Below, in pieces: positions 1 to 64,000 of a DNA stretch of 64,000 nucleotides (position 1 is its first letter; the number at the start of each line of letters is the position of its first letter). The stretch is from Bryum argenteum (taxonomy: Eukaryota > Streptophyta > Bryopsida > Bryales > Bryaceae). Under the pieces are notes generated by a model, which worked only from the letters and a program-made list of their open reading frames with translations, was not told where the DNA came from and did no database searches. The stretch spans positions 23,092,364-23,156,363 of the forward strand of contig CM073322.1 in assembly GCA_037043015.1 (NCBI GenBank). The letters run 5' to 3'. The translations under genes and the position numbers were made by a program.

Positions 1-569
1 TTCCACTTTTTGACCTTAATGTAAAATATTTTATGAAAGAAGGTCTAAAAACAACCATATAGTAAAACAAGCACCACGTATGATATATTTAGTTTGAGAA
101 AAATCTCGACGATGAGAAGGTGCATTTATGATAATGTGAATTTTGAAAAAAAAAATCTTGGAAAAAATCCAAAATCTCGAATTTTGGCAATTTTTGAAAG
201 AAAAAATTGTAAAATTACTAGAAATTGTGAAGATTGTTTTTGAAAGTTTTGGAGGCTGCCCTTGTAAAATTGGTAAACTTTTTGACTTCGGATACTTTGG
301 AATTTGAATAGTAATTTGGTAATGAACATATTTCTAAAAAAAAAAAACTTAAAAAAAATTATTTTAAATTGCCCGTTTAGGACTTGAAACCTAAAATTTC
401 TAGGTGAAGGTTATAAAATTAAAAATTGACTTTGAAAATTTTACCACATACACATTACTGTATGGGGAGCACCCAATAAAAATCTTAGGCAAAAATATCA
501 ATTTAAATGCTTAAAATGAGCTGCCCGAAATCTCAGAAAACCGAATCGGTTTTCCTGGATTTTTAGGGG
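1..569 (-). mobile_element. Family-F TTAA-type MITE, truncated by window edge
   Basis: The segment is homologous in reverse orientation to the complete element at 55364-55940. Shared blocks are the stretch around 250-300 (present also at 27110-27200 and 38100-38165), the block at 445-495 with the phrase GGAGCACCCAAT, and the GGGCAG-containing terminal part. The terminus reads TTTTTAGGGG at 560-569 and the adjoining tetranucleotide is CTAT, a degraded TTAA. The other end lies outside the window. No coding capacity is seen. Confidence 0.6.
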
Positions 570-960
570 CTATACTTACAATTGCATTGTTGGCATCATC
601 ATATTGTAGTCACAATTCTCCAATTTGTGAATTAATTAATCATGTACCACTAATCAACAACTTTATAGTGTAGTGTCTGTATTGGGTCAAACGAAGTTAC
701 ATGATATTCTCATCACTTCAGTAATTATACACACCGCGAAAAGTTCCAAAAACATTCTTATCACGTTTGCAAATGCGCTAACTTGCTCCAATAAGCCCAT
801 CCAATGACATAGCAAGAACACGTACTTGTAGGCGAAGGAGTAGGAAGCGCTTGCAAAAAATCTGACGAGGGTCCACACCGAACCCCTCGAACGAAGAAGT
901 CTTCATGCAACAAGACTCTGGAAAGCAGTCTTGCACAGAATTGCAAGACCCGCCGCGGCT
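570..960. other. Upstream region of the Nudix gene
   Basis: There is no recognisable gene here. Composition changes from AT-rich repeat DNA to more mixed sequence after about 760. The promoter and 5' UTR of the downstream Nudix gene must lie here, but I see no clear TATA box. An in-frame TTG at 931 is not taken as the start because the first ATG in frame is at 961. Confidence 0.5.
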
Positions 961-2864
961 ATGGTGGTGATGAAGTTGACGTGGATGCCGCAGGCATTGC
1001 CCCTCTCCTTCTCTGCTCGTCGTCTTCTTCTTCCCACTCTCGCCATCTCCCAGATTTCCACCACCACCACTCCCCTCCCCCTCCTCTGTACCCGGACCAT
1101 TGCTCAAGCTCCTCCTGTCCCAAATTCGCTTCTGCGAGCTTCGACTTGCTTTAGTAACCCTAGGGTGCGCGGGATCACGAATCAATTCTCGTGCGCTGCT
1201 TCTTCTTCTTCTTCTTCTTCTTCTTCTTCTTCTTCTTCTTCTTCTTCTTCTTCGTCTGCAATGGCTGGCGCTTGCAGCGACCCGCCCGCCATGTATCGCC
1301 CTAATGTCGGTGTTTGTCTTATCAATGACAACAATGAGGTCAGTCTACTTGCTTCTCCATGACTTCTTTCAAATGTCCTGTTATTATGATTATTGTATTG
1401 TAACTTCTGAGAATTTTCTTGTGTTGATGAAGTAGGTCAGCTTCATAGTGCTTGAAGCACTGTACGTTATTGAATTTTGGAATTTGGCCTGATGTGCTGA
1501 AGAGCCCGATCATCTTTCGTCGCATCTTTCTGTTTGTGTATTTATGTGTGGATCTTGAATTGAGGTCATATTTACTGTCGTAAGGAGTTGTAGCCTTCGA
1601 CATTACTGCCTGATATGGAGAAGTCTCAAACAAGAGACCTGATTTGTATTACAACAAAGTTTGGTCGTTGTTTATGTCCATGATTTTTATGAGCATTTTA
1701 CTGCAATCTTTGAATTGACCTTGTTTCCTGTGCGGTTAGGTATTCGTAGCGCAGCGATTGGATGTTCCTGGAGCTTGGCAAATGCCCCAGGTATAATGAT
1801 CTTATTCGAAATAGTGTGACCAGATGTTGCTTTTGTAATTAGCTGCACGGTCTTTTATTTTGGAGAGACCTCAATTTTGGGAGACAACCATATAGTGAAT
1901 GGTGAGAACTGCGGGGGAGCTGGTTAGTGCAGGGAGGTATAGATGAAGGAGAAGACCCACGAGCAGCAGCATTTAGAGAATTGAGGGAAGAGACGGGAGT
2001 TACCTCAGCGGAGTATCTGGGAGAGGTACGATATGCAATCATTTCACGAGCTTCTGTCTTGATGTGAAAAGGATGAAAACAGAAATTCTGCCTTCAGCAA
2101 TGCAATGTTATATCTCTTCAAATTAGTTTGTTTTGGCCTGTTGCTATTGTGCCATGAATATCTGAATGCACTGAGCACATATTTGTTATGTTGGTCTTAC
2201 ACTACGCATGTGGATTTACAGGTTCCTGAGTGGTTAACTTACGACTTTCCACCGGAGGTGAAGGCAAAGCTCACTAGATTGTGGGGAACAGAGTGGAACG
2301 GGCAAGCTCAGAAATGGTCAGTGGGAAACCTTGGTGCTTTTGGCAGCATTCTTGAAGTATATAGACATGCAAAAGTTGAACTGTTCAGTTGATCATGTGT
2401 GCATCAATTCTCGTTGCATGCTTTGGACTTGCATGTCTCATGTTTTGTGTGGACCTCAAAGTTCCTTCGATGTTTGAAAATGACCTATATTGTTTTGCCT
2501 GATTGTAATCTGCATGGCTGTTCAGGTTCCTGGTCAAATTCAGTGGGAATGAGAGCGAGATTAATCTACTAGGCGATGGCTCTGAGAAACCTGAATTTTC
2601 TGAGTGGAAGTGGGTGCCGGTTGAAGACGTCGTTAAACATGTATCACCCTTACTACTTATCTTCGCCCCTGTGCACCTAGTTTTAGCTTTCTGTTTTTCA
2701 TAACTAGATATCAAATGTTCTCCATTACATCCTAACATGCCTGATCTTGAAAGATCTTCATCATACGCTGCTCAAATTCTGGCCTTCTGGTTGTGCAGGC
2801 TGTGGAGTTCAAAAAACAAGTATATGAACGAGCTTTCAAACATCTGGTCAAACTGATGAAATGA
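961..2864 (+). CDS. Plastid-type Nudix hydrolase (Ap4A / dinucleoside polyphosphate hydrolase, NUDT26/27-like)
   Basis: Six exons join in frame: 961-1338, 1740-1790, 1933-2025, 2222-2316, 2526-2640, 2799-2864, giving 265 residues. The Nudix box runs from Gly144 to Val166 (GGIDEGED, then [10 protein letters not shown]) and matches GX5EX7REUXEEXGU. The surrounding [29 protein letters not shown] and GQAQKWFLVKF motifs are those of plant NUDT25/26/27 diadenosine tetraphosphate hydrolases, related to bacterial RppH. These split Ap4A-type dinucleotides into ATP plus AMP using Mg2+ or Mn2+. About 115 residues rich in Ser, Arg and Pro precede the domain; this suggests a plastid transit peptide and includes a serine run encoded by a TTC/TCT microsatellite. 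The start at 961 is the first in-frame ATG; the Met codon at 1261, after the Ser run, could serve as an internal start for a cytosolic form. All introns have GT-AG ends. Confidence 0.9.
1195..1253 (+). repeat. TTC/TCT trinucleotide microsatellite encoding a serine run
   Basis: An almost uninterrupted CTT-type triplet repeat lies inside exon 1 of the Nudix gene and encodes a long poly-Ser tract between the putative transit peptide and the enzyme domain. Triplet slippage here would change protein length without shifting the frame. Confidence 0.9.
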
Positions 2865-3668
2865 TGCTAATGGAGTCCCTTTGAGTTTGTGGGATGTGGT
2901 AGAATTGTTATATGATCGAGAATTCATAACCATGAATATATTTTCTCTTTGTCCTGTCTCCTAGAATTTTTGCAACTTTTATGATAACCATCCAACGACC
3001 GATCGAGGCTATGCTCAACATTATATCTGTATGCGCCACATGTTTAAGGTGGTTTTTTCCTACCCTCTTCATATATCTAAATGTTCCACCAGGTTAATCA
3101 TATTTGTGTGTATACATAACGTAGGTGCATGTGAGACATAGTTATGATGAGCAACGCCCGCTCATGTGAGACACGTTATGAAGAGCAAATGGTTTCCTAC
3201 TCAATCATACTGATTAGCTTTTACTTCATTGTAGATATCATCATCTGCAGCACTGTGTTTTTAGATGTCATCGTGCTTGATAATCTTGAAATGAAAATCT
3301 TTTCCATTGTTCTACTTGGGCTCTAAACTGGAAAAGTTCATAATTTGTTACCATGACTTCTCTTTCTAAAGTTTTCCTATCACAGAGCTCCTTGATTTCA
3401 TCCCTAAGTATTGGGAGATTAGGGTGCATTTGCCGGCCACCTAGATATCATAATATTTCACCCAAAATCATTTTATTCTCCAAATCTTAATATTCATTGT
3501 GCACCTCATGTTTGGCAGCCGACTATCATCATGATAATCAAAATCTTGATGTTCTTCCTAAAATCAAGATGTTTTACAGGAAATAAAATTTGGAGGTTTG
3601 AACCTCAATATCTTAACCACATGCCTCTCACCCTTTGCCCCTCCCACCCCTATGCCCTTACTGATGCT

Positions 3669-3741
3669 CCCCAAGAGGAGGTGTGAAAGTGTTCCCCAAG
3701 AGGAGGTGTGAAAGTGTTCCCCAGGAGGAGGTGTGAAAGTG
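3669..3741. repeat. 25-bp minisatellite, three copies
   Basis: Three head-to-tail copies of a unit containing CCAAGAGGAGGTGTGAAAGT. The units begin at 3669, 3694 and 3719, and the third has a one-base contraction. Confidence 0.85.
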
Positions 3742-4020
3742 GTTGCCCGACGCATTTCTGTATTCTCATTATCATGATACGTGCAAATCACAATAATAAT
3801 TGAGAATTGGAGGGCCCTAAATTATCACAATATTCGATTATCGGGTTGCCAAATACACTCTTAGAAAGCGAAAAAATTGATTCTCCATAGAAGATGCATA
3901 ATATTGCAAAAAGCCACTCAACTCGTAAGGAGCTGTAGGGGTCAAAATTCCCTAATATTTGCAATGTTCTAGGTCTTTGCTGTAATCATCAAACTATCAG
4001 ATATTACACAAAAAGCTAAA

Positions 4021-4070
4021 AATCAAAAATAAAAAATAAAAAATAAAAAATAAAAAATAAAAAATAAAAT
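4021..4070. repeat. AAAAAT-type simple repeat
   Basis: Seven or so head-to-tail copies of a 7-mer made of A and T (AAAAATA). This is low-complexity sequence. Confidence 0.9.
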
Positions 4071-4168
4071 TGTAATGTCCTTGTTGAGAAACTATATAGA
4101 ATCGTTAAGCACTTCGTTCCTGCACTCGATGTGAGTCTAACAGTGCAATGCATCGTTAAATTCTTTAA

Positions 4169-4906
4169 CCCTAGAACGTCGGAGCCCATAACCGTGGCCT
4201 GAACTTTGATATGTCTTACTCTGAATCCTCCATCTCGCCACTTTACCTGAAAGTAAAATATTTTATTTCATTTTTCGTAGATGTGATCACATGCTTTTCA
4301 TATGCTGTAAAAATTTCAGATTTTTTTGGGAAGATTTGAAATTCAAGTGAATTTTCAAAGAAAAATCAAAAATAATTCATATCAAATACAAATCACTTTC
4401 AAAAAATCTGAAATTTTTAGAATAAGGGGACATTGTAGTGAAGAATAGCATGGTGTAATCCATGGTTTCGTGTCATGCTATATTTGAAAATTGAGAAAGA
4501 GACCCTATAGGCATGTAAACTTAAGGTGTCAGTAAATCACTAGATATTAGGAATTTCTTGAAATTCTAACTTGGAGTAGAAACAAGACTTGGTAAGATTC
4601 ATTTTATGAATTGAGCTTGAACTCAAAAGAGATCATTTAGTTGCCTAAATTTGAGACTTAATAAAAGTAGGAAAAAGTTGCAGAAATGCACTGTGTGGTG
4701 ATTTGTTTTTAACCATTCTTTCAACTTTCATACCACATGTGATCTTAGGAAATACCTTAAATGACCTCAAATGAATTCCATGATATGCTATTATCATTCA
4801 TAAATCCAATTACAAAAATCATGAATGAAATTCATCCCGCAATAATAGGTTACAGTGAAAATGTTCTCTTCATCAGACATAAAATGGCCGCTCCGACGTT
4901 CCAGGG
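4169..4906 (+). mobile_element. Family-A MITE copy 1 (piggyBac-like, TTAA target)
   Basis: A 738-bp non-coding element. It begins CCCTAGAACGTCGGAGC and ends with the inverted form GCTCCGACGTTCCAGGG, so the two 17-bp ends differ at one position. It is flanked by TTAA at 4165-4168 and 4907-4910. A second copy of 739 bp lies in the opposite orientation at 14934-15672 and looks about 98% identical by eye. No transposase is encoded. The TTAA duplication and CCCT terminus are the hallmarks of the piggyBac superfamily. Confidence 0.88.
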
Positions 4907-5293
4907 TTAACGTCGAAATGCACGCTCCTGAATCTGTTCCCCAACATGAGAGCACGCTTAACGTCGCATTATGCACGGGAACTCGTGCGTTCCCTATGTT
5001 ACTGCACAGGCACTCGGTCTCCCCCCTCGAGCGCTGGTGTAGTAACATGCGGTTACGCACTCGTCCCAGTGCGTAACGCTATACATTATAATTTCGTGAT
5101 TAGTCGTAAGTGCAACGAATGGACAGAATTCAGTGCTAAGTGGATGAACTTCATCACTCTCCTAAACCCTAACACCTCTCCTCATTCCGAACACGAAGCT
5201 TCAGCAACGCATGCAATTTCAGTGACGAACGATTTAGGCGATTGCGGAGCATTTTATGCAATTTATGAAATGATAGCAAGCATTTGAGCGATC
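4907..5293. other. Promoter region of the WDR82-like gene
   Basis: Nearly 400 bp between the family-A element and the WD40 start codon. It includes a telo-box (5164-5172) and is less AT-rich than the preceding DNA. There is no gene. The element ends about 390 bp upstream of the ATG and so may lie close to, or inside, the promoter. Confidence 0.5.
5164..5172 (+). promoter_or_regulatory. Telo-box AAACCCTAA
   Basis: An exact AAACCCTAA lies about 120 bp upstream of the start codon of the WDR82-like gene. In plants this motif is common near the transcription start of housekeeping and translation-related genes. Function here is inferred from sequence and position only. Confidence 0.4.
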
Positions 5294-8200
5294 ATGGAGG
5301 ACAAGCGGACTTCTGCGTTGAGTCTCAATGACGCCGTTATCAAGAGCATGGCCATGGGTGCGGTCTTCAAGGATTATGTACGCCCTTCGCACCTTTAGCA
5401 TAAAAAACGCAATCCTCATACTCTCCATCCTTACCGTGAGAAATGATCGCCGCAGCGTGCAGAGCGTAAAATCCTGCCATAAAATATCTAGGGTTTAACG
5501 GGCCTTACCTTGAGAAATGACCGCCGCAGCGTACAGATCGTAAAATCCTGCCACAAAATATTTAGGGTTTAACGGGCCATGCATTGCTCGTGAGCTGATC
5601 CGAGACTCGCGACAGCATTTCGACTCAACGAAGAAGATCTTCGTAGCTGCACATTTCTTAGTAAGCTAGTATCAGGATTTGTTGGTTTCCCAGCACGGGA
5701 GGTTTCTCGTACTTTCTTATCTAGGCGTTAATTACATGTCTGAAAGGTGACCATTTGATTATCAGTCCATACTGTGGTCTAAATTAGAAGCTGCGGTATA
5801 TCATCTCCTTGTCGGAGAAATGCTACGAAATGAGAGATGGTCTTGTTCATAAGCTCATATCGTGCATTATGAAGATAATGTAATGATTTTGTGATGTTTT
5901 CTGCATTTTCTGCAGGGAGGAAAAATCAATTCGCTGGATTTTCATCGAACCGAAGACCTTCTTGTAACTGCCTCCGATGATGATTCTATACGTCTTTATG
6001 ATACGCTTAACGCGACGTAAGTTCCCTTTGCATGAAAAAGCTCTCATACCCCTTGCATTTATGCTTGTGAGTGGAATTGATAGCTCGTGTTTGCTCATGC
6101 AGGTCGCTGAAAACGATACACAGCAAGAAGTATGGGGTAGACCAAATTTGTTTCACTCATCATATCAATTCCGTGATTTACTCCTCCAAGAAAGAAGGAG
6201 ACGGTAAGTGATCCATCTCATTGTTATACATGCTGCTAAGTTTGGGACGCCAACTGTATATGGAATGTCTGCTGAGGTGACTTTGTCTGTGCAGAGTGCT
6301 TGCGGTACTTATCTTTGTATGATAATCGATATTTGCGCTACTTCAAAGGGCATCGTGACAGGTCACTATCTTAATCTTATTCTTCTAGTAGTGATTATCG
6401 TTTTATGTTATTGATTAAAATGTTTTTACCATATCGAGTGACTTGAAAAGATGTGATGGCAGTGCAGGGTTGTGTCCTTATGCATGTCACCGAAGAATGA
6501 CTGCTTCATGTCTGGTGCATTAGACCACACTGTGCGTCTATGGGACCTTCGCACTAATGTGTGTCAGGTAGTGCACTTTTCTATCGGCCTACTTGTACAT
6601 TTGAAACGACAAGAAGAAGGAGTTGTTGCAGATATATTGTTGCTTCTCCTTGTGAAGAAGTATAATCTGGACGCTACCGATAGAAGCCTAATGAGCTGTT
6701 ACTTAGTTGGAATGGACCAGTAGGTCGTTTGATTCTTTTCCAGAGTCCTTTTCGTGCACTAATGGGTCATTTCTTGGCTCAGGGGTTGTTACGTGTGAGA
6801 GGGAGACCTGCTGTTGCATATGATCAACAGGGTCTTGTATTTGCTGTAGCTATGGAAGGTGGAGCCATCAAACTCTTTGACGTGCGCTCTTATGACAAGG
6901 TCAGAAAACGCGTTTTCTATATATTAAGCTTCTCTGACATGCAACGTGCTGAACATCATCACAATCAGGGTTTCAGTTTTCCTTGCGAATGTCATGCGTA
7001 ACCTCATTATTAATGAATGCGTAAGCCTAGCCTTTACATGAAGGTCGCTTGCAAATAGCAATTGCACATACTTGATAGATTTTTCAAAGATCTAGTCTAT
7101 TAATTCATCTTTTCAAATTTTCATGAACCTCTTTATGTGTCTTTGATATCCTCTGTTGCTTGTTCCGATCATGATATGCTTTTCCTCGTGGATGCCTGAC
7201 GAGTACATGACTATTTGCAACAGGGGCCATTTGATACATTCTTGGTAGGAGGTGATACCGCTGAAGTGTCTGGCATGAAGTTCAGTAATGACGGCAAGCT
7301 TATGCTACTATCAACATCCAACGGCCATGTTTACGTGGTGGATGCTTACACTGGGAAGAAGGTATACAATTCCGCAACCGTGATCCTAATGGTTGTTCAC
7401 ATGAAGTGGAGTTTGCTTGGATATTCTAACAAAGATGTTGCTTACAGCTTCATGGCTTCACTTTGGAACCCAATCCTGACGGCGGAGTACTGGAGGCCTC
7501 CTTCAGTCCAGATGCACAGTTCGTAATTGCAGGTACAGTATGGGCTATTGTTGCCAAGGGGACATCTTTATTGCGTAGTTCTGACATATGTCGATTCTTC
7601 CATGGTACTCGGTCGTGCTCGTCATGTTGGACTTTCCCCGACCAAGTACTGGCATTTTCATGCCGTGTCGGAATATAGGCATCTCTAATGTGAGTGCTTC
7701 TTTTTCGTTGTAATCATGAACCTTGATGTTCCGCATGTGATCTGAAGTGGTGGTCCGCTGCAGGCTCAGGAGACGGCACTTTGCGAGCATGGAGCACGAT
7801 GTCGGGTGTTGAGGTACTTTCTCCTTCAGAAAAATGTGACATGATGTTTCCACTTTACCTAGTTTCTTTTAGTGAAGACGAAGTTTTCATTACATGGAGT
7901 TAGTGTAAAGAGCTTCGCAACCCCAAAGACAGGGGAGACGTTAAGACTAATGGATTCGCACACGTAGATCTGCCATCATCCATGAGGCGGAATGGGTTGA
8001 CTGCTTTGGTAAAATGTCACTTTTTAGCAACCCAATGATAGCAGTCACTTGTAGAAAGAAAAGAAAAACCATGTCATGTTACCGTGTTGATCCTGATCTT
8101 TACGTGTCAGCGAAGAAGTGCTTTGGCTTAAATGTTACGTTAATGAATTGCCAGGTCGCCTGCTGGACGAACAATGCAGGGGTGCCGGCGTGTGTGAAGT

Positions 8201-8298
8201 GGGCACCTCGCCGTTTCCTGTTAGCCACGGCATCAAGAGCATTGGTGCTGTGGATTCCTGATCTTTCCAAGCTTCAAAAAGCTGAAAATGGACTGTAG
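5294..8298 (+). CDS. WDR82/SWD2-like WD40 protein (COMPASS and termination factor subunit)
   Basis: Ten exons join without frame breaks: 5294-5377, 5916-6016, 6103-6203, 6295-6361, 6468-6567, 6783-6899, 7224-7361, 7448-7532, 7764-7813, 8155-8298. They encode 328 residues, close to the roughly 313-330 usual for this family. Diagnostic stretches are [85 protein letters not shown] and [11 protein letters not shown]. These are the repeats of human WDR82, yeast Swd2 and Arabidopsis S2L/APRF1. Known family roles are as a subunit of Set1-type H3K4 methyltransferase (COMPASS) and of the PP1/cleavage-factor termination machinery in the nucleus. Intron 1 carries a 74-bp tandem duplication. Loss of a conserved WD repeat is not apparent. 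Confidence 0.93.
5431..5578. repeat. 74-bp tandem duplication in intron 1 of the WDR82-like gene
   Basis: Two adjacent units (5431-5504 and 5505-5578) are about 90% identical. Each ends in the phrase TAGGGTTTAACGGGCC, which contains a reverse telo-box-like sequence. The duplication lies early in the first intron. Confidence 0.9.
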
Positions 8299-9747
8299 CT
8301 GAAAAGATCGGATCTCCACCCTTGAACGATGTTGAAACAACCATGCATGCAGATAGATCAGGGAGTGCAAAAGACCAGTGCATGGTGGTTATGGTTGTTG
8401 TGAGGCTCACGATTCACTGTATCTTACGTTTCAAAGAGGCGACATGTAAATTGCCCATGGTGGCACCTTTCAAACTGCAGACTGGCAAAATCTTACTTTA
8501 TAACTGGCGGACGTCCTTTTTATCTCCTTCTAGTCATTTCTGCTCTTTCTTGCCAAACCTACTTTTGTTGCTTGCAGTGCATGGATGAGGACTGCATATT
8601 CCAAAAGTAAAAATGTCCCAGCGGTAGGTCCACCCGGGTCATTATTGCCTAATCCTTGTTAGTGGGTCCCAAGTAAAGGCGGATATCCGATCACTCCATT
8701 TCGGTGCACGATTTTATAATATATTCGCATGGCTCTCAGGGCTTACAGTTCTTGAGGCACCTAGAAACATCCAGATTCTTACTGGGTGCTCCTTATAAAA
8801 GATGCAAGCCAAATGGGGTAGCTTCAAAAAGTTTACTTCCTTTGTTTTCTTTTTTCAAATAAAATAACCAATGTATCAATCCAACCAAAAATTAGTAATT
8901 TATCAATTTAGATTCGAGACACCAGCATAGAATCTAAACATGCAAGAGAAAACTGTCGTACTTTGGTAACCATGCTTGAGGGACTAAACAAAACAAAAAC
9001 ACTTATTTTAGTGTTGAGAGAAAAATTGGGACTTAGATTTTTAGGGGTTACATGAACATAATTTTGAAATTTTCAAAAGTCCCAAACTCTTTCCTGTACT
9101 CAACTGACATGTTTTTTTGTCTATTGATGAATCCGAAGTACAACCCTGGCAACAAAAATCAGAACCTGGCTGATGACAGAAAAAGGAATCATATCAATTT
9201 TAGCAGTAGGCATTTATAAGAAAAGAAACTCGAAGGTGTTACTGAGAATATTCGCATGGCTACAGAGGAAAAACCGTTACTATTCACTGGAACAACAATA
9301 ATAATAATACTAATAATTCTAATAATGCTTGGCTTGGGGAAGGTAGTACTCCATGCAGCACAACACTGTACCAATCCCAATAGGGCTAAAAATGATCCCT
9401 AATTATTCAACATGCATATGATGATGATGAATAGAGCGAGGGAGGGAAGGGCAATAACAGCAGCATAGGGGGAAAAATCTTGTGGCTGCCCTTTCAATGT
9501 GCCTGAAAACATGCAATGCCTTTGACTACTGCATTGCATAGGGTTCCCTTGCCTTCCTTACACCCCCTCTTTCTTTATATTAGAACTAGTGGGACCCGTG
9601 CCGTTGAGCACGTTCAACTTGAATTGCCTAAAGCTATAAAACATTCATAAACTTCAAATAAGTTGATACAGAAAATATTAAAAAATACATATCAAATTTA
9701 TATATTTAGAATAATAAAATATACATCAATGGTCTCAAACATGGTCT
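8299..9747. other. Intergenic with a degraded family-F repeat
   Basis: There is no gene. Sequence at 8768-8810 (CTGGGTGCTCCTTATA) matches the interior of the family-F MITE, and 9035-9047 ends in TTTTTAGGGG followed by TTAC. So 8768-9047 is probably a decayed copy of the element. A short AAT-type microsatellite lies at 9296-9325. Confidence 0.45.
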
Positions 9748-11091
9748 CTATTTTATTTTACGATAACATTCCATTGGATCATTCCTCAAAATCGGTATTG
9801 ACCGTTGGAATCCACTTACTCTTTGTAAAAGGGTATTATAACCTTCGTTTGCAGGTTCACTACTGAGCAACCGTAGGCCATGAGAGTATATCTCATAATC
9901 TGTGGACGAAATCTCACTGTCTTCATCAAAAGGCCCTATAATCCAAGATGCTATCCTTGATGTAACATACACATCAGTAGCTAAACTAAATTTAGCTACT
10001 TCTGATCCATAAACACTCATTAAAGATGGATCCACCCAAGGCCGTCTTATTCTATCTGCATCCAATTCTTTTTGTGATGGATATACATAGTTGGATAGCA
10101 GAGGAAACTCTATCTTACATGCAAATCCCCAATTACAAACACCTATGTACATATTATCTTCTTCTCTGTGTAATAAGATGTTGTCGGGAGACAAATCACA
10201 ATGTATGCTACCATTTTTATACAGAAATAGCATACCAAATAAAAAGTGCCAAGACAATCGGATTCGTAGTCGTTGAAACAACTTCACATTGTCAGCATCC
10301 ACTCCTGGCTCGATACATGATTTTCCATTGCACTTCAAGACCATACTTCTCAAAGTTCCAGCATTCCACCATCGCATATATCCATGCGGTTTAGAAGGAT
10401 GTATGGCAAATAATTTTATAAATAGAGGATGGACCAAAGGACAACTTGTGGCTTCCATGTTCATTGATTGAAAACTATTTATATGAACAGTACTAATGAA
10501 GGCTTTACAAGCGTACTCCTCTTCTCTTGGAATGAAATCGACTCCTATTATGTGACACTTAAGAATCACACCGTAGCTACCTCTACCAACCTCCCTATTA
10601 CCGTTCAAATCAATAACCTCTGCATCGAGTGGAAGGAAATGCAACAAAGATCCATCTAAGAGATCTTTGTTTATCCCATGTACTAATCTACGAGGTTCAA
10701 TTACTAATCTCACAACTCGGCATCAAACCATGAAATTTTAGTCATTATTGATTCAAAATTGGGATCAGAAGGATCTAAAACTTGAACCATCCAATTTTTT
10801 AAATTAGTGGTACCACTATTGACCTCCTCACGAATAAGACTTTCAAATCTATCTGAAGACATTCGGTTCTTTTCAGCAGAAAATTATAGGAGGTTCAATT
10901 TCTATGCATAAAGAAACAGAGTTTGGAATCTCCAATAACTCTGAAGCTAACAATGAGCCTTGAGGTGACATAATCACGGAGATTTCAGATGGTTGTTGTC
11001 GTCGTACTCGATCTCTAGCTATAGCGCGTAGTGCACGCAAACTTATAGCTTCGTGATGAAATTGATTCATATTGATAATAATATGAAACAA
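9748..11091 (-). pseudogene. Broken protein kinase gene (bryophyte-type, DFG-site changed to NWG)
   Basis: The longest open stretch (10713 down to 9748) encodes a kinase domain. It has the glycine loop VGRGSYGVI, the lysine strand EYACKAF, the catalytic loop HCDLSPDNILL in place of HRDxxxxN, and VCNWGFA where DFG is expected, so the metal-binding Asp is Asn. Reading upstream, the same protein continues in other frames. At about 10728 the frame changes between DA and VVRLVIEPRR, as after a one-base loss, and again near 10870 between EPPIIF and SAEKNR. No ATG opens the kinase frame; it is preceded by a stop. These breaks and the altered active-site motif indicate a decayed gene. The intact relatives I recall are single-exon-rich kinases expanded in mosses and charophytes, but I cannot check this here. 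Confidence 0.7.
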
Positions 11092-12724
11092 TGTCTTGTA
11101 AATGTTCTGTAATATAAAATAAAATTAGATAAATTTATCAATGTACAAAGAATAAATTAGACAAACTTTAAAATTTATAAACAAAAATATCCTTATTTGT
11201 TTGTCACATGATTAGATGTGGTTTTAGTTTTCTAAACTTATGAAGTTTCAAGAAAAAAAAAAAAAAAAAAAAAAAAAAAAACAATAATCAAAGATATTGC
11301 TCAGGCAATTTTATTTGATTTTTTGGTTGAAAAAGTAATTTATGACCTACTTACCTACAATCCATAAAATCAAGCAAATAAAACATCAAAAATATTTATT
11401 TTAATATTATATTTTAGAATGACCTACTCCTAATTGTGTAGGATACAAAATAATTTATTTTAACCCCTAAAGTCCAAAGGCCTCAAAACAGCCACAAACT
11501 CTAAAAAAACAATCCTCTTTCAAAGCAAGGTGCAAATTTTCAATTGATGTAATTTTGGGGATGTAATCGTACAATCTACTACCTTACTTGTACATGTAAG
11601 GGAAACCTACCATAGTATGATCAATTTTCACTTTAGCAGTTAATGATCAAATAATTGATTAATTGTGCAGTATAATGCTTGCAAATTCCAAAATTCATCA
11701 TTTTTACCCTCATCTACAAATGGATCTTAAAAGAACTCTTGAGGCATATAGATGATTCCATTGAGGTGTTTGATTTATTAGGTTCTTTTTAATTGACCAA
11801 ATGAACAAATTTAACAAACTCTAGAAATTTAACAAACAAAGTTCTCTGATTTAGGTAAAGACACCCATAACCAACAGGTGACCAATAGCCGATATATCCC
11901 TAATTCGTGGATTGTGAAAGAATAGATGTACCTCATGTGTATATATTGGTTATTGATTCTAAGGTACTTTTCACTTTGAAAAATTGTACAAGTTTCAATA
12001 TTGGGAGATAATTCATGAAAAAATGCTCATTCGTCATAAACCTTATTTTCCTCTGAACAAAAATTATCTCCTTATCGATAACCAAAGCTTTGATATGCTA
12101 AAATGCCTTAAGTTGTCGGTTATAGGTGTCTCAGATTTTAGTGTGTCCAAAAAGTGATACTCCAATCTCACCTTCGAATAAATGTTCTAAGCTAACCAAA
12201 TTAACAAAAAATACAAAAAATATAATAATCACAATTTTTAATCAACATTAAAAAATCCATCACACTCCAAATAACCTCCCTACCTAATTATAAAATTCAA
12301 TGGGCAAACTTGTTTTTTACTTACCACAATGACCAAAAATATAACGATGGATAAAAAGTAGTAAAAAGTAGTAACAGTTTGTAATACGGTCGTTCGCGAT
12401 TGTCCAAGGGTTTTAAAACCTTCGGTCAATCCTACAACATCCATAAATTCCACTCCCGGTACAATCTAAGAGCTCAAATGCAATATAGCACGAGTCCTTA
12501 AGACTAACCAGAAGTGGAACAAGTAACAAATAAATAATCGGTGGTTGACCCAATTGCGAAAGCCTTCGGTTGAAAGCACCTGCACACCTGCGGCAAGCTG
12601 AAGATTCTGAGCGGGAAGTACTCAAGATTCATGTAGCTAGACTACACCTTCAAGCTGATAGAAAATACCAGAAAATGCTAGAAAATACCAAGTGAAACTA
12701 CTGTAATTTAATATAGAAACTGAC
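11092..12724. other. AT-rich intergenic region
   Basis: No gene is seen. There is a run of about 30 A at 11252-11281. A sequence at 11460-11475 reads TTAACCCCTAAAGTCC, the left terminus of a TTAA-type element related to the one at 24314. Its right end could not be found, so it is probably truncated. Confidence 0.45.
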
Positions 12725-13640
12725 CTGCAGTCAGTCCACCGCCAAGGAAGGTTCGTGGTGTTGGCATGCAACGCTTTGTGTACCTCTGGTCTATTCAAAT
12801 AAGTCTCTACCTGTCATCACATACCCAATCGTGAGACGAAAATCTCAAATTTAAAAATTTGAGGAGCTTGAAAAACATATCAATTATGTTTTCTAATAAA
12901 ATGATGCGAATATTCACCTCATCATCGACACACGGGTCATATGAGTCCTCCTTCAACAAAGGTTGAGTGGACAGGCCACCATGTCGAGTCTTGCTTAGCT
13001 GCAAATTTGCAATTCTTTGATAGTTAATGCTCAGGTCAAATTGTTGTATACAAAAAAAACTTTCTTTACAAATGCTTCACCTGCTTGGCGAAATGGCGTG
13101 TCTGAGCTTTAGCAGATGCAGACACACAGATATCTACATATATGTCGTAGATGTTAATGTTACCCTGCACCCACAGAGAACGTCCTCGTCAGAATTCACA
13201 ACTTAAAAAGTGTACTCCATAGAGGTATAAATCACCACCAGCTTACCAGTTCGTTGTTCGCAGCATCAATGAACTTATCGCAGTCATTTGTTGCCGAAGC
13301 TTTAAGTGGTCCAACAGCTGAGAGATTGCACTGCAAATACGAACGAAATCACATCAGCGATGAAAGTGAAGAATGCAAATTCACAGAGGGTGGTGCGAGT
13401 ACGTACATTTTCACTCAGCAGTTTCATTTTGAGATCAACTAACGTGGAAAAGTTGCACTGCAAGGGTAGGGTGACGAATATCAGAGAGCTTCCGGGTGAA
13501 CGAGAGACTCAATTAGTTTGATATATAGAGGAGGGTAGCGAAAGGGGAGTACTCACGCTATTCACAACACCGTAGTACGAAGAATCCGAAATCAGAGCGT
13601 GACTCCACCAGTAAAATAATGCTCCGTAGCTTGATCTATG
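12725..13640 (-). pseudogene. Serine carboxypeptidase (S10) gene fragment, ends missing
   Basis: Consecutive minus-strand exons with correct GT-AG borders read as the middle of a plant serine carboxypeptidase. They are: about 13635-13557, FYWWSHALISDSSYYGVVNS; 13457-13407, CNFSTLVDLK; 13330-13247, CNLSAVGPLK and CDKFIDAANNEL; 13164-13081, GNINIYDIYVDICVSASA; 12998-12918, LLKEDSYDPCVDDE; 12810-12725, VETYLNRPEVHKALHANTT. The last two give the family signature YDPC ... YLNRPEVQxALHAN. The 5' exons, which carry the signal peptide and the catalytic Ser (GESYAG), and the 3' exons with the catalytic Asp and His were searched for on both sides and not found. Exons 13457-13407 and 13330-13247 start with the same motif and may be duplicates. 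The retained part is in frame, so the loss is by truncation, not by stops. Confidence 0.75.
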
Positions 13641-14933
13641 CGCGAATGGTGAATGAGAAAATGATACTGAGCAGATGGGGGGGCAAGGGAAGCATATATG
13701 CAAGCCGATCCAGGCCTGATTCATGCATGCCATTCCCAACCAAAGCGATCCTGTGCTGTGCTGCTTGCAATGCTGAGTGCGCATGAGCAAGCAACTGCGG
13801 TTCCTTTGCTCTGCGTGCTCTGCTTCGTAGGCTCGGTGATGTTCCCTCCCGTTCGGGCCGATCCGAGCCTCCTCCGAACCTGGGATCTGGATATCCTGTT
13901 TCGTCTCTCGCACATTACCATTTACTTAGCTGAGGTTGAGCGGGAATTGTGGTACAGGAGGCAAGTCTCCTCGACCGATTCCAAGGCGGAACGGTCGTGT
14001 GAGACAAAGCCTCCTGTATTGTAATATAGATTGAGAAGCCTCCGGCCAAGCCCATCAGTGATCAAGGAAGAACTGAGGGCTAGTTTATTATCAACCGATG
14101 GATTTAGCACACTGGCCGGTCCATTCATGAAATCAATGGCTGAAAATTACAAAATAAAGCAATTGCCGGAAGAGATCTGTGAAAAACCGATTGGGTGGGG
14201 CAATGGTTCGTGGCAGCTACCAAGGAGGCACCCTAGAATCTGTGGGGACCTCCCAAGGCCGTTTTTGATAATTTTGAATTCAAATTTGAGGTCTGCGACC
14301 CCAAGTTACTCTAACAAGCCTACTCCTTGACATTCAATGTCTATACATCTAAAGATTAGGGGGCTCATTACCCCTCCTCCATTCTCCTTGGTAGCTGCTA
14401 CGAACGCTTACCCGATCGGGTGGGGGAAATGCCGGTAATTAGCTAGTAAAAGTCAAAAACTTCTCGAACCCATACTTGAGAAAGCCAATCCTTGCCTTTG
14501 GATGCAGTGTAAAGTGAGAGAAGGCTAAAGACTTTTCCCCATGTGGAGTTTTTCATAAAATATTTACTAAATGATTAACTGTGGTGGGGGAGCGTCAAGA
14601 AAAAGCAATACTTTGTGTGCCAACAAGGCAAAAAAGTGCTTAACCATGTCATTTTTGGCTCTGGTGGACTAAAATTTGCTTGTGTAAAGCCTCTCTTCAT
14701 TGGATTCTCAATTGGTTGACAACTCCTTCTACTCTTGGGTTCTCGACTTTTGTGGAAAGAGGAGACCTTATTTTCGGAATTACTATAAAAGAGAGGGGAG
14801 CGGGCTAGTTTTAAAATTTGTTTGGTGTCCCACCCACTGGAAATAGAAAAGTGGGAATGGCAGGTGTCGTGGTTTGTGCATGGCAAAGGAAAGGTTGGTT
14901 TCCATGCATGCAAACCTTGAGTCCCCACTTTAA
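13641..14933. other. Intergenic, mixed composition, no gene
   Basis: Moderately GC-rich sequence adjoins the carboxypeptidase fragment, but neither strand gives a recognisable product. It contains the short inverted-repeat element at 14161-14440. Confidence 0.4.
14161..14440. mobile_element. Foldback-type MITE of 280 bp
   Basis: The two ends are imperfect inverted repeats over about 65 bp. The left end contains AATTGCCGG, CGATTGGGTGGGG and GGCAGCTACCAAGGAGG. The right end, reverse-complemented, contains AATTACCGG, CCCACCCGATCGGGT and AGCAGCTACCAAGGAG. There are no ORFs. The target duplication is not obvious. Confidence 0.6.
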
Positions 14934-15672
14934 CCCTGGAACGTCGAAGCGGCCATTTTATGTCCGATGAACAGAACATTTCTCACTGTAACCTATTATT
15001 GCGGGATGAATTTCATTCATGATTTTTGTAATTGGATTTATGAATGATAATAGCATATCATGGAATTCATTTGAGGTCATTTAAGGTATTTCCTAAGATC
15101 ACATGTGGTATGAAAGTTGAAAGAATGGTTAAAAACAAATCACCACACAGTGCATTTCTGCAACTTTTTCCTACTTTTATTAAGTCTCAAATTTAGGCAA
15201 CTAAATGATCTCTTTTGAGTTCAAGCTCAATTCATAAAATGAATCTTACCAAGTCTTGTTTCTACTCCAAGTTAGAATTTCAAGAAATTCCTAATATCTA
15301 GTGATTTACTGACACCTTAAGTTTACATGCCTATAGGGTCTCTTTCTCAATTTTCAAATATAGCATGACACGAAACCAAGGATTACACCATGCTATTCTT
15401 CACTACAATGTCCCCTTATTCTAAAAATTTCAGATTTTTTGAAAGTGATTTGTATTTGATATGAATTATTTTTGGTTTTTCTTTGAAAATTCACTTGAAT
15501 TTCAAATCTTCCCAAAAAAATCTGAAATTTTTACAGCATATGAAAAGCATGTGATCACATCTACGAAAAATAAAATAAAATATTTTACTTTCAGGTAAAG
15601 TGGCGAAATGGAGGATTCAGAGTAAGGCATATCAAAGTTCAGGCCACGGTTATGGGCTCCGACGTTCTAGGG
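14934..15672 (-). mobile_element. Family-A MITE copy 2 (piggyBac-like, TTAA target)
   Basis: A 739-bp reverse-orientation copy of the element at 4169-4906, flanked by TTAA at 14930-14933 and 15673-15676. The right end reads GCTCCGACGTTCTAGGG and the left end CCCTGGAACGTCGAAGC. By eye only a handful of substitutions separate the copies, so at least one moved recently. Together the two copies form a large inverted repeat with about 10 kb between them. Confidence 0.88.
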
Positions 15673-15787
15673 TTAAAAAAAGATCAGCAGTGTTGATCTT
15701 TTTCACTCATTGTCATGCACATGAAACTTGCTGACATCCTCGACGTCTAGTCTTTGAATTCTCATCAAGTTTGGACCATGGTACTAA

Positions 15788-16239
15788 GGTAGGTTGTCCT
15801 ATAACCAACACACTTAAGCAATCTGACCTATATTTGGCAGTGGTAAATCCAAAGAAAAATTATGACTGCGTTCGAAATAGGATTTCATGGGGATTGCAAC
15901 AAATTGCAACATATAAATTGCATTTCTCAATTTTATACAAAATCCCAAAGTGCAAAGTAACCTGTCACCCATACTTGATATACTATTCTCCTATGATCAA
16001 TCTGTGTTGGTCCCAATTTCTACTCATGATCAAACCCAAAACCGCCCACTACAGGATGCATGAACTGAAAAAACACTGTGGGTTTTAATCAATCATGTTG
16101 TGACAAGTCAACCCATGTTTTAAAGACCCTAAATTTGCTGGAATCGCACAATTCTCGGCATTCAGATCTCACTATGGCGGAATTAGGACAAGTCAACCTA
16201 ATGGTTTTGGGGTAGTGGTTGGTAATAGGACAACCTACC
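15788..16239. mobile_element. MITE with 25-bp inverted ends (GGTAGGTTGTCCTAT)
   Basis: The left end begins GGTAGGTTGTCCTATAACCA and the right end, reverse-complemented, begins GGTAGGTTGTCCTATTACCA. Spacing is about 450 bp with no coding sequence. The flanking duplication is unclear, so the superfamily cannot be assigned. Confidence 0.65.
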
Positions 16240-16746
16240 GTATGGTAAGGTGTCCTATAATGGCGCAATTTTCAGCACAGAAAATCTACAGGAATGTTGC
16301 CAGTGCAAGCAATTTTTGTGCATGGGGAGAATTAGTAGAAAACTAGAGCAAGTGGAATCATCATTTTTCGACTCTCCTACAGTAAGTAATGAATTTTTTA
16401 AAGATGGAAATATAGGTGTTCTTAAAATGGTGCCCTAAAGTGACGCCCTATAATGAATTTTTTAAAGATGGAAATATAGGTGTTCTTAAAATGGTGCCCT
16501 AAAGTGACGCCCTATAATCTTTGCATTGTGTACTGTTGTATGGAGAAGCTATTATGTACGTGACAGTGAAGATTACTAGGGCTCCATTTTCGGCACTGCG
16601 CCATTTTTGGCTGCTCTACCATAAACTCCATTGTTGGACCAATCACATAGGGGAGGCTAAACTCATTGTTGGACCAATCATATAGGGAGGGAATAGTATA
16701 AATTAGGTTAGGCTTGGAAGCACCATGCGAATTAGGGTTTATTTAA
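16240..16746. repeat. Dispersed repeat shared with 45540-45850
   Basis: The segment from about 16330 to 16570 is recognisably homologous to 45560-45730. Both contain GTGGARTCATCA, a CTCCTNCAGT motif, a GATGCCCT/GTGCCCT motif, then GCATTGT and a GGAGAAGC motif. It includes the tandem duplication at 16391-16518. At 16625-16695 there is another short duplication around TTGTTGGACCAATCA. Confidence 0.5.
16391..16518. repeat. Perfect 64-bp tandem duplication
   Basis: Units 16391-16454 and 16455-16518 appear identical. Such perfect identity indicates a recent duplication or a possible assembly artefact. Confidence 0.92.
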
Positions 16747-17112
16747 TCCCTCAAGTCAAAATCGGTCACATTGTGGTGGATTTGGTGTTGACCAAAAAAT
16801 GTGATCTTTTGATCACTTAGTGTAAGTTGAGATAAGATTCAATAATTTTTTACTTTTTTGATAAATCCGACTGTAAGATTCTCAAAATGACTACTTGTAT
16901 TGACAACATGACAAATTTCAACCGTTGGATCTTCATTGTTTGTTAAATCGTAACGTTGAAAGTTGATGTGTCAAGCTTTTTTGAGGTTTGCTCTTGTAAA
17001 AATTAGTAAGAGCTTGAACTTGGATTTTTCAAAATATTGAGTAGTAGTTTCACAATAAACATATCTCCACATGGCCGTTGGGAGGTAAACTATAGAGCTT
17101 CTCGTTTAGGGG
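16747..17112. mobile_element. Decayed family-F MITE
   Basis: The right end reads TTTAGGGG at 17105-17112 and is followed by TTAA (17113-17116). The left end is TCCCTCAAGTC preceded by TTAA (16743-16746). The interior block at 16985-17070 matches the family-F interior at 27110-27200. Confidence 0.45.
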
Positions 17113-17116
17113 TTAA

Positions 17117-17939
17117 AACATCACCTAAGGTGTGTGGTCGTGAAGTGGACCCCGTTCTTCAAATGATAGACGCGTTCTAACGGTGTAGATGTTAAAGCTG
17201 AAAGGTACATGTCCGGGATGTTGTATTTGTAATGTTATTTCTCACTCTAATATGTACATATTGACAACATGATGCCATCTCGAAAAGAAGGTCTACTTTA
17301 AGATTGTTTATAGCCTTAAGTTGCTTGGTGCTTTGATTCCAATTGGTCGAGTTTTTGTTGTTTCTTACCAATTCACTTGATTCTAAGTGTTCATGGCCCC
17401 ATATGAGGCGGTTGTGATAGGTAGTTGGCTATTGATGTTGACATTTGACCAAACATAAATTGAAGATTGAGAAATAAATCCTCAAAAATAACAATTTTGT
17501 GTTTTGATTCTACATACTTCTTATGAAAAATTCAAGTTCATTTAGGTTTATATGAGCTTATTAGTAAGTCACGGTAGACCCCTTTAAACACTTGTTATCG
17601 ATAAATATTGCAAAAATTCAGCAACTAATCTCAAAAACCAAAGTCATATATACATTGGAAAATAAGCTATTAGAAGCAAAAGTTGTTGAGATTAGTGAAG
17701 AATATTGGGTAAGTACTCATTATCATTTTGAAAATTACCTATATTTCATATCCATGCACCATTAGTATATACTTCAATCTATGTAACCACTTGATTATTG
17801 ATATTTATGTAGTGATTGCACGTTCATTTAAATAACATTCCTTCTTACAAAAAGCTTCATATATACACCAGGACTTAACTTTGATTTCAAGTTGTTTTCT
17901 CTCACCCAATCAGTAGAAAGGTGGTCTGAGTAGACTAGC
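17117..17939. other. AT-rich intergenic, nothing recognised
   Basis: No open reading frame of interest, RNA gene or clear repeat was identified on either strand. Confidence 0.4.
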
Positions 17940-18530
17940 CCTACTCCAGCTACTATGCCATATTAGCAACTTCTACCGACCATGGATGTAAATTTCTAGC
18001 ATTGAATGTAATTTACTCCAATCACATTTCTACGAGCCATTGCACCCTTATTGGCACCTTACACCCAACATGGATTTAGATTTCTAATTTTAGAAGTACT
18101 TGCGTAAATTAAATGATTATTCCACCAATCATTACCTTACACCGTTACTGGCAATGTACACCCACCGGCCACCGCTCGTGCTTATTATCATCGTTGGACA
18201 CATGTCCATGGTTCATAAAGACGATAATTTTATCAACCGTTACATTTGTACTGCAACTTACAGCCACCATAGTTGTAATTTCACGTAACCTATCATTATT
18301 CACCACACCAAACATAAACCACCATAATCCTACCAACCATTAAACCTGTACTGGCATCCTGTACGCAACATGGGTACAAGTAGCCATTATTAAGTGGTTT
18401 TACCAACCTTCACACCTATTCTAGTAACTTTCACCACAGGTGTAAATTGTTGTTATTAGTTGTACTTGCAAGACGTAAACTACAATTCTGCCAACCATTA
18501 CCCCCATATTGGTTACCTTTTGAATTTTCG
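17940..18530. repeat. Degenerate tandem array, period about 90-110 bp
   Basis: A motif of the form CCAAYCATTA ... CTGGCANCNTNYACNCAACATGG recurs with strong divergence. Instances lie near 17960, 18035, 18125, 18325, 18405 and 18490. I read this as an old satellite-like or minisatellite array. Unit borders are approximate. Confidence 0.4.
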
Positions 18531-19423
18531 TTATTGAGTGTATTCTCGTGGATAAGACAATCACTCTACTAGCCAAGAGATAACCACAATTACACCATCA
18601 AAGGTCTAATACTTTAATTGACCGATTTTGAGGTTGTAGATTTCATACCCGATCGAAAAAATTAGAAGAACTATTCCCAAAGTTCAAGAGCAAAAATCTT
18701 GGAGTTACTCTTGTTTCTAACTCTTAGTATTTGAAAGTGAAGCTTCTACTTTTAAAAGTATACTAGCTAGATGTCACTCTTCCTTGTATGAAGACACCCT
18801 TATGTAGTCAAAAGTAAATACTTGCAACCTACTTGTTTTCTCCTCATGAATGTTTGGTGCAAAAAAGGAAGTCAACCATTCAAGTGTGGTTAGGAAAGTG
18901 GATAACATAGTGTCAATTGAGAACTCATAAGTAAAGGTATGAAAACTGAAAAAAGACCATGTAAAATGATTTGCCTTCCCACCTCTCATTAAAATTTTTG
19001 CACTTTTCATGGTTGCCCCGAATATTTCGCACTTTTTTTTAAAAAATAATTCAAAACTTGCAATTGTACAGTGGCTAGCTATCACGATAAAATAGATGAG
19101 GATTTAACACGCCTAATAGGGAGGATCCCCTCGAGGTTACGTCTCTCATCTCTAACAGTATCTACATTAACTATAAACTTGTGAAGTTGACGTTACAGCC
19201 GTACCACAAATAGTTTAAGGGCCATAACACATGGGAGGAAAGGCAGTGAGATGGAAGATTCGTATTGGTTCTAATTAGCAAGTGGTTGCCACATGAGAGG
19301 AAGTAGGGAGAGTGGCAAGAGTGACATGGAGCAACTTTGTAGCTTTGGGGTTTGCTTTGGATGTTGCTTTGGGATCTACATGGCAATGACATGGCACATG
19401 GGAGGCACTTGAAAACTACCAGG
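18531..19423. other. Intergenic, nothing recognised
   Basis: AT-rich DNA without a supportable gene or element. Confidence 0.4.
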
Positions 19424-19650
19424 CACTACACTGAATAGGTAGATTAGTGTTAGATTTTTATAAGACTTGAAAATGTTATAAGTTTTTACTTTTGATATAA
19501 AAAATTTACCAAGAGTATTGATTCCAATACTGTGGAAGGATCCCCATCTTGACGGATGTAGAGGGTAAAAATATTGACCAACAGTAAAAACTTATAACAT
19601 GTTTATATAAATTAGTGTATCTAACACTAATCTACCTATTTAGTGTAGTG
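19424..19650 (-). mobile_element. Family-I MITE copy 1 (CACTACACTAAATAGG ends)
   Basis: A 227-bp element whose ends are CACTACACTGAATAGGTAGA and its inverted counterpart CTACCTATTTAGTGTAGTG. The inverted similarity continues through ATTAGTGTTAGAT. The flanks CCAGG and CCTGG extend the palindrome. Its interior is the reverse complement of the copy at 23606-23829. Confidence 0.8.
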
Positions 19651-20505
19651 CCTGGAATTTGACCCCCGGCAATTGGAGAAAATTCAGGAGCAGCGGCAAC
19701 AGGCAGGGGCGGCCTGCCGATGGTGTGGCATGGCCCTAAGACCCTAGAATGTTCATTGTGAGTACATGAAAAGCCAAGATGGAAGGCTATCATGTCCCAC
19801 ATAGGTACATGAACCAAGTGCACCATTATTGACCCTGGGGATGAGATGAGGCAATTGGTTGTGTAGAGACTGAAAGGGGGATTCGTCTGATCTTGAAGGA
19901 AAAGTGCGATCATGGTGGTGGTAACATGACGAAGGGGGGGCGATGGTTTGTCGGATCAGCGAGCGGGCAGTGAAGAGAAGAGGAGCAGGTGGGGAAGAAA
20001 GACAAAGATGCCGTAACAGCAGCAGCAACCCAGCAACCCAGCTGCCAGTAAACATCATAGCTTGGGCAGCCACCAGCAGAAGAAGAAGAAGAAGAAGCAA
20101 AGAAAGACTAACTTAGGAGGACTGTAGTAGGAGAAACTAATGCAAGCAGCAGCACTCTCAACGACACTTGTTCCCTACTTTTTCCGCCACCTGGAATGGC
20201 GAGCACGACCACATGGAATATCACACACTCCTCCCTCCCCTCTCTCCCTTCCTCTTCCTCTCTTAACTCCCTCTCCATTCCACCGCATCCACTCTCACCA
20301 TCTCGGATCCGATCGCCACCGCCATCGCCACTTTCCTCTGCAAGCACCGTTTCTTCTTCAGAGTGAGCCCAGAGTCCTTTGCATGCACAGCCGGCCACAT
20401 GGAGCCCTCTCTCTCCTCCCTTGCACGACGTCGCATCCACCCTCGCCTCACCGGAGAAGCTTACCGAACAGCCGTCTTCTAAACTGCTAACAAGCACATC
20501 CATTG
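19651..20505. other. 5' flank of the phosphoglycerate-mutase-like gene
   Basis: The DNA becomes GC-rich and strongly pyrimidine-rich on the plus strand from about 20220 to 20460. This gives long open frames on both strands by composition only; none looks like a protein. It is most likely promoter sequence. Confidence 0.5.
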
Positions 20506-20512
20506 TATATAA
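20506..20512 (+). promoter_or_regulatory. TATA box
   Basis: TATATAA lies 54 bp upstream of the ATG at 20566. A transcription start about 30 bp downstream would leave a short leader and supports 20566 as the translation start. Confidence 0.6.
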
Positions 20513-20565
20513 GCTCGACTTTTTCTGTTGCTGTAAATCGAAGAACAACAACAAGGCTTTTCAAC

Positions 20566-21846
20566 ATGCCTGCTTTACAGGTGATTTACAGGTTGATGAG
20601 AGCTTTGTTTTACTTGAGTGCTCGCATGGAGGGTGAGGTGAGTTTAGGGATGTGGGGGATGCTGATGATCAGTGTGTGGGTTGTGCAGAGGAGTCACGGG
20701 AGGAGTGGTGGTGGTGGCCATAGCGAGGAAGTGGAGGGGTTGAGCCCGGACCCGTTCGTTCAGAACTTGTTTGTGTTGTGTCATGGCGAGCAAGTGAGCA
20801 ATGTGAGCTTTGTGGACGCGAAGAGGCCCTGGGATCCGCCGTTGACAGCACGCGGCAAGCTGCAGGCATGGCGAGTGGGCCGCAAGATCCTGCTCGAGGA
20901 CTGGAACGTTACGCGCGTGGTCGTGTCGCCGTTGCTTCGCTGCGTGCAGACCGCTGTCGAAGTCATCGCCGGCCTCTCCATGCTTCCTCCCTCCGCGCAC
21001 CCCCGAACCGAGCCAAGCTATGGCGTCTCATCCATCAAGGTGGGACCCTGAATGTCTGCCCCAGGTAGATTTAGGATCGATCGAATCACAAACACACACA
21101 CTGCCTGCCTGCCTGCCCCCGATCCCATCTCATCTTTTAGGTCGTCGTCCTGCACAACTGCAGCTTATTTCTCATGACAAAACACCGAACTCCAATCAAT
21201 ACATTCACGGACACTGTCTTGAGCCCGATCATCACTAAAATGCGCTTTGTGTGTGAGCAGGTGTCGATCGAATCTGGATTGGTAGACAACTTGGAGGAGC
21301 TTTACTCAATGTTGCCATCTGCAATGCACGACCCAGGATTCCAACTCACCAAGCACAAGGTAACACCAGAGTGTTTCTATTTTTAGCATTGTACTGATCA
21401 GTACAGGAGCTTCCTCTTAATAACTGATCAGAGCCTCGACTGTTTGTTTTCCTATTACAGCAAGGCGAGAATACAGACGATGGAGGCTATCGGTATACTT
21501 CAACCTTGAAGAAGATCACCAATGCATCTCCTCACGAGAACATTCTCTGCATCACTTACGGTATGCTTGACACTGTTTCAAAAGCACAGTACAGACAGAG
21601 TTTCATCACGATGTTTTCAACTTACAGATGGATTTTATTGTGTGTGTATGAGCAGGTGAGGGAATGAGGCAGGCAATGTCAATGATGTGGCCGCCGATGG
21701 AGTTGCACGAAGTGACTCATTGTGCATATTCGCATGCTCAACGAGCTATTTTTGACGACGAAGACGATGATTCATGTGATTGGGAGCTTCTTACAGAATC
21801 GGGATCTTCTTCCGGTCTTTTTTTCACCCCTGCTGCATGTACATAG
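20566..21846 (+). CDS. Phosphoglycerate mutase-like (histidine phosphatase fold) protein, catalytic residues altered
   Basis: Exons 20566-21039, 21261-21359, 21461-21560 and 21656-21846 give 287 residues. The fold is identified by FVLCHGEQ (residues 69-76), RPWDPPLTARGKLQAWRVG, WNVTRVVVSPLLRCVQTAVE and NILCITYGEGM (218-228). It ends in LHEVTHCAYSHAQR and an acidic, Ser-rich tail. These align with the plant 'phosphoglycerate mutase family' (UBASH3/STS-like branch of histidine phosphatases). Active enzymes carry RHGE and a second THGE; here the Arg is Cys72 and the second His is Tyr224. His73 and the SPxxRC arginine remain. The stretch 20638-20688 has GT-AG borders, is 51 nt and in frame, so it may be an optional intron. 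The reading frame is intact, which suggests a maintained non-catalytic or altered enzyme. Confidence 0.8.
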
Positions 21847-22347
21847 TTGCTTGGCTGGGGTGTTCAATACTTTACTTAGGTAGGTAGAAATCTAGCTAGG
21901 GTCCAAATGATCCACTTTTTGAAACACCACGTTTAGTTGGTGGGTTATACTTTATGATCACTATTCTTTAAAAGATGAAGATGATGAAGCCTATTTTGTA
22001 AGGCTCATTTTTTTTGTAAGGGCAATCACTACATACATCAATTTCTCCTCAATTACTAATCATTTTGGAAAGCGTAAAATTGCAAATAACATCATGGTTT
22101 GTTACACTTTTGACCTATGGAGTTGGTTGTCATAGAGAAAAATCGCAAATTCTAATGGGTCGGGCTTTGAAAAATGACATTTTGGATGGAAGGCAACAAC
22201 TTTGAAGAGCCAAAACTGCTTCATTTGAGGCGTGTTTTGGATGGAGTCACTTGAGTTTGGTCCTAAATCAAGTCTAATTTGTGTGAGTTTGTGTGGTAAA
22301 AATTGCAGACTTTTAAAGTACGATTTCATGTCATGCATTTTAGTGAC
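21847..22347. other. 3' flank, nothing recognised
   Basis: Downstream sequence of the preceding gene, AT-rich, without a supportable gene. Confidence 0.4.
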
Positions 22348-22455
22348 AGCTGTAGTGTTTGGGTTTCCATGCATGGGAGATGGAGCTGTAGTGTTTGGGT
22401 TTCCATGCATGGGACATGTAGCTGTAGTGTTTGGGTTTCCATGCATGGGGCATGT
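22348..22455. repeat. 36-bp minisatellite, three copies
   Basis: Units 22348-22383, 22384-22419 and 22420-22455 each contain AGCTGTAGTGTTTGGGTTTC followed by a CATGCATGG palindrome. They differ at only two or three positions. Confidence 0.92.
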
Positions 22456-23502
22456 TTTACCATTTCAAGCCAATTCTGTGAAATCAAATTAGTTTTTCAT
22501 GATTTTTCTATTATTATTATTTTATTTTTTTTTTCATGTTCATGATCTTAAGGTGATTCTCAACAACTTTCTAGTTGGAAGTTTTTTGATCCTAGTAATT
22601 TTGCTATTGAATTTGCAACAATGTCTTGTCAATGAATTTTTAAAAAAAGTGGATGATATTTGAGGAGCTATATCTCCTTCATCCACCATTGGGTTTCAAA
22701 CCTATTTTTGGGATGCCTTCCAATTAAGATCTATTTTTAGTGGTAGAATCTTGACAAGATTGAAGATGTTTTGAAGATAAGGCATGAATTTGAGTACAAA
22801 GGGTTGAGTTTTGGATTGTTTTTACTTTGTAATTTTTTTGGTTGTTTTCCATTGTTGAGCCAAGAAATTTTTTTGATGAGTTTTTTGTGAGCGAAGGTGC
22901 TATTGAGATGAAGGTGAACAATTTTGTTCATGGTGATTTTTTGATTGCGATTGGTTTTTTGGTAGGTTTTCCACTCTAAAGTGAAAATGATGTGATTTTG
23001 CAGTTTGTTTTTAGTACTGATACGTTACAATCTTCCAATCCATAAGGCCTTACGACTCAATATTTGGTCCACATGACCTATAGCATGTGTATTACAAGTT
23101 TGTATGGTTGGGACCTTAATAGCTTACCTTCAATTTCATCTAAGGCACTTTCTTTGAAAATGTGTTTTTTGACTAAAAAGGCTAGGACGTTTAGAGGTTA
23201 ATGCAATCTTGATTCCCCTAACATGCAATATTATTGGTCAAATCCAATATTTTAAAACGATATGAAGCTCTCATTGCACTCTTAGTGGTATTGTTCTAGT
23301 ACACAATATATGGCGGCCATTTGTAAGAGAGTCCACCTTAGAAGGCTAACTGTAAGAAAGTCCACCTTAAAAGGTTCCACAAGCATTGGCTTGATGGTTG
23401 AGGCTCATAATTCTTAATGAGGAAGTTGTGGGTTTCATTTCTCATGCAAGCATAGTACTTACCTCCATAGCCTACCTAAGTATGGTGATTATGATCTCAT
23501 TG
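22456..23502. other. AT-rich intergenic
   Basis: No gene is seen. At 23385-23455 a sequence has weak resemblance to a tRNA-like A box (TGGCTTGATGGTTGAGG) and B box (GGGTTTCATTTC). It could be the head of a tRNA-derived SINE but does not fold into a proper tRNA by eye. Confidence 0.3.
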
Positions 23503-23604
23503 TATGGTACCTCAAAGTCCTTAGGGGGCACAACAAGTTAGTTATCTCTTAGTGCATGGTACCTCATAGTTCTTTGGGGGCACAACAAGTCGGTTATCTC
23601 TTCG
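23503..23604. repeat. 53-bp direct repeat, two copies
   Basis: Units starting at 23503 and 23556 share ATGGTACCTCA and GGGGGCACAACAAGT, plus GTTATCTCTT at the end. The second copy runs into the family-I MITE. Confidence 0.8.
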
Positions 23605-23605
23605 A

Positions 23606-23829
23606 CACTACACTAAATAGGTAGATTAGTGTTAGATACACTAATTTATATAAACATGTTATAAGTTTTTACTATGATTAAATTTTTTTACCCTCTACAT
23701 TGGTCAATATGGGGATCCTTCCAGGGTATTGGAATCAATACACTTGGTAAATTTTTTACCAAAAGTAAAAACTTGTAGCATTTTCAAATCTTATAAAAAT
23801 CTAACACTAATCTACCTATTTAGTGTAGT
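23606..23829 (+). mobile_element. Family-I MITE copy 2
   Basis: A 224-bp element beginning CACTACACTAAATAGGTAGA and ending CTACCTATTTAGTGTAG. It carries a conserved interior (TTATAAGTTTTTACT, GGGGATCCTTCCA, GGTAAATTTTTTACC) shared with the copies at 19424-19650 and 57879-58101. Confidence 0.82.
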
Positions 23830-24313
23830 TGCTAGGAAAGGACTAGCCTAGTGTCCATCCCATGCTAGGATAGGTCTAAAAAAGACACTCCATTGACACC
23901 AACCTTCAATTAAAGTTTCGGAGTTCTTCCTCTCTCTAGTTCACTTCAAAACTCCAACCACGTCATTCTATCACTTAGCTCAGTTGCAAGAGGAGATCTA
24001 GTTTAAGTACAAAGTAATGGAAGAAACTCCCTTGCCAAGTAGCCATACTACTTAGGTTCATGATTGTATTTCTCTCAATTGGTTAATACATTGATTAGGA
24101 AAAAGAAAAAAACTTCAACCACCACACCAAATCCATGGAAGCAAAGACATGCAATCAAAAACAAAAAGAAATAAAATGGGCGAAGAAATTGCAAAGGTAC
24201 AAAGGCTAGGGGGATATCGTACAAAAATGTTGCAATGTACAAAGATCAACACGTGTGCATTCTGTGCAAAGGGGAAATTGAATGGTCAAACAAAGAAAGA
24301 GGAACCAAATTAA

Positions 24314-25148
24314 CCCCCTAAAGTCAACTTGCCTCAAAACTGCCAAAAAGCTCCATGTTTTTTAAATCTTGAAAGAAAATGACACATTTAACTACTTCAA
24401 GACTGGAAGCAGTGTAGAAGTAAGACAATGCTGGCTCCCCCTTATATCAACAAGATACAATGTGAACAAGAAAACGTAATTTGGGATTCTTTGAAGAATA
24501 TGAAGATTCTCATAGCGTCCGATGTAGATTTTTAATTAGTGTAGTGGTCATTCTACAAAACTAAAAATTCCAAAATGCGCTCTGGTTTAGAATTTGTGAA
24601 TGAGTCCTGATTTAGTTAAATGTGTCATAAACTATAAAGGCAAATAATATCACTTTATGCTGAAGAACATCATCAAGCTTCTATTGAAAAATGTTCACTT
24701 CAAATGTTAAATTTTTTTAGTACCATGTGTTGAATTGGAATATTTGGATCCAAATTTGATCATTGAGTACCATGACTGCTTGCCACATGCAAAAGAAGCC
24801 ATTAAACTTCGAAGTACATAACTTGCTTAGGAACTAGGATTTAAAGAGCCTCAATTCAAATTTACTCTTGAAACTGATATTTTTTGGCTCATGAAACACT
24901 TTAAACCAATATTACATCTAGGGGTTTTTTATATCTTATATTCAAATTTGAACATTATGATCGCACAATTGGTGAAGAGTTTGAATCTAAGATTTCATCC
25001 ACACACACATATACAAGTTAGGTACTAGATCCTACGGTTAGTTGGTTACATACTCAAAAGTTTCTCAGAACTTAAAAGTTTACACCTTGCAATGACCCAA
25101 GGGCTCTTTTGTCACTTTTTGGCAGGTTTAAGGCTTAAGATATTAGAG
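24314..25148. mobile_element. Family-G TTAA-type element
   Basis: TTAA (24310-24313) precedes CCCCCTAAAGTC. The opposite end is TATTAGAGG followed by TTAA (25149-25152). Inverted similarity goes deeper: TTGCCTCAAAACTGCCAAAA on the left matches the reverse complement of the right-hand TTTTTGGCAGGTTTAAGGC. Length is about 835 bp with no ORF. The ends are diverged, so it is an older copy. Confidence 0.6.
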
Positions 25149-25735
25149 GTTAATTCACCAAGTTTTCAATGAAGATTTTCTATTTATAATTGTGACAACT
25201 TTTCAAAGTTTTGCATGTATTACAACTTGATGAAGTCATCACTTGGGAGTTAACTACCGTTCATTTTCATAGGGATGTGCTATAATGTGTTATTCAAATT
25301 CAACCACTTTCAAAAAATCAACCATACAATATCTTACTAAGATAGTAAAACACTCTCTTATCAAAATTTAGAGTTACAACTAACCTAAACAACCATGTTC
25401 TCACCAATTTAAAAATTCCAAAGCATCACTTTAGAGTACAAAGAGTTTGAACCCCTAATTTTTTTTTTGAGAGCTTTAAACCTCAAAAATGTGATTGCCT
25501 ACCTCTATGTACTCATGGGGGTGTGGATCAATTCTACTTTTCTAGACTTCCAATCCTATGATTATGTTCTAATGCTATATTCTAAATTTCTCTTCTCTAT
25601 CACAAAATTTCTTTTTCACACATTTTTGTGGTGTATTTTCACCTCATAAATTATCACTGGATCAATTTTCCTTCACTAAGAACACTAATCTATATTTTTT
25701 AAAATCGAAAATAGTTGAAGCCCAACTTTTATTAA
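25149..25735. other. AT-rich intergenic
   Basis: No gene. AACCCCTAA at about 25449 may be another decayed element end. Confidence 0.35.
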
Positions 25736-25981
25736 CCTCTAAAGATCCAAGAAAGCCAAAATGGTTTTATGGGAAAAAATCAGCCAACTTTGACCATTAT
25801 AATCTCAAAAATGAAAAAGAATCCACAATTCAAATTTAACTTGCTAGTGGAAAAGTAAGAAAATCCCAGGATCCTACGGTTGGATTTTTTATGTGATACT
25901 TAGATTGAGTTTTTTTTGGGCTTGAAATGAACAAATATCATTTCTCTCATTTAGACAATTTTGCATCAAAGATCTTTAGGG
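25736..25981. mobile_element. Family-H TTAA-type MITE
   Basis: A 246-bp element with ends CCTCTAAAGATCC and AAGATCTTTAGGG (inverted), flanked by TTAA at 25732-25735 and 25982-25985. No coding sequence. Confidence 0.6.
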
Positions 25982-26392
25982 TTAAATATAAAGAGAAGTG
26001 CAAACAATCTTCCTATTCAAAGAATAATAGAAATATTAGAATCGAAAACAAGGATACGGCCGTTGCTGGTCCCATGCACCCCACCTTGCCACCATGTGGA
26101 GATTCCAGCCATGGCACTGACACATTACCCCCCCCTCCTCCTTTTTTATGCATGCTCCAAATTTTGAAAAAAAAAAAAAATAACAACAAAAAACAATAAA
26201 TCACCCCTTCTCATGCAATTAGTACACCGTATACCCGTACAATTATCGGGGAAAACCGACGGCTAGTTCATTATCAGCCGACTAGCCATGTACCTGTCGT
26301 CCCGATGAGTAAGCTCTTTATATGGTACTTTTATAAAATTATCCCGTGTCTACCATTTCTTCATATTATGTTTATTATTTTTATATATGTCC

Positions 26393-26442
<50 letters not shown>

Positions 26443-26853
26443 CTTACATACTCCAAAAAGCATAAAAGAAGGTAGGTAGGTAGGTAAGTTGGTAGGTTGG
26501 TACGTTGATGGGTAGGAAGGATTGTCTTATAGTATTTTATTATAGAAGTAGATGGAAATAACCCATTAGCATGTTGATTCTTGAAAACACGAGCTCAAAA
26601 CCGAGAAAATTACAAGAAAATTTCTATTCTTAGTATAAAATGAGACAATTGTCGGGATAGTTTCACCTAAAACTGGTTGGTTAAGGGAACTATAGGATAT
26701 TAGCCAATACGGATGAAATTATTTTTCTGAACGTTGGTACGTTAAGATAGAATGGCGTTTTTGAAATTGCAGTGATAAAGAACTTTGAAAAGCTTTGTGA
26801 TAGCGCACGAATTGGTATTTTACGACAAATTTTTACTAAAGACTTGTCTTCAA
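25982..26853. other. Intergenic with simple repeats
   Basis: Contains a run of 49 T at 26394-26442 and a GGTA-type tetranucleotide tract at 26471-26517. The T run could be the oligo(A) tail of a minus-strand retroposon, but no retroposon body was recognised. No gene. Confidence 0.5.
26394..26442. repeat. Homopolymer run of 49 T
   Basis: An uninterrupted T tract, followed by C at 26443. Its length is likely unstable and may be mis-estimated by sequencing. Confidence 0.95.
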
Positions 26854-27451
26854 CCCCTAAAATTTCCTTGTGTGTTTTTGGAGCTTAAAACCTCAAAATT
26901 TGTAGTTTTCTGCCTCTGTGTACTTCCGGGAGTTTGAACCAAATTTTCTAAATAATTTTGGAATTCCAACTATAAGATTTTTTATAAGAGCCTATTTTTA
27001 GTCACTCGTCCAAAAATTGACCGTTGGATGTTTATCCTTTGCAAGATTGTAACATCCAAATTTTGCGCAGAAGTTTAAAGTGAAATTTCTAAAAACTTTG
27101 AAGTTTGCTCTTATAAAGTTTGAGGGTTGCCTTTATAGAGTTGGTGAACATTTTGACGTAGGGTCCCTTGAAACTCAATTGTTAATTTGGTTATGAACAT
27201 ATTTCCAAAAGAAAATCTCAAAAGAATCTCAAAAATACAAAGTTTTTTTCTGCTCGCCTAGGGTGTGAAAACTAAAATTTGCATTAAAAAACTTTTAGAT
27301 TGGATCTTGACATCAAAATTTGTTGCACACACCTTGTAGTATAGGGACGACTTAGTAAAACTTTTAAGCAAAAAAATTGTTGATTTTAACACCTTTATCT
27401 ACCCTGCCGGAAATAGCAAAACCTGATTTGGCTTTAAGAGATAGTTAGGGG
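26854..27451 (+). mobile_element. Family-F TTAA-type MITE
   Basis: A 598-bp element with left end CCCCTAAAATTTCCTTGTG preceded by TCAA (one change from TTAA). The right end is ATAGTTAGGGG followed by TTAA (27452-27455). The interior matches 55364-55940 and 1-569. It abuts the next element and shares the same TTAA. Confidence 0.75.
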
Positions 27452-27455
27452 TTAA

Positions 27456-27961
27456 CCCTTAAAAGTCCCTTGTGGATAGTATGTACGTTGTTGTATAATT
27501 AGGATTTGCTACCAACAAGGAACTCTAAACTGGAATCGTAATAGCTCACTAGAACCGCATTAATTCAAATGAACCCCAATTCCGTTAAAATGGCACTATG
27601 CCATGTGCCATTTTGTCACACTAGATCTTACATTTGTGCTCATATAAAATGGTATATTCTGTAATATCACAATTTTTTTTGTAATATCACAATTTTTTTT
27701 GTAATATCACTTCTTTATATACATTGTCACTCATTTTTCCTAATATCACCTTAAAATTCTGTTATATCACATGGTTTTTGAACTACAGTTCAGAAAGTTG
27801 AGGTGTGCCATTTTACCGGAATAATGCCATTTTAACGGAATTGGAGTTAATGTCAACTTCTTCTTTGAACTCAAACCCATTAAAGGTGTGCATTCACTCC
27901 AAATACAACCAAAATACACCGTATTCTACTGGTCGCCACGGCACTCTCAGACCTTTAAGGG
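27456..27961 (+). mobile_element. Family-D TTAA-type element, interrupted by a family-E insertion
   Basis: Left end CCCTTAAAAGTCCC after TTAA (27452-27455); right end CAGACCTTTAAGGG before TTAA (27962-27965). Of its 506 bp, 27572-27848 plus a 4-bp duplication is a later insertion, leaving a MITE of about 225 bp. The ends resemble family B. Confidence 0.75.
27572..27848 (+). mobile_element. Family-E MITE nested in family D
   Basis: A 277-bp element. The left end is AACCCCAATTCCGTTAAAAT and the right end, reverse-complemented, is AACTCCAATTCCGTTAAAAT. The direct flanks are AATG at 27568-27571 and 27849-27852. The interior carries several copies of GTAATATCAC. A related, larger copy starts at 55210. 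Confidence 0.75.
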
Positions 27962-27965
27962 TTAA

Positions 27966-28942
27966 GTTACTTACATGTATGCCAAACTTCAAAATGCCAA
28001 AAGATTCATTGAAAAAAGTTATTTAGAATCTACCAACTATGGAAACCGTAACATTGTTGCCAACTTTGACAACCTCCCCGAAGATTTTATTTATTTTTAA
28101 CTATCTAATTTTTTATTTTTCCATGAAATTCTTGGAACAAAAACCTATGTCGCCTAGATCGTCTAGGCGGTCTAGAGCATTGTGGTGAATCTTAGATTAA
28201 AAGTTTGTAGGCTACTTAGTGCGTGATTTGTAACCCTACACGTTGTTTTTGCAACTCAAGTGCATAAATGTATCTAGTTTATTGGTACTCTTTATTGCAT
28301 AGGTAGTTGTGATTGTGATTGTGGTGGCTAGGATCTACAATTGTGCTTGTTTTTTCTTTGCTTTCGTTCGAGTGTTGCTCACTATCAACCGTTTGATGTC
28401 CCATGACACTAAGAGCCATTTTTAGACCCGTTGCAGACCCCTTTCATCCCATACCCCACCCGCAATTCATATATGGAGCCCTAAAAGTAAGGAAGATTTC
28501 ATGAGACTCTGTCATTCCCTCACAGCCTACCCCAGCTGCCCATTTTTCAAAGCATAAGTTTGACTATGAATATTTCAAAAAATATGAAGAAGTTTGCAAA
28601 CAGAAACGCTCTAGTTAGAAAAATATGCAAAAACACTTCAATGTGCAAAAGATTCCACCTTCATAAATGAAAGTTGGCTAAATGGGGACCTGACCAAACT
28701 CAAATCGACCAATCAAACGTAAGAGTCGATTTCAACATTAAGGGTCGATTTTGACATTAGGGGTTAAATCCGAGAAGTACAAAATAAACAAAAGGGGTGA
28801 TAGAAAAAAAGAAGTACATATTACTATATATATATATATATATATATTAATATACAAGTACCAGTATATTGTAATCTCTAACTTAATGTGTGACGCTTCA
28901 TGACTCAAATTTCGGTTCACATGACCTACACTAAGTCTACTA
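27966..28942. other. Intergenic
   Basis: No supportable gene. A TA dinucleotide repeat lies at 28823-28848. Confidence 0.4.
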
Positions 28943-29044
28943 CTCCCTCTGTCCCATTACAATAGTTTAGTAGGTTCTCTCAAATCTACCTTGAAAGGTA
29001 GATTTGAGAGAACCTAGTGGACAATTATAATGGGACAGAGGGAG
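28943..29044. mobile_element. Stowaway-like hairpin MITE (Tc1/mariner type)
   Basis: A near-perfect 102-bp palindrome. It starts CTCCCTCTGTCCCATTA and ends TAATGGGACAGAGGGAG, with TA on both sides. The two arms pair almost completely through AGGTAGATTTGAGAGAACCT. The CTCCCTCYGTCCC terminus and TA target are those of Stowaway elements best known from grasses. A one-armed relative lies at 49506-49570. Confidence 0.9.
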
Positions 29045-30519
29045 TAGTAGAGGGTACAATTAAGATCTTAATAAATTACCCTAATTTTCATCTATGTCAA
29101 TTTATTGGGGATGTGTTTTTGGTCAAAAATAGGAGTTGGGACTATATTTTCTTCTAATGACCGCACAAGGCGAGCAGTGGAGTTGAAAAGAAGGGTGTGG
29201 GGGGCAAGTGTTGAGAAAATGAGAAGCTTGACACAAGAGTCGTAGATTCGGCGGGGGAGGAGAAGTTCGGGGATGATGCTGCACCTTTGAATCCAACCCA
29301 ACCGTGTGGCTCCCACATACTTCGGCGGCCTTTCTGCTTCCGGCTCTTCGATTCTGCTGGAATCAGGGTCCTACAATTCCAAGGCAATGCTGAATAGCAC
29401 ATCTAGATAAATATGTTAAACGAAGGGTAGTGGGTCCTTTCGACTTTGGGTATGCTATGTCAAAACTTTGCAAAAAGTAGCTTGGAGAGGTTGAATCTTT
29501 CGTAATCAAGAATGTTCTAGGAAATAACTCAATGTTTGAGTAGATATCGAGTTCGCCAGCTTAATTAGGAAAAAGGTTGGACTTCTGTGCATATGCTATG
29601 ACCCGATTGAGCGAGAGCTACCAGGGTAGTTGAGGCCATCGCGAAGTTCCAAATACAGTCCAAAAGCCTTTACACGAGGAGTTGAAATTGAAACTGTGAA
29701 AGGTGTTTCGAAGACACGTCCGAGTTTGGAATTCATCCAAGAAAGACGAGTTCATTAGACAAATAATTGTCCTTCTCTGTGTAGTCCTATGAATATATTA
29801 ACACCGTAGGGTGTAGGTAAAGCTCTGAAAATGGTTCATGAAGACCAAGAATTAGATCACGACAGGCATATGGGATGCATTTGCAATTGAGACGAGAGAG
29901 ACAATTACCGCGGTACTTGGTAAGAATGGACCAGTGATGTCCCCACTGACAGTAAGTTACATGCTAGTGACGGTATAATGGTAGCATCAGAAGCTTAAAT
30001 TTCTCGAGATGGAAACATTCAGCTTATAAAATACATGACGTGATTCTGGGTGACAATAAGCCCCTCATGAGTCGTTGATTCTTGGATATCCTAGACCCAT
30101 TGTCGGCTGGAGGTTCGACTGATTCGTCTTCCAGTGCGCGTCGACACGCATACCGACTGTAGACTTCCGCAAGTTGAAGACGAAATTACCACCGGAGAGG
30201 AAAGACAGGCCAATCTCCGACGAACGACAACTGAACTCGAGCCTCGAAACTTTACTAGCTTGTGCCGTTGATCGCGTTCTGCAGTCAAAACCGTGCATTT
30301 CGTAGTAACACCCTCGTGACGGGAAGATCAGAACACGCTTCAGGTCTATGATATGGCGATGTCGTGGATTGGAGCAAGTTATACGTAATTGCTGGACTCG
30401 TCTCAAAGCTAGCACTGGCTTCGGATTGAAACTTGCGGGTCCTGATTGCTGTCAGGAGCATGCTTCGAGCCGGATGTAGTTGATTTGGTGCAATTGAGCA
30501 TCGCGCTCATGGTGCAGTC
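29045..30519. other. Upstream region of the pectinesterase-like gene
   Basis: About 1.5 kb of mixed composition. Short open frames on the minus strand at 29100-29400 and 30065-30415 have no recognisable domain. An out-of-frame ATG at 30509 precedes and overlaps the pectinesterase start and could act as a short upstream ORF. Confidence 0.45.
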
Positions 30520-33285
30520 ATGGATGTCGGCATTTCTACAGATGAACGAAGTATTTTAGAGAAGGAGGCCATCGACAATTCCGAGTTTGATGAGGAAGAG
30601 GCCATCGACAATTCCGAGTTTGATGAGGAAGAGTTCGAAGATGTGGAGCTCGAGAAGGCCGCGGCCACTAGTACTGGTGTCGATGAGGAGGTTGCAATTG
30701 CGGAGGAACAGAAGAAACGCTGGATCAGGACTTCATCGGTTTCCAGGAAAGGAAAGAAAGCCATCGCCACATGCATGCTTACCATCGTCGTAGCTCTCGT
30801 TGCAGGGCTTCTTATTGGTTTCAAGCTCAGGGATAGCGGCAGCAATAACCCACTGGAGCTTTTCCTCGGAGAAATCTGTAGCACCACTCTGTGAGCCCCG
30901 TTAACTTTCGTGTTTGATTATACTAAGCTTCACAAAAGTTTATGGAACCAGCGCACTCCACAAGATCAAGCCTAACTAAACCTCATGACTTGATGCTCAA
31001 GGTAGTAATTTCTAGAGAAATTGAGCTCTGAATGCTTGGAGCTTGAATTTCAAGGTGTTTCCTGTTTTGACAGATATCCCGAGACATGCCAAAGTACGCT
31101 TTCTGGGGCCGACACGAAGAGTACGAACTCGTATGTGTCGAGATCGATGCGAGTATCCGTAACGGCCACAAATGAAACGCTTGTGAACCTCACTCGATGC
31201 AGAGACGCATGGCCGATCAAAAGTGGGATGCAGTACTCTACGTTACAAATGTGCGTAGACATGTACGAAGACATCCTGGACGAAAGCGGCAAGTTTCTCG
31301 AAACGGTGAAGTCGAACGCCCAACCGAGCGAAGCAGTAGTGAATGATCTGGAGCAACGTGCAAGCGCCGCCTTAACTTATCATTTTACGTGCCTCAGTGA
31401 CTTGCAAGCAAATGGACTACTGAATGGCAGCTGCGGTATCGATGCAGAACGAACTACCGAGCTTCTGTCAAATGCCCTTTCGCTCGTGAACATGTTTCCT
31501 GCCATCCCTGCTCCTTCCCGTCGCAGACTCCTTACCGACACTCCGGTAATCATTCAATCTTTCCTTTCTAAACTACTGATCTTGAATATCCGAAGTCGAG
31601 CAAATCGAGATAGTAGTACATGATTTCTTGAACTTGTTGAATGGCGTGGGCTTGACAGGAGTCTCGAACGATATCGTATACAGTGGTGGAAGATGGGTTT
31701 CCGGCATGGTTGAGTATGGGAGATCGCCGTCTTCTTCAGAGTAGCACCGACAGCATAGGTGCGAATGTGGTGGTAGCACTTGACGGCTCCGGTGATTACA
31801 GTTCTATACAGACTGCGATCGATAGAGCCCCGTCGAATTCCGAACAGCGATATGTGATACACATCAAAGCTGGTGTTTATGAGGAACTTGTCAAAGTGCC
31901 GGGAGACAAGTTGAGATTGACACTTGTGGGCGATGGCGCTGGAGTGACCATCATCTCTGGAAACTTGAGCTCCAGCGTCAATAACGTCACCACCGTGTTT
32001 ACAGCTACTGTCAGTAAGTGCAATTCCCCTCCAAAGCATGCGAATCATCAAAGATTCATGCTTCATAGGATACGGAGCCATCTACTGTAGAGGGTCAATT
32101 ACTCAAATATAATAACACCTCTTAACTGATTAGTATAACAGAGTTGCGTCAAGAATTGACAGAGGTGATAGTTAACTGATGCAGATTAATCAATTGGGAG
32201 CTTGAGATAGTCAGCGGAAGTTTAGCGAGAGATATCTTACATGCCACGGTATGATTAAAAGTATACAGATTTAGTATTAGGAGAACACAAATATTACTAT
32301 TGTTGCATAGAAAGTGACGAAAAGTCAAGCTGAAGGTCTTCATATGAAGACTAAAAACAATGAAGTTAGAAATTGAGGTGACCTACAAACTAAAACTACA
32401 ATTCAAACAATGATGTTACACGAACTGCGAACATCTAATCAATTACCTAGATATGAACATTTCGATTTGTCATGAGTATGGGCAAGTGAAAAGAGTTCGT
32501 GTTGTGCAGCTGTAACAGGTGATTACTTTATGGCCAAGAACCTAACAATTCGGAACACTGCTGGTCCATATGGCCATCAAGCAGTGGCACTCCGAGTAAC
32601 ATCCCAAAAATCGGCCTTTACATGGCTTAACATTGAAGGTTACGAGGTTTGTGCTTCTAAATCTCAGCTTCATTCTCTGGAAGAAATATAGTCATTCCCA
32701 AGTGGCTAATAGTTCAATTTTTTACAGGGTACGCTCTACGCCCACGCAAGTCAACAATTTTACAAATCTTGCACAATCTTAGGGACAGTCAATTACATCT
32801 TTGGAAGCGCAGCGGCTGTGTTTCAAAACTCCTCTTTGCTAGCCCGCCTTCCCAATCCCGACCAAGCCATCACCTACACAAGAAGCGACATCAGCTCCGC
32901 CCTGGTTCAAAAGTACGCTGGCCTTGTTTTCCAGTTCTGTCTAGTGGACGCCACATCGGAGCTCTTGCAGAATGTAACTGGCACCACTGTGTTCCTGGGC
33001 CGGCCTGGGGAGGCGTATGCACGTACGGTGTTCATCAAGTCGCAGTTGGGCGCACTACTGGACCCTGCAGGTTGGATTTCCTGGAACAAGAGCGCCTCTA
33101 ATTCCTCAAGTAACGTTGAGTTTGCCGAGTATCTGAACTTTGGCCAAGGCTCGAGTCTCGCACTGCGTGCGGTAAATAGCAAGTATCTCACGCCTTGGCA
33201 AGCACTCGAATATGGCGTCGACAAGTTCCTGAAAGGCGAGCTCTGGTTACCTGATATGAACATTTCGTACTCCGGCTCCATTTAG
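30520..33285 (+). CDS. Pectinesterase-like protein with PMEI pro-region; catalytic aspartates replaced
   Basis: Exons 30520-30890, 31074-31545, 31659-32013, 32510-32646 and 32728-33285 give 630 residues. The N-terminus is acidic and cytosolic (with a duplicated EAIDNSEFDEE). A hydrophobic anchor follows (AIATCMLTIVVALVAGLLIG, about residues 86-105), then a pectin methylesterase inhibitor domain (ICSTTLYPETCQSTLSG). Next come RRRLL and DRRLL subtilase-type processing motifs and the right-handed beta-helix pectinesterase domain (VVALDGSGDYSSIQTAID). Active plant enzymes have QAVALR, YQDTL, DFIFG and LGRPW. Here Gln423 and Arg537 remain, but the QD pair is Glu445-Gly446, the second Asp is Asn467, and Trp is Gly539. 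The frame is intact. It would enter the secretory pathway like a type II or group-2 pectinesterase, but de-esterification of homogalacturonan is unlikely. Confidence 0.88.
30565..30630 (+). repeat. 33-bp in-frame tandem duplication
   Basis: Two identical 33-bp units (30565-30597 and 30598-30630) encode the doubled acidic motif EAIDNSEFDEE in the cytosolic tail of the pectinesterase-like protein. Confidence 0.95.
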
Positions 33286-34057
33286 AACAACCACTTCAGG
33301 TTTTTGGGAAGCCCAAACTTCTCCAATGCCGGAGCTTCGGTGCTCAGCCCGTTGCGATGATCGACATGGCGCTTGAATATAACGTTACAGGAGTCAGTGG
33401 ATTTTGAGCTGGAGAGGTCAAAAGATTCGGGAACTTTCCATTCCAGATCTATGAATTCAGCTTTTTTTTGCTATTCTAGGGCGCTGATTGAAACACTCAC
33501 TTAGGTCCTGTACGGCCTTCACTTGGGGAATAGTTTGAATCATTCAAAGATAGGTAGAAGGAAGGTAACCAAATGTACCCCTGGAAGGAAAGAGTCGTTC
33601 GAAATATCAGCTTCGATAATGTACCACCATTTTGGTCGTGTGGTTAAAGCTGAGAGGAGCTGCAATGTTGGATTGTAAACAGAAAGATTAAGAGCAATTC
33701 TATCTTGTCGTTAATCAATTGCAGTGAGAGCAATTCCTCTCTTGATTGCCAAAGGTTCGTGAAAACAAGCAGGGAGGATGCATCAGAGACATCCCACTCC
33801 AGCCACTTTCATTCGTTGACCTTTCAAAAAGCACCTTCGAACCATTCTGGCATGTTCCCCTTGCTACTTTCCTCCTGTTGCTGGCATTGTCCGCTTTCTA
33901 CTTCCATTGCTAATGGGTGACCTACACTAGCTTATTCAACATCCTACAACTTAAAATAAACCACTGGAAAAAATATAAAAATTGCGGTTGTCAAAGATGT
34001 TGAATTATGCATGCAAAAATACTCAGTAACCCTATTTCTATCCTAACCTCGTTAAAC
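33286..34057. other. Convergent 3' flanks
   Basis: The 3' regions of the pectinesterase-like gene (+) and the coproporphyrinogen oxidase gene (-) meet here. No additional gene is seen. Confidence 0.5.
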
Positions 34058-37043
<2,986 letters not shown>

Positions 37044-39327
37044 GGTGGTGGTCGGAGCTCGCTCGCTAGCAAATTGATGCACAATCGACGACAACGGAGC
37101 TTGGAGGAGGAAACCAACAATTGCGAAGGGCGAGTAAGCAAAGACACTTCCCGACGACGACGAGCAATCCACGGCTAAGGGCCTGATTCGCAACGCCCTA
37201 TCCACATCAAGGTTCCTATTTCCGTTGGCCAGTCAGAAGCGCCTCCAGCTCGGATCATCTCTGTCGTCCATTCTTCCAACGCCTGAGATTGACTCGGAGG
37301 TTCACGTGAATGTTCCATCTACGATTCTACGGGCAAAGGTTCCACTTTACAAAACATCAATCACATTCATGTAGAAGAAGAAGAGGAACTCCAACCTATT
37401 TAGAGGCCGGCGTGAATAGAGTGTTCATTCGTCATATCCTTGAATGCATGGCCGGAGGTCATTACACCAACGGCTGGACTACTAACCCCTCTCGGAGTGA
37501 ACACAGTGCTAGTTCCTACTTAGCCATTAGTGCCTCAGAGATACCCGACATGGGTTGTCTAGCCCCTAAAATTATTGGACTTAAATAATCGAAAAGGTGC
37601 GATTTTTTACTAAGTTGTTGAAATTGAGGAATGGTTAAAAAAAATTTAATGTTCCCTTGTAGCTCCTATTGTAGGATCTCAAGCCCACCTACTATCGACA
37701 TTTGGATCTCCGCCATTTGTGAGTGATTGCACTAAATAACATTCAGAGTTTGTACAAAAAGTATTTTTGGCAATTGCTCGTGAGACATTGTCTCCAAGGT
37801 GCAAAGGGAAACTCTAGGATTGTTATCCCAAACATTTCGGTCATATTTTCTTCCATGTAGGTAATGAAGTTGAGTATGCTCATGCAAGATTTTAAAGACT
37901 CATGCATCACGTTGCTTATATATGGTTTAAGAAACAATTGAACGAATTGAAGTGAGTAGGTGACTTTACAAGTTAGTAAATTTCAAGAAAAATAATATTA
38001 GGAAATCTCCAAAATCTCATATTTTTACCAATTTGGAAGAAATATTTTGGAAAGTACCAAAAACTTTCAATATGTCTTTTGTAAATTTTGGAGGTTGCCC
38101 ATATAAAATTGGTAAACTTTTTGACTTACGACTCTGGAATTCGAGTACTAATTTGGTTATGAAGATATTTTAGGATTTTTTTTTCAAGACTAGTCTACAT
38201 TTAAACTACCCAATTTTGGCTTGAAATCTAAAATTTCTAAATTAAGGTTCTAAAATTGAAATTTGGGTTTCAACTTCTCTTGTTAATATCAAATGAGGAG
38301 ATCATGAGGCATTGAGGATGTTGTACATGAATGAGAATCCCTCATGTTGATTGAGATTATAAAGATTACCAAAATTTTAAACATATTTCATACTCTAATA
38401 CCAATTTCTGTATTTATACATCTACGGGTTCAAAAGCAGTTTCTCATTGCAATTATATTCTGGTGGATCTGTATATGTTACATATGAAATATGAAAAAAC
38501 AACTCAAATAAAATATAGTATACTTTGGACTTAAGATATTTATGGATGATATATAGTTCTATTACTTTCTTATCTATCTATCGATCTATCTATCGATCTA
38601 TCTAGATCGATTGAGAGTTTTCGAGAGAATGTTGGGTTCTCTTGGCACTTATTTTTACAAAAATATCATATTAATATTCTTTATAAAGTATGAGACGTCA
38701 AATATGATGTTGGATGCAAATGAGATGATGACAAATACTTCCGTGGGTGGAACTCCACACCTCGTTTTCGCCGAATGCTGAGGGTGGCCGTGGGCGTCAC
38801 TCGAATCGTGAATGGGTTGCCGCGGGCTGCACGCCGGCGAGTTGGGGCGCTCTGACTGACGCAACGAGGCGTCCTTGCTCTCCTCGTGAGTAACATTACA
38901 CTTTCTTCGTTTGCGTTTCGCGCTCGTTTGCCTTCATATTCTTTAGCATCGATTTGGTGATACTCGGGTGGTGCTTTTAGGGTTCTGGTCCATTTGTTTT
39001 TCATTTGCCCGTTTCTGGCTCCATGCGTTTAGCTCCTAGTCACGGCCGGAAGTAGGTTACCAGCAGTAGCAGCTATTTGATCGCACATAAATGCAATCCC
39101 GGTCGGTTAAATTTGGCACCCCGAGAGTTAGTTTGGATTTATTCTCACAGTGTAGCATTGCCTGATGGTTTAAAGTTTAGGTCGCTTACGGTCTGATAAT
39201 TGAAATCTCAGGGATTCAGGAAGCTTGGAGGGCGAGGAGGTGCAAACGTGTTGGTGTTAGGGTTTTGAGTCGGAGGACGCAGGGGATTTCGTTCTCGAGG
39301 ATTTGAAGCGCAGCCGCATTTATTGTC
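37044..39327. other. Divergent intergenic region between CPOX and SAP30BP-like genes
   Basis: Promoters of the two divergent genes must be here. AT-rich DNA at 37563-38300 contains a decayed family-F repeat: CCCCTAAAAT at 37563, and the block at 38090-38165 matching 245-320. A CTAT/GATC microsatellite lies at 38573-38615. A higher-GC tract at 38740-38990 is probably promoter or 5' UTR of the SAP30BP-like gene. No other gene is supportable. Confidence 0.5.
38573..38615. repeat. CTAT/CGAT tetranucleotide microsatellite
   Basis: Alternating CTAT and CGAT units (TATCTATCGATCTATC) in AT-rich intergenic DNA. Confidence 0.85.
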
Positions 39328-40608
39328 ATGGCGGAGGGCATAGGTCTCTTGCTCTCCGTCTACGGGGACGCGGATTCGGACAACGATGAATTGGATGACA
39401 GTCCAGTGAAAGCGCCTGTGGATGCTGCAGGGAGTATCGTGGACTACGCTCACGATGAGGGGCACGTAGACGAGGTTAAGCTTGATGAAACCGAGGTAGG
39501 TGATGTGCCAGCGGAGGTTTTGAAACCGCTGATTGTTGAACCTGATGGACTTGCACCTATGGAAACCGAGGAGAATGAGCAAGAAGCTCCCAAGGAACAA
39601 GAAACGAGTGAAAACGGAGTGGAAGTTCCTGTCCCTAGTGCCGAGGAGGATGTGCTTGTTAAGTTCTGGCCATCCCCGCCGTCCACTCCGTGCTCAGCCG
39701 AATTGCAGGCAAAATTTGCGAATTTTTTAAGGTTCAAAGAAAGAGGCCGGAATTTCAATGAAGATTTGCGGCATTCGAAGGGTTACCGAAATCCAGATTT
39801 CTTGCAACTTGCAGTTATGCATCAGAATATCGATGAGATCGGCAGCTGTTTTGACCCTGAAGTCTTCAACCCACATGGATACGACAGAATGGACTATGCA
39901 GATGCATTGGGTACAGCTTTTCTATCACTTCGGTCCAGTGCATTTTGTGTATCTTAAATCATTATGGCATTTTGCTCTCCTACAAGATATGTAGCTGTCA
40001 CTTCGCAGTAGTTGTTGTCTTCATTTTTAAGGGTGATGATCAGTATATTGAACGGTCATGTTGTCTCACCTATGATCATTAGTGTCATAGAGCTAATTCC
40101 GACCTGATGAATTGAGGTTTGTATCATCTTTGTGCAGCTGCGGAGCAAAGAAAAGAGGCAGATCGTAGGGAGCTGGAGAGAAGGCAGAACCAACGAACTA
40201 GTGTTGATTTCGTGCGCGCAACGCAGCTCCTCACATCTCAAAAAGGTACGTAGCATATCACCAACTCCTTTCAGGTTCTATGTTGGTGAGCAAGTCACTG
40301 ACAAGAGCCAGTTACATTGTTTTAGATGCTGAGAATGTTTTATCCGTTAGTTTACCTTCAATTTCAATGCATTCATCAATTTTATGTGTGTATTTAATTA
40401 GTATTCCAAGACATATATCTGAGTCGAATGAGCCATTGTTACTGCAGTGTCACTTGCAGCAGCTGCTACCAATGCTCGGCTCGCAGAGGGGGCTCATAAC
40501 GTCATCAGTACGACCTCAGTGGTGCATACCACCACGACAACAACTGAAGTAAGGAGTGAAACTCGCACCAACAAGAAAAGCAAGTGGGACAAAGCAGGTC
40601 ATCACTAG
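39328..40608 (+). CDS. SAP30-binding protein (HCNGP)-like transcription or splicing regulator
   Basis: Three exons (39328-39910, 40138-40245, 40448-40608) give 283 residues. The N-terminus reads GLLLSVYGDADSDND, the usual start of SAP30BP proteins. An acidic linker and then the HCNGP domain follow: KFWPSPPSTPCSAELQAKFA, FLRFKERGRNFNEDLRHSKG, YRNPDFLQLAVMHQNIDEIG and FDPEVFNPHGYDRMDYADAL. The C-terminus is KKSKWDKAGHH, again family-typical. Known homologues act in the nucleus, binding the SAP30/Sin3 repressor complex and RBM17-type splicing factors. The ATG is preceded by stops in the leader and directly opens the conserved N-terminus. No defects were seen. Confidence 0.93.
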
Positions 40609-41683
40609 AATCGGCTGTCAGCTGTATTTGTACATTCACACATGCTGGAGGCGAATTGGCACCTCGGTTATCCCAATATGAAATTTGGGGTATGTCCTCT
40701 ACCGTCTTAAGTGCTGTAGCAATATTGTGGTGCAGTTCGCAGAAGTTATAAGCTCTCCTGAGACGGGGTACTGTAGTTAAGCAGTAACGTTTTTGTATTT
40801 CATGGCTTGCCTCATATGTTTCATCAACTGCAGATGATATACAAAATTTTGGGATTCCCAGCAATGGTGAGCCTTGTGCGCATTCCGACATTCTTTTAGT
40901 CTCACATTCTCTTAAAGGCGAGCTATCGACTTCCGGAGCTCTTCGGATTGCGTGCCTCTTGTTTAAGTTCATCAGCAGGTTCTTGACTCCCTGTAAGGGC
41001 TTGGCAGATGCAGGACTGGTCCAGAATGTTCTGAAGTTTTAAGGTACAGGATGATTCAACTGTAATTCACGATTTTGTTAATGGAGGATGCTTGTTTTAC
41101 TAGTCCTTTACCTGGTTATTCATCGCTGAGTATGTGATTGATTACGGGTGTCAGAGCTGGCCCGCGGAAGTGATGATTTCAGCATTACAAATTTGTGCGA
41201 GGGAGCTAGAAGAACTCTGTCCTGCCTATTTCCATTACTAATCTGTAAGTAGCTGAGCTGGAATTGCAAGCTTTAACATCCTTCGTTCAAACCTCGATGA
41301 CTTCTATGAATGTAGAGATGAGAACCTGCGAAGGGTAAGGTTAGGAGGAGGTACAAGCCTTTACTGGTTATTGATGAGGTGATCAACGCCTTCTTTGTTG
41401 TGATATCCACATTTGTTGATGAGATTATTATTGATGGATGTCTTTGGGTGCCATTATATTGAGATTTTTCAATTTTCACATCATTGTATTGGCCTTTTAA
41501 TTCTTGTTAACCAGAATTTTTGTCATCCCTGTGATTGGCTCAAGGAGATGCAGTTCTTGGAAGTTGAGCAGAAATTGTAAGAGACATGAGAAGAGACGTC
41601 CACAGCTTTGGGCTAACGGTGTTTCTTCTCAAAATGCAATTTTGACAAAAGTTTGATGAAGCTAATATTGGTGTACATTGAGA
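40609..41683. other. 3' flank of the SAP30BP-like gene
   Basis: Includes probable 3' UTR. There is no recognisable gene; open frames here are short and antisense. Confidence 0.45.
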
Positions 41684-41965
41684 TCAAAATACTGAGAGTG
41701 TGTTATTTACACCAAGAAGGTATTGTAGATGGATACTCTCATGATATGCTATGCAATTCTTTATCTTGAGCCACCCTATCTCTCTATGATATTTCCACCC
41801 ATTTATTTCTTTAAGCAACGGACATTCTGAGATAGTCAGTGCTCGCAGCTTCCGCAAAACCCTGAGATCGACGCTCTCCACTTGCTCGCACTTCGCAAGT
41901 CCCTTGCGCCATGCTTTCGATAGGTACGAAAAGCCTGGGCGGGCAGGAAGTGATTTGCTTGTGAA
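41684..41965 (-). pseudogene. LRR fragment of an NLR-type gene
   Basis: The minus strand reads LSKAWRKGLAKCEQVESVDL, RVLRKLRALTISECPLLKEI, NGWKYHREIGWLKIKNC before a stop. L-K-CxxxxSVDLRVLRKLRxLTISxCPLLKEI is the style of C-terminal leucine-rich repeats of plant NB-LRR proteins. Upstream DNA (41970-42220) does not continue the repeats, and no NB-ARC motif is present. It is a remnant. Confidence 0.5.
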
Positions 41966-42162
41966 ATTTCATGGACCTGTATATTGCATAGAGTATATAT
42001 GCCTGTTTTATGGAGTTCGGCAACTTATTAGATCAGTTCTAGTCTCCTCTGAAATTAAGCTACCCAAATGCTTTCTATCGATAATTGCAGCTCCAGTGCA
42101 GATACCATGACCTCTGCAGCTTTTACATGCACTCGATAGTTGGCCATTCTGAATGGCGTGAT

Positions 42163-42215
42163 CAGTTAAATTTTCTAGAAATGACTGGCCAGGTCCTGCG
42201 TTTCTAGGATGTAAC
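42163..42215. repeat. Segment duplicated at 44490-44540
   Basis: Both places read AATTTTCTAGAAATGACTTGGC-like sequence followed by CCTGCRTTTCTAGGATGTAA, with about 90% identity over 50 bp. Nothing else around them matches. Confidence 0.7.
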
Positions 42216-42580
42216 ATTGAATTTGCATGGAGTAAACATTCTGTTTCGATGATTTTTAAAAAAAAAGATCGTTATTTAAATTTTTATAATCACATACGTA
42301 CTCACATTCCCAAGTCACTCGGTTAAATTTTCACAAATTTCTACAAGGTTACAGCATCAAGCTTCAATGTTTTGCGGTCTACCAACTTAAATTAAACTAT
42401 TGACAGTAGGTTCTTCACCTCTGTAACCTGAATAATCTGTAAAGTGAATATTTGTGAACTATGTACTAGAGTTTATATCTAAATCTATCTATCTGAACTA
42501 TGATCAACTTATAAATTTGTGAACGATGAACTCTCCACAAAATGTAACTCATCTGTCATACACTCAAAGCCACACGACGG

Positions 42581-43808
42581 TCATCTCAGATCAAAGACCC
42601 TCGCAACATGATCAACCCATCCAGCAAGAACAAGGCTTCCTCCATATGCAACAGCAACACTCGTAACAGAGGCCGGTGACCCCGAAAAGATACGCACCAA
42701 TTCTTCCGGCAATCGATAATCAAACACTCGCAGTTTCCCGTCGGAGAATCCCGTGTACACAAGGTTCGATTCCGGCGACCACACAAGATCATCCACACGA
42801 GCATCAAAAGAAGGATTGATGCTCGGAGTCTTGTAGCTGTGAAGAGTTTCCAATCGAGTCAAGTCCCACATGATCACTCGTCCACAACCACCGGTCACAG
42901 CCCAAGGTCGACAAGACCACCACACACTCCCACAGAAAATGCTGTGACCACAAAACGGACTCTCACGTCCGTCGAAAACCCCATCAACCTTTCCCGTCAC
43001 CATGTTGACAACACTCGCTCGCCCATCGAGACTACCCACCATAGCTCTGCTTGAATCCTCACTAAAATCCATGCATGTTATCACATTCCTGTGAGGACTC
43101 TTCACAAGACAAGGCATGCATGTAGCTAGTCACTGTCCCAGTACCGTAAGCATCCCATCTCGTCTCCAGTAAAGAATCGAAGCTCCATTCGGAGCGAAGC
43201 TGCCGGCACTGAGAGGGGAAGTGTGACTTTCGAGCTTTTTGATGCACTCTCAGGTGCTGGGCTTTCACAAGTATGCTCTCAAATCGCTGGATCCTGCAAG
43301 GATGAGATCCTGGCAGTTTGGTTTCCACAGGAGAAACTCCATGGGTTCTTTCAGCTGCCGGACGAATGAGCCTGTGGCGGGACAGAGATTGATTTAGCCA
43401 TCGTAGCTCCCGGAGGCCAGTACCTTACCGTCGGAGCTGAATTGTAATGAGGTGATACCGTCTTTGTGATTTTCAAGAGTTTGGTGAGATTGGTTTCCGA
43501 GTTGCCAGAGACAGTCAGACTTTTTTGCGGTCACATCCTGTAGCGACTTGGCTTTAGTTGAGTGGATCTACTGCTACTTTAAGCACTGGAGCTGAGTGGC
43601 CTGAAAGAGTGTAGAGAGTTGTGTCTTCGAGGAGTTCGACAATGTTGATCTCCTCTGTATCACAATCCTCCTCCTCTGCATCGACATTGGCCTCCTCTGC
43701 ATTGACATAGGCAATGTCGGTGTGCACATTTTCCGTCTCTGCATTGAGACTGGCAATGTCGATGTGCACGGGTTGGTGTTCTGAATCATTATCCCCGTTT
43801 GAATCCAA
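42581..43808 (-). pseudogene. Intronless WD40 pseudogene (AAMP/SQT1-like)
   Basis: Read on the minus strand without introns: an acidic start (NAEEANVDAEEEDCDTEEIN), TTLYTLSGHSAPVLKVAVD and LWQLGNQSHQTLENHKDG. These are followed by ITSLQFSSDGKVLASGSYDG, then a stop; FVRQLKEPMEFLLWKPNCQD, then stops; and finally CMDFSEDSSRAMVGSLDGR to DHVARVFDLR. An acidic leader followed by a WD40 propeller with LASGSYDG and GCGRVIMWD motifs fits angio-associated migratory cell protein / yeast Sqt1, a ribosome-assembly chaperone. At least four in-frame stops and a frame change interrupt it. The lack of introns suggests a retrocopy, although no poly(A) tract or target duplication is evident. Confidence 0.75.
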
Positions 43809-44915
43809 GGTTGCAGTACTTACAATATAACATTCGAAAGATTATAATTAGCGAAATACAGTTCTTTTATACTTTCGATTTCACTTTCTCTTTTATTTTT
43901 TACTTTCACTTTTGAAGCTTTTTCATTACTCCTCTCTCTGGACATGATTTGCTAAAAATGGTCGGATGTTCTTCAATGGTTTGTATTACTCCTTAATATG
44001 ATAGAACATGGTCCGGATTACTCATTAATATTAAGCCTTGGGTTCTATCTAGATCTAGATCTTAGTTTTTTTTGGAAGAAAGGAGTATCAGCGATAAAAA
44101 CTACTGATAGAGCTTTTACTTTGTAGTCGAAGCTAGGAAAAGATAACATGGATTTCTCAAGTTTGGAGACTATGATCGATGAAATTAGAGCCATGTTTCA
44201 TGCTAAGACAAAAGCTGTAAGTTGCCATAAACTGGATGAAAAAAGAGGCTCCGAGCTACATCTGGATGAATGTGTAAGGATGCTTCTGTCAATATTTTCT
44301 TCTGCAAAGCCCTAAACCTCAAACAGCCCTCTGAACGCCCTTTGCGCATCTCAGTGTTACAGTGGTCCCTGGATAAGAACAATGTTCTTGTCTGTCCGAA
44401 AACGTTTATCTAATCCAAGCACCACTGTATCACTTAATTTCAAACAGGCGGATCGAATCTCCCCTGTCATAGACGCCGTTCATGTAACTTCTCAATTTTC
44501 TAGAAATGACTTGGCCGGCCCTGCATTTCTAGGATGTAAGAGCATCTCCACCAATACTCGCTATAGGTGACCCACTAAAAATGTTCATCTATATTTGAAG
44601 AGCCCTTGAAATCACACTCCCCCACCCTTAAAGGCCACTCAAGCACCAAAAGTGCATGTGAATTAGTCAATGCACCAAGCAAGTAGAATGTCAGATTTAG
44701 TCAACTAAACTTAGATATGGAGGGCGATTTCTTAACGCGCAAAAGTAGAGAGCCAAGTGGCATTTCTGAAGGGCCCTTAGCATTTCTCAGCCACTTATTG
44801 CTGCAAGCTTGTCTGAGACACTTGACGAGTATGGGTGCGGATTCTACTACATACAAGCCACTTAATCCTACAAGCTTCTCAGCAAGCAGCGTAGTGAGTG
44901 GGAAAAGAATCTTAA
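43809..44915. other. Intergenic, no gene
   Basis: AT-rich sequence. It holds the second copy of the 50-bp duplicated segment at 44490-44540 and a TCTAGATC-rich stretch at 44048-44066. Confidence 0.45.
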
Positions 44916-45276
44916 CCCTTAAATGTCTAAGGTGACCTGAGGGGTCCTTTTCCAACAGAATCTTCTCTGTAGCTCTCAATGTGCTCAACTTTTCACTTAT
45001 ATTTTGATGTCAAACTGGTCACCTTCTTCTAATGCATTCAAAAAGTGAAATTTTAGAATTCAAATCACAATTTGTATGAGTGATTTTGTGCTTTGAAAGG
45101 ATTGTGGTAGGTAGGTTGGCGTTGTACAATACTTGTAGGAGGTTGCAAGCTCATCATTGATTGGATCATTCATGATGCCCAAGTTCAAAAAGTGCACTAT
45201 TCATGATGCCCGAGTCCAAAAGATGCTCTGATCCAATACTGGGCTGCCCAAATCCGTATAGCCTGACGTTTAAGGG
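44916..45276 (-). mobile_element. Family-B TTAA-type MITE copy 1
   Basis: A 361-bp element: TTAA (44912-44915), CCCTTAAATGTC ... GACGTTTAAGGG, TTAA (45277-45280). The interior (GTTGCAAGCTCATCATTGAT, TTCATGATGCCC, TTTGTATGAGTGATTTTGTG) is shared with 45868-46293, 56331-56689 and 57132-57546. Confidence 0.85.
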
Positions 45277-45867
45277 TTAACAAACAAAATTCAACTTGCA
45301 AAACTGGAATAGGTCCGCAAAACACCAGTTGCGACGTGTTCAGAATTAAAATGGAGGATAATAGTTTGTAGGGCTCGCATTTCTCCCTAAAGATTGGTTG
45401 CAAGACTTCTACAGGGTAATCTAAGTTTATCCATAAACATTAAACTCTATTTTAGAGTAGCATGTGCATTCGCTTGTAAGGTGGATTGCTCAAGAATGGC
45501 TCAAATTTCAATTTGGCAAATTTGTGATGGAGTTAAGAGTGTAAGGATTTTTTTTGCATTCGAGAAATAAGTGGAAGACTAGTCCAAGTGGAGTCATCAG
45601 TTTTGGAATTCTCCTTCAGTCTGTTATGAATTTTTGAAGTTGAACTTATAAGATTCCTTTAATGATGCCCTACAACACCCTAAATTTTGCATTGTTGGTA
45701 CATGGAGAAGCACATTCTAAAGCTACTATGTACCTCTTGGCTTTTAGGGCTCTTAGTGAACCATTCTTGGTATTGTGTCGAATTGAAGCTACTATGTACC
45801 TCTCGACTTTTAGGGCTCTTAGTGAATCATTCTTGGTACTGTGTCGAATTTGAGCAGCCTACCTTAA
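45277..45867. repeat. Dispersed repeat with internal 66-bp duplication
   Basis: The segment 45540-45730 is related to 16330-16570. Units 45720-45785 and 45786-45851 are a tandem duplication (AAGCTACTATGTACCTCT and TTTTAGGGCTCTTAGTGAA in each) with few differences. No gene. Confidence 0.7.
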
Positions 45868-46293
45868 TCCTTAAACGCCCAAGCAAGCTCGAGGGAATTT
45901 TTTCTTGAGCAATCTACCTTAACCTTAAACGCACAAGCAAGCTCGAGGGAATTTTTTCCAAGAGCTGCGCTGTAGCTCTCACTGTACTCAACTTCTCACT
46001 TGTATTTTCATGTCAAATTGGTCACCTTCTTGTGATGTATTCAAGTGATGTATTCAAGAAATGAAATTTTACGATTCAAATCGCAATTTGTATGAGTGAT
46101 TTTGTGCTTTGAAAGGATTGTGGTAAGTAGGTTGAGGTTGTACACAACCTTGTAGGAGGTTGCAAGCTCATCATTGATTGGTTTATTCATGATGCCTAAG
46201 TTCAAAAAGTGCACTATTCATGATGCCCAAGTCCAAAATATGCTGTGATCCAATTTTGGGCTGCCCGTTTCAGACCCCATGGGCCTTTAAGGG
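45868..46293 (-). mobile_element. Family-B TTAA-type MITE copy 2, left end duplicated
   Basis: The left end TTAA (45864-45867) plus TCCTTAAACGCCCAAGCAAG is repeated 55 bp further on (TTAA at 45919-45922, CCTTAAACGCACAAGCAAG). The right end is GGGCCTTTAAGGG followed by TTAA (46294-46297). The interior matches copy 1. Confidence 0.78.
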
Positions 46294-46692
46294 TTAAACA
46301 TTGGACTCTACTTTAGAGAAATTACCGACAATGTAATTGCGGCCCCGGTGAATTCTACCTCCTAACTTATGTTCCTCTGTCCCACAATAGTATAAGCCAC
46401 TTGCGTTAGTTGCACGCACATTCGATGCTGCCGCGTGTTGACCGCGTTTCCTCGGCCGACACCGAAGAGAATCCATGCCCTCAAGTCTTGGAGAAGCAAA
46501 GCTATCAACGATAACACTGGCCCCCGTCTTATCCTTCATTACTATTATGTCTACCATCGGACGCTGCCCTAACTTCTGTATTGATCGTGCTAGTTCCATC
46601 ACCAAATAAATTGGGGGGACTTCAAATTGCATCAAGTTCGATCGTGCTGGGATCGCCGAGGAGCTTGAGAATGTCGAGCAACGGATCATCAC
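46294..46692 (-). other. Open frame adjoining family-B element, origin unknown
   Basis: The minus strand is open for about 130 codons without an initiating ATG at its 5' end (an internal ATG occurs). It contains KLGQRPMVDIIVMKDKTGAS and LYYCGTEEHKLGG, which look protein-like rather than random. I recognise no family. The frame stops at the TTAA next to the MITE, so the element may have truncated an older gene. Confidence 0.3.
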
Positions 46693-46706
46693 TCATGTAA
46701 CGCTCC

Positions 46707-47507
46707 ATGCTCTTACTTGAGTACCAACTTTGCTTGGTTCAGAGCTGCATATTCTCGGAAACCCAGACTTTGCAGATTAGATCATTCACATGCCCACTTT
46801 CACATTCTCTGCTAACAGGGTTTCACGAGTACGAATGCGATACTAGGGAAGTAGTATTTTATGATGGCTCACATGTTCAATCGATGCGCAGGTCTTTGCC
46901 AGAAATCTCGATCCAAGTGACGAGTCCCGACGCGTGGCTCCAGGTAGTGCAACGATCATTGCACGAGGCGAGAGGGGCATTGGTAATCAGGGACTTGCAA
47001 AAGGAGATGGACTGGCGAGAGGCGTGCATTCTGAGCGACATGTTGCTTAAGTGTTACATGGCCGCCACGCAGCACCACCCACTGGAGCTTCACCGGGGAG
47101 TGGATCTGGAGAAAGGCAGCGCCCTGAGCAGCAGCAGGCTGGAGATTCAGTCTCTAAGACTCTTCCTGCCCCATGTCGACCAGGGCTTGTTCAATGTGGT
47201 GCTTGGCGCCCGAACTGCCTTTCGAGCTCTGTACATCGACAGAGCCTCCGGGCCGTTTGGTGCCACACCCTCCGTCTACGAGACAACCAGCGGCCCCGAC
47301 GATAGCCTCCTGGCTGTCGTCATTCCGGGCTACAGTTTGCACTTGTTTGAGCCCCGGATTCCCGCCCCTCCCCACTGGGTCTTGGACGTCGGCGACAGCG
47401 AGCGCCAAACGCAAGTGTTCCGATGCAGACTGCGCCCTGACTATGTGGTGGCTGGCATGCAGATTGGGGACGCTATCCAAAAGGAGAGTACAACACGTTT
47501 CGATTGA
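46707..47507 (+). CDS. Uncharacterised protein
   Basis: A single open frame of 266 codons from ATG 46707. From about residue 38 (GFHEYECDTREVVFYDG) onward composition and codon use are gene-like. The sequence reads as a soluble alpha/beta protein: WLQVVQRSLHEARGALVIRD, WREACILSDMLLKCYMAA, LRLFLPHVDQGLFNVVLGA and VIPGYSLHLFEPRIPAPPHW. The first 37 residues look less like protein, and an acceptor-like CTAACAG at 46812-46818 could instead start an exon there. The end may also be a splice donor (GAGAGTACAAC near 47485). I recognise no domain, signal peptide or membrane segment. It may be one exon of a larger gene broken by the nearby MITEs, or a lineage-specific gene. Confidence 0.5.
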   Translation: MLLLEYQLCLVQSCIFSETQTLQIRSFTCPLSHSLLTGFHEYECDTREVVFYDGSHVQSMRRSLPEISIQVTSPDAWLQVVQRSLHEARGALVIRDLQKEMDWREACILSDMLLKCYMAATQHHPLELHRGVDLEKGSALSSSRLEIQSLRLFLPHVDQGLFNVVLGARTAFRALYIDRASGPFGATPSVYETTSGPDDSLLAVVIPGYSLHLFEPRIPAPPHWVLDVGDSERQTQVFRCRLRPDYVVAGMQIGDAIQKESTTRFD

Positions 47508-48135
47508 CAGTATTTCCTCTCTCGCTGGAAGGGGCGAACATTGCAGAAATTCCGTGCACGACCATTATGTAACGTACGGGACCTTACGACGTCGGGTTCA
47601 CAAGAGAAATAGACCAGGGTCGCTCAAGCACAAGTAGAACGAAGCTGGAAAAGTGACAGAACAGTGCTGCTACAAACTGCTTGCATGAAGCCTGTCAGCC
47701 TTGAAAACTAATTAGTGGACGCAGACCAAAGAGAAACCCTAGAGTAACTCCTCAGTACCGATTCATCACCAGGGAACACCACAAGATAAATAGCCCCAAA
47801 AACCGCAACAATCATATTGATACGGTGCCCTTACTCACGCAGACGACAAACGAGTTTTACTCTTCAATGTCCGCAGCCAGATCGCCAGGTCGCAGTTAAG
47901 AGAGTCCACATGATAGGGGATAGAGACACCAATATCTGAATGCTATACAGATCCCTTAGCTTGAGAAAACCGATTGCATAGTATCAGTGTGTCATGACGT
48001 GAACAAAAGAGTTCAACATTCAAGGAAACGCCCTAAATTATGTAGAGCTGTTTAAGCTGGTAGGAGTACCAACAACCTAGATTCTGGCGAAAATAGCGGT
48101 TCAAATAGCCCAGAGTTGACAAGTGATTGGTTATG
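47508..48135. other. Convergent 3' flanks, no gene
   Basis: The 3' sequence of the unknown plus-strand ORF and of the minus-strand coiled-coil gene. Nothing else is recognised. Confidence 0.45.
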
Positions 48136-49112
48136 TCAAGAATCATCTTCAGACTCCAAGGTATCGAGCAGCTCGTACTCCTCATATTCATCACCGACAG
48201 GCTGAAGAGCGGCTCCCAACTGCAAAGCACACGATGTGTTTAGTGGAGAGAAAAGCTACAATGGTGCTAATTTCACAAAGAGCAGGAACCTACTTGTGAG
48301 TCGACGTTCGCATTCTCGACACCATTAGCTTCTGTAGCAGTGATCGTTAGCTGTGTAGTTGTTGGAAGAGCAGAATCTGGAGGCAGTATGGAAACTGGTG
48401 GCACCATAGAAACTGGCGGCACTGTTGGAGCTAATTCCAAATGTAAAGCTTCAAGAAGTTCCACACCTGCTGCTTGGCCTCCCGTCTCCTCTCCCTGGTT
48501 CATAACAACCCTCCACATTGTAAGAGGAATAGGTATGAGATTTTTGCAATTGACAACGAGAGAGGTTCTGCCGCTTACATTTGTGCTTTGATTACTTGCT
48601 GCCTTTTGATTCAGTCTTTCAAGGGTGCGGACGTACACATCCTCTTCAACCTACAAAGAGACACGATCGTATAAATAAGAGCAGAGCAATCAAAAACGAC
48701 AAGAACACTCTTCGATTTGACGCAAACCTGAAGAAGGTGGAGCTCGTTCGAAATTCTCGACTGCAACTGTTGCATTGTCTCCGCTTCTGCCTGCAAAAAC
48801 CTGGATACATCCGCCATCACCATTAAATGTACACCACTCGTGAAACATACCCTTCCGATTTCTTAAACCCTACATCCTAATCCTATTGACCTTTTATTTA
48901 CAGTTTGAACCCAACATCTTAAGCTTCATGCTTAACAGATGAAAGTTGTTAAAAACAATAGATGGTGATCTTGCTCAGCATTGTAAAGATTACTAAGGCA
49001 ACGAATTTGATTCTAGAGACCGGATTCTAAAGACTAACCTGCTGAACATTCTTGTCAACTTAAATTAGGGGTCTCACCTCAGGAGTTCTGCGGGCGCGAG
49101 ATGCTGCTCCAT
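48136..49112 (-). CDS. Small coiled-coil protein with acidic C-terminus, function unknown
   Basis: Minus-strand exons 49112-49078, 48800-48728, 48650-48294 and 48219-48136 join in frame (182 residues). The N-terminal half is a coiled coil (RFLQAEAETMQQLQSRISNE, LHLLQVEEDVYVRTLERLNQ). A Pro/Thr-rich middle (PPVSMVPPVSILPPDSALP) follows, then an acidic end (GDEYEEYELLDTLESEDDS). Within exon 3, 48578-48495 has GTAAGC...CAG borders, is 84 nt and in frame; it is probably an intron, and removing it leaves 154 residues. No family name is offered. The exon structure, frame conservation and clean stop support a real plant gene. Confidence 0.65.
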
Positions 49113-49505
49113 AGCTATTGTTTTTCAAACACCGAAGATTCACGGGAATCCCATGATCGTAGACTGAATTAGGTGCTGCCTGCTCTAAAACTCGATCTCG
49201 TCATGGCCGATAAAAGCAGCTGTGAAAGCGACGATCTGCAAAACCCTTAAACCTTACAATCTGATGAAACTCCAATTCGATAGCGCAGAATTTAACTCGA
49301 ACAACCAATCACGCACTGTCGAATGCCGAACGCCGAAATTCGATTCGGAGCTTCGGAATTGCCCCAGGAAATCTGGTGTTTGCGATCAAAGGCAACACGA
49401 CGGACGTAGTTCTCGTTCAGCGACAGTCGTTTCGTTCGTCCAGTCTCTTTGGGCCAGTAAACATTCATTTGAAACGCTTCGGCTTTTAGATATGTACTCT
49501 ACATT

Positions 49506-49570
49506 GAGAGGTAGATTTAGGTAGATTTGAGAGAACCTACTGGACAATATAAATGGGACGGAGGGAGTAA
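49506..49570 (-). mobile_element. One-armed Stowaway-like remnant
   Basis: AGGTAGATTTGAGAGAACCT, TGGACAATATAAATGGGAC and GGAGGGAG followed by TA match one arm of the hairpin element at 28943-29044. The other arm is missing. Confidence 0.75.
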
Positions 49571-49765
49571 CTTTGCCTTAGAATATGGTTATTCAAATCA
49601 TACATATGCAACCTTTCCCTTTTATCGAGATTTATCTTTATGAGTTACCTAAATTTGAATATTTGTGTTTTGTTTCTTTATGATATGATTTTAGTTACGT
49701 ATATTGTGTGAGATGTACTTATAGTTTTTATGTTCCTATGGATTTCAAGGAAAAGAACGTGTCCA

Positions 49766-49896
49766 AGAAATCAGAGTTTTGTTCAATAGATGAGAACTAC
49801 CTTGATCTTAAGATATGGGTGAATTTGCCTCATCCTATATTGCAGCTTATTTTTTCTAGGCTTTGCATTTGTGATCTTCGTGTCACTATCGTCTGA
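49766..49896 (+). pseudogene. Possible F-box domain fragment
   Basis: The frame reads KIWVNLPHPILQLIFSRLCI then CDLR before a stop. W-x-NLPxPxLxLIFSRLxxxDL is the pattern of a plant F-box. Nothing upstream or downstream extends it into a gene. Evidence is short, so confidence is low. Confidence 0.35.
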
Positions 49897-51155
49897 AGAA
49901 ATCTCTCATGCCACCAAATGTTTGATCAATGCTTTTATTAAAAATTTCAAATGTTACTTTCCTCTATTGTAGTGCTACAAAGGTAAATAGATATTGGTAA
50001 TGTACATGATCTTGATAAGTGGATTACTTTGCACAAGAGTTGTTGAATAGTGTTGCAAACAAAAACATCAAATGTCATACCTTACTTTAGTGTTATAATT
50101 AATCAAATCGGATCACTAAATGTGTGAGCATGATACTTTTAAGGAAGGGGAAGAACTAACTAGAATGATGGACCCCGGGTGGTTCCAAGAGAAGATGGAG
50201 AGCATTCATTGCGATGGCAACCAAAATTGAACACCAATCTCAAAGTTGTTGAGAAATACTGTGATGTTTGAATTCTGATGTAAATAACCCTAAATTTTTA
50301 GATAACACTAATCAACAACTCTTGTTACTTAACATGAATCTCTCAATGATACAACAAGATTCTTGAATGAACAAATGTGTACAGCTTCTTAGGATGAAAT
50401 AGTCCCCAAAAGGTTCTAATTTCCTTTAACAAGGTCCAATAAAAGATTGTATTTGTACTCTGCAACAAAATAAGCTTTCATCATGAGTAGAATTATGGTC
50501 TAAGTAGATCACACAAGAACACCCATTACTAGCAATTTACACCCGTGGTAAATGTAAATTGTCAACATGGGTTTCCTCAACCCACCTTCCTTTCAATGCA
50601 TAGGAAAAAACAGAAAGAACTCATTGTATAGTGTAGACAATGCTAAATCCATGCATCTCCTTAAACCTCCCACTCTAGTTTCTTGCATACTTTCTAGATT
50701 TCATTCAAAAGGATATACCTCATGTGCGCATGGAACATGTGAACGGATTTAGGTAATGTGGTACATATCTCTAGTTTTTTTTTAGTTAATTCTATAAGTG
50801 CTTAGAAAATATCTCAAAAATTTGAAAACTTCTTCATTTCTTTATATCTGTAACTGAAAAATATTGATTCACATATTCCAAGTTTCCAACTGTACTGTAG
50901 TCCTTAAATGCACGGTTGTCTACCTTGTATGAATCCCAATCCAAACAGTGCTGCTCAGCATAACACCAAAGGATCACACGCACTTCCGAGCAAAAAGACA
51001 AATGTGAGGGGGATCAAAGAACTCATTGGGTGGAAAGCTGCCACTTTTTGTATTGCTAAATTAAGTCAGTGGATGCTAAAAGTGAGAAACCTGCTATGAC
51101 TAGTACCGTATTGACAAATACAAATTACAGGGAAAACAGGGAGTTTGCGATGGAA

Positions 51156-53427
51156 TCAACTGAAATCCTCATCGGCAGTGGGGATGTCTTCCAACTCGCG
51201 TTCGGGCTGAATCCATTTGCGGTCCTTGGTCATGACCAGGCCCTTGTTCTCTTGCTGCCACCAGCTCTCCGGCACGAAGTGGTGCGGCTTCAAAAAGTTG
51301 CAGCTCTTGTTCACAAGCGCTAGTTGCCGCCCGGTGGTGAGCTCGAATTTCCTTCCCTTACCTTGGTGGCCGTCAATCAGATGCAAGTACTGCTCCATGT
51401 TGTGCACATTCATCTTGTTCGCCCTGCCTGGGTCCAGGTACGGCGAGTCCAAGTTGTTCAGCTCCAACTCCGTCCCCACGTGAATGAAGGTGAACGGAAA
51501 CTGATCTATGATCTTCTCCAAAAATCGCGTCCCATCCGTGTTCTCGTTTATGAACAATCCCGGACAGCGAGGTACTATATCATTCACGTTCACTATCCGC
51601 AGCACCTGCAGCACCCCCACTTTATTCAGAGAGAATCCTTCTCAATTGTTTCAAGCTTTATCTCACGCCGACATGACAAAGCTAAGCCCTCATTGTAAAA
51701 GGATTCGTCAGCGTCACTGTAGTACGACAAAGCGCAGCTTGAGTTAATGTAAAGTATTCACGATCGACAGCTTAAGACAACGTGCTTTTGCCGCAGAAAA
51801 CGGAGCAATTAGGAGCAACTCTAAAAGACTGTTAAGGATTCGGAAAGTTGCGTTGGGGATTGGGAAGGGACCTTGACGTTGAGTTCCTTGAGACGGTCGC
51901 GGAAAGCGTCGTTGCCGACGCGCGGTCCAGCAAAGGAGTACACCGTCACGGGAATGGTTTTCTTGTCCTCGTCAAGGTCGACTGCCGGTGGGGCAGTTTG
52001 GTCTTCCCAATCTTCAGGGATGACGGCGTGATCTCCAGGAATGTTGAGTCCTGATTGAGCGATGTCGTAGGCGTTGATGGTGGCGAGCGCAGAGCCCAAG
52101 CTGTGGCCGCAGATGGTGATGCTCATCTCTTCGCCCTCGTACTTCTCCAGCAAACGCTTCAACTCTTTCAACACCTGCAGGACAGTCGGTTGGTCCACTT
52201 GTGAGTTGACGACAAATAACTCGAGGCTCACGCAGGCTGCGTGACAAGAGCCGTAACCGCTTCGCCAAAGACCGTGCAATAGAATTCTTGCAGGATGACA
52301 CGATATCTTCAGCCTCTGGAGATAGTACAAGCAGCAATCTACATGATTCGATAGGTTCAGCCGGGTCCCGATTCTTTCCCAAAAAGTGAGTAGATCACGA
52401 TACACCATACTGTACAAAATCTATGGACGAAATTCGAACGTATGTATTCCTGCGTAAGTGGTGACGACCCAATAGAGAGGTAACAGACGTCGCAGTTCAT
52501 GTACCTGTGTGCGCGCACTGGTCTTGTTGTATCGAGTTTTAGGGTTCTTGGAGGTGTACAGCCCCAGAAACCCCGTCTCTACTGTGATCGGAGGACCGAC
52601 TCTCTTCGTGTTGGGGCGCTTGTCCATGGCCGCCGGTGAGAGAGTTTGTTTCATGTTGGCCACCCACTCGCTGTTGCGAATGGTACCGCGCCACGCGATT
52701 ATGATGTCGCGGCGTCCCAACTGCTTGATCTTCTCTTCGTCTGTGCACACTGCTACGTATCTGCATTGCTAACCAAGTAATGGAGTTACTGGCTCTATTC
52801 CTTAGGATCGATGGGGTATGATTTTGAACCAGTGCAGTGCACTTACCCCATCCAATTGGAGTCTGTGCTCCAGGACTCCTTGCTACGGTCGCCAGCGGGT
52901 TTCTTGAGAAAGAAGGGCGCCTCCACGTTTGCGGTGGCATAGAAGTAGCGTGTAACTTCGTAGCCGGTCTTGAATAGCCCCACCTTATCAAACATCTTTG
53001 CCTTGTTGTAGCGGGCACTGCCGCAGTACTTCGAATGTTCATCGAAATCGAATGTGTCGTAAGTGGCTTGCACGAACTCCCCGTAGCGCAGAAGCTCCTC
53101 ACGCAGCGTCAGGTCCAGTGGGTCCAACAGACCTTCCCAGTCTTTCTCACCTGCTATCTCGCGCCATCGCCGCGCCAGGTCCTTGGGTGCCGGCTCATTG
53201 GCCACCTTCCCGTCGCTGGGATCGGTCGCAATCGTTTCCTGCTGCGACCTGCTGTTGCTGATTGCCGCACTCACCGCCAATCGTGAGCTTCTGGTGACTC
53301 CTCGTCTCGGGGCCGTCGGCACTACCACCGCCGATCCCCGGCTCCACACCGATTGGCTTACACCTAGAGGTTCCGTTTGCGGCTTCGGGGCCACGGCATG
53401 TGCCCCCATCAACGCACCCATCGACAT
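51156..53427 (-). CDS. Plastid phospholipase A1 (class I, DAD1/PLA1-I-like lipase)
   Basis: Four minus-strand exons (53427-52847, 52760-52505, 52174-51872, 51605-51156) give 529 residues. The nucleophile is Ser304 in GHSLG within MSITICGHSLGSALATINAY. The Asp is probably in VNDIVPRCPG and the His in YLHLIDGHQGKG. RRWREIAGEKDWEGLLDPLD, LREELLRYGEFVQATYDTFD, DIIIAWRGTIRNSEWVANM and VYSFAGPRVGNDAFRDRL are hallmarks of plant PLA1-I lipases. These cleave the sn-1 acyl chain of phospho- or galactolipids; DAD1 and DGL do so for jasmonate precursors. The first roughly 75 residues are Ser/Arg/Pro-rich, consistent with a plastid transit peptide. No lesions were seen. Whether the substrate is phosphatidylcholine or galactolipid cannot be told. 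Confidence 0.93.
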
Positions 53428-54544
53428 GGCGATCGATTAAGTTCGACGAATCACAGCAGAAGTACTCCTGCAGAACAAGCACATGTCACAAACAGCTTTA
53501 CACATCCTCACGGTTGTCTTAGGCCCTCGATACAGTGCATCTAAATCGAGATTGTCGATGAACATAGTGTGTTTACACAACATAGAAACCATTCAAGGTG
53601 AAGCATATATGTCTCTACACATACCACGATCGTGCACAGCTTGAAATATAATCAGATTGAAGCTAGACGGGAGCCGATCGTCGACTACATAGTATCGATG
53701 CTTACCTCAGATAGATGGATGACACGTGCTCACTCGGCACTTTGCGTCGAAGTCCTTGAAATCCTACTGCGAAGCGAGAAGGGCTGATGTGAGTGACCGA
53801 ATAACGCGCGATTCTTATTCTTAATGAAAATGGAAAACCCGTCCACGTGCGCGACGATGGGATCAGACGGCCAGGTACAGGGGGCTTCATCCGATCGTCG
53901 GAGAGGAGTGACACGAGAAAATCATGTGTCAGTAGCGAAGTCCGGGACTGGCTGCCCACTTCCGACCCAGATTCTTCTCGTGCCGGGGTTGGTCATTGAT
54001 AAGCCGTCGTCAGGGCAGCATTCAACATCAGCATCAGATTGTCGCATTCGAGCTCAGTTTCCACAACTCACCTACACTATTAGAATCATGCTCACTAACT
54101 TCGAATGATCTTTATCGGCACAACTGGAGCTTCCGTACAGTAGCCTGGATGGTATTTGATGGCAGCATTCACACAGCTGCCGTCTAATCTTGCACTCCAG
54201 GGCACGGCAGCTCCAGTCCAAGGCCACCTGGATGGTCTCCATTCCTGCCGATCAGGTGCCCTTTCTCTCTTCGCTAAAATTAGTATATGTCACTGTAATT
54301 AGTGCTAGCTACATACACAATTAGTGTTGGCAACATCAAATATGAAAAACAAAAGCAAGTATCAGTTAGGGTAAAAGTCATGGCACCTCTACATGTTGAT
54401 TACATCGTCAACTATGAATAATAGTGAACTTTGAAGTGAAGTAAAAATGACGAATTGATATTTAGAGTTATAATCTTGAGATATACATTTATAGCTGTAC
54501 ACTTGTAAATCATAAACAATTTGTGGGAAAGTTGCATAGAATTC

Positions 54545-54618
54545 GGATTGTGGGGAAATTATAAGAGGATTGAGATTGTGGGGAAATTATAAGAGGATTG
54601 AGATTGTGGGAAGGTGAC
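54545..54618. repeat. 28-bp minisatellite, about 2.6 copies
   Basis: The unit contains GATTGTGGGGAAATTATAAG followed by AGGATTGA, repeated head to tail. The third unit is partial. Confidence 0.88.
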
Positions 54619-55008
54619 TAGAGAGCTATAACTGTGGGGGGATTACGAGGAGCCTGATATGAAGAGAGAATTATAAGAAGGTACAAAATTAGGGGAGACA
54701 ATACAAAGTGGGGTTGTGGTAATATATGAAGTGTATTATACACAAATTCTTAATGATGATTACATGTATCAGTTGCTCTGATTCTCATCTATAAGTGTAT
54801 ATAACAATCTACTAAACAATTGAATCCTAGTTGCTTCCACATGAATATTAACATATTTTTGTAGAATAAGAAATATATAATTCAACTTGGCTTCACTTTC
54901 TTCTTAAATTACCAAAAAGCTAAAAAATTAAAAATAAATCAACATCTAAATCCCATTGAAAATAGGCTTACCTCCTTAACTCCTAATTTGTTTTACTCAT
55001 TGGTAGAA

Positions 55009-55067
55009 AAATAAAAAAAATAAAAAATAAAAAAAATAAAAATAAAAAAAAATAAAAATAAAAAATC
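55009..55067. repeat. A-rich low-complexity tract
   Basis: A runs broken by single T residues, giving a degenerate AAAAAT-type repeat. Confidence 0.9.
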
Positions 55068-55209
55068 TTCAAGAACGTTTCCTAAATGGAAACAAAGGTA
55101 AGTTAATTCACATCTCAATTGTTCAATCTTGTAGTATACATATTGTTCATAATGTGGGTCAAATATTGAGTCATGAGGCCTCATAGATTGCAAGATCATA
55201 ATGTAATAA

Positions 55210-56275
55210 ACCTCAATTCCATTAAAATGGCGGTATTCTTTGTGCCATTTTGCCAAATCCCTATGAGCCATTTTGGTCGCGTTCTAAAACCTGCCATTTT
55301 ACAAGCATATTTTTGAATTGAAGTTCATAAGTATTTATGCCTACAAAATGGCATGTTCATTAACCCCTAACTTTCCTTGAAACCCGAAACAGGTTTCTGC
55401 ACTTTCGGGCAGCCTAGATGAAGTAGTTAAGAGTAATATTTTTGCCTAAGATTTTTACTGGGTGCTCCTTATACTGCAAAGTGTATGTGGTAAAATTTGA
55501 ATAGCCAGATTCCAATTTTTAGACCTTCATGCAAAAAAGCTTAGGTTTCAAGTTGAAAAAGGGCAGCTTAAAATAGTAATTGTTTGAAATAATTTTTGGA
55601 AATATATTTATTACTAAATCACTACTCAAATTTCAAAGTGATCCAAGTCAAAAAGCTTACCAATTTTAGAAGGGCAGCCTCCAAAATTTTCAAAACCAAT
55701 CTTTGCAATGCCCAAAAAAACTTGGGAGACAAATTTTGGATGTTATGATCTCTCAAACGGTAAACATCCAACGGTCAAATTTTGGAACAACAATTAAAAA
55801 TAGTCTTAGGTGCAAGATCTTACATTTGGAAGTTTTAAAAAAGGAAAAACAATTCGTTCACACCCCCGGGAGTGCATAGAAGTATATAATTGGAGTTTTG
55901 AGGTTTCAAGCTCCCAAAAAACACCAAGGAAAGTTAGGGGTTAATATCACACATGTACTCTGTAATATCAAATTATTTCTGTAATATCACCAAAATTTTC
56001 ATAATATCACACATTTTTATGGTTTTTGACCTTTGGACATAGTCAAAGGGCAATATTTTTTGAATGTTTGTTCAAAAAGATCATTTTTTTTTTTAACATC
56101 AATTCAAAATATTTCATTGACTAGTAAATATTTCTGAACGGCCGTTCAAAAACATTATTGTTTTTGAAATGGGGTTGGAAATATTTACCTTATCAAGTCA
56201 AAAGTTGACAAAAACGAACATTATTTTTTTCAAATATTAAGCACTCCAAAAAGTGCCATTTTACCCAAAAAATTT
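55210..56275 (+). mobile_element. Family-E element carrying a nested family-F MITE
   Basis: The left end AACCTCAATTCCATTAAAAT matches the ends of the element at 27572-27848. The GTAATATCAC-rich interior continues after the nested insertion at 55364-55940. The right terminus is only partly recognisable (GTGCCATTTTACCC near 56255-56270), so the border is approximate. Confidence 0.55.
55364..55940 (-). mobile_element. Family-F TTAA-type MITE, intact ends
   Basis: A 577-bp element with a perfect 16-bp inverted repeat, CCCCTAACTTTCCTTG ... CAAGGAAAGTTAGGGG. It is flanked by TTAA at 55360-55363 and 55941-55944, and sits inside a family-E element. Homologous, more decayed copies are at 1-569, 8768-9047, 16747-17112, 26854-27451 and 37563-38300. 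Confidence 0.9.
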
Positions 56276-56693
56276 TGACTGCCCGGAGACCTCCAAACTA
56301 CTGTAAAACCGCTGGGAGAAGCAAGGTTAACCCTTAAAGGTCCTTTCACTCCTCAATGGGCAGCCCGAAATTGGATCACAACATCTTTAATTTGAACTTG
56401 GGCATCATGAATAGTGCAATTTTTGAACTTGGGCACCATGAATGAACCAATCAATGATGAGCTTGCAACCTCCTACAAGGTTATGTACAACCCCAACCTA
56501 CCTACCACAGTCCTTTCAAACCATAAAATCATACATACGAATTGTGATTTGAATTGTAAAATTTCACTTTTGGAATGCATCATAAGACGGTGACGAGTTT
56601 GACATCAAAATATAAGTGAAAAGTCGACTACAATGAGAGCTACAGAGAAGATTCTGTTGGAATCAATCCCCTCGGGCTTGCTTGGGCGTTTAA

Positions 56694-57546
56694 CCCTTAA
56701 CCCCTAAACGCCCAAGGGGGGGTAAAGCTCCTAACAATTGGTAATAATGCTGATTTTTTCAAAACTGCGTAAAAACAAATAAAAGATGAAAATGGAAAAT
56801 CCAACCGTAGGATCTTCTTTGGAGCATGGCAATTAGTATGACATCCGAGTTGCATGCCATTTGGAGATATGGATTTCAAGATCCATGCAAAAAAGGGGTG
56901 AAGATCACACCACCAAAACTTTCATGAAAAATCTCTTTCGCCCACTCTCACAAATTAAGGATCAAGGTTTTTACTATTTATCCAAGGACGGAGTAGAGTA
57001 AACACACCGAGGAGTTGAGCAAAAGAAATGGCGGATGAAAAATCGATGGGATGAAAGCGAGGTTGTGCACCAAAGACGGAGCCTCACATCCAGAATGTCG
57101 AAAAACGACACTGTGGGCCCTTAAGGGTTAAACGTCTAGCTATACGGATTGGGGGAGCCCAAAATTGGATCACAACATTTTTTGGACTTGGGCATCATGA
57201 ATAGTGCACTTTTTGAACTTGGGCATCATGAATAGTGCACTTTTTGAACCTGGGCATCATGAATAGTGCACTTTTTGAACTTGGGCATCATGAATGATCC
57301 AATCAATGATGAGCTTGCAACCTCCTACAAGGTTATGTACAACCCCAACCTACCTACCACAATCCTTTTAAAGCACAAATCACTCATACAAATTGTGATT
57401 TGAATCCTAAAATTTCACTTTTTAAATACATCACAAGAAGGTGACGAGTTTGACATCAAAATATAAGTGAAAAGTTGAGTACATTGAGTTTACAGAGAAG
57501 ATTATGTTGGAGACGGCCCCCTCGGGGCCGCTCAGACCTTTAAGGG
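56694..57546 (-). mobile_element. Family-B MITE copy 4 (middle of the nest)
   Basis: It starts CCC (56694-56696) after TTAA 56690-56693 and ends CAGACCTTTAAGGG at 57546 before TTAA 57547-57550. So it duplicated the TTAA inside copy 3's terminal repeat. Its own left terminal repeat is split after CCC-TTAA by a further element. The continuation ACGTCTAGCTATACGG starts at 57132 and matches copy 1 (CCGTATAGCCTGACGT, inverted). Three tandem copies of a 33-34 bp unit (TTGGGCATCATGAATAGTGC) lie near 57190-57290. Confidence 0.8.
56701..57127. mobile_element. Family-C TTAA-type element (innermost of the nest)
   Basis: It is flanked by TTAA 56697-56700 and TTAA 57128-57131, with ends CCCCTAAACGCCC and GTGGGCCCTTAAGGG. 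Its 427-bp interior is unrelated to family B. It interrupts the left inverted repeat of copy 4 exactly at that repeat's internal TTAA. Confidence 0.72.
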
Positions 57547-57553
57547 TTAAGGG

Positions 57554-57878
57554 TTTAGCTAACCGAGGATGGTGGGAGAGGAGGGATTTAGTGCCTCCAA
57601 GAGTCAACCACGAGGACTCTGGTTCGACCCGCACCTCCCCACTTGATGCATTAAAAAACCCTAAACAAATCACCTGCTACTGCCATGTGCAGATTTAAAA
57701 ACTAAAAATAAAAATAATGTTTGGTATCTGTGGGACACAACCAGAAACGCAATGAAAAACAAAGTACCGAGAAAAACATGTCCAAATCAAGAACAGAATA
57801 TTTAGTATCGTGAAAAGCGTGTCTCATATCAACCATGCTTGTGGTAAAAACATACAACCAGACTCCTTTTTGTTACAG
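57554..57878. other. Intergenic
   Basis: No gene. The sequence around 57590-57640 has a GGTTCGACCC phrase, but no tRNA cloverleaf can be drawn. Confidence 0.4.
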
Positions 57879-58101
57879 CTACACTAAATTTGATAATTAG
57901 TGTTAGATACACTATTTTACATAAACATGTTATAACGTTCTACTCTTGTTCAATAATTTTACCCACTATATTGGCCAAGATGGGGGTCCTTATCTAGTAT
58001 CAAAATCAATGCTCTTGGTAAACTTTTTTAAACAAAAGTAAAAACTTATAGCATTTTCAAATCTTATAATAATCTAACACCAATTATCAAATTTAGTGTA
58101 G
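57879..58101 (+). mobile_element. Family-I MITE copy 3
   Basis: A 223-bp element with ends CTACACTAAATTTGATAATTAG and, inverted, CTAATTATCAAATTTAGTGTAG-like sequence. The terminal repeat has diverged in parallel on both ends relative to copies 1 and 2, while the interior (GGGGTCCTTATC, GGTAAACTTTTTTAA) is conserved. This makes it a distinct subfamily. Confidence 0.78.
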
Positions 58102-58308
58102 CCTCAATGTAAAAACATTTATTTCATTTTTTAGGTGAAAGGTTGTTTTAGGCAAGGATATCATGAACCTAGCATCTTGCCATATTTGGGAATATTCTTG
58201 CCCACCTCGTAGATATATATCTTGAGTCTAGTTGAATAATCAGTAGATCTCGGAAAGTTTGTGTCCATTTTGATTTTTATGAATCAGCTAAACAAGATGA
58301 AGGTTATA

Positions 58309-58466
58309 AGGGCTCATTCCCATGTGAAACCGTCCCCGTAAAATTGAGAGGGTCTCCAAAAAGCATGACATTCTCATGTAAGCTAACCCGTAATTAGTTT
58401 TACATGAACCCATGGATAATATTTCAAGGGCTCGCCAAGGGGAGGTGGCAAGCCCTTGAAATATTA
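58309..58466. repeat. Family-M repeat ending in a hairpin
   Basis: It starts AGGGCTCATTCCCATGTG and is homologous to the start of the element at 58774. 58419-58466 is an inverted repeat with arms AATATTTCAAGGGCTCGCCA and TGGCAAGCCCTTGAAATATT and an 8-bp loop. Confidence 0.7.
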
Positions 58467-58773
58467 CAGACTCCCTCAATACAAAGATAGTGTGCGACAA
58501 AACCTGTATCCACACTTACGATTACTAAAATTACATGAAAATAAGCAAGTGGTGCAACAAAGCATTTGTCCTATTCATTGGCAATTTAACCTTAGAATGG
58601 GGTGACAATGCATAAGTAGGACAAATGCTTTGTCTGCAACCTGTTTATTTTCAAGCATGACGAGTCTCACACGGGAAGCAACTTGTACTTTGCACCTTGA
58701 AAAATAACATGTGAAAGAATACGAGCAGCTACATTGAAAATGCAGGGACGAGTCTTACTTGGGAAGGAACCTA

Positions 58774-59505
58774 AGGGCTCATTCCCATAAAAGACCCGTT
58801 TGGGTAAAACTCAAAAAAGCACGCCATTTCCATGCAACCCAACTCGTAATTAGTTTTACTAAAACCCGTAATATTCCAAGGACTTGTCAAGCCCTTGAAA
58901 CAAAAATAAAACCAATAGTACGAACTTGGAGGCTATGCCCTCTTGTCTTTGCCTTTTTGAGTATGAATTCTGTTTCTTCAACTACTACGGTCGAAGTACC
59001 CATAACCACCAACATAAGAAAATTCGCCCATTTGTAGCTCGTCTATTTATAGTGGGTAAATTTTTGGGGGTGGCAAGATAGTTTTTAGGAAGGTTTGTAA
59101 TTTTTAATATTTTTTTGTAAAACACATGAATCAATACATACAAATTTTCAAACAATAAAGTACTACAGGACCCGTAATCAGCCTATAGGGTATGCAAAAA
59201 CCACCTTAGTTGGTACAAATTTCCATTCATGATTCGACCCAAAACCACCAACAGTTTGATTGTTTTGATTGGTCAGTTTGAATTGAGTGTTGGGACAATG
59301 CTAGTTCAGGCTAGGTGCGGTTATGGGGAGACCTATAAGTTGATATTGGGGTGCTGGTGGTTTTAGGTACTTCTACCTTACTCCCTCAATTATTTTTTTC
59401 TTCTTAAATTTGGATATTGAGAGAAGACATGTGAATGGCCTTTCAGAATCTTCCCTTGACAGTGGCACATGATATTTCAAGGGCTTCTACATGGGAATGG
59501 GCCCT
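58774..59505. mobile_element. Family-M inverted-repeat element
   Basis: The left end AGGGCTCATTCCCAT and the right end ATGGGAATGGGCCCT (inverted) bracket 732 bp without a recognisable ORF. No clear target duplication is visible. Similarity to 58309-58466 shows it is repeated. Confidence 0.6.
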
Positions 59506-60650
59506 AAAAGCGCCGGAAGGTACATGCGGGTGAGCTCAAGGTCCAAGATGCTTGCATTCGGGAGCAGCTTTAGGAGGAGTCACATGAGTCTCGTGACCGC
59601 CTCGCACCACAGTAGTTTCCATTCACCAGTCGGCACACTGTCTCCATTATTATAATACTGGCATGAATTCTTCTGATCATTCCACCATTGACTCCACGAG
59701 CATCTGTACGTTTGTTCGACCGTGCACTCACTCTCTCTTGCTCCGCATGTTGCTTGCTCTCTAACTTAGAGGCTCCATGTAGGCTTGGAACTTGCTCCTC
59801 TTCGAATACAAGAACACCAGATCCTTGTGGGGTTGGCGTGAATAAGATGCCCGTTCTATCTATTCTTGATGATATGTCCATGGGACATAACAACAATGAT
59901 GTAGCACTTGCTCCTCTTTGCATTAGACTCTAGAGTCTATCCTTTGTAAATGATAACCCTCCGGAATAAGCTTTTCTTAACATTTACAAAGAGTCATTAG
60001 TCATTAAGAGTTAACAATTCTAGAACTTTTCTTTTTTTTTTTTTAATAAATTTTGACATTTATAGAATATAAAAAATTTCAAAAACACGATTTGAAGAAA
60101 TGTTTATAACATGTATACATTTATATCATTGTACAAATATTAGCTTTTATTCACATGTATAAATATATATGTAGTGATGCATATCATCCGTTTAATATTT
60201 GTAAACTCAAAATTATAAAGAGGGGAGTATCATTTCGTTGACCGTGAACACGTTTTTTAACATTTGTAGTGTGTAATATGTGGGGAGTAGAAGAAAGTCA
60301 ACATTTAGAGAAGGTTAACACTTAGAAAGTGTAACATTTATAGAGGGTGGACTGTAGTTTGTTTTACCAATTTATTTTTTATTTTTTTGAAACAAATTGA
60401 AAAAAATCAATTGCAGAGATTTTAAAAGTACAAGGTGACCCCCAGCCGGAAGCCGGCCAGGGCAAGCCAGGCACAGTAACCAAGACTAGACATGGGTGCA
60501 ATGAGATCCTATCTAGCTTCTTAAAAGTTTAGTATTCCTGTATAACCCGGTAAAGAGGACGGTATGCGTCAATGGGGCCAGTGAGCACCCATTTGACTTT
60601 GCCTTATAAGGGAGAAAGTGAGCCTTAAATGTTGTTTCTACACCATTGCC
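59506..60650. other. Intergenic
   Basis: An open minus-strand frame at 59570-59923 has no recognisable domain. The rest is AT-rich with short homopolymers. There is no supportable gene. Confidence 0.4.
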
Positions 60651-61375
60651 TTAAGAATGTTCACAAAGGAGCGCAGCTGACGCCGGGTTCTTCCTGGATC
60701 GCTCCTGTAGCTTCTGCCAAGCGACCCTGCCATAGTCAATCAGTCCCAGCCACACCTTCTGGTAAAGTTTAGCTTCCGGCCATACAATACTGTTGAACAC
60801 ACGATCATTTCTGCTGATCCAGATGGTCCACATGACCACACCTTTGAGCGCTGCCCAGATGAATCCTAGGCTCCGGAACTTGCGGGGAATCCTTGCACTG
60901 AAAATGGTTTGTTTCCAATTGAATTGTTGCCGAGGGCCAACAGCCTGTGGATCGATGGCCGCCAGCAAGTTCAGTAGGTGTATGGCCCAGTGCCATGTCT
61001 TTTGTGCGACGTCACACTCCCAGAAGCGGTGTAAGACGCTCTCAGCAGCGCCTGTAGAGCAGACTGGACAGTTACGGTCGATGGTGGGGTGAGCTCGGGT
61101 GCGCCAGTCGTTCACCGTGAGGCCCTTGTGCCATGCACACCAGATCAAACCAGCTTCTTTAACCGTTCTCCCCTTGGCCCACACGGTGGTCCATCGGAAG
61201 TTGTGGTGAGCTGGAAGCACGCCAATCCACTTACGAGCAAGATTCGAAACCAGATGATGACGCTTAAGAAGAACTCGACCGGACTTCGTTGTGTAGGACA
61301 TAAACGAGACGTCATCATGATACTTAACACAATTGGGGTCAAAGTCAAGAAGATCTACGCGTCCGTAATACAGGT
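60651..61375 (-). mobile_element. LINE-type reverse transcriptase zinc-binding (zf-RVT) region
   Basis: A minus-strand frame is open from at least 61375 to the stop at 60651. It has KYHDDVSFMSYTTKSGRVLL, FRWTTVWAKGRTVKEAGLIW, CAWHKGLTVNDWRTR and CPVCSTGAAESVLHRFWECD. The CxxC ... HxFWxC cluster after a W-x(n)-W-R module is the zf-RVT domain that follows reverse transcriptase in plant non-LTR retrotransposons. No reverse transcriptase catalytic motif (YADD) is found upstream, so the element is 5'-truncated or the domain has been taken over by a host gene. The frame has no stops over about 240 codons and codon use is balanced, which is unusual for an old fragment. The first Met is at 61301, but similarity-like sequence continues upstream of it. 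Confidence 0.7.
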
Positions 61376-61851
61376 TTTCCTTGGTCTTCCGTTGGCCGCA
61401 TTCGGACGTTGCTACCGTGTGAGCGTTGAGCGGTGAGCGGTAAGATTTAGTATTTTTAGGGCTGAGTTTGTATTTTTAGTAAAAATATTTCTAAAAATAG
61501 TTATTAAAAAAGATTTGGGAATAATTTTCGAATATTCTCAAGAATATTCGAATATTCTAGACTTATAACCGTGGATTTAGTGACCCAAACCCGTGGAAAT
61601 AAGGCTTAAATTCCCTGAATTTGTGAGACTTGAGCTACAAAACTCGACAGTAATCACAAATTTTTAAATGTCAAGAGGTTTCTAAGGTAATATTTCTAAG
61701 TGAATAGTACTCCGAGTTTGACAAATTGGCAAGGTTTGCTGTACTGGTATAATAATTTTTAATAAGTTGTGAAAAAATATCACATACAGTGTGGAGCACC
61801 CAATCATAAGACTAACATATAGCGTACGTAGATGAGGAGATATAAGGCATT
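61376..61851. other. Intergenic with family-F remnant
   Basis: The phrase GTGGAGCACCCAATCATAAG near 61790-61810 matches the family-F interior (465-480). The copy is cut off where the neighbouring minus-strand gene ends. No gene. Confidence 0.4.
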
Positions 61852-64000
61852 CTAATCTGTAGCATGGTCTAGGATTCCTCCCTCCAGAATCTTTATCACC
61901 TCGTTGAAACTAAGAGTGGCCGCGTGGATGAAGAGGTCAGCATCCGGATCAAATTTGCAAACCAATACCGTGATGAAGTATAGGTGCTTGCACGGTCGAT
62001 ATGGATCTCTCCGTCCTAACGAAGAAATTGTTTTCTTGAACACCGGACATGAGCAATCCGGGAATTTACTAATTGAAAGTCTATAAATCGCATCCGAATC
62101 CGACTCAAGTCTACGATACACCCAAAACCAGGTCATGGGATCATGGTCACCCTCGAATTTTGGCCCCGCATTGACGTGGCGGACTCAATATTCTTCATGT
62201 CTTTGAAGTCATAGCTGGAATGCGTTTCATGTTCTTCGATCTTCTTGACCTCGGGTACACGTCCGCTTCTCCGGATCGGAATATGCGACAAGTCTCTTGG
62301 TGGGGCAAAGATTATTGAAAGTGCGGTTTGTAGGAAGTCGTTTCTTTTGTGGTAGTCGAAAGCCCGCATTCTCCAACGCCTCCATTTCATCACGTGTGAG
62401 GTTAGTCCCTATCTTAACAGGCCATATTGAAGGAATAGGGGGTCTATCCTCGCTTAGAGAGAATGGCTCAATCCACTTGCGACGATGACCCTTCACACAC
62501 CTATCAATATCATCCGCACAAAAAAAGAACTGATCAATTTTTCTTGGCCCCTCTTGAGGGCGTTGCCATACTCCTGTGTAAGTTGGAGCTGCGGTCGCCT
62601 TCCCCTTCTGAATAATTCGTGAGTCACATCTTTTTTTACTCTTTCGCATAATACCCCAACAAGCCTTGGCAGAATTCTCCCTCAAACGGGCAATGTGCCA
62701 CAACCTCTCGTCTACTTTTGTCTCCTGAACAGCGGTCACACGTTCAATACTAGGTCCAGCAAAAGTGGATGGTATTGTCGGTGGCTCCTCAACTTCATCC
62801 TCTTCCTGGATAGTACTGAGATTTCCAGCACATGCTCTGGTAACCCTTCTCCCAATCCGAGGACGTGAGTAGCTCACGGTGTCAGGTCTGTGCGTTTCAT
62901 CATCAGCTCCAATTGGAACATCAGCCTTACGTTTCTTTGATCCGAACACCTCGGCTCCCTCAAGGTGGGCGTCGCGGGTACAAATATTTTCAGCTCCTGG
63001 ATAGTCAGAAACGGCCTTTGTGAGGCTTGATGGATCGCCGGTTCGTTGAGCTTTATGGGCAACACGAAGTAGTAGTTCTTCGGATGTTGGTCCATTACCA
63101 CCCTTACCACCTCCGTTGAAGTCGTGGTAACCCACAACTTGGAGGAAAGCACGAACATAATCATCAACAGCTGCAACGTACAAGTCCCCACCCTTGTTGC
63201 CGGACGCTTGCAACCATTTGTTATGAATAGATTCCGCAAGGTTATATGAAGGCATCTCCGCCAGCTCCTCCGCAGAATATTTATTTTCCTGCAAGGTGCG
63301 AAGACTTTTGACTTAGTAACAAAAGAAGTTGATCACAATATCTAGAGCGGGTTAGACTTGCTGCACCGCAAGTCCGATCTAAAAATAGATATTCTTTTAA
63401 AAAAAATTAAATAATTGGTACTGAAAAAATTCAAAACAGTAAAAATATTCTTTACTAAAAAAGTAAATAAGTTTTACAAAGTTACCAAACATACATGCAC
63501 CTATTCATAATTGCTACAGTGACTGTGGACTCACCAATTCCATGAAGCCACCCCATTGCCTATATCGGAAGTGCCAGAATGCAAGCCAGTGCTCGAGGTG
63601 ACCTAATTCAACGTCGGAGGTGGCCTGCGCCGACGCCCACCATGCTCGGATCGCCCAGTACCTTGTCTCTGCCTCAGCCATGGTGCGTGCATCTTTGTAT
63701 TGCTTACAAAGATGTCGATGTTGATCCTGCAGCTCGTGCACGATGTATTGTTTTGTGTGTTTCTCTAGGGATTGCGTCCAATGGAAGTAGCAAGTTCGCT
63801 CGCGGCCTTCCATAGGGATTTTAGGGTCTCCGGAGCCGTAAATTATCCGCACAGCGTTCCAGTTGGCTTGCGCACTGTCGGCCATGAACCCTTGAAACTC
63901 CGGCGCTTCCACTCCGTTCCTGCCCATGACGTGGTTTAGATTTTTCCAGAAGACGATCTGAGCTTCTCCGTCTTCAGAATGGAAATCACAGCATGCAATA
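61852..64000 (-). CDS. MULE transposase-derived protein with SWIM zinc finger, 5' part outside window
   Basis: The frame enters from the right edge as CCDFHSEDGEAQIVFWKNLN, GFMADSAQANWNAVRIIYGS and RERTCYFHWTQSLEKHTKQY, the end of a Mutator-like DDE transposase domain. Exon 64000-63535 joins in frame to 63288-62250 (SAEELAEMPSYNLAESIHNK; FFFCADDIDRCVKGHRRKW; LTRDEMEALENAGFRLPQ). A 66-nt intron (62249-62184, GT...AG) would join in frame to 62183-61852, which carries a SWIM zinc finger: RLSISKFPDCSCPVFKK ... YRPCKHLYFI, then FIHAATLSFNEVIKIL. Without that intron the frame stops at about 62227, so a frameshift is the alternative reading. I recall intact relatives in bryophytes and charophytes. 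Whether it is a mobile element or a domesticated gene cannot be told without the 5' part and flanks. Confidence 0.65.

Follow-up and report, generated by a model that had tools for sequence, protein, structure and literature searches.

The window analyzed here, a 64,000-nt stretch of a moss genome, carries a series of short repeats bordered by TTAA, which raises the question of what kind of transposon they are and where the enzyme that moved them is encoded. An earlier note had described CCCTA-type inverted ends with TTAA borders, some decayed by one base, and the window sequence bears this out: TTAA and CCCT, CCCC, or CCTC ends are present at the positions it gave, and two borders are decayed (to TCAA on the left of the first F copy and to TTTA on the right of element Ba). 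We are highly confident that these are nonautonomous piggyBac elements (MITEs), probably moved by the transposase of longer relatives elsewhere in the genome.

Except where stated, the window elements lie on the plus strand. Family A occurs at 4165..4910 (746 bp including the TTAA borders, with ends CCCTAGAACGTCGGAG and CCCTGGAACGTCGGAG) and, in reverse orientation on the minus strand, at 14930..15676 (747 bp, TTAA on both sides). B1 (44912..45280; 369 bp, TTAA on both sides) and B2 (45864..46297), the left end of which is locally duplicated, at 45864 and 45915, are flanked by a pectinesterase gene and a class-3 lipase gene. The first F copy (26850..27455) adjoins element D (27452..27965) at a TTAA common to both; the second, F2 (55360..55944), has 585 bp, a TIR matching at 14/14 bases, and TTAA on both sides. 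H (25732..25985; 254 bp) has a left end that is 15/16 like the transposase elements L014 and L019 (see below), and a right end that reaches only 9/16, with a one-base offset. The region 56327-57557 differs from its drawing in the earlier note and consists of three nested elements: The outer B-type element Ba (56327..57557) is split at a TTAA within its own right TIR by a second B-type element, X (56690..57550), and X is split at a TTAA within its left TIR by C (56697..57131; 435 bp, TTAA on both sides). D is interrupted by a repeat (27572-27848), which we do not count as a further MITE because TTAA does not consistently border its copies.

These ends are more frequent than expected by chance. 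In a scan of the window for TTAA pairs with at least 12 of 14 inverted bases matching, we found six pairs, compared with zero to one per window in 30 simulated windows and zero to two for each of the other 15 palindromic tetramers. Four of the six are both A copies, B2, and F2; the fifth joins the left border of Ba to the right border of X, and the sixth (27585-27835) sits within a different repeat. TTAA is followed by CCC[CT] at 22 of 642 sites in the window (34 per 1000); the rate for 11 other tetramers made up of A and T alone is 0-8.3 per 1000.

Copies of A, B1, and F2 were counted genome-wide among the best 40 candidates per family, window copy included. All 40 for family A (best 40 of 266) align over positions 1-746 with both TTAAs, and 37 of 40 for B1 (best 40 of 2660) align over 1-369 at 96%-100% identity. 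For F2, 25 of the best 40 of 4957 candidates align over 1-585, and 33 reach 585, starting within six bases of the element start. Families A and B1 are therefore MITEs in the usual sense (short, noncoding, with many copies of uniform length and the ends of transposase elements), and F2 less strictly so. Of the families on the earlier note's list, D is weak, with only one other partial copy seen among the genome matches, and G (24310..25153, no strand assigned, TTAA on both sides) is not confirmed as drawn: None of 39 other scored genome places reaches its left end, 37 of them matching only from 502-540 onward and two matching 69-320, so that only the right ∼335 bp represent a repeat family. The exact 20-mer TTAACCCTTAAACGCCCAAG occurs 1304 times in the genome, and both its reversed control and the version with AATT replacing TTAA are absent; TTAA precedes 1304 of the 1476 occurrences of CCCTTAAACGCCCAAG.

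No transposase match was found within the 64-kb window, in line with the earlier note, which had predicted an autonomous source elsewhere in the genome. Candidate sources are present there, among them copies of the transposase that look intact. The 258.8-Mb genome contains at least 116 matches to the piggyBac transposase domain PF13843 (116 scored of 775 candidates, each exceeding the cut-off). Their open frames measure 447-1331 aa, and inspection by eye suggests an internal stop in about 23 of the 116 matches. PF13843 is the sole Pfam match in all six full transposase ORFs scanned (E = 8e-75 to 1e-81), and three ORFs compared with the PDB match only 6x67/6x68 (“Transposase”), which we take to be Trichoplusia ni piggyBac, and piggyBat (9c0f). 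The DDD domain is conserved, with all three catalytic motifs found by pattern in 20 of 24 ORFs and, on reading, in L011 and L018. The cysteine-rich C-terminal pattern of the piggyBac superfamily is present in 10 of the 24; several others end early. Seven between-lineage pairs are only 37%-44% alike, and by this comparison several deep transposase lineages coexist in one genome.

The transposase-bearing elements have the same kind of ends as the MITEs. Fourteen of 20 transposase loci examined lie between TTAA and CCC-type inverted ends with at least 11 of 14 bases matching (13 as a TTAA pair inside 8 kb with both ends starting CC, and L011 using its extension), and no such pair arose in 20 simulations of all 20 loci. 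Two loci (L022 and L023) have weaker ends, too unlike each other for the TIR scan, and at four of the 20 one or both ends were not found. Four loci (L009, L010, L013, and L025) had been considered as compact 2.2-2.6-kb elements ending in TTAACCCCAAATTCC; these ends were dropped for all four because in L010 the string lies in codons of the transposase ORF (LTPNS…), leaving L013 and L025 with one end only. Among 23 window ends (the two ends of the repeat at 27572-27848 left out), 15 agree in at least 13 of 16 bases with an end of some transposase element, compared with one of 739 control sites. The other eight reach 12/16 or less, a level of 12 being reached by 12 of the 739 control sites; they comprise B1 right, D left, both ends of the first F copy, and X left at 12/16, both ends of G at 10/16, and the right end of H.

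One such match links family A (copy L030) with the 8.4-kb, transposase-bearing L011+L029 element, which has unequal ends as in family A: At the right end all 42 bases agree and at the left end 91% of 34, TTAA included. The L011 copy itself may not be a working source for family A, since its third motif, GVDTAAQ, lacks the fourth aspartate.

Perhaps the elements are only relics, old and dead piggyBac copies without recent movement. The F copies are 85%-93% alike to the window copy (among the best 40 of 4957), divergence is evident in G and D, and some borders are no longer TTAA. Other families, however, make this highly improbable. Of the 14 A copies retrieved, nine, inserted at unrelated sites, have one and the same 746-bp sequence, although the 14 were drawn from the best 40 of 266 candidates and their identity is not that of a random sample. 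Three 5.7-kb full-length elements are 99.77%-99.84% identical to a fourth, three of the four having the shorter ORF (831 compared with 916 aa), and the 615-bp host MITE of the L018 element has identical 200-bp pieces in 40 of 40 places (best 40 of 3107). Sequence identity of this degree shows a very recent spread of some families. It is conceivable, at somewhat below even chances, that A, the L018 host MITE, and the 5.7-kb CCCCTAAAGGCCC elements still move today with precise excision and went unnoticed in plants because transposon pipelines for plants skip piggyBac.

Insertion duplicates a four-base target, mostly TTAA and more rarely TTAT and CTAA. A paralogous empty site of F2 (L012:7338-7495, 143/158 matching) has a single TTAA, as do the paralogous empty sites of the L018 element in 40 of 40 places (best 40 of 3107 candidates; 100% identity over 200 bp), and the nested insertions in the window likewise show TTAA duplication. 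A different target at orthologous empty sites had been named as evidence against piggyBac; at these paralogous sites, the duplication is of TTAA. Tourist (PIF/Harbinger) MITEs, a named plant group (PMC10004981) and a usual plant type, have a 3-bp TTA or TAA duplication that could be misread, both triplets being contained in TTAA. The exceptional borders make this reading very unlikely: L044 has TTAT next to CCCC on the left and GGGG next to TTAT on the right, and L067 has CTAA next to CCCC and GGG next to CTAA; therefore all four target bases are copied. Moreover, where a PIF transposase would be expected, longer elements with such ends match PF13843 only (six of six). PiggyBac is better known from animals and oomycetes, but a foreign origin of the elements, such as oomycete or insect DNA that entered the assembly, can be dismissed almost entirely, since transposase matches occur on all 11 chromosome-size contigs, B1 and B2 sit between the pectinesterase and lipase genes named above, and contig C5 carries both transposases and an LFY whose diagnostic residues we take to be of moss type, in keeping with the earlier note's plant genome.

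Under the piggyBac reading, longer relatives at other places in the moss genome would supply a transposase that binds CCCTTAAACGCC-, CCCCTAAAGATCC-, or CCCTAGAACGTCGG-type ends and cuts the element out, and insertion at a TTAA would leave one TTAA on each side. The genome's PF13843 transposases probably do the cutting; like that of known piggyBac elements, excision would be precise, and activity may continue to the present day.

The moss elements share TTAA duplication, CCC-type ends, and a PF13843 DDD transposase with T. ni piggyBac and piggyBat, but they differ in their plant host, their length (4.6-8.4 kb), the long N-terminal extensions of their transposases (ORFs reach 1331 aa), and the number of deep lineages in one genome. 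PiggyBac-type MITEs of animals are also short, with transposase-element ends and TTAA borders; the present ones differ in having a moss as host and in the identical copies found for one family of 746 bp. The Tourist and Stowaway MITEs of plants are similarly small, numerous, and noncoding, but have TTA/TAA or TA rather than a 4-bp duplication with piggyBac ends.

The piggyBac superfamily itself is already known. The earlier note knew of no dense populations in land plants, which fits two plant papers, a transposon guide with seven TIR superfamilies in plants, piggyBac not among them (PMC10741241), and a paper placing piggyBac outside plants (PMC4093653), whereas other papers mention plants or angiosperms for piggyBac without detail. 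In the portions of the open-access literature consulted, no paper was found to list a piggyBac transposase from a moss, and as far as we could find, no land plant has been reported to harbor a piggyBac population that is dense, was mobile recently, and carries transposase genes. The 116 or more transposase matches, the deep lineages, and the identical MITEs therefore call for land-plant genomes, mosses above all, to be searched again. A report on a related moss gives a large TIR-transposon fraction, 29.13% (PMC11704416), of which, at a guess, piggyBac may make up part. The moss elements are a native plant piggyBac on which precise excision could be examined.

The short TTAA-bordered elements of the window belong to a population with a four-base target duplication, matching ends, a conserved transposase domain and recent copies. 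The inverted ends listed in the earlier note lie, on inspection of the sequence, where it placed them. We scanned the 321 TTAA sites of the window, and six pairs spaced 80-2500 bp apart have ends with ≥12 of 14 inverted matches; 30 second-order Markov simulations give zero or one pair each, and the other 15 palindromic tetramers 0-2 each in the same scan. One of the six (27585-27835) falls within a separate repeat, and another (56327-57550) combines one border from each of two nested elements. In the window, TTAA is directly followed by CCC[CT] in 22 of 642 cases; the rate for 11 other AT-only tetramers is 0-8.3 per 1000. Together the listed elements occupy 6,326 of the 64,000 bases, a total that counts G as well as the foreign repeat within D.

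At 56327-57557, three elements are nested: the B-type Ba and X, and C. C (56697-57131) is inserted at a TTAA within the left TIR of X, which (56690-57550) is itself inserted at a TTAA within the right TIR of Ba; removal of C and of X, one TTAA being retained each time, restores a normal CCCTTAAACG-type TIR. The outer right border of Ba has decayed to TTTA (57554-57557), hence the end coordinate of 57557 in the earlier note.

A profile from 24 ORFs of this genome finds no transposase in the window, as the sequence alone had indicated, and the autonomous source predicted to lie elsewhere is matched by at least 116 hits to the piggyBac transposase family PF13843 in the same genome (258,844,377 bases in 25 contigs, of which 11 are chromosome-sized). 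The number is a lower bound, since all 116 candidates scored, out of 775, passed the cut-off; about 93 lack an internal stop, judged by eye. The 14 control genomes have no PF13843 matches. PF13843 was the sole family matched in a Pfam scan of six full ORFs, and three ORFs compared with PDB at E 0.01 or better hit only 6x67/6x68 and piggyBat 9c0f. All three aspartate motifs were found by pattern in 20 of 24 ORFs and recognised on reading at transposase loci L011 (third motif ending GVDTAAQ) and L018; the ORFs of L015 and L028 stop too early for the full set. There are several deep transposase lineages, 37-44% alike in the seven between-lineage pairs compared, and end type tracks lineage in the two larger groups (in a tree of 24 sequences that has no outgroup and displays no support values). 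The ORFs of L016, L017 and L023 are 1104-1331 aa from stop to stop, with ∼630-850 residues preceding the domain, extensions in which the Pfam scan matched no other family; the ORF of L022 is 1226 aa long.

Within 8 kb around each of 20 transposases (more for one), 13 loci carry two TTAA borders whose adjoining ends both begin with CC and match each other, inverted, at ≥11 of 14 bases (12 loci at ≥12/14, 11 at ≥13/14); 20 simulation rounds of all 20 loci give none. With the CC condition dropped, simulations give 0.35 loci per round at 11/14, and L013 has such a chance-type pair. Once extended by L029 into an 8.4-kb element, L011 is a 14th locus with paired ends. L022 and L023 have unlike ends, TTAA with CCCTTAAGCGGGCC on one side and with CCCCTAAA on the other, too dissimilar for the scan but supported because a 615-bp MITE has the same two end types. 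One or both ends were not found in the 8-kb loci L013, L015, L025, and L028. Among window ends, 15 of 23 match a transposase-element end at ≥13 of their first 16 bases (control: one of 739 plus-strand sites starting CC[CT][CT]); the lower-scoring ends are those of G and F1, the right ends of H and B1, and the left ends of D and X. The counterpart of family A is the 8.4-kb element, with which it agrees at 42 of 42 right-end bases and shares the asymmetry between ends (CCCTAG.. left, CCCTGG.. right). The left end of H pairs with L014/L019, and B2 and C with CCCTTAAACGCCC and CCCCTAAAGGCCC elements; F2 is nearest L012/L021, less closely (13/16). A piggyBac transposase would be expected to act on these MITEs.

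The L018 element sits within the 615-bp MITE, and its flanks, joined with a single TTAA, match at 100% over 200 bp in all of the best 40 of 3107 candidates. This MITE (L018 1418-7786 and L067-L070) has ends resembling those of L022/L023. Three of four fetched matches (L068, L069, L070) have both MITE ends with TTAA on each side, one base being changed in the left end of L068; in L067 the two MITE ends are each bordered by CTAA. A paralogous empty site for F2 (L012:7338-7495; 143 of 158 bases identical, one gap) contains one TTAA. The F2 flanks also match window 27643-27710, within D's inner repeat, and the probable insertion site of F2 is therefore a copy of this repeat. Empty sites with a different target had been named as evidence against piggyBac; the paralogous sites at F2 and L018 hold a single TTAA. 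TTAA borders flank each of three 5.7-kb elements that share 99.77-99.84% identity with a fourth, L044, whose own borders both read TTAT. Matching mutations on the two sides could produce TTAT and CTAA borders, but with two such cases copying of a 4-bp target is much simpler. Duplication of 3 bp, TTA or TAA, fits neither border. As in known piggyBac elements, excision by the transposase would be expected to be precise.

The exact 20-mer TTAACCCTTAAACGCCCAAG, a B-type end, occurs 1304 times in the genome, its reverse and its AATT version not at all; without its first four bases it occurs 1476 times, so that 88% carry TTAA. The count for the A end, TTAACCCTAGAACGTCGGAGC, is 210. The best 40 of 266 A candidates all match positions 1-746, both TTAAs included. 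Among 14 copies fetched from these, nine, counting the reference, show no difference across 746 bp, and the remaining five vary at 1-6 bases; TTAA borders every copy at both ends, and the 60-bp flanks agree at ≤40% between copies. Window A1 differs from the reference at seven positions. Other scored copies are 96-98% alike to window B1 and 85-93% to window F2; family ages therefore differ. The largest contig, C1 (44.09 Mb, 17% of the assembly), is poor in these elements, with 21 of 1304 B-type ends, three of 210 A ends, and five of at least 116 transposase matches. It may be the U/V sex chromosome, given that PMC11704416 describes two gene-poor, Gypsy-rich chromosomes in a related moss.

The earlier family list is borne out by copies of A, B1, and F2, stands weakly for D, and fails for the left end of G. 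Among 39 other scored places for G, 37 match from position 502-540 onward only, many of them as far as the right-hand TTAA, and the other two cover 69-320; none supports the left end at 24310. For D, the inner repeat dominates the 40 scored places, and at one locus on contig C6 the matches to positions 1-120 and 391-477 adjoin each other, as expected of a D copy lacking that repeat. The repeat, an inverted-repeat element AACCCCAATTCCGTTAAAATGG (27572-27848), has dozens of genome copies. Other window repeats comprise a small inverted-repeat family, of non-TTAA type by its ends ..CTACACTAAAT.. (19414-19660, 23607-23829, and 57878-58102); a 64-bp perfect tandem duplication (16387-16514); a LINE-type zf-RVT fragment on the minus strand (60651-61475); and a 116-bp hairpin (28936-29051; 57-base arms 91% complementary) that contains CTCCCTCTGTCCC and that we take to resemble plant Stowaway MITEs.

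The LFY DNA-binding region of the genome reads ..PKMRDYVHCYALH.. and ..AWCQACY.., the aspartate and cysteine at these positions being of moss type. To our knowledge, EDTA has no piggyBac class. PMC11704416 gives TIR transposons as 29.13% in the related moss, annotated by EDTA and RepeatModeler2. The earlier note knew of no dense populations in land plants, and this agrees with the seven plant TIR superfamilies, piggyBac absent, of PMC10741241 and with PMC4093653, a plant paper that assigns the superfamily to hosts other than plants; against it, other papers count PiggyBac among seven angiosperm MITE superfamilies (PMC10004981), label 1230 repeats of one fern PiggyBac (PMC6890710), and mention plants in passing (PMC8086355; PMC10813416). 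A claim of novelty for land plants as a whole is therefore insecure. In the open-access literature searched, we found no report of a moss population of this kind. The data show a rich, recent, and transposase-bearing piggyBac population in a moss, one in which transposase activity may continue today.
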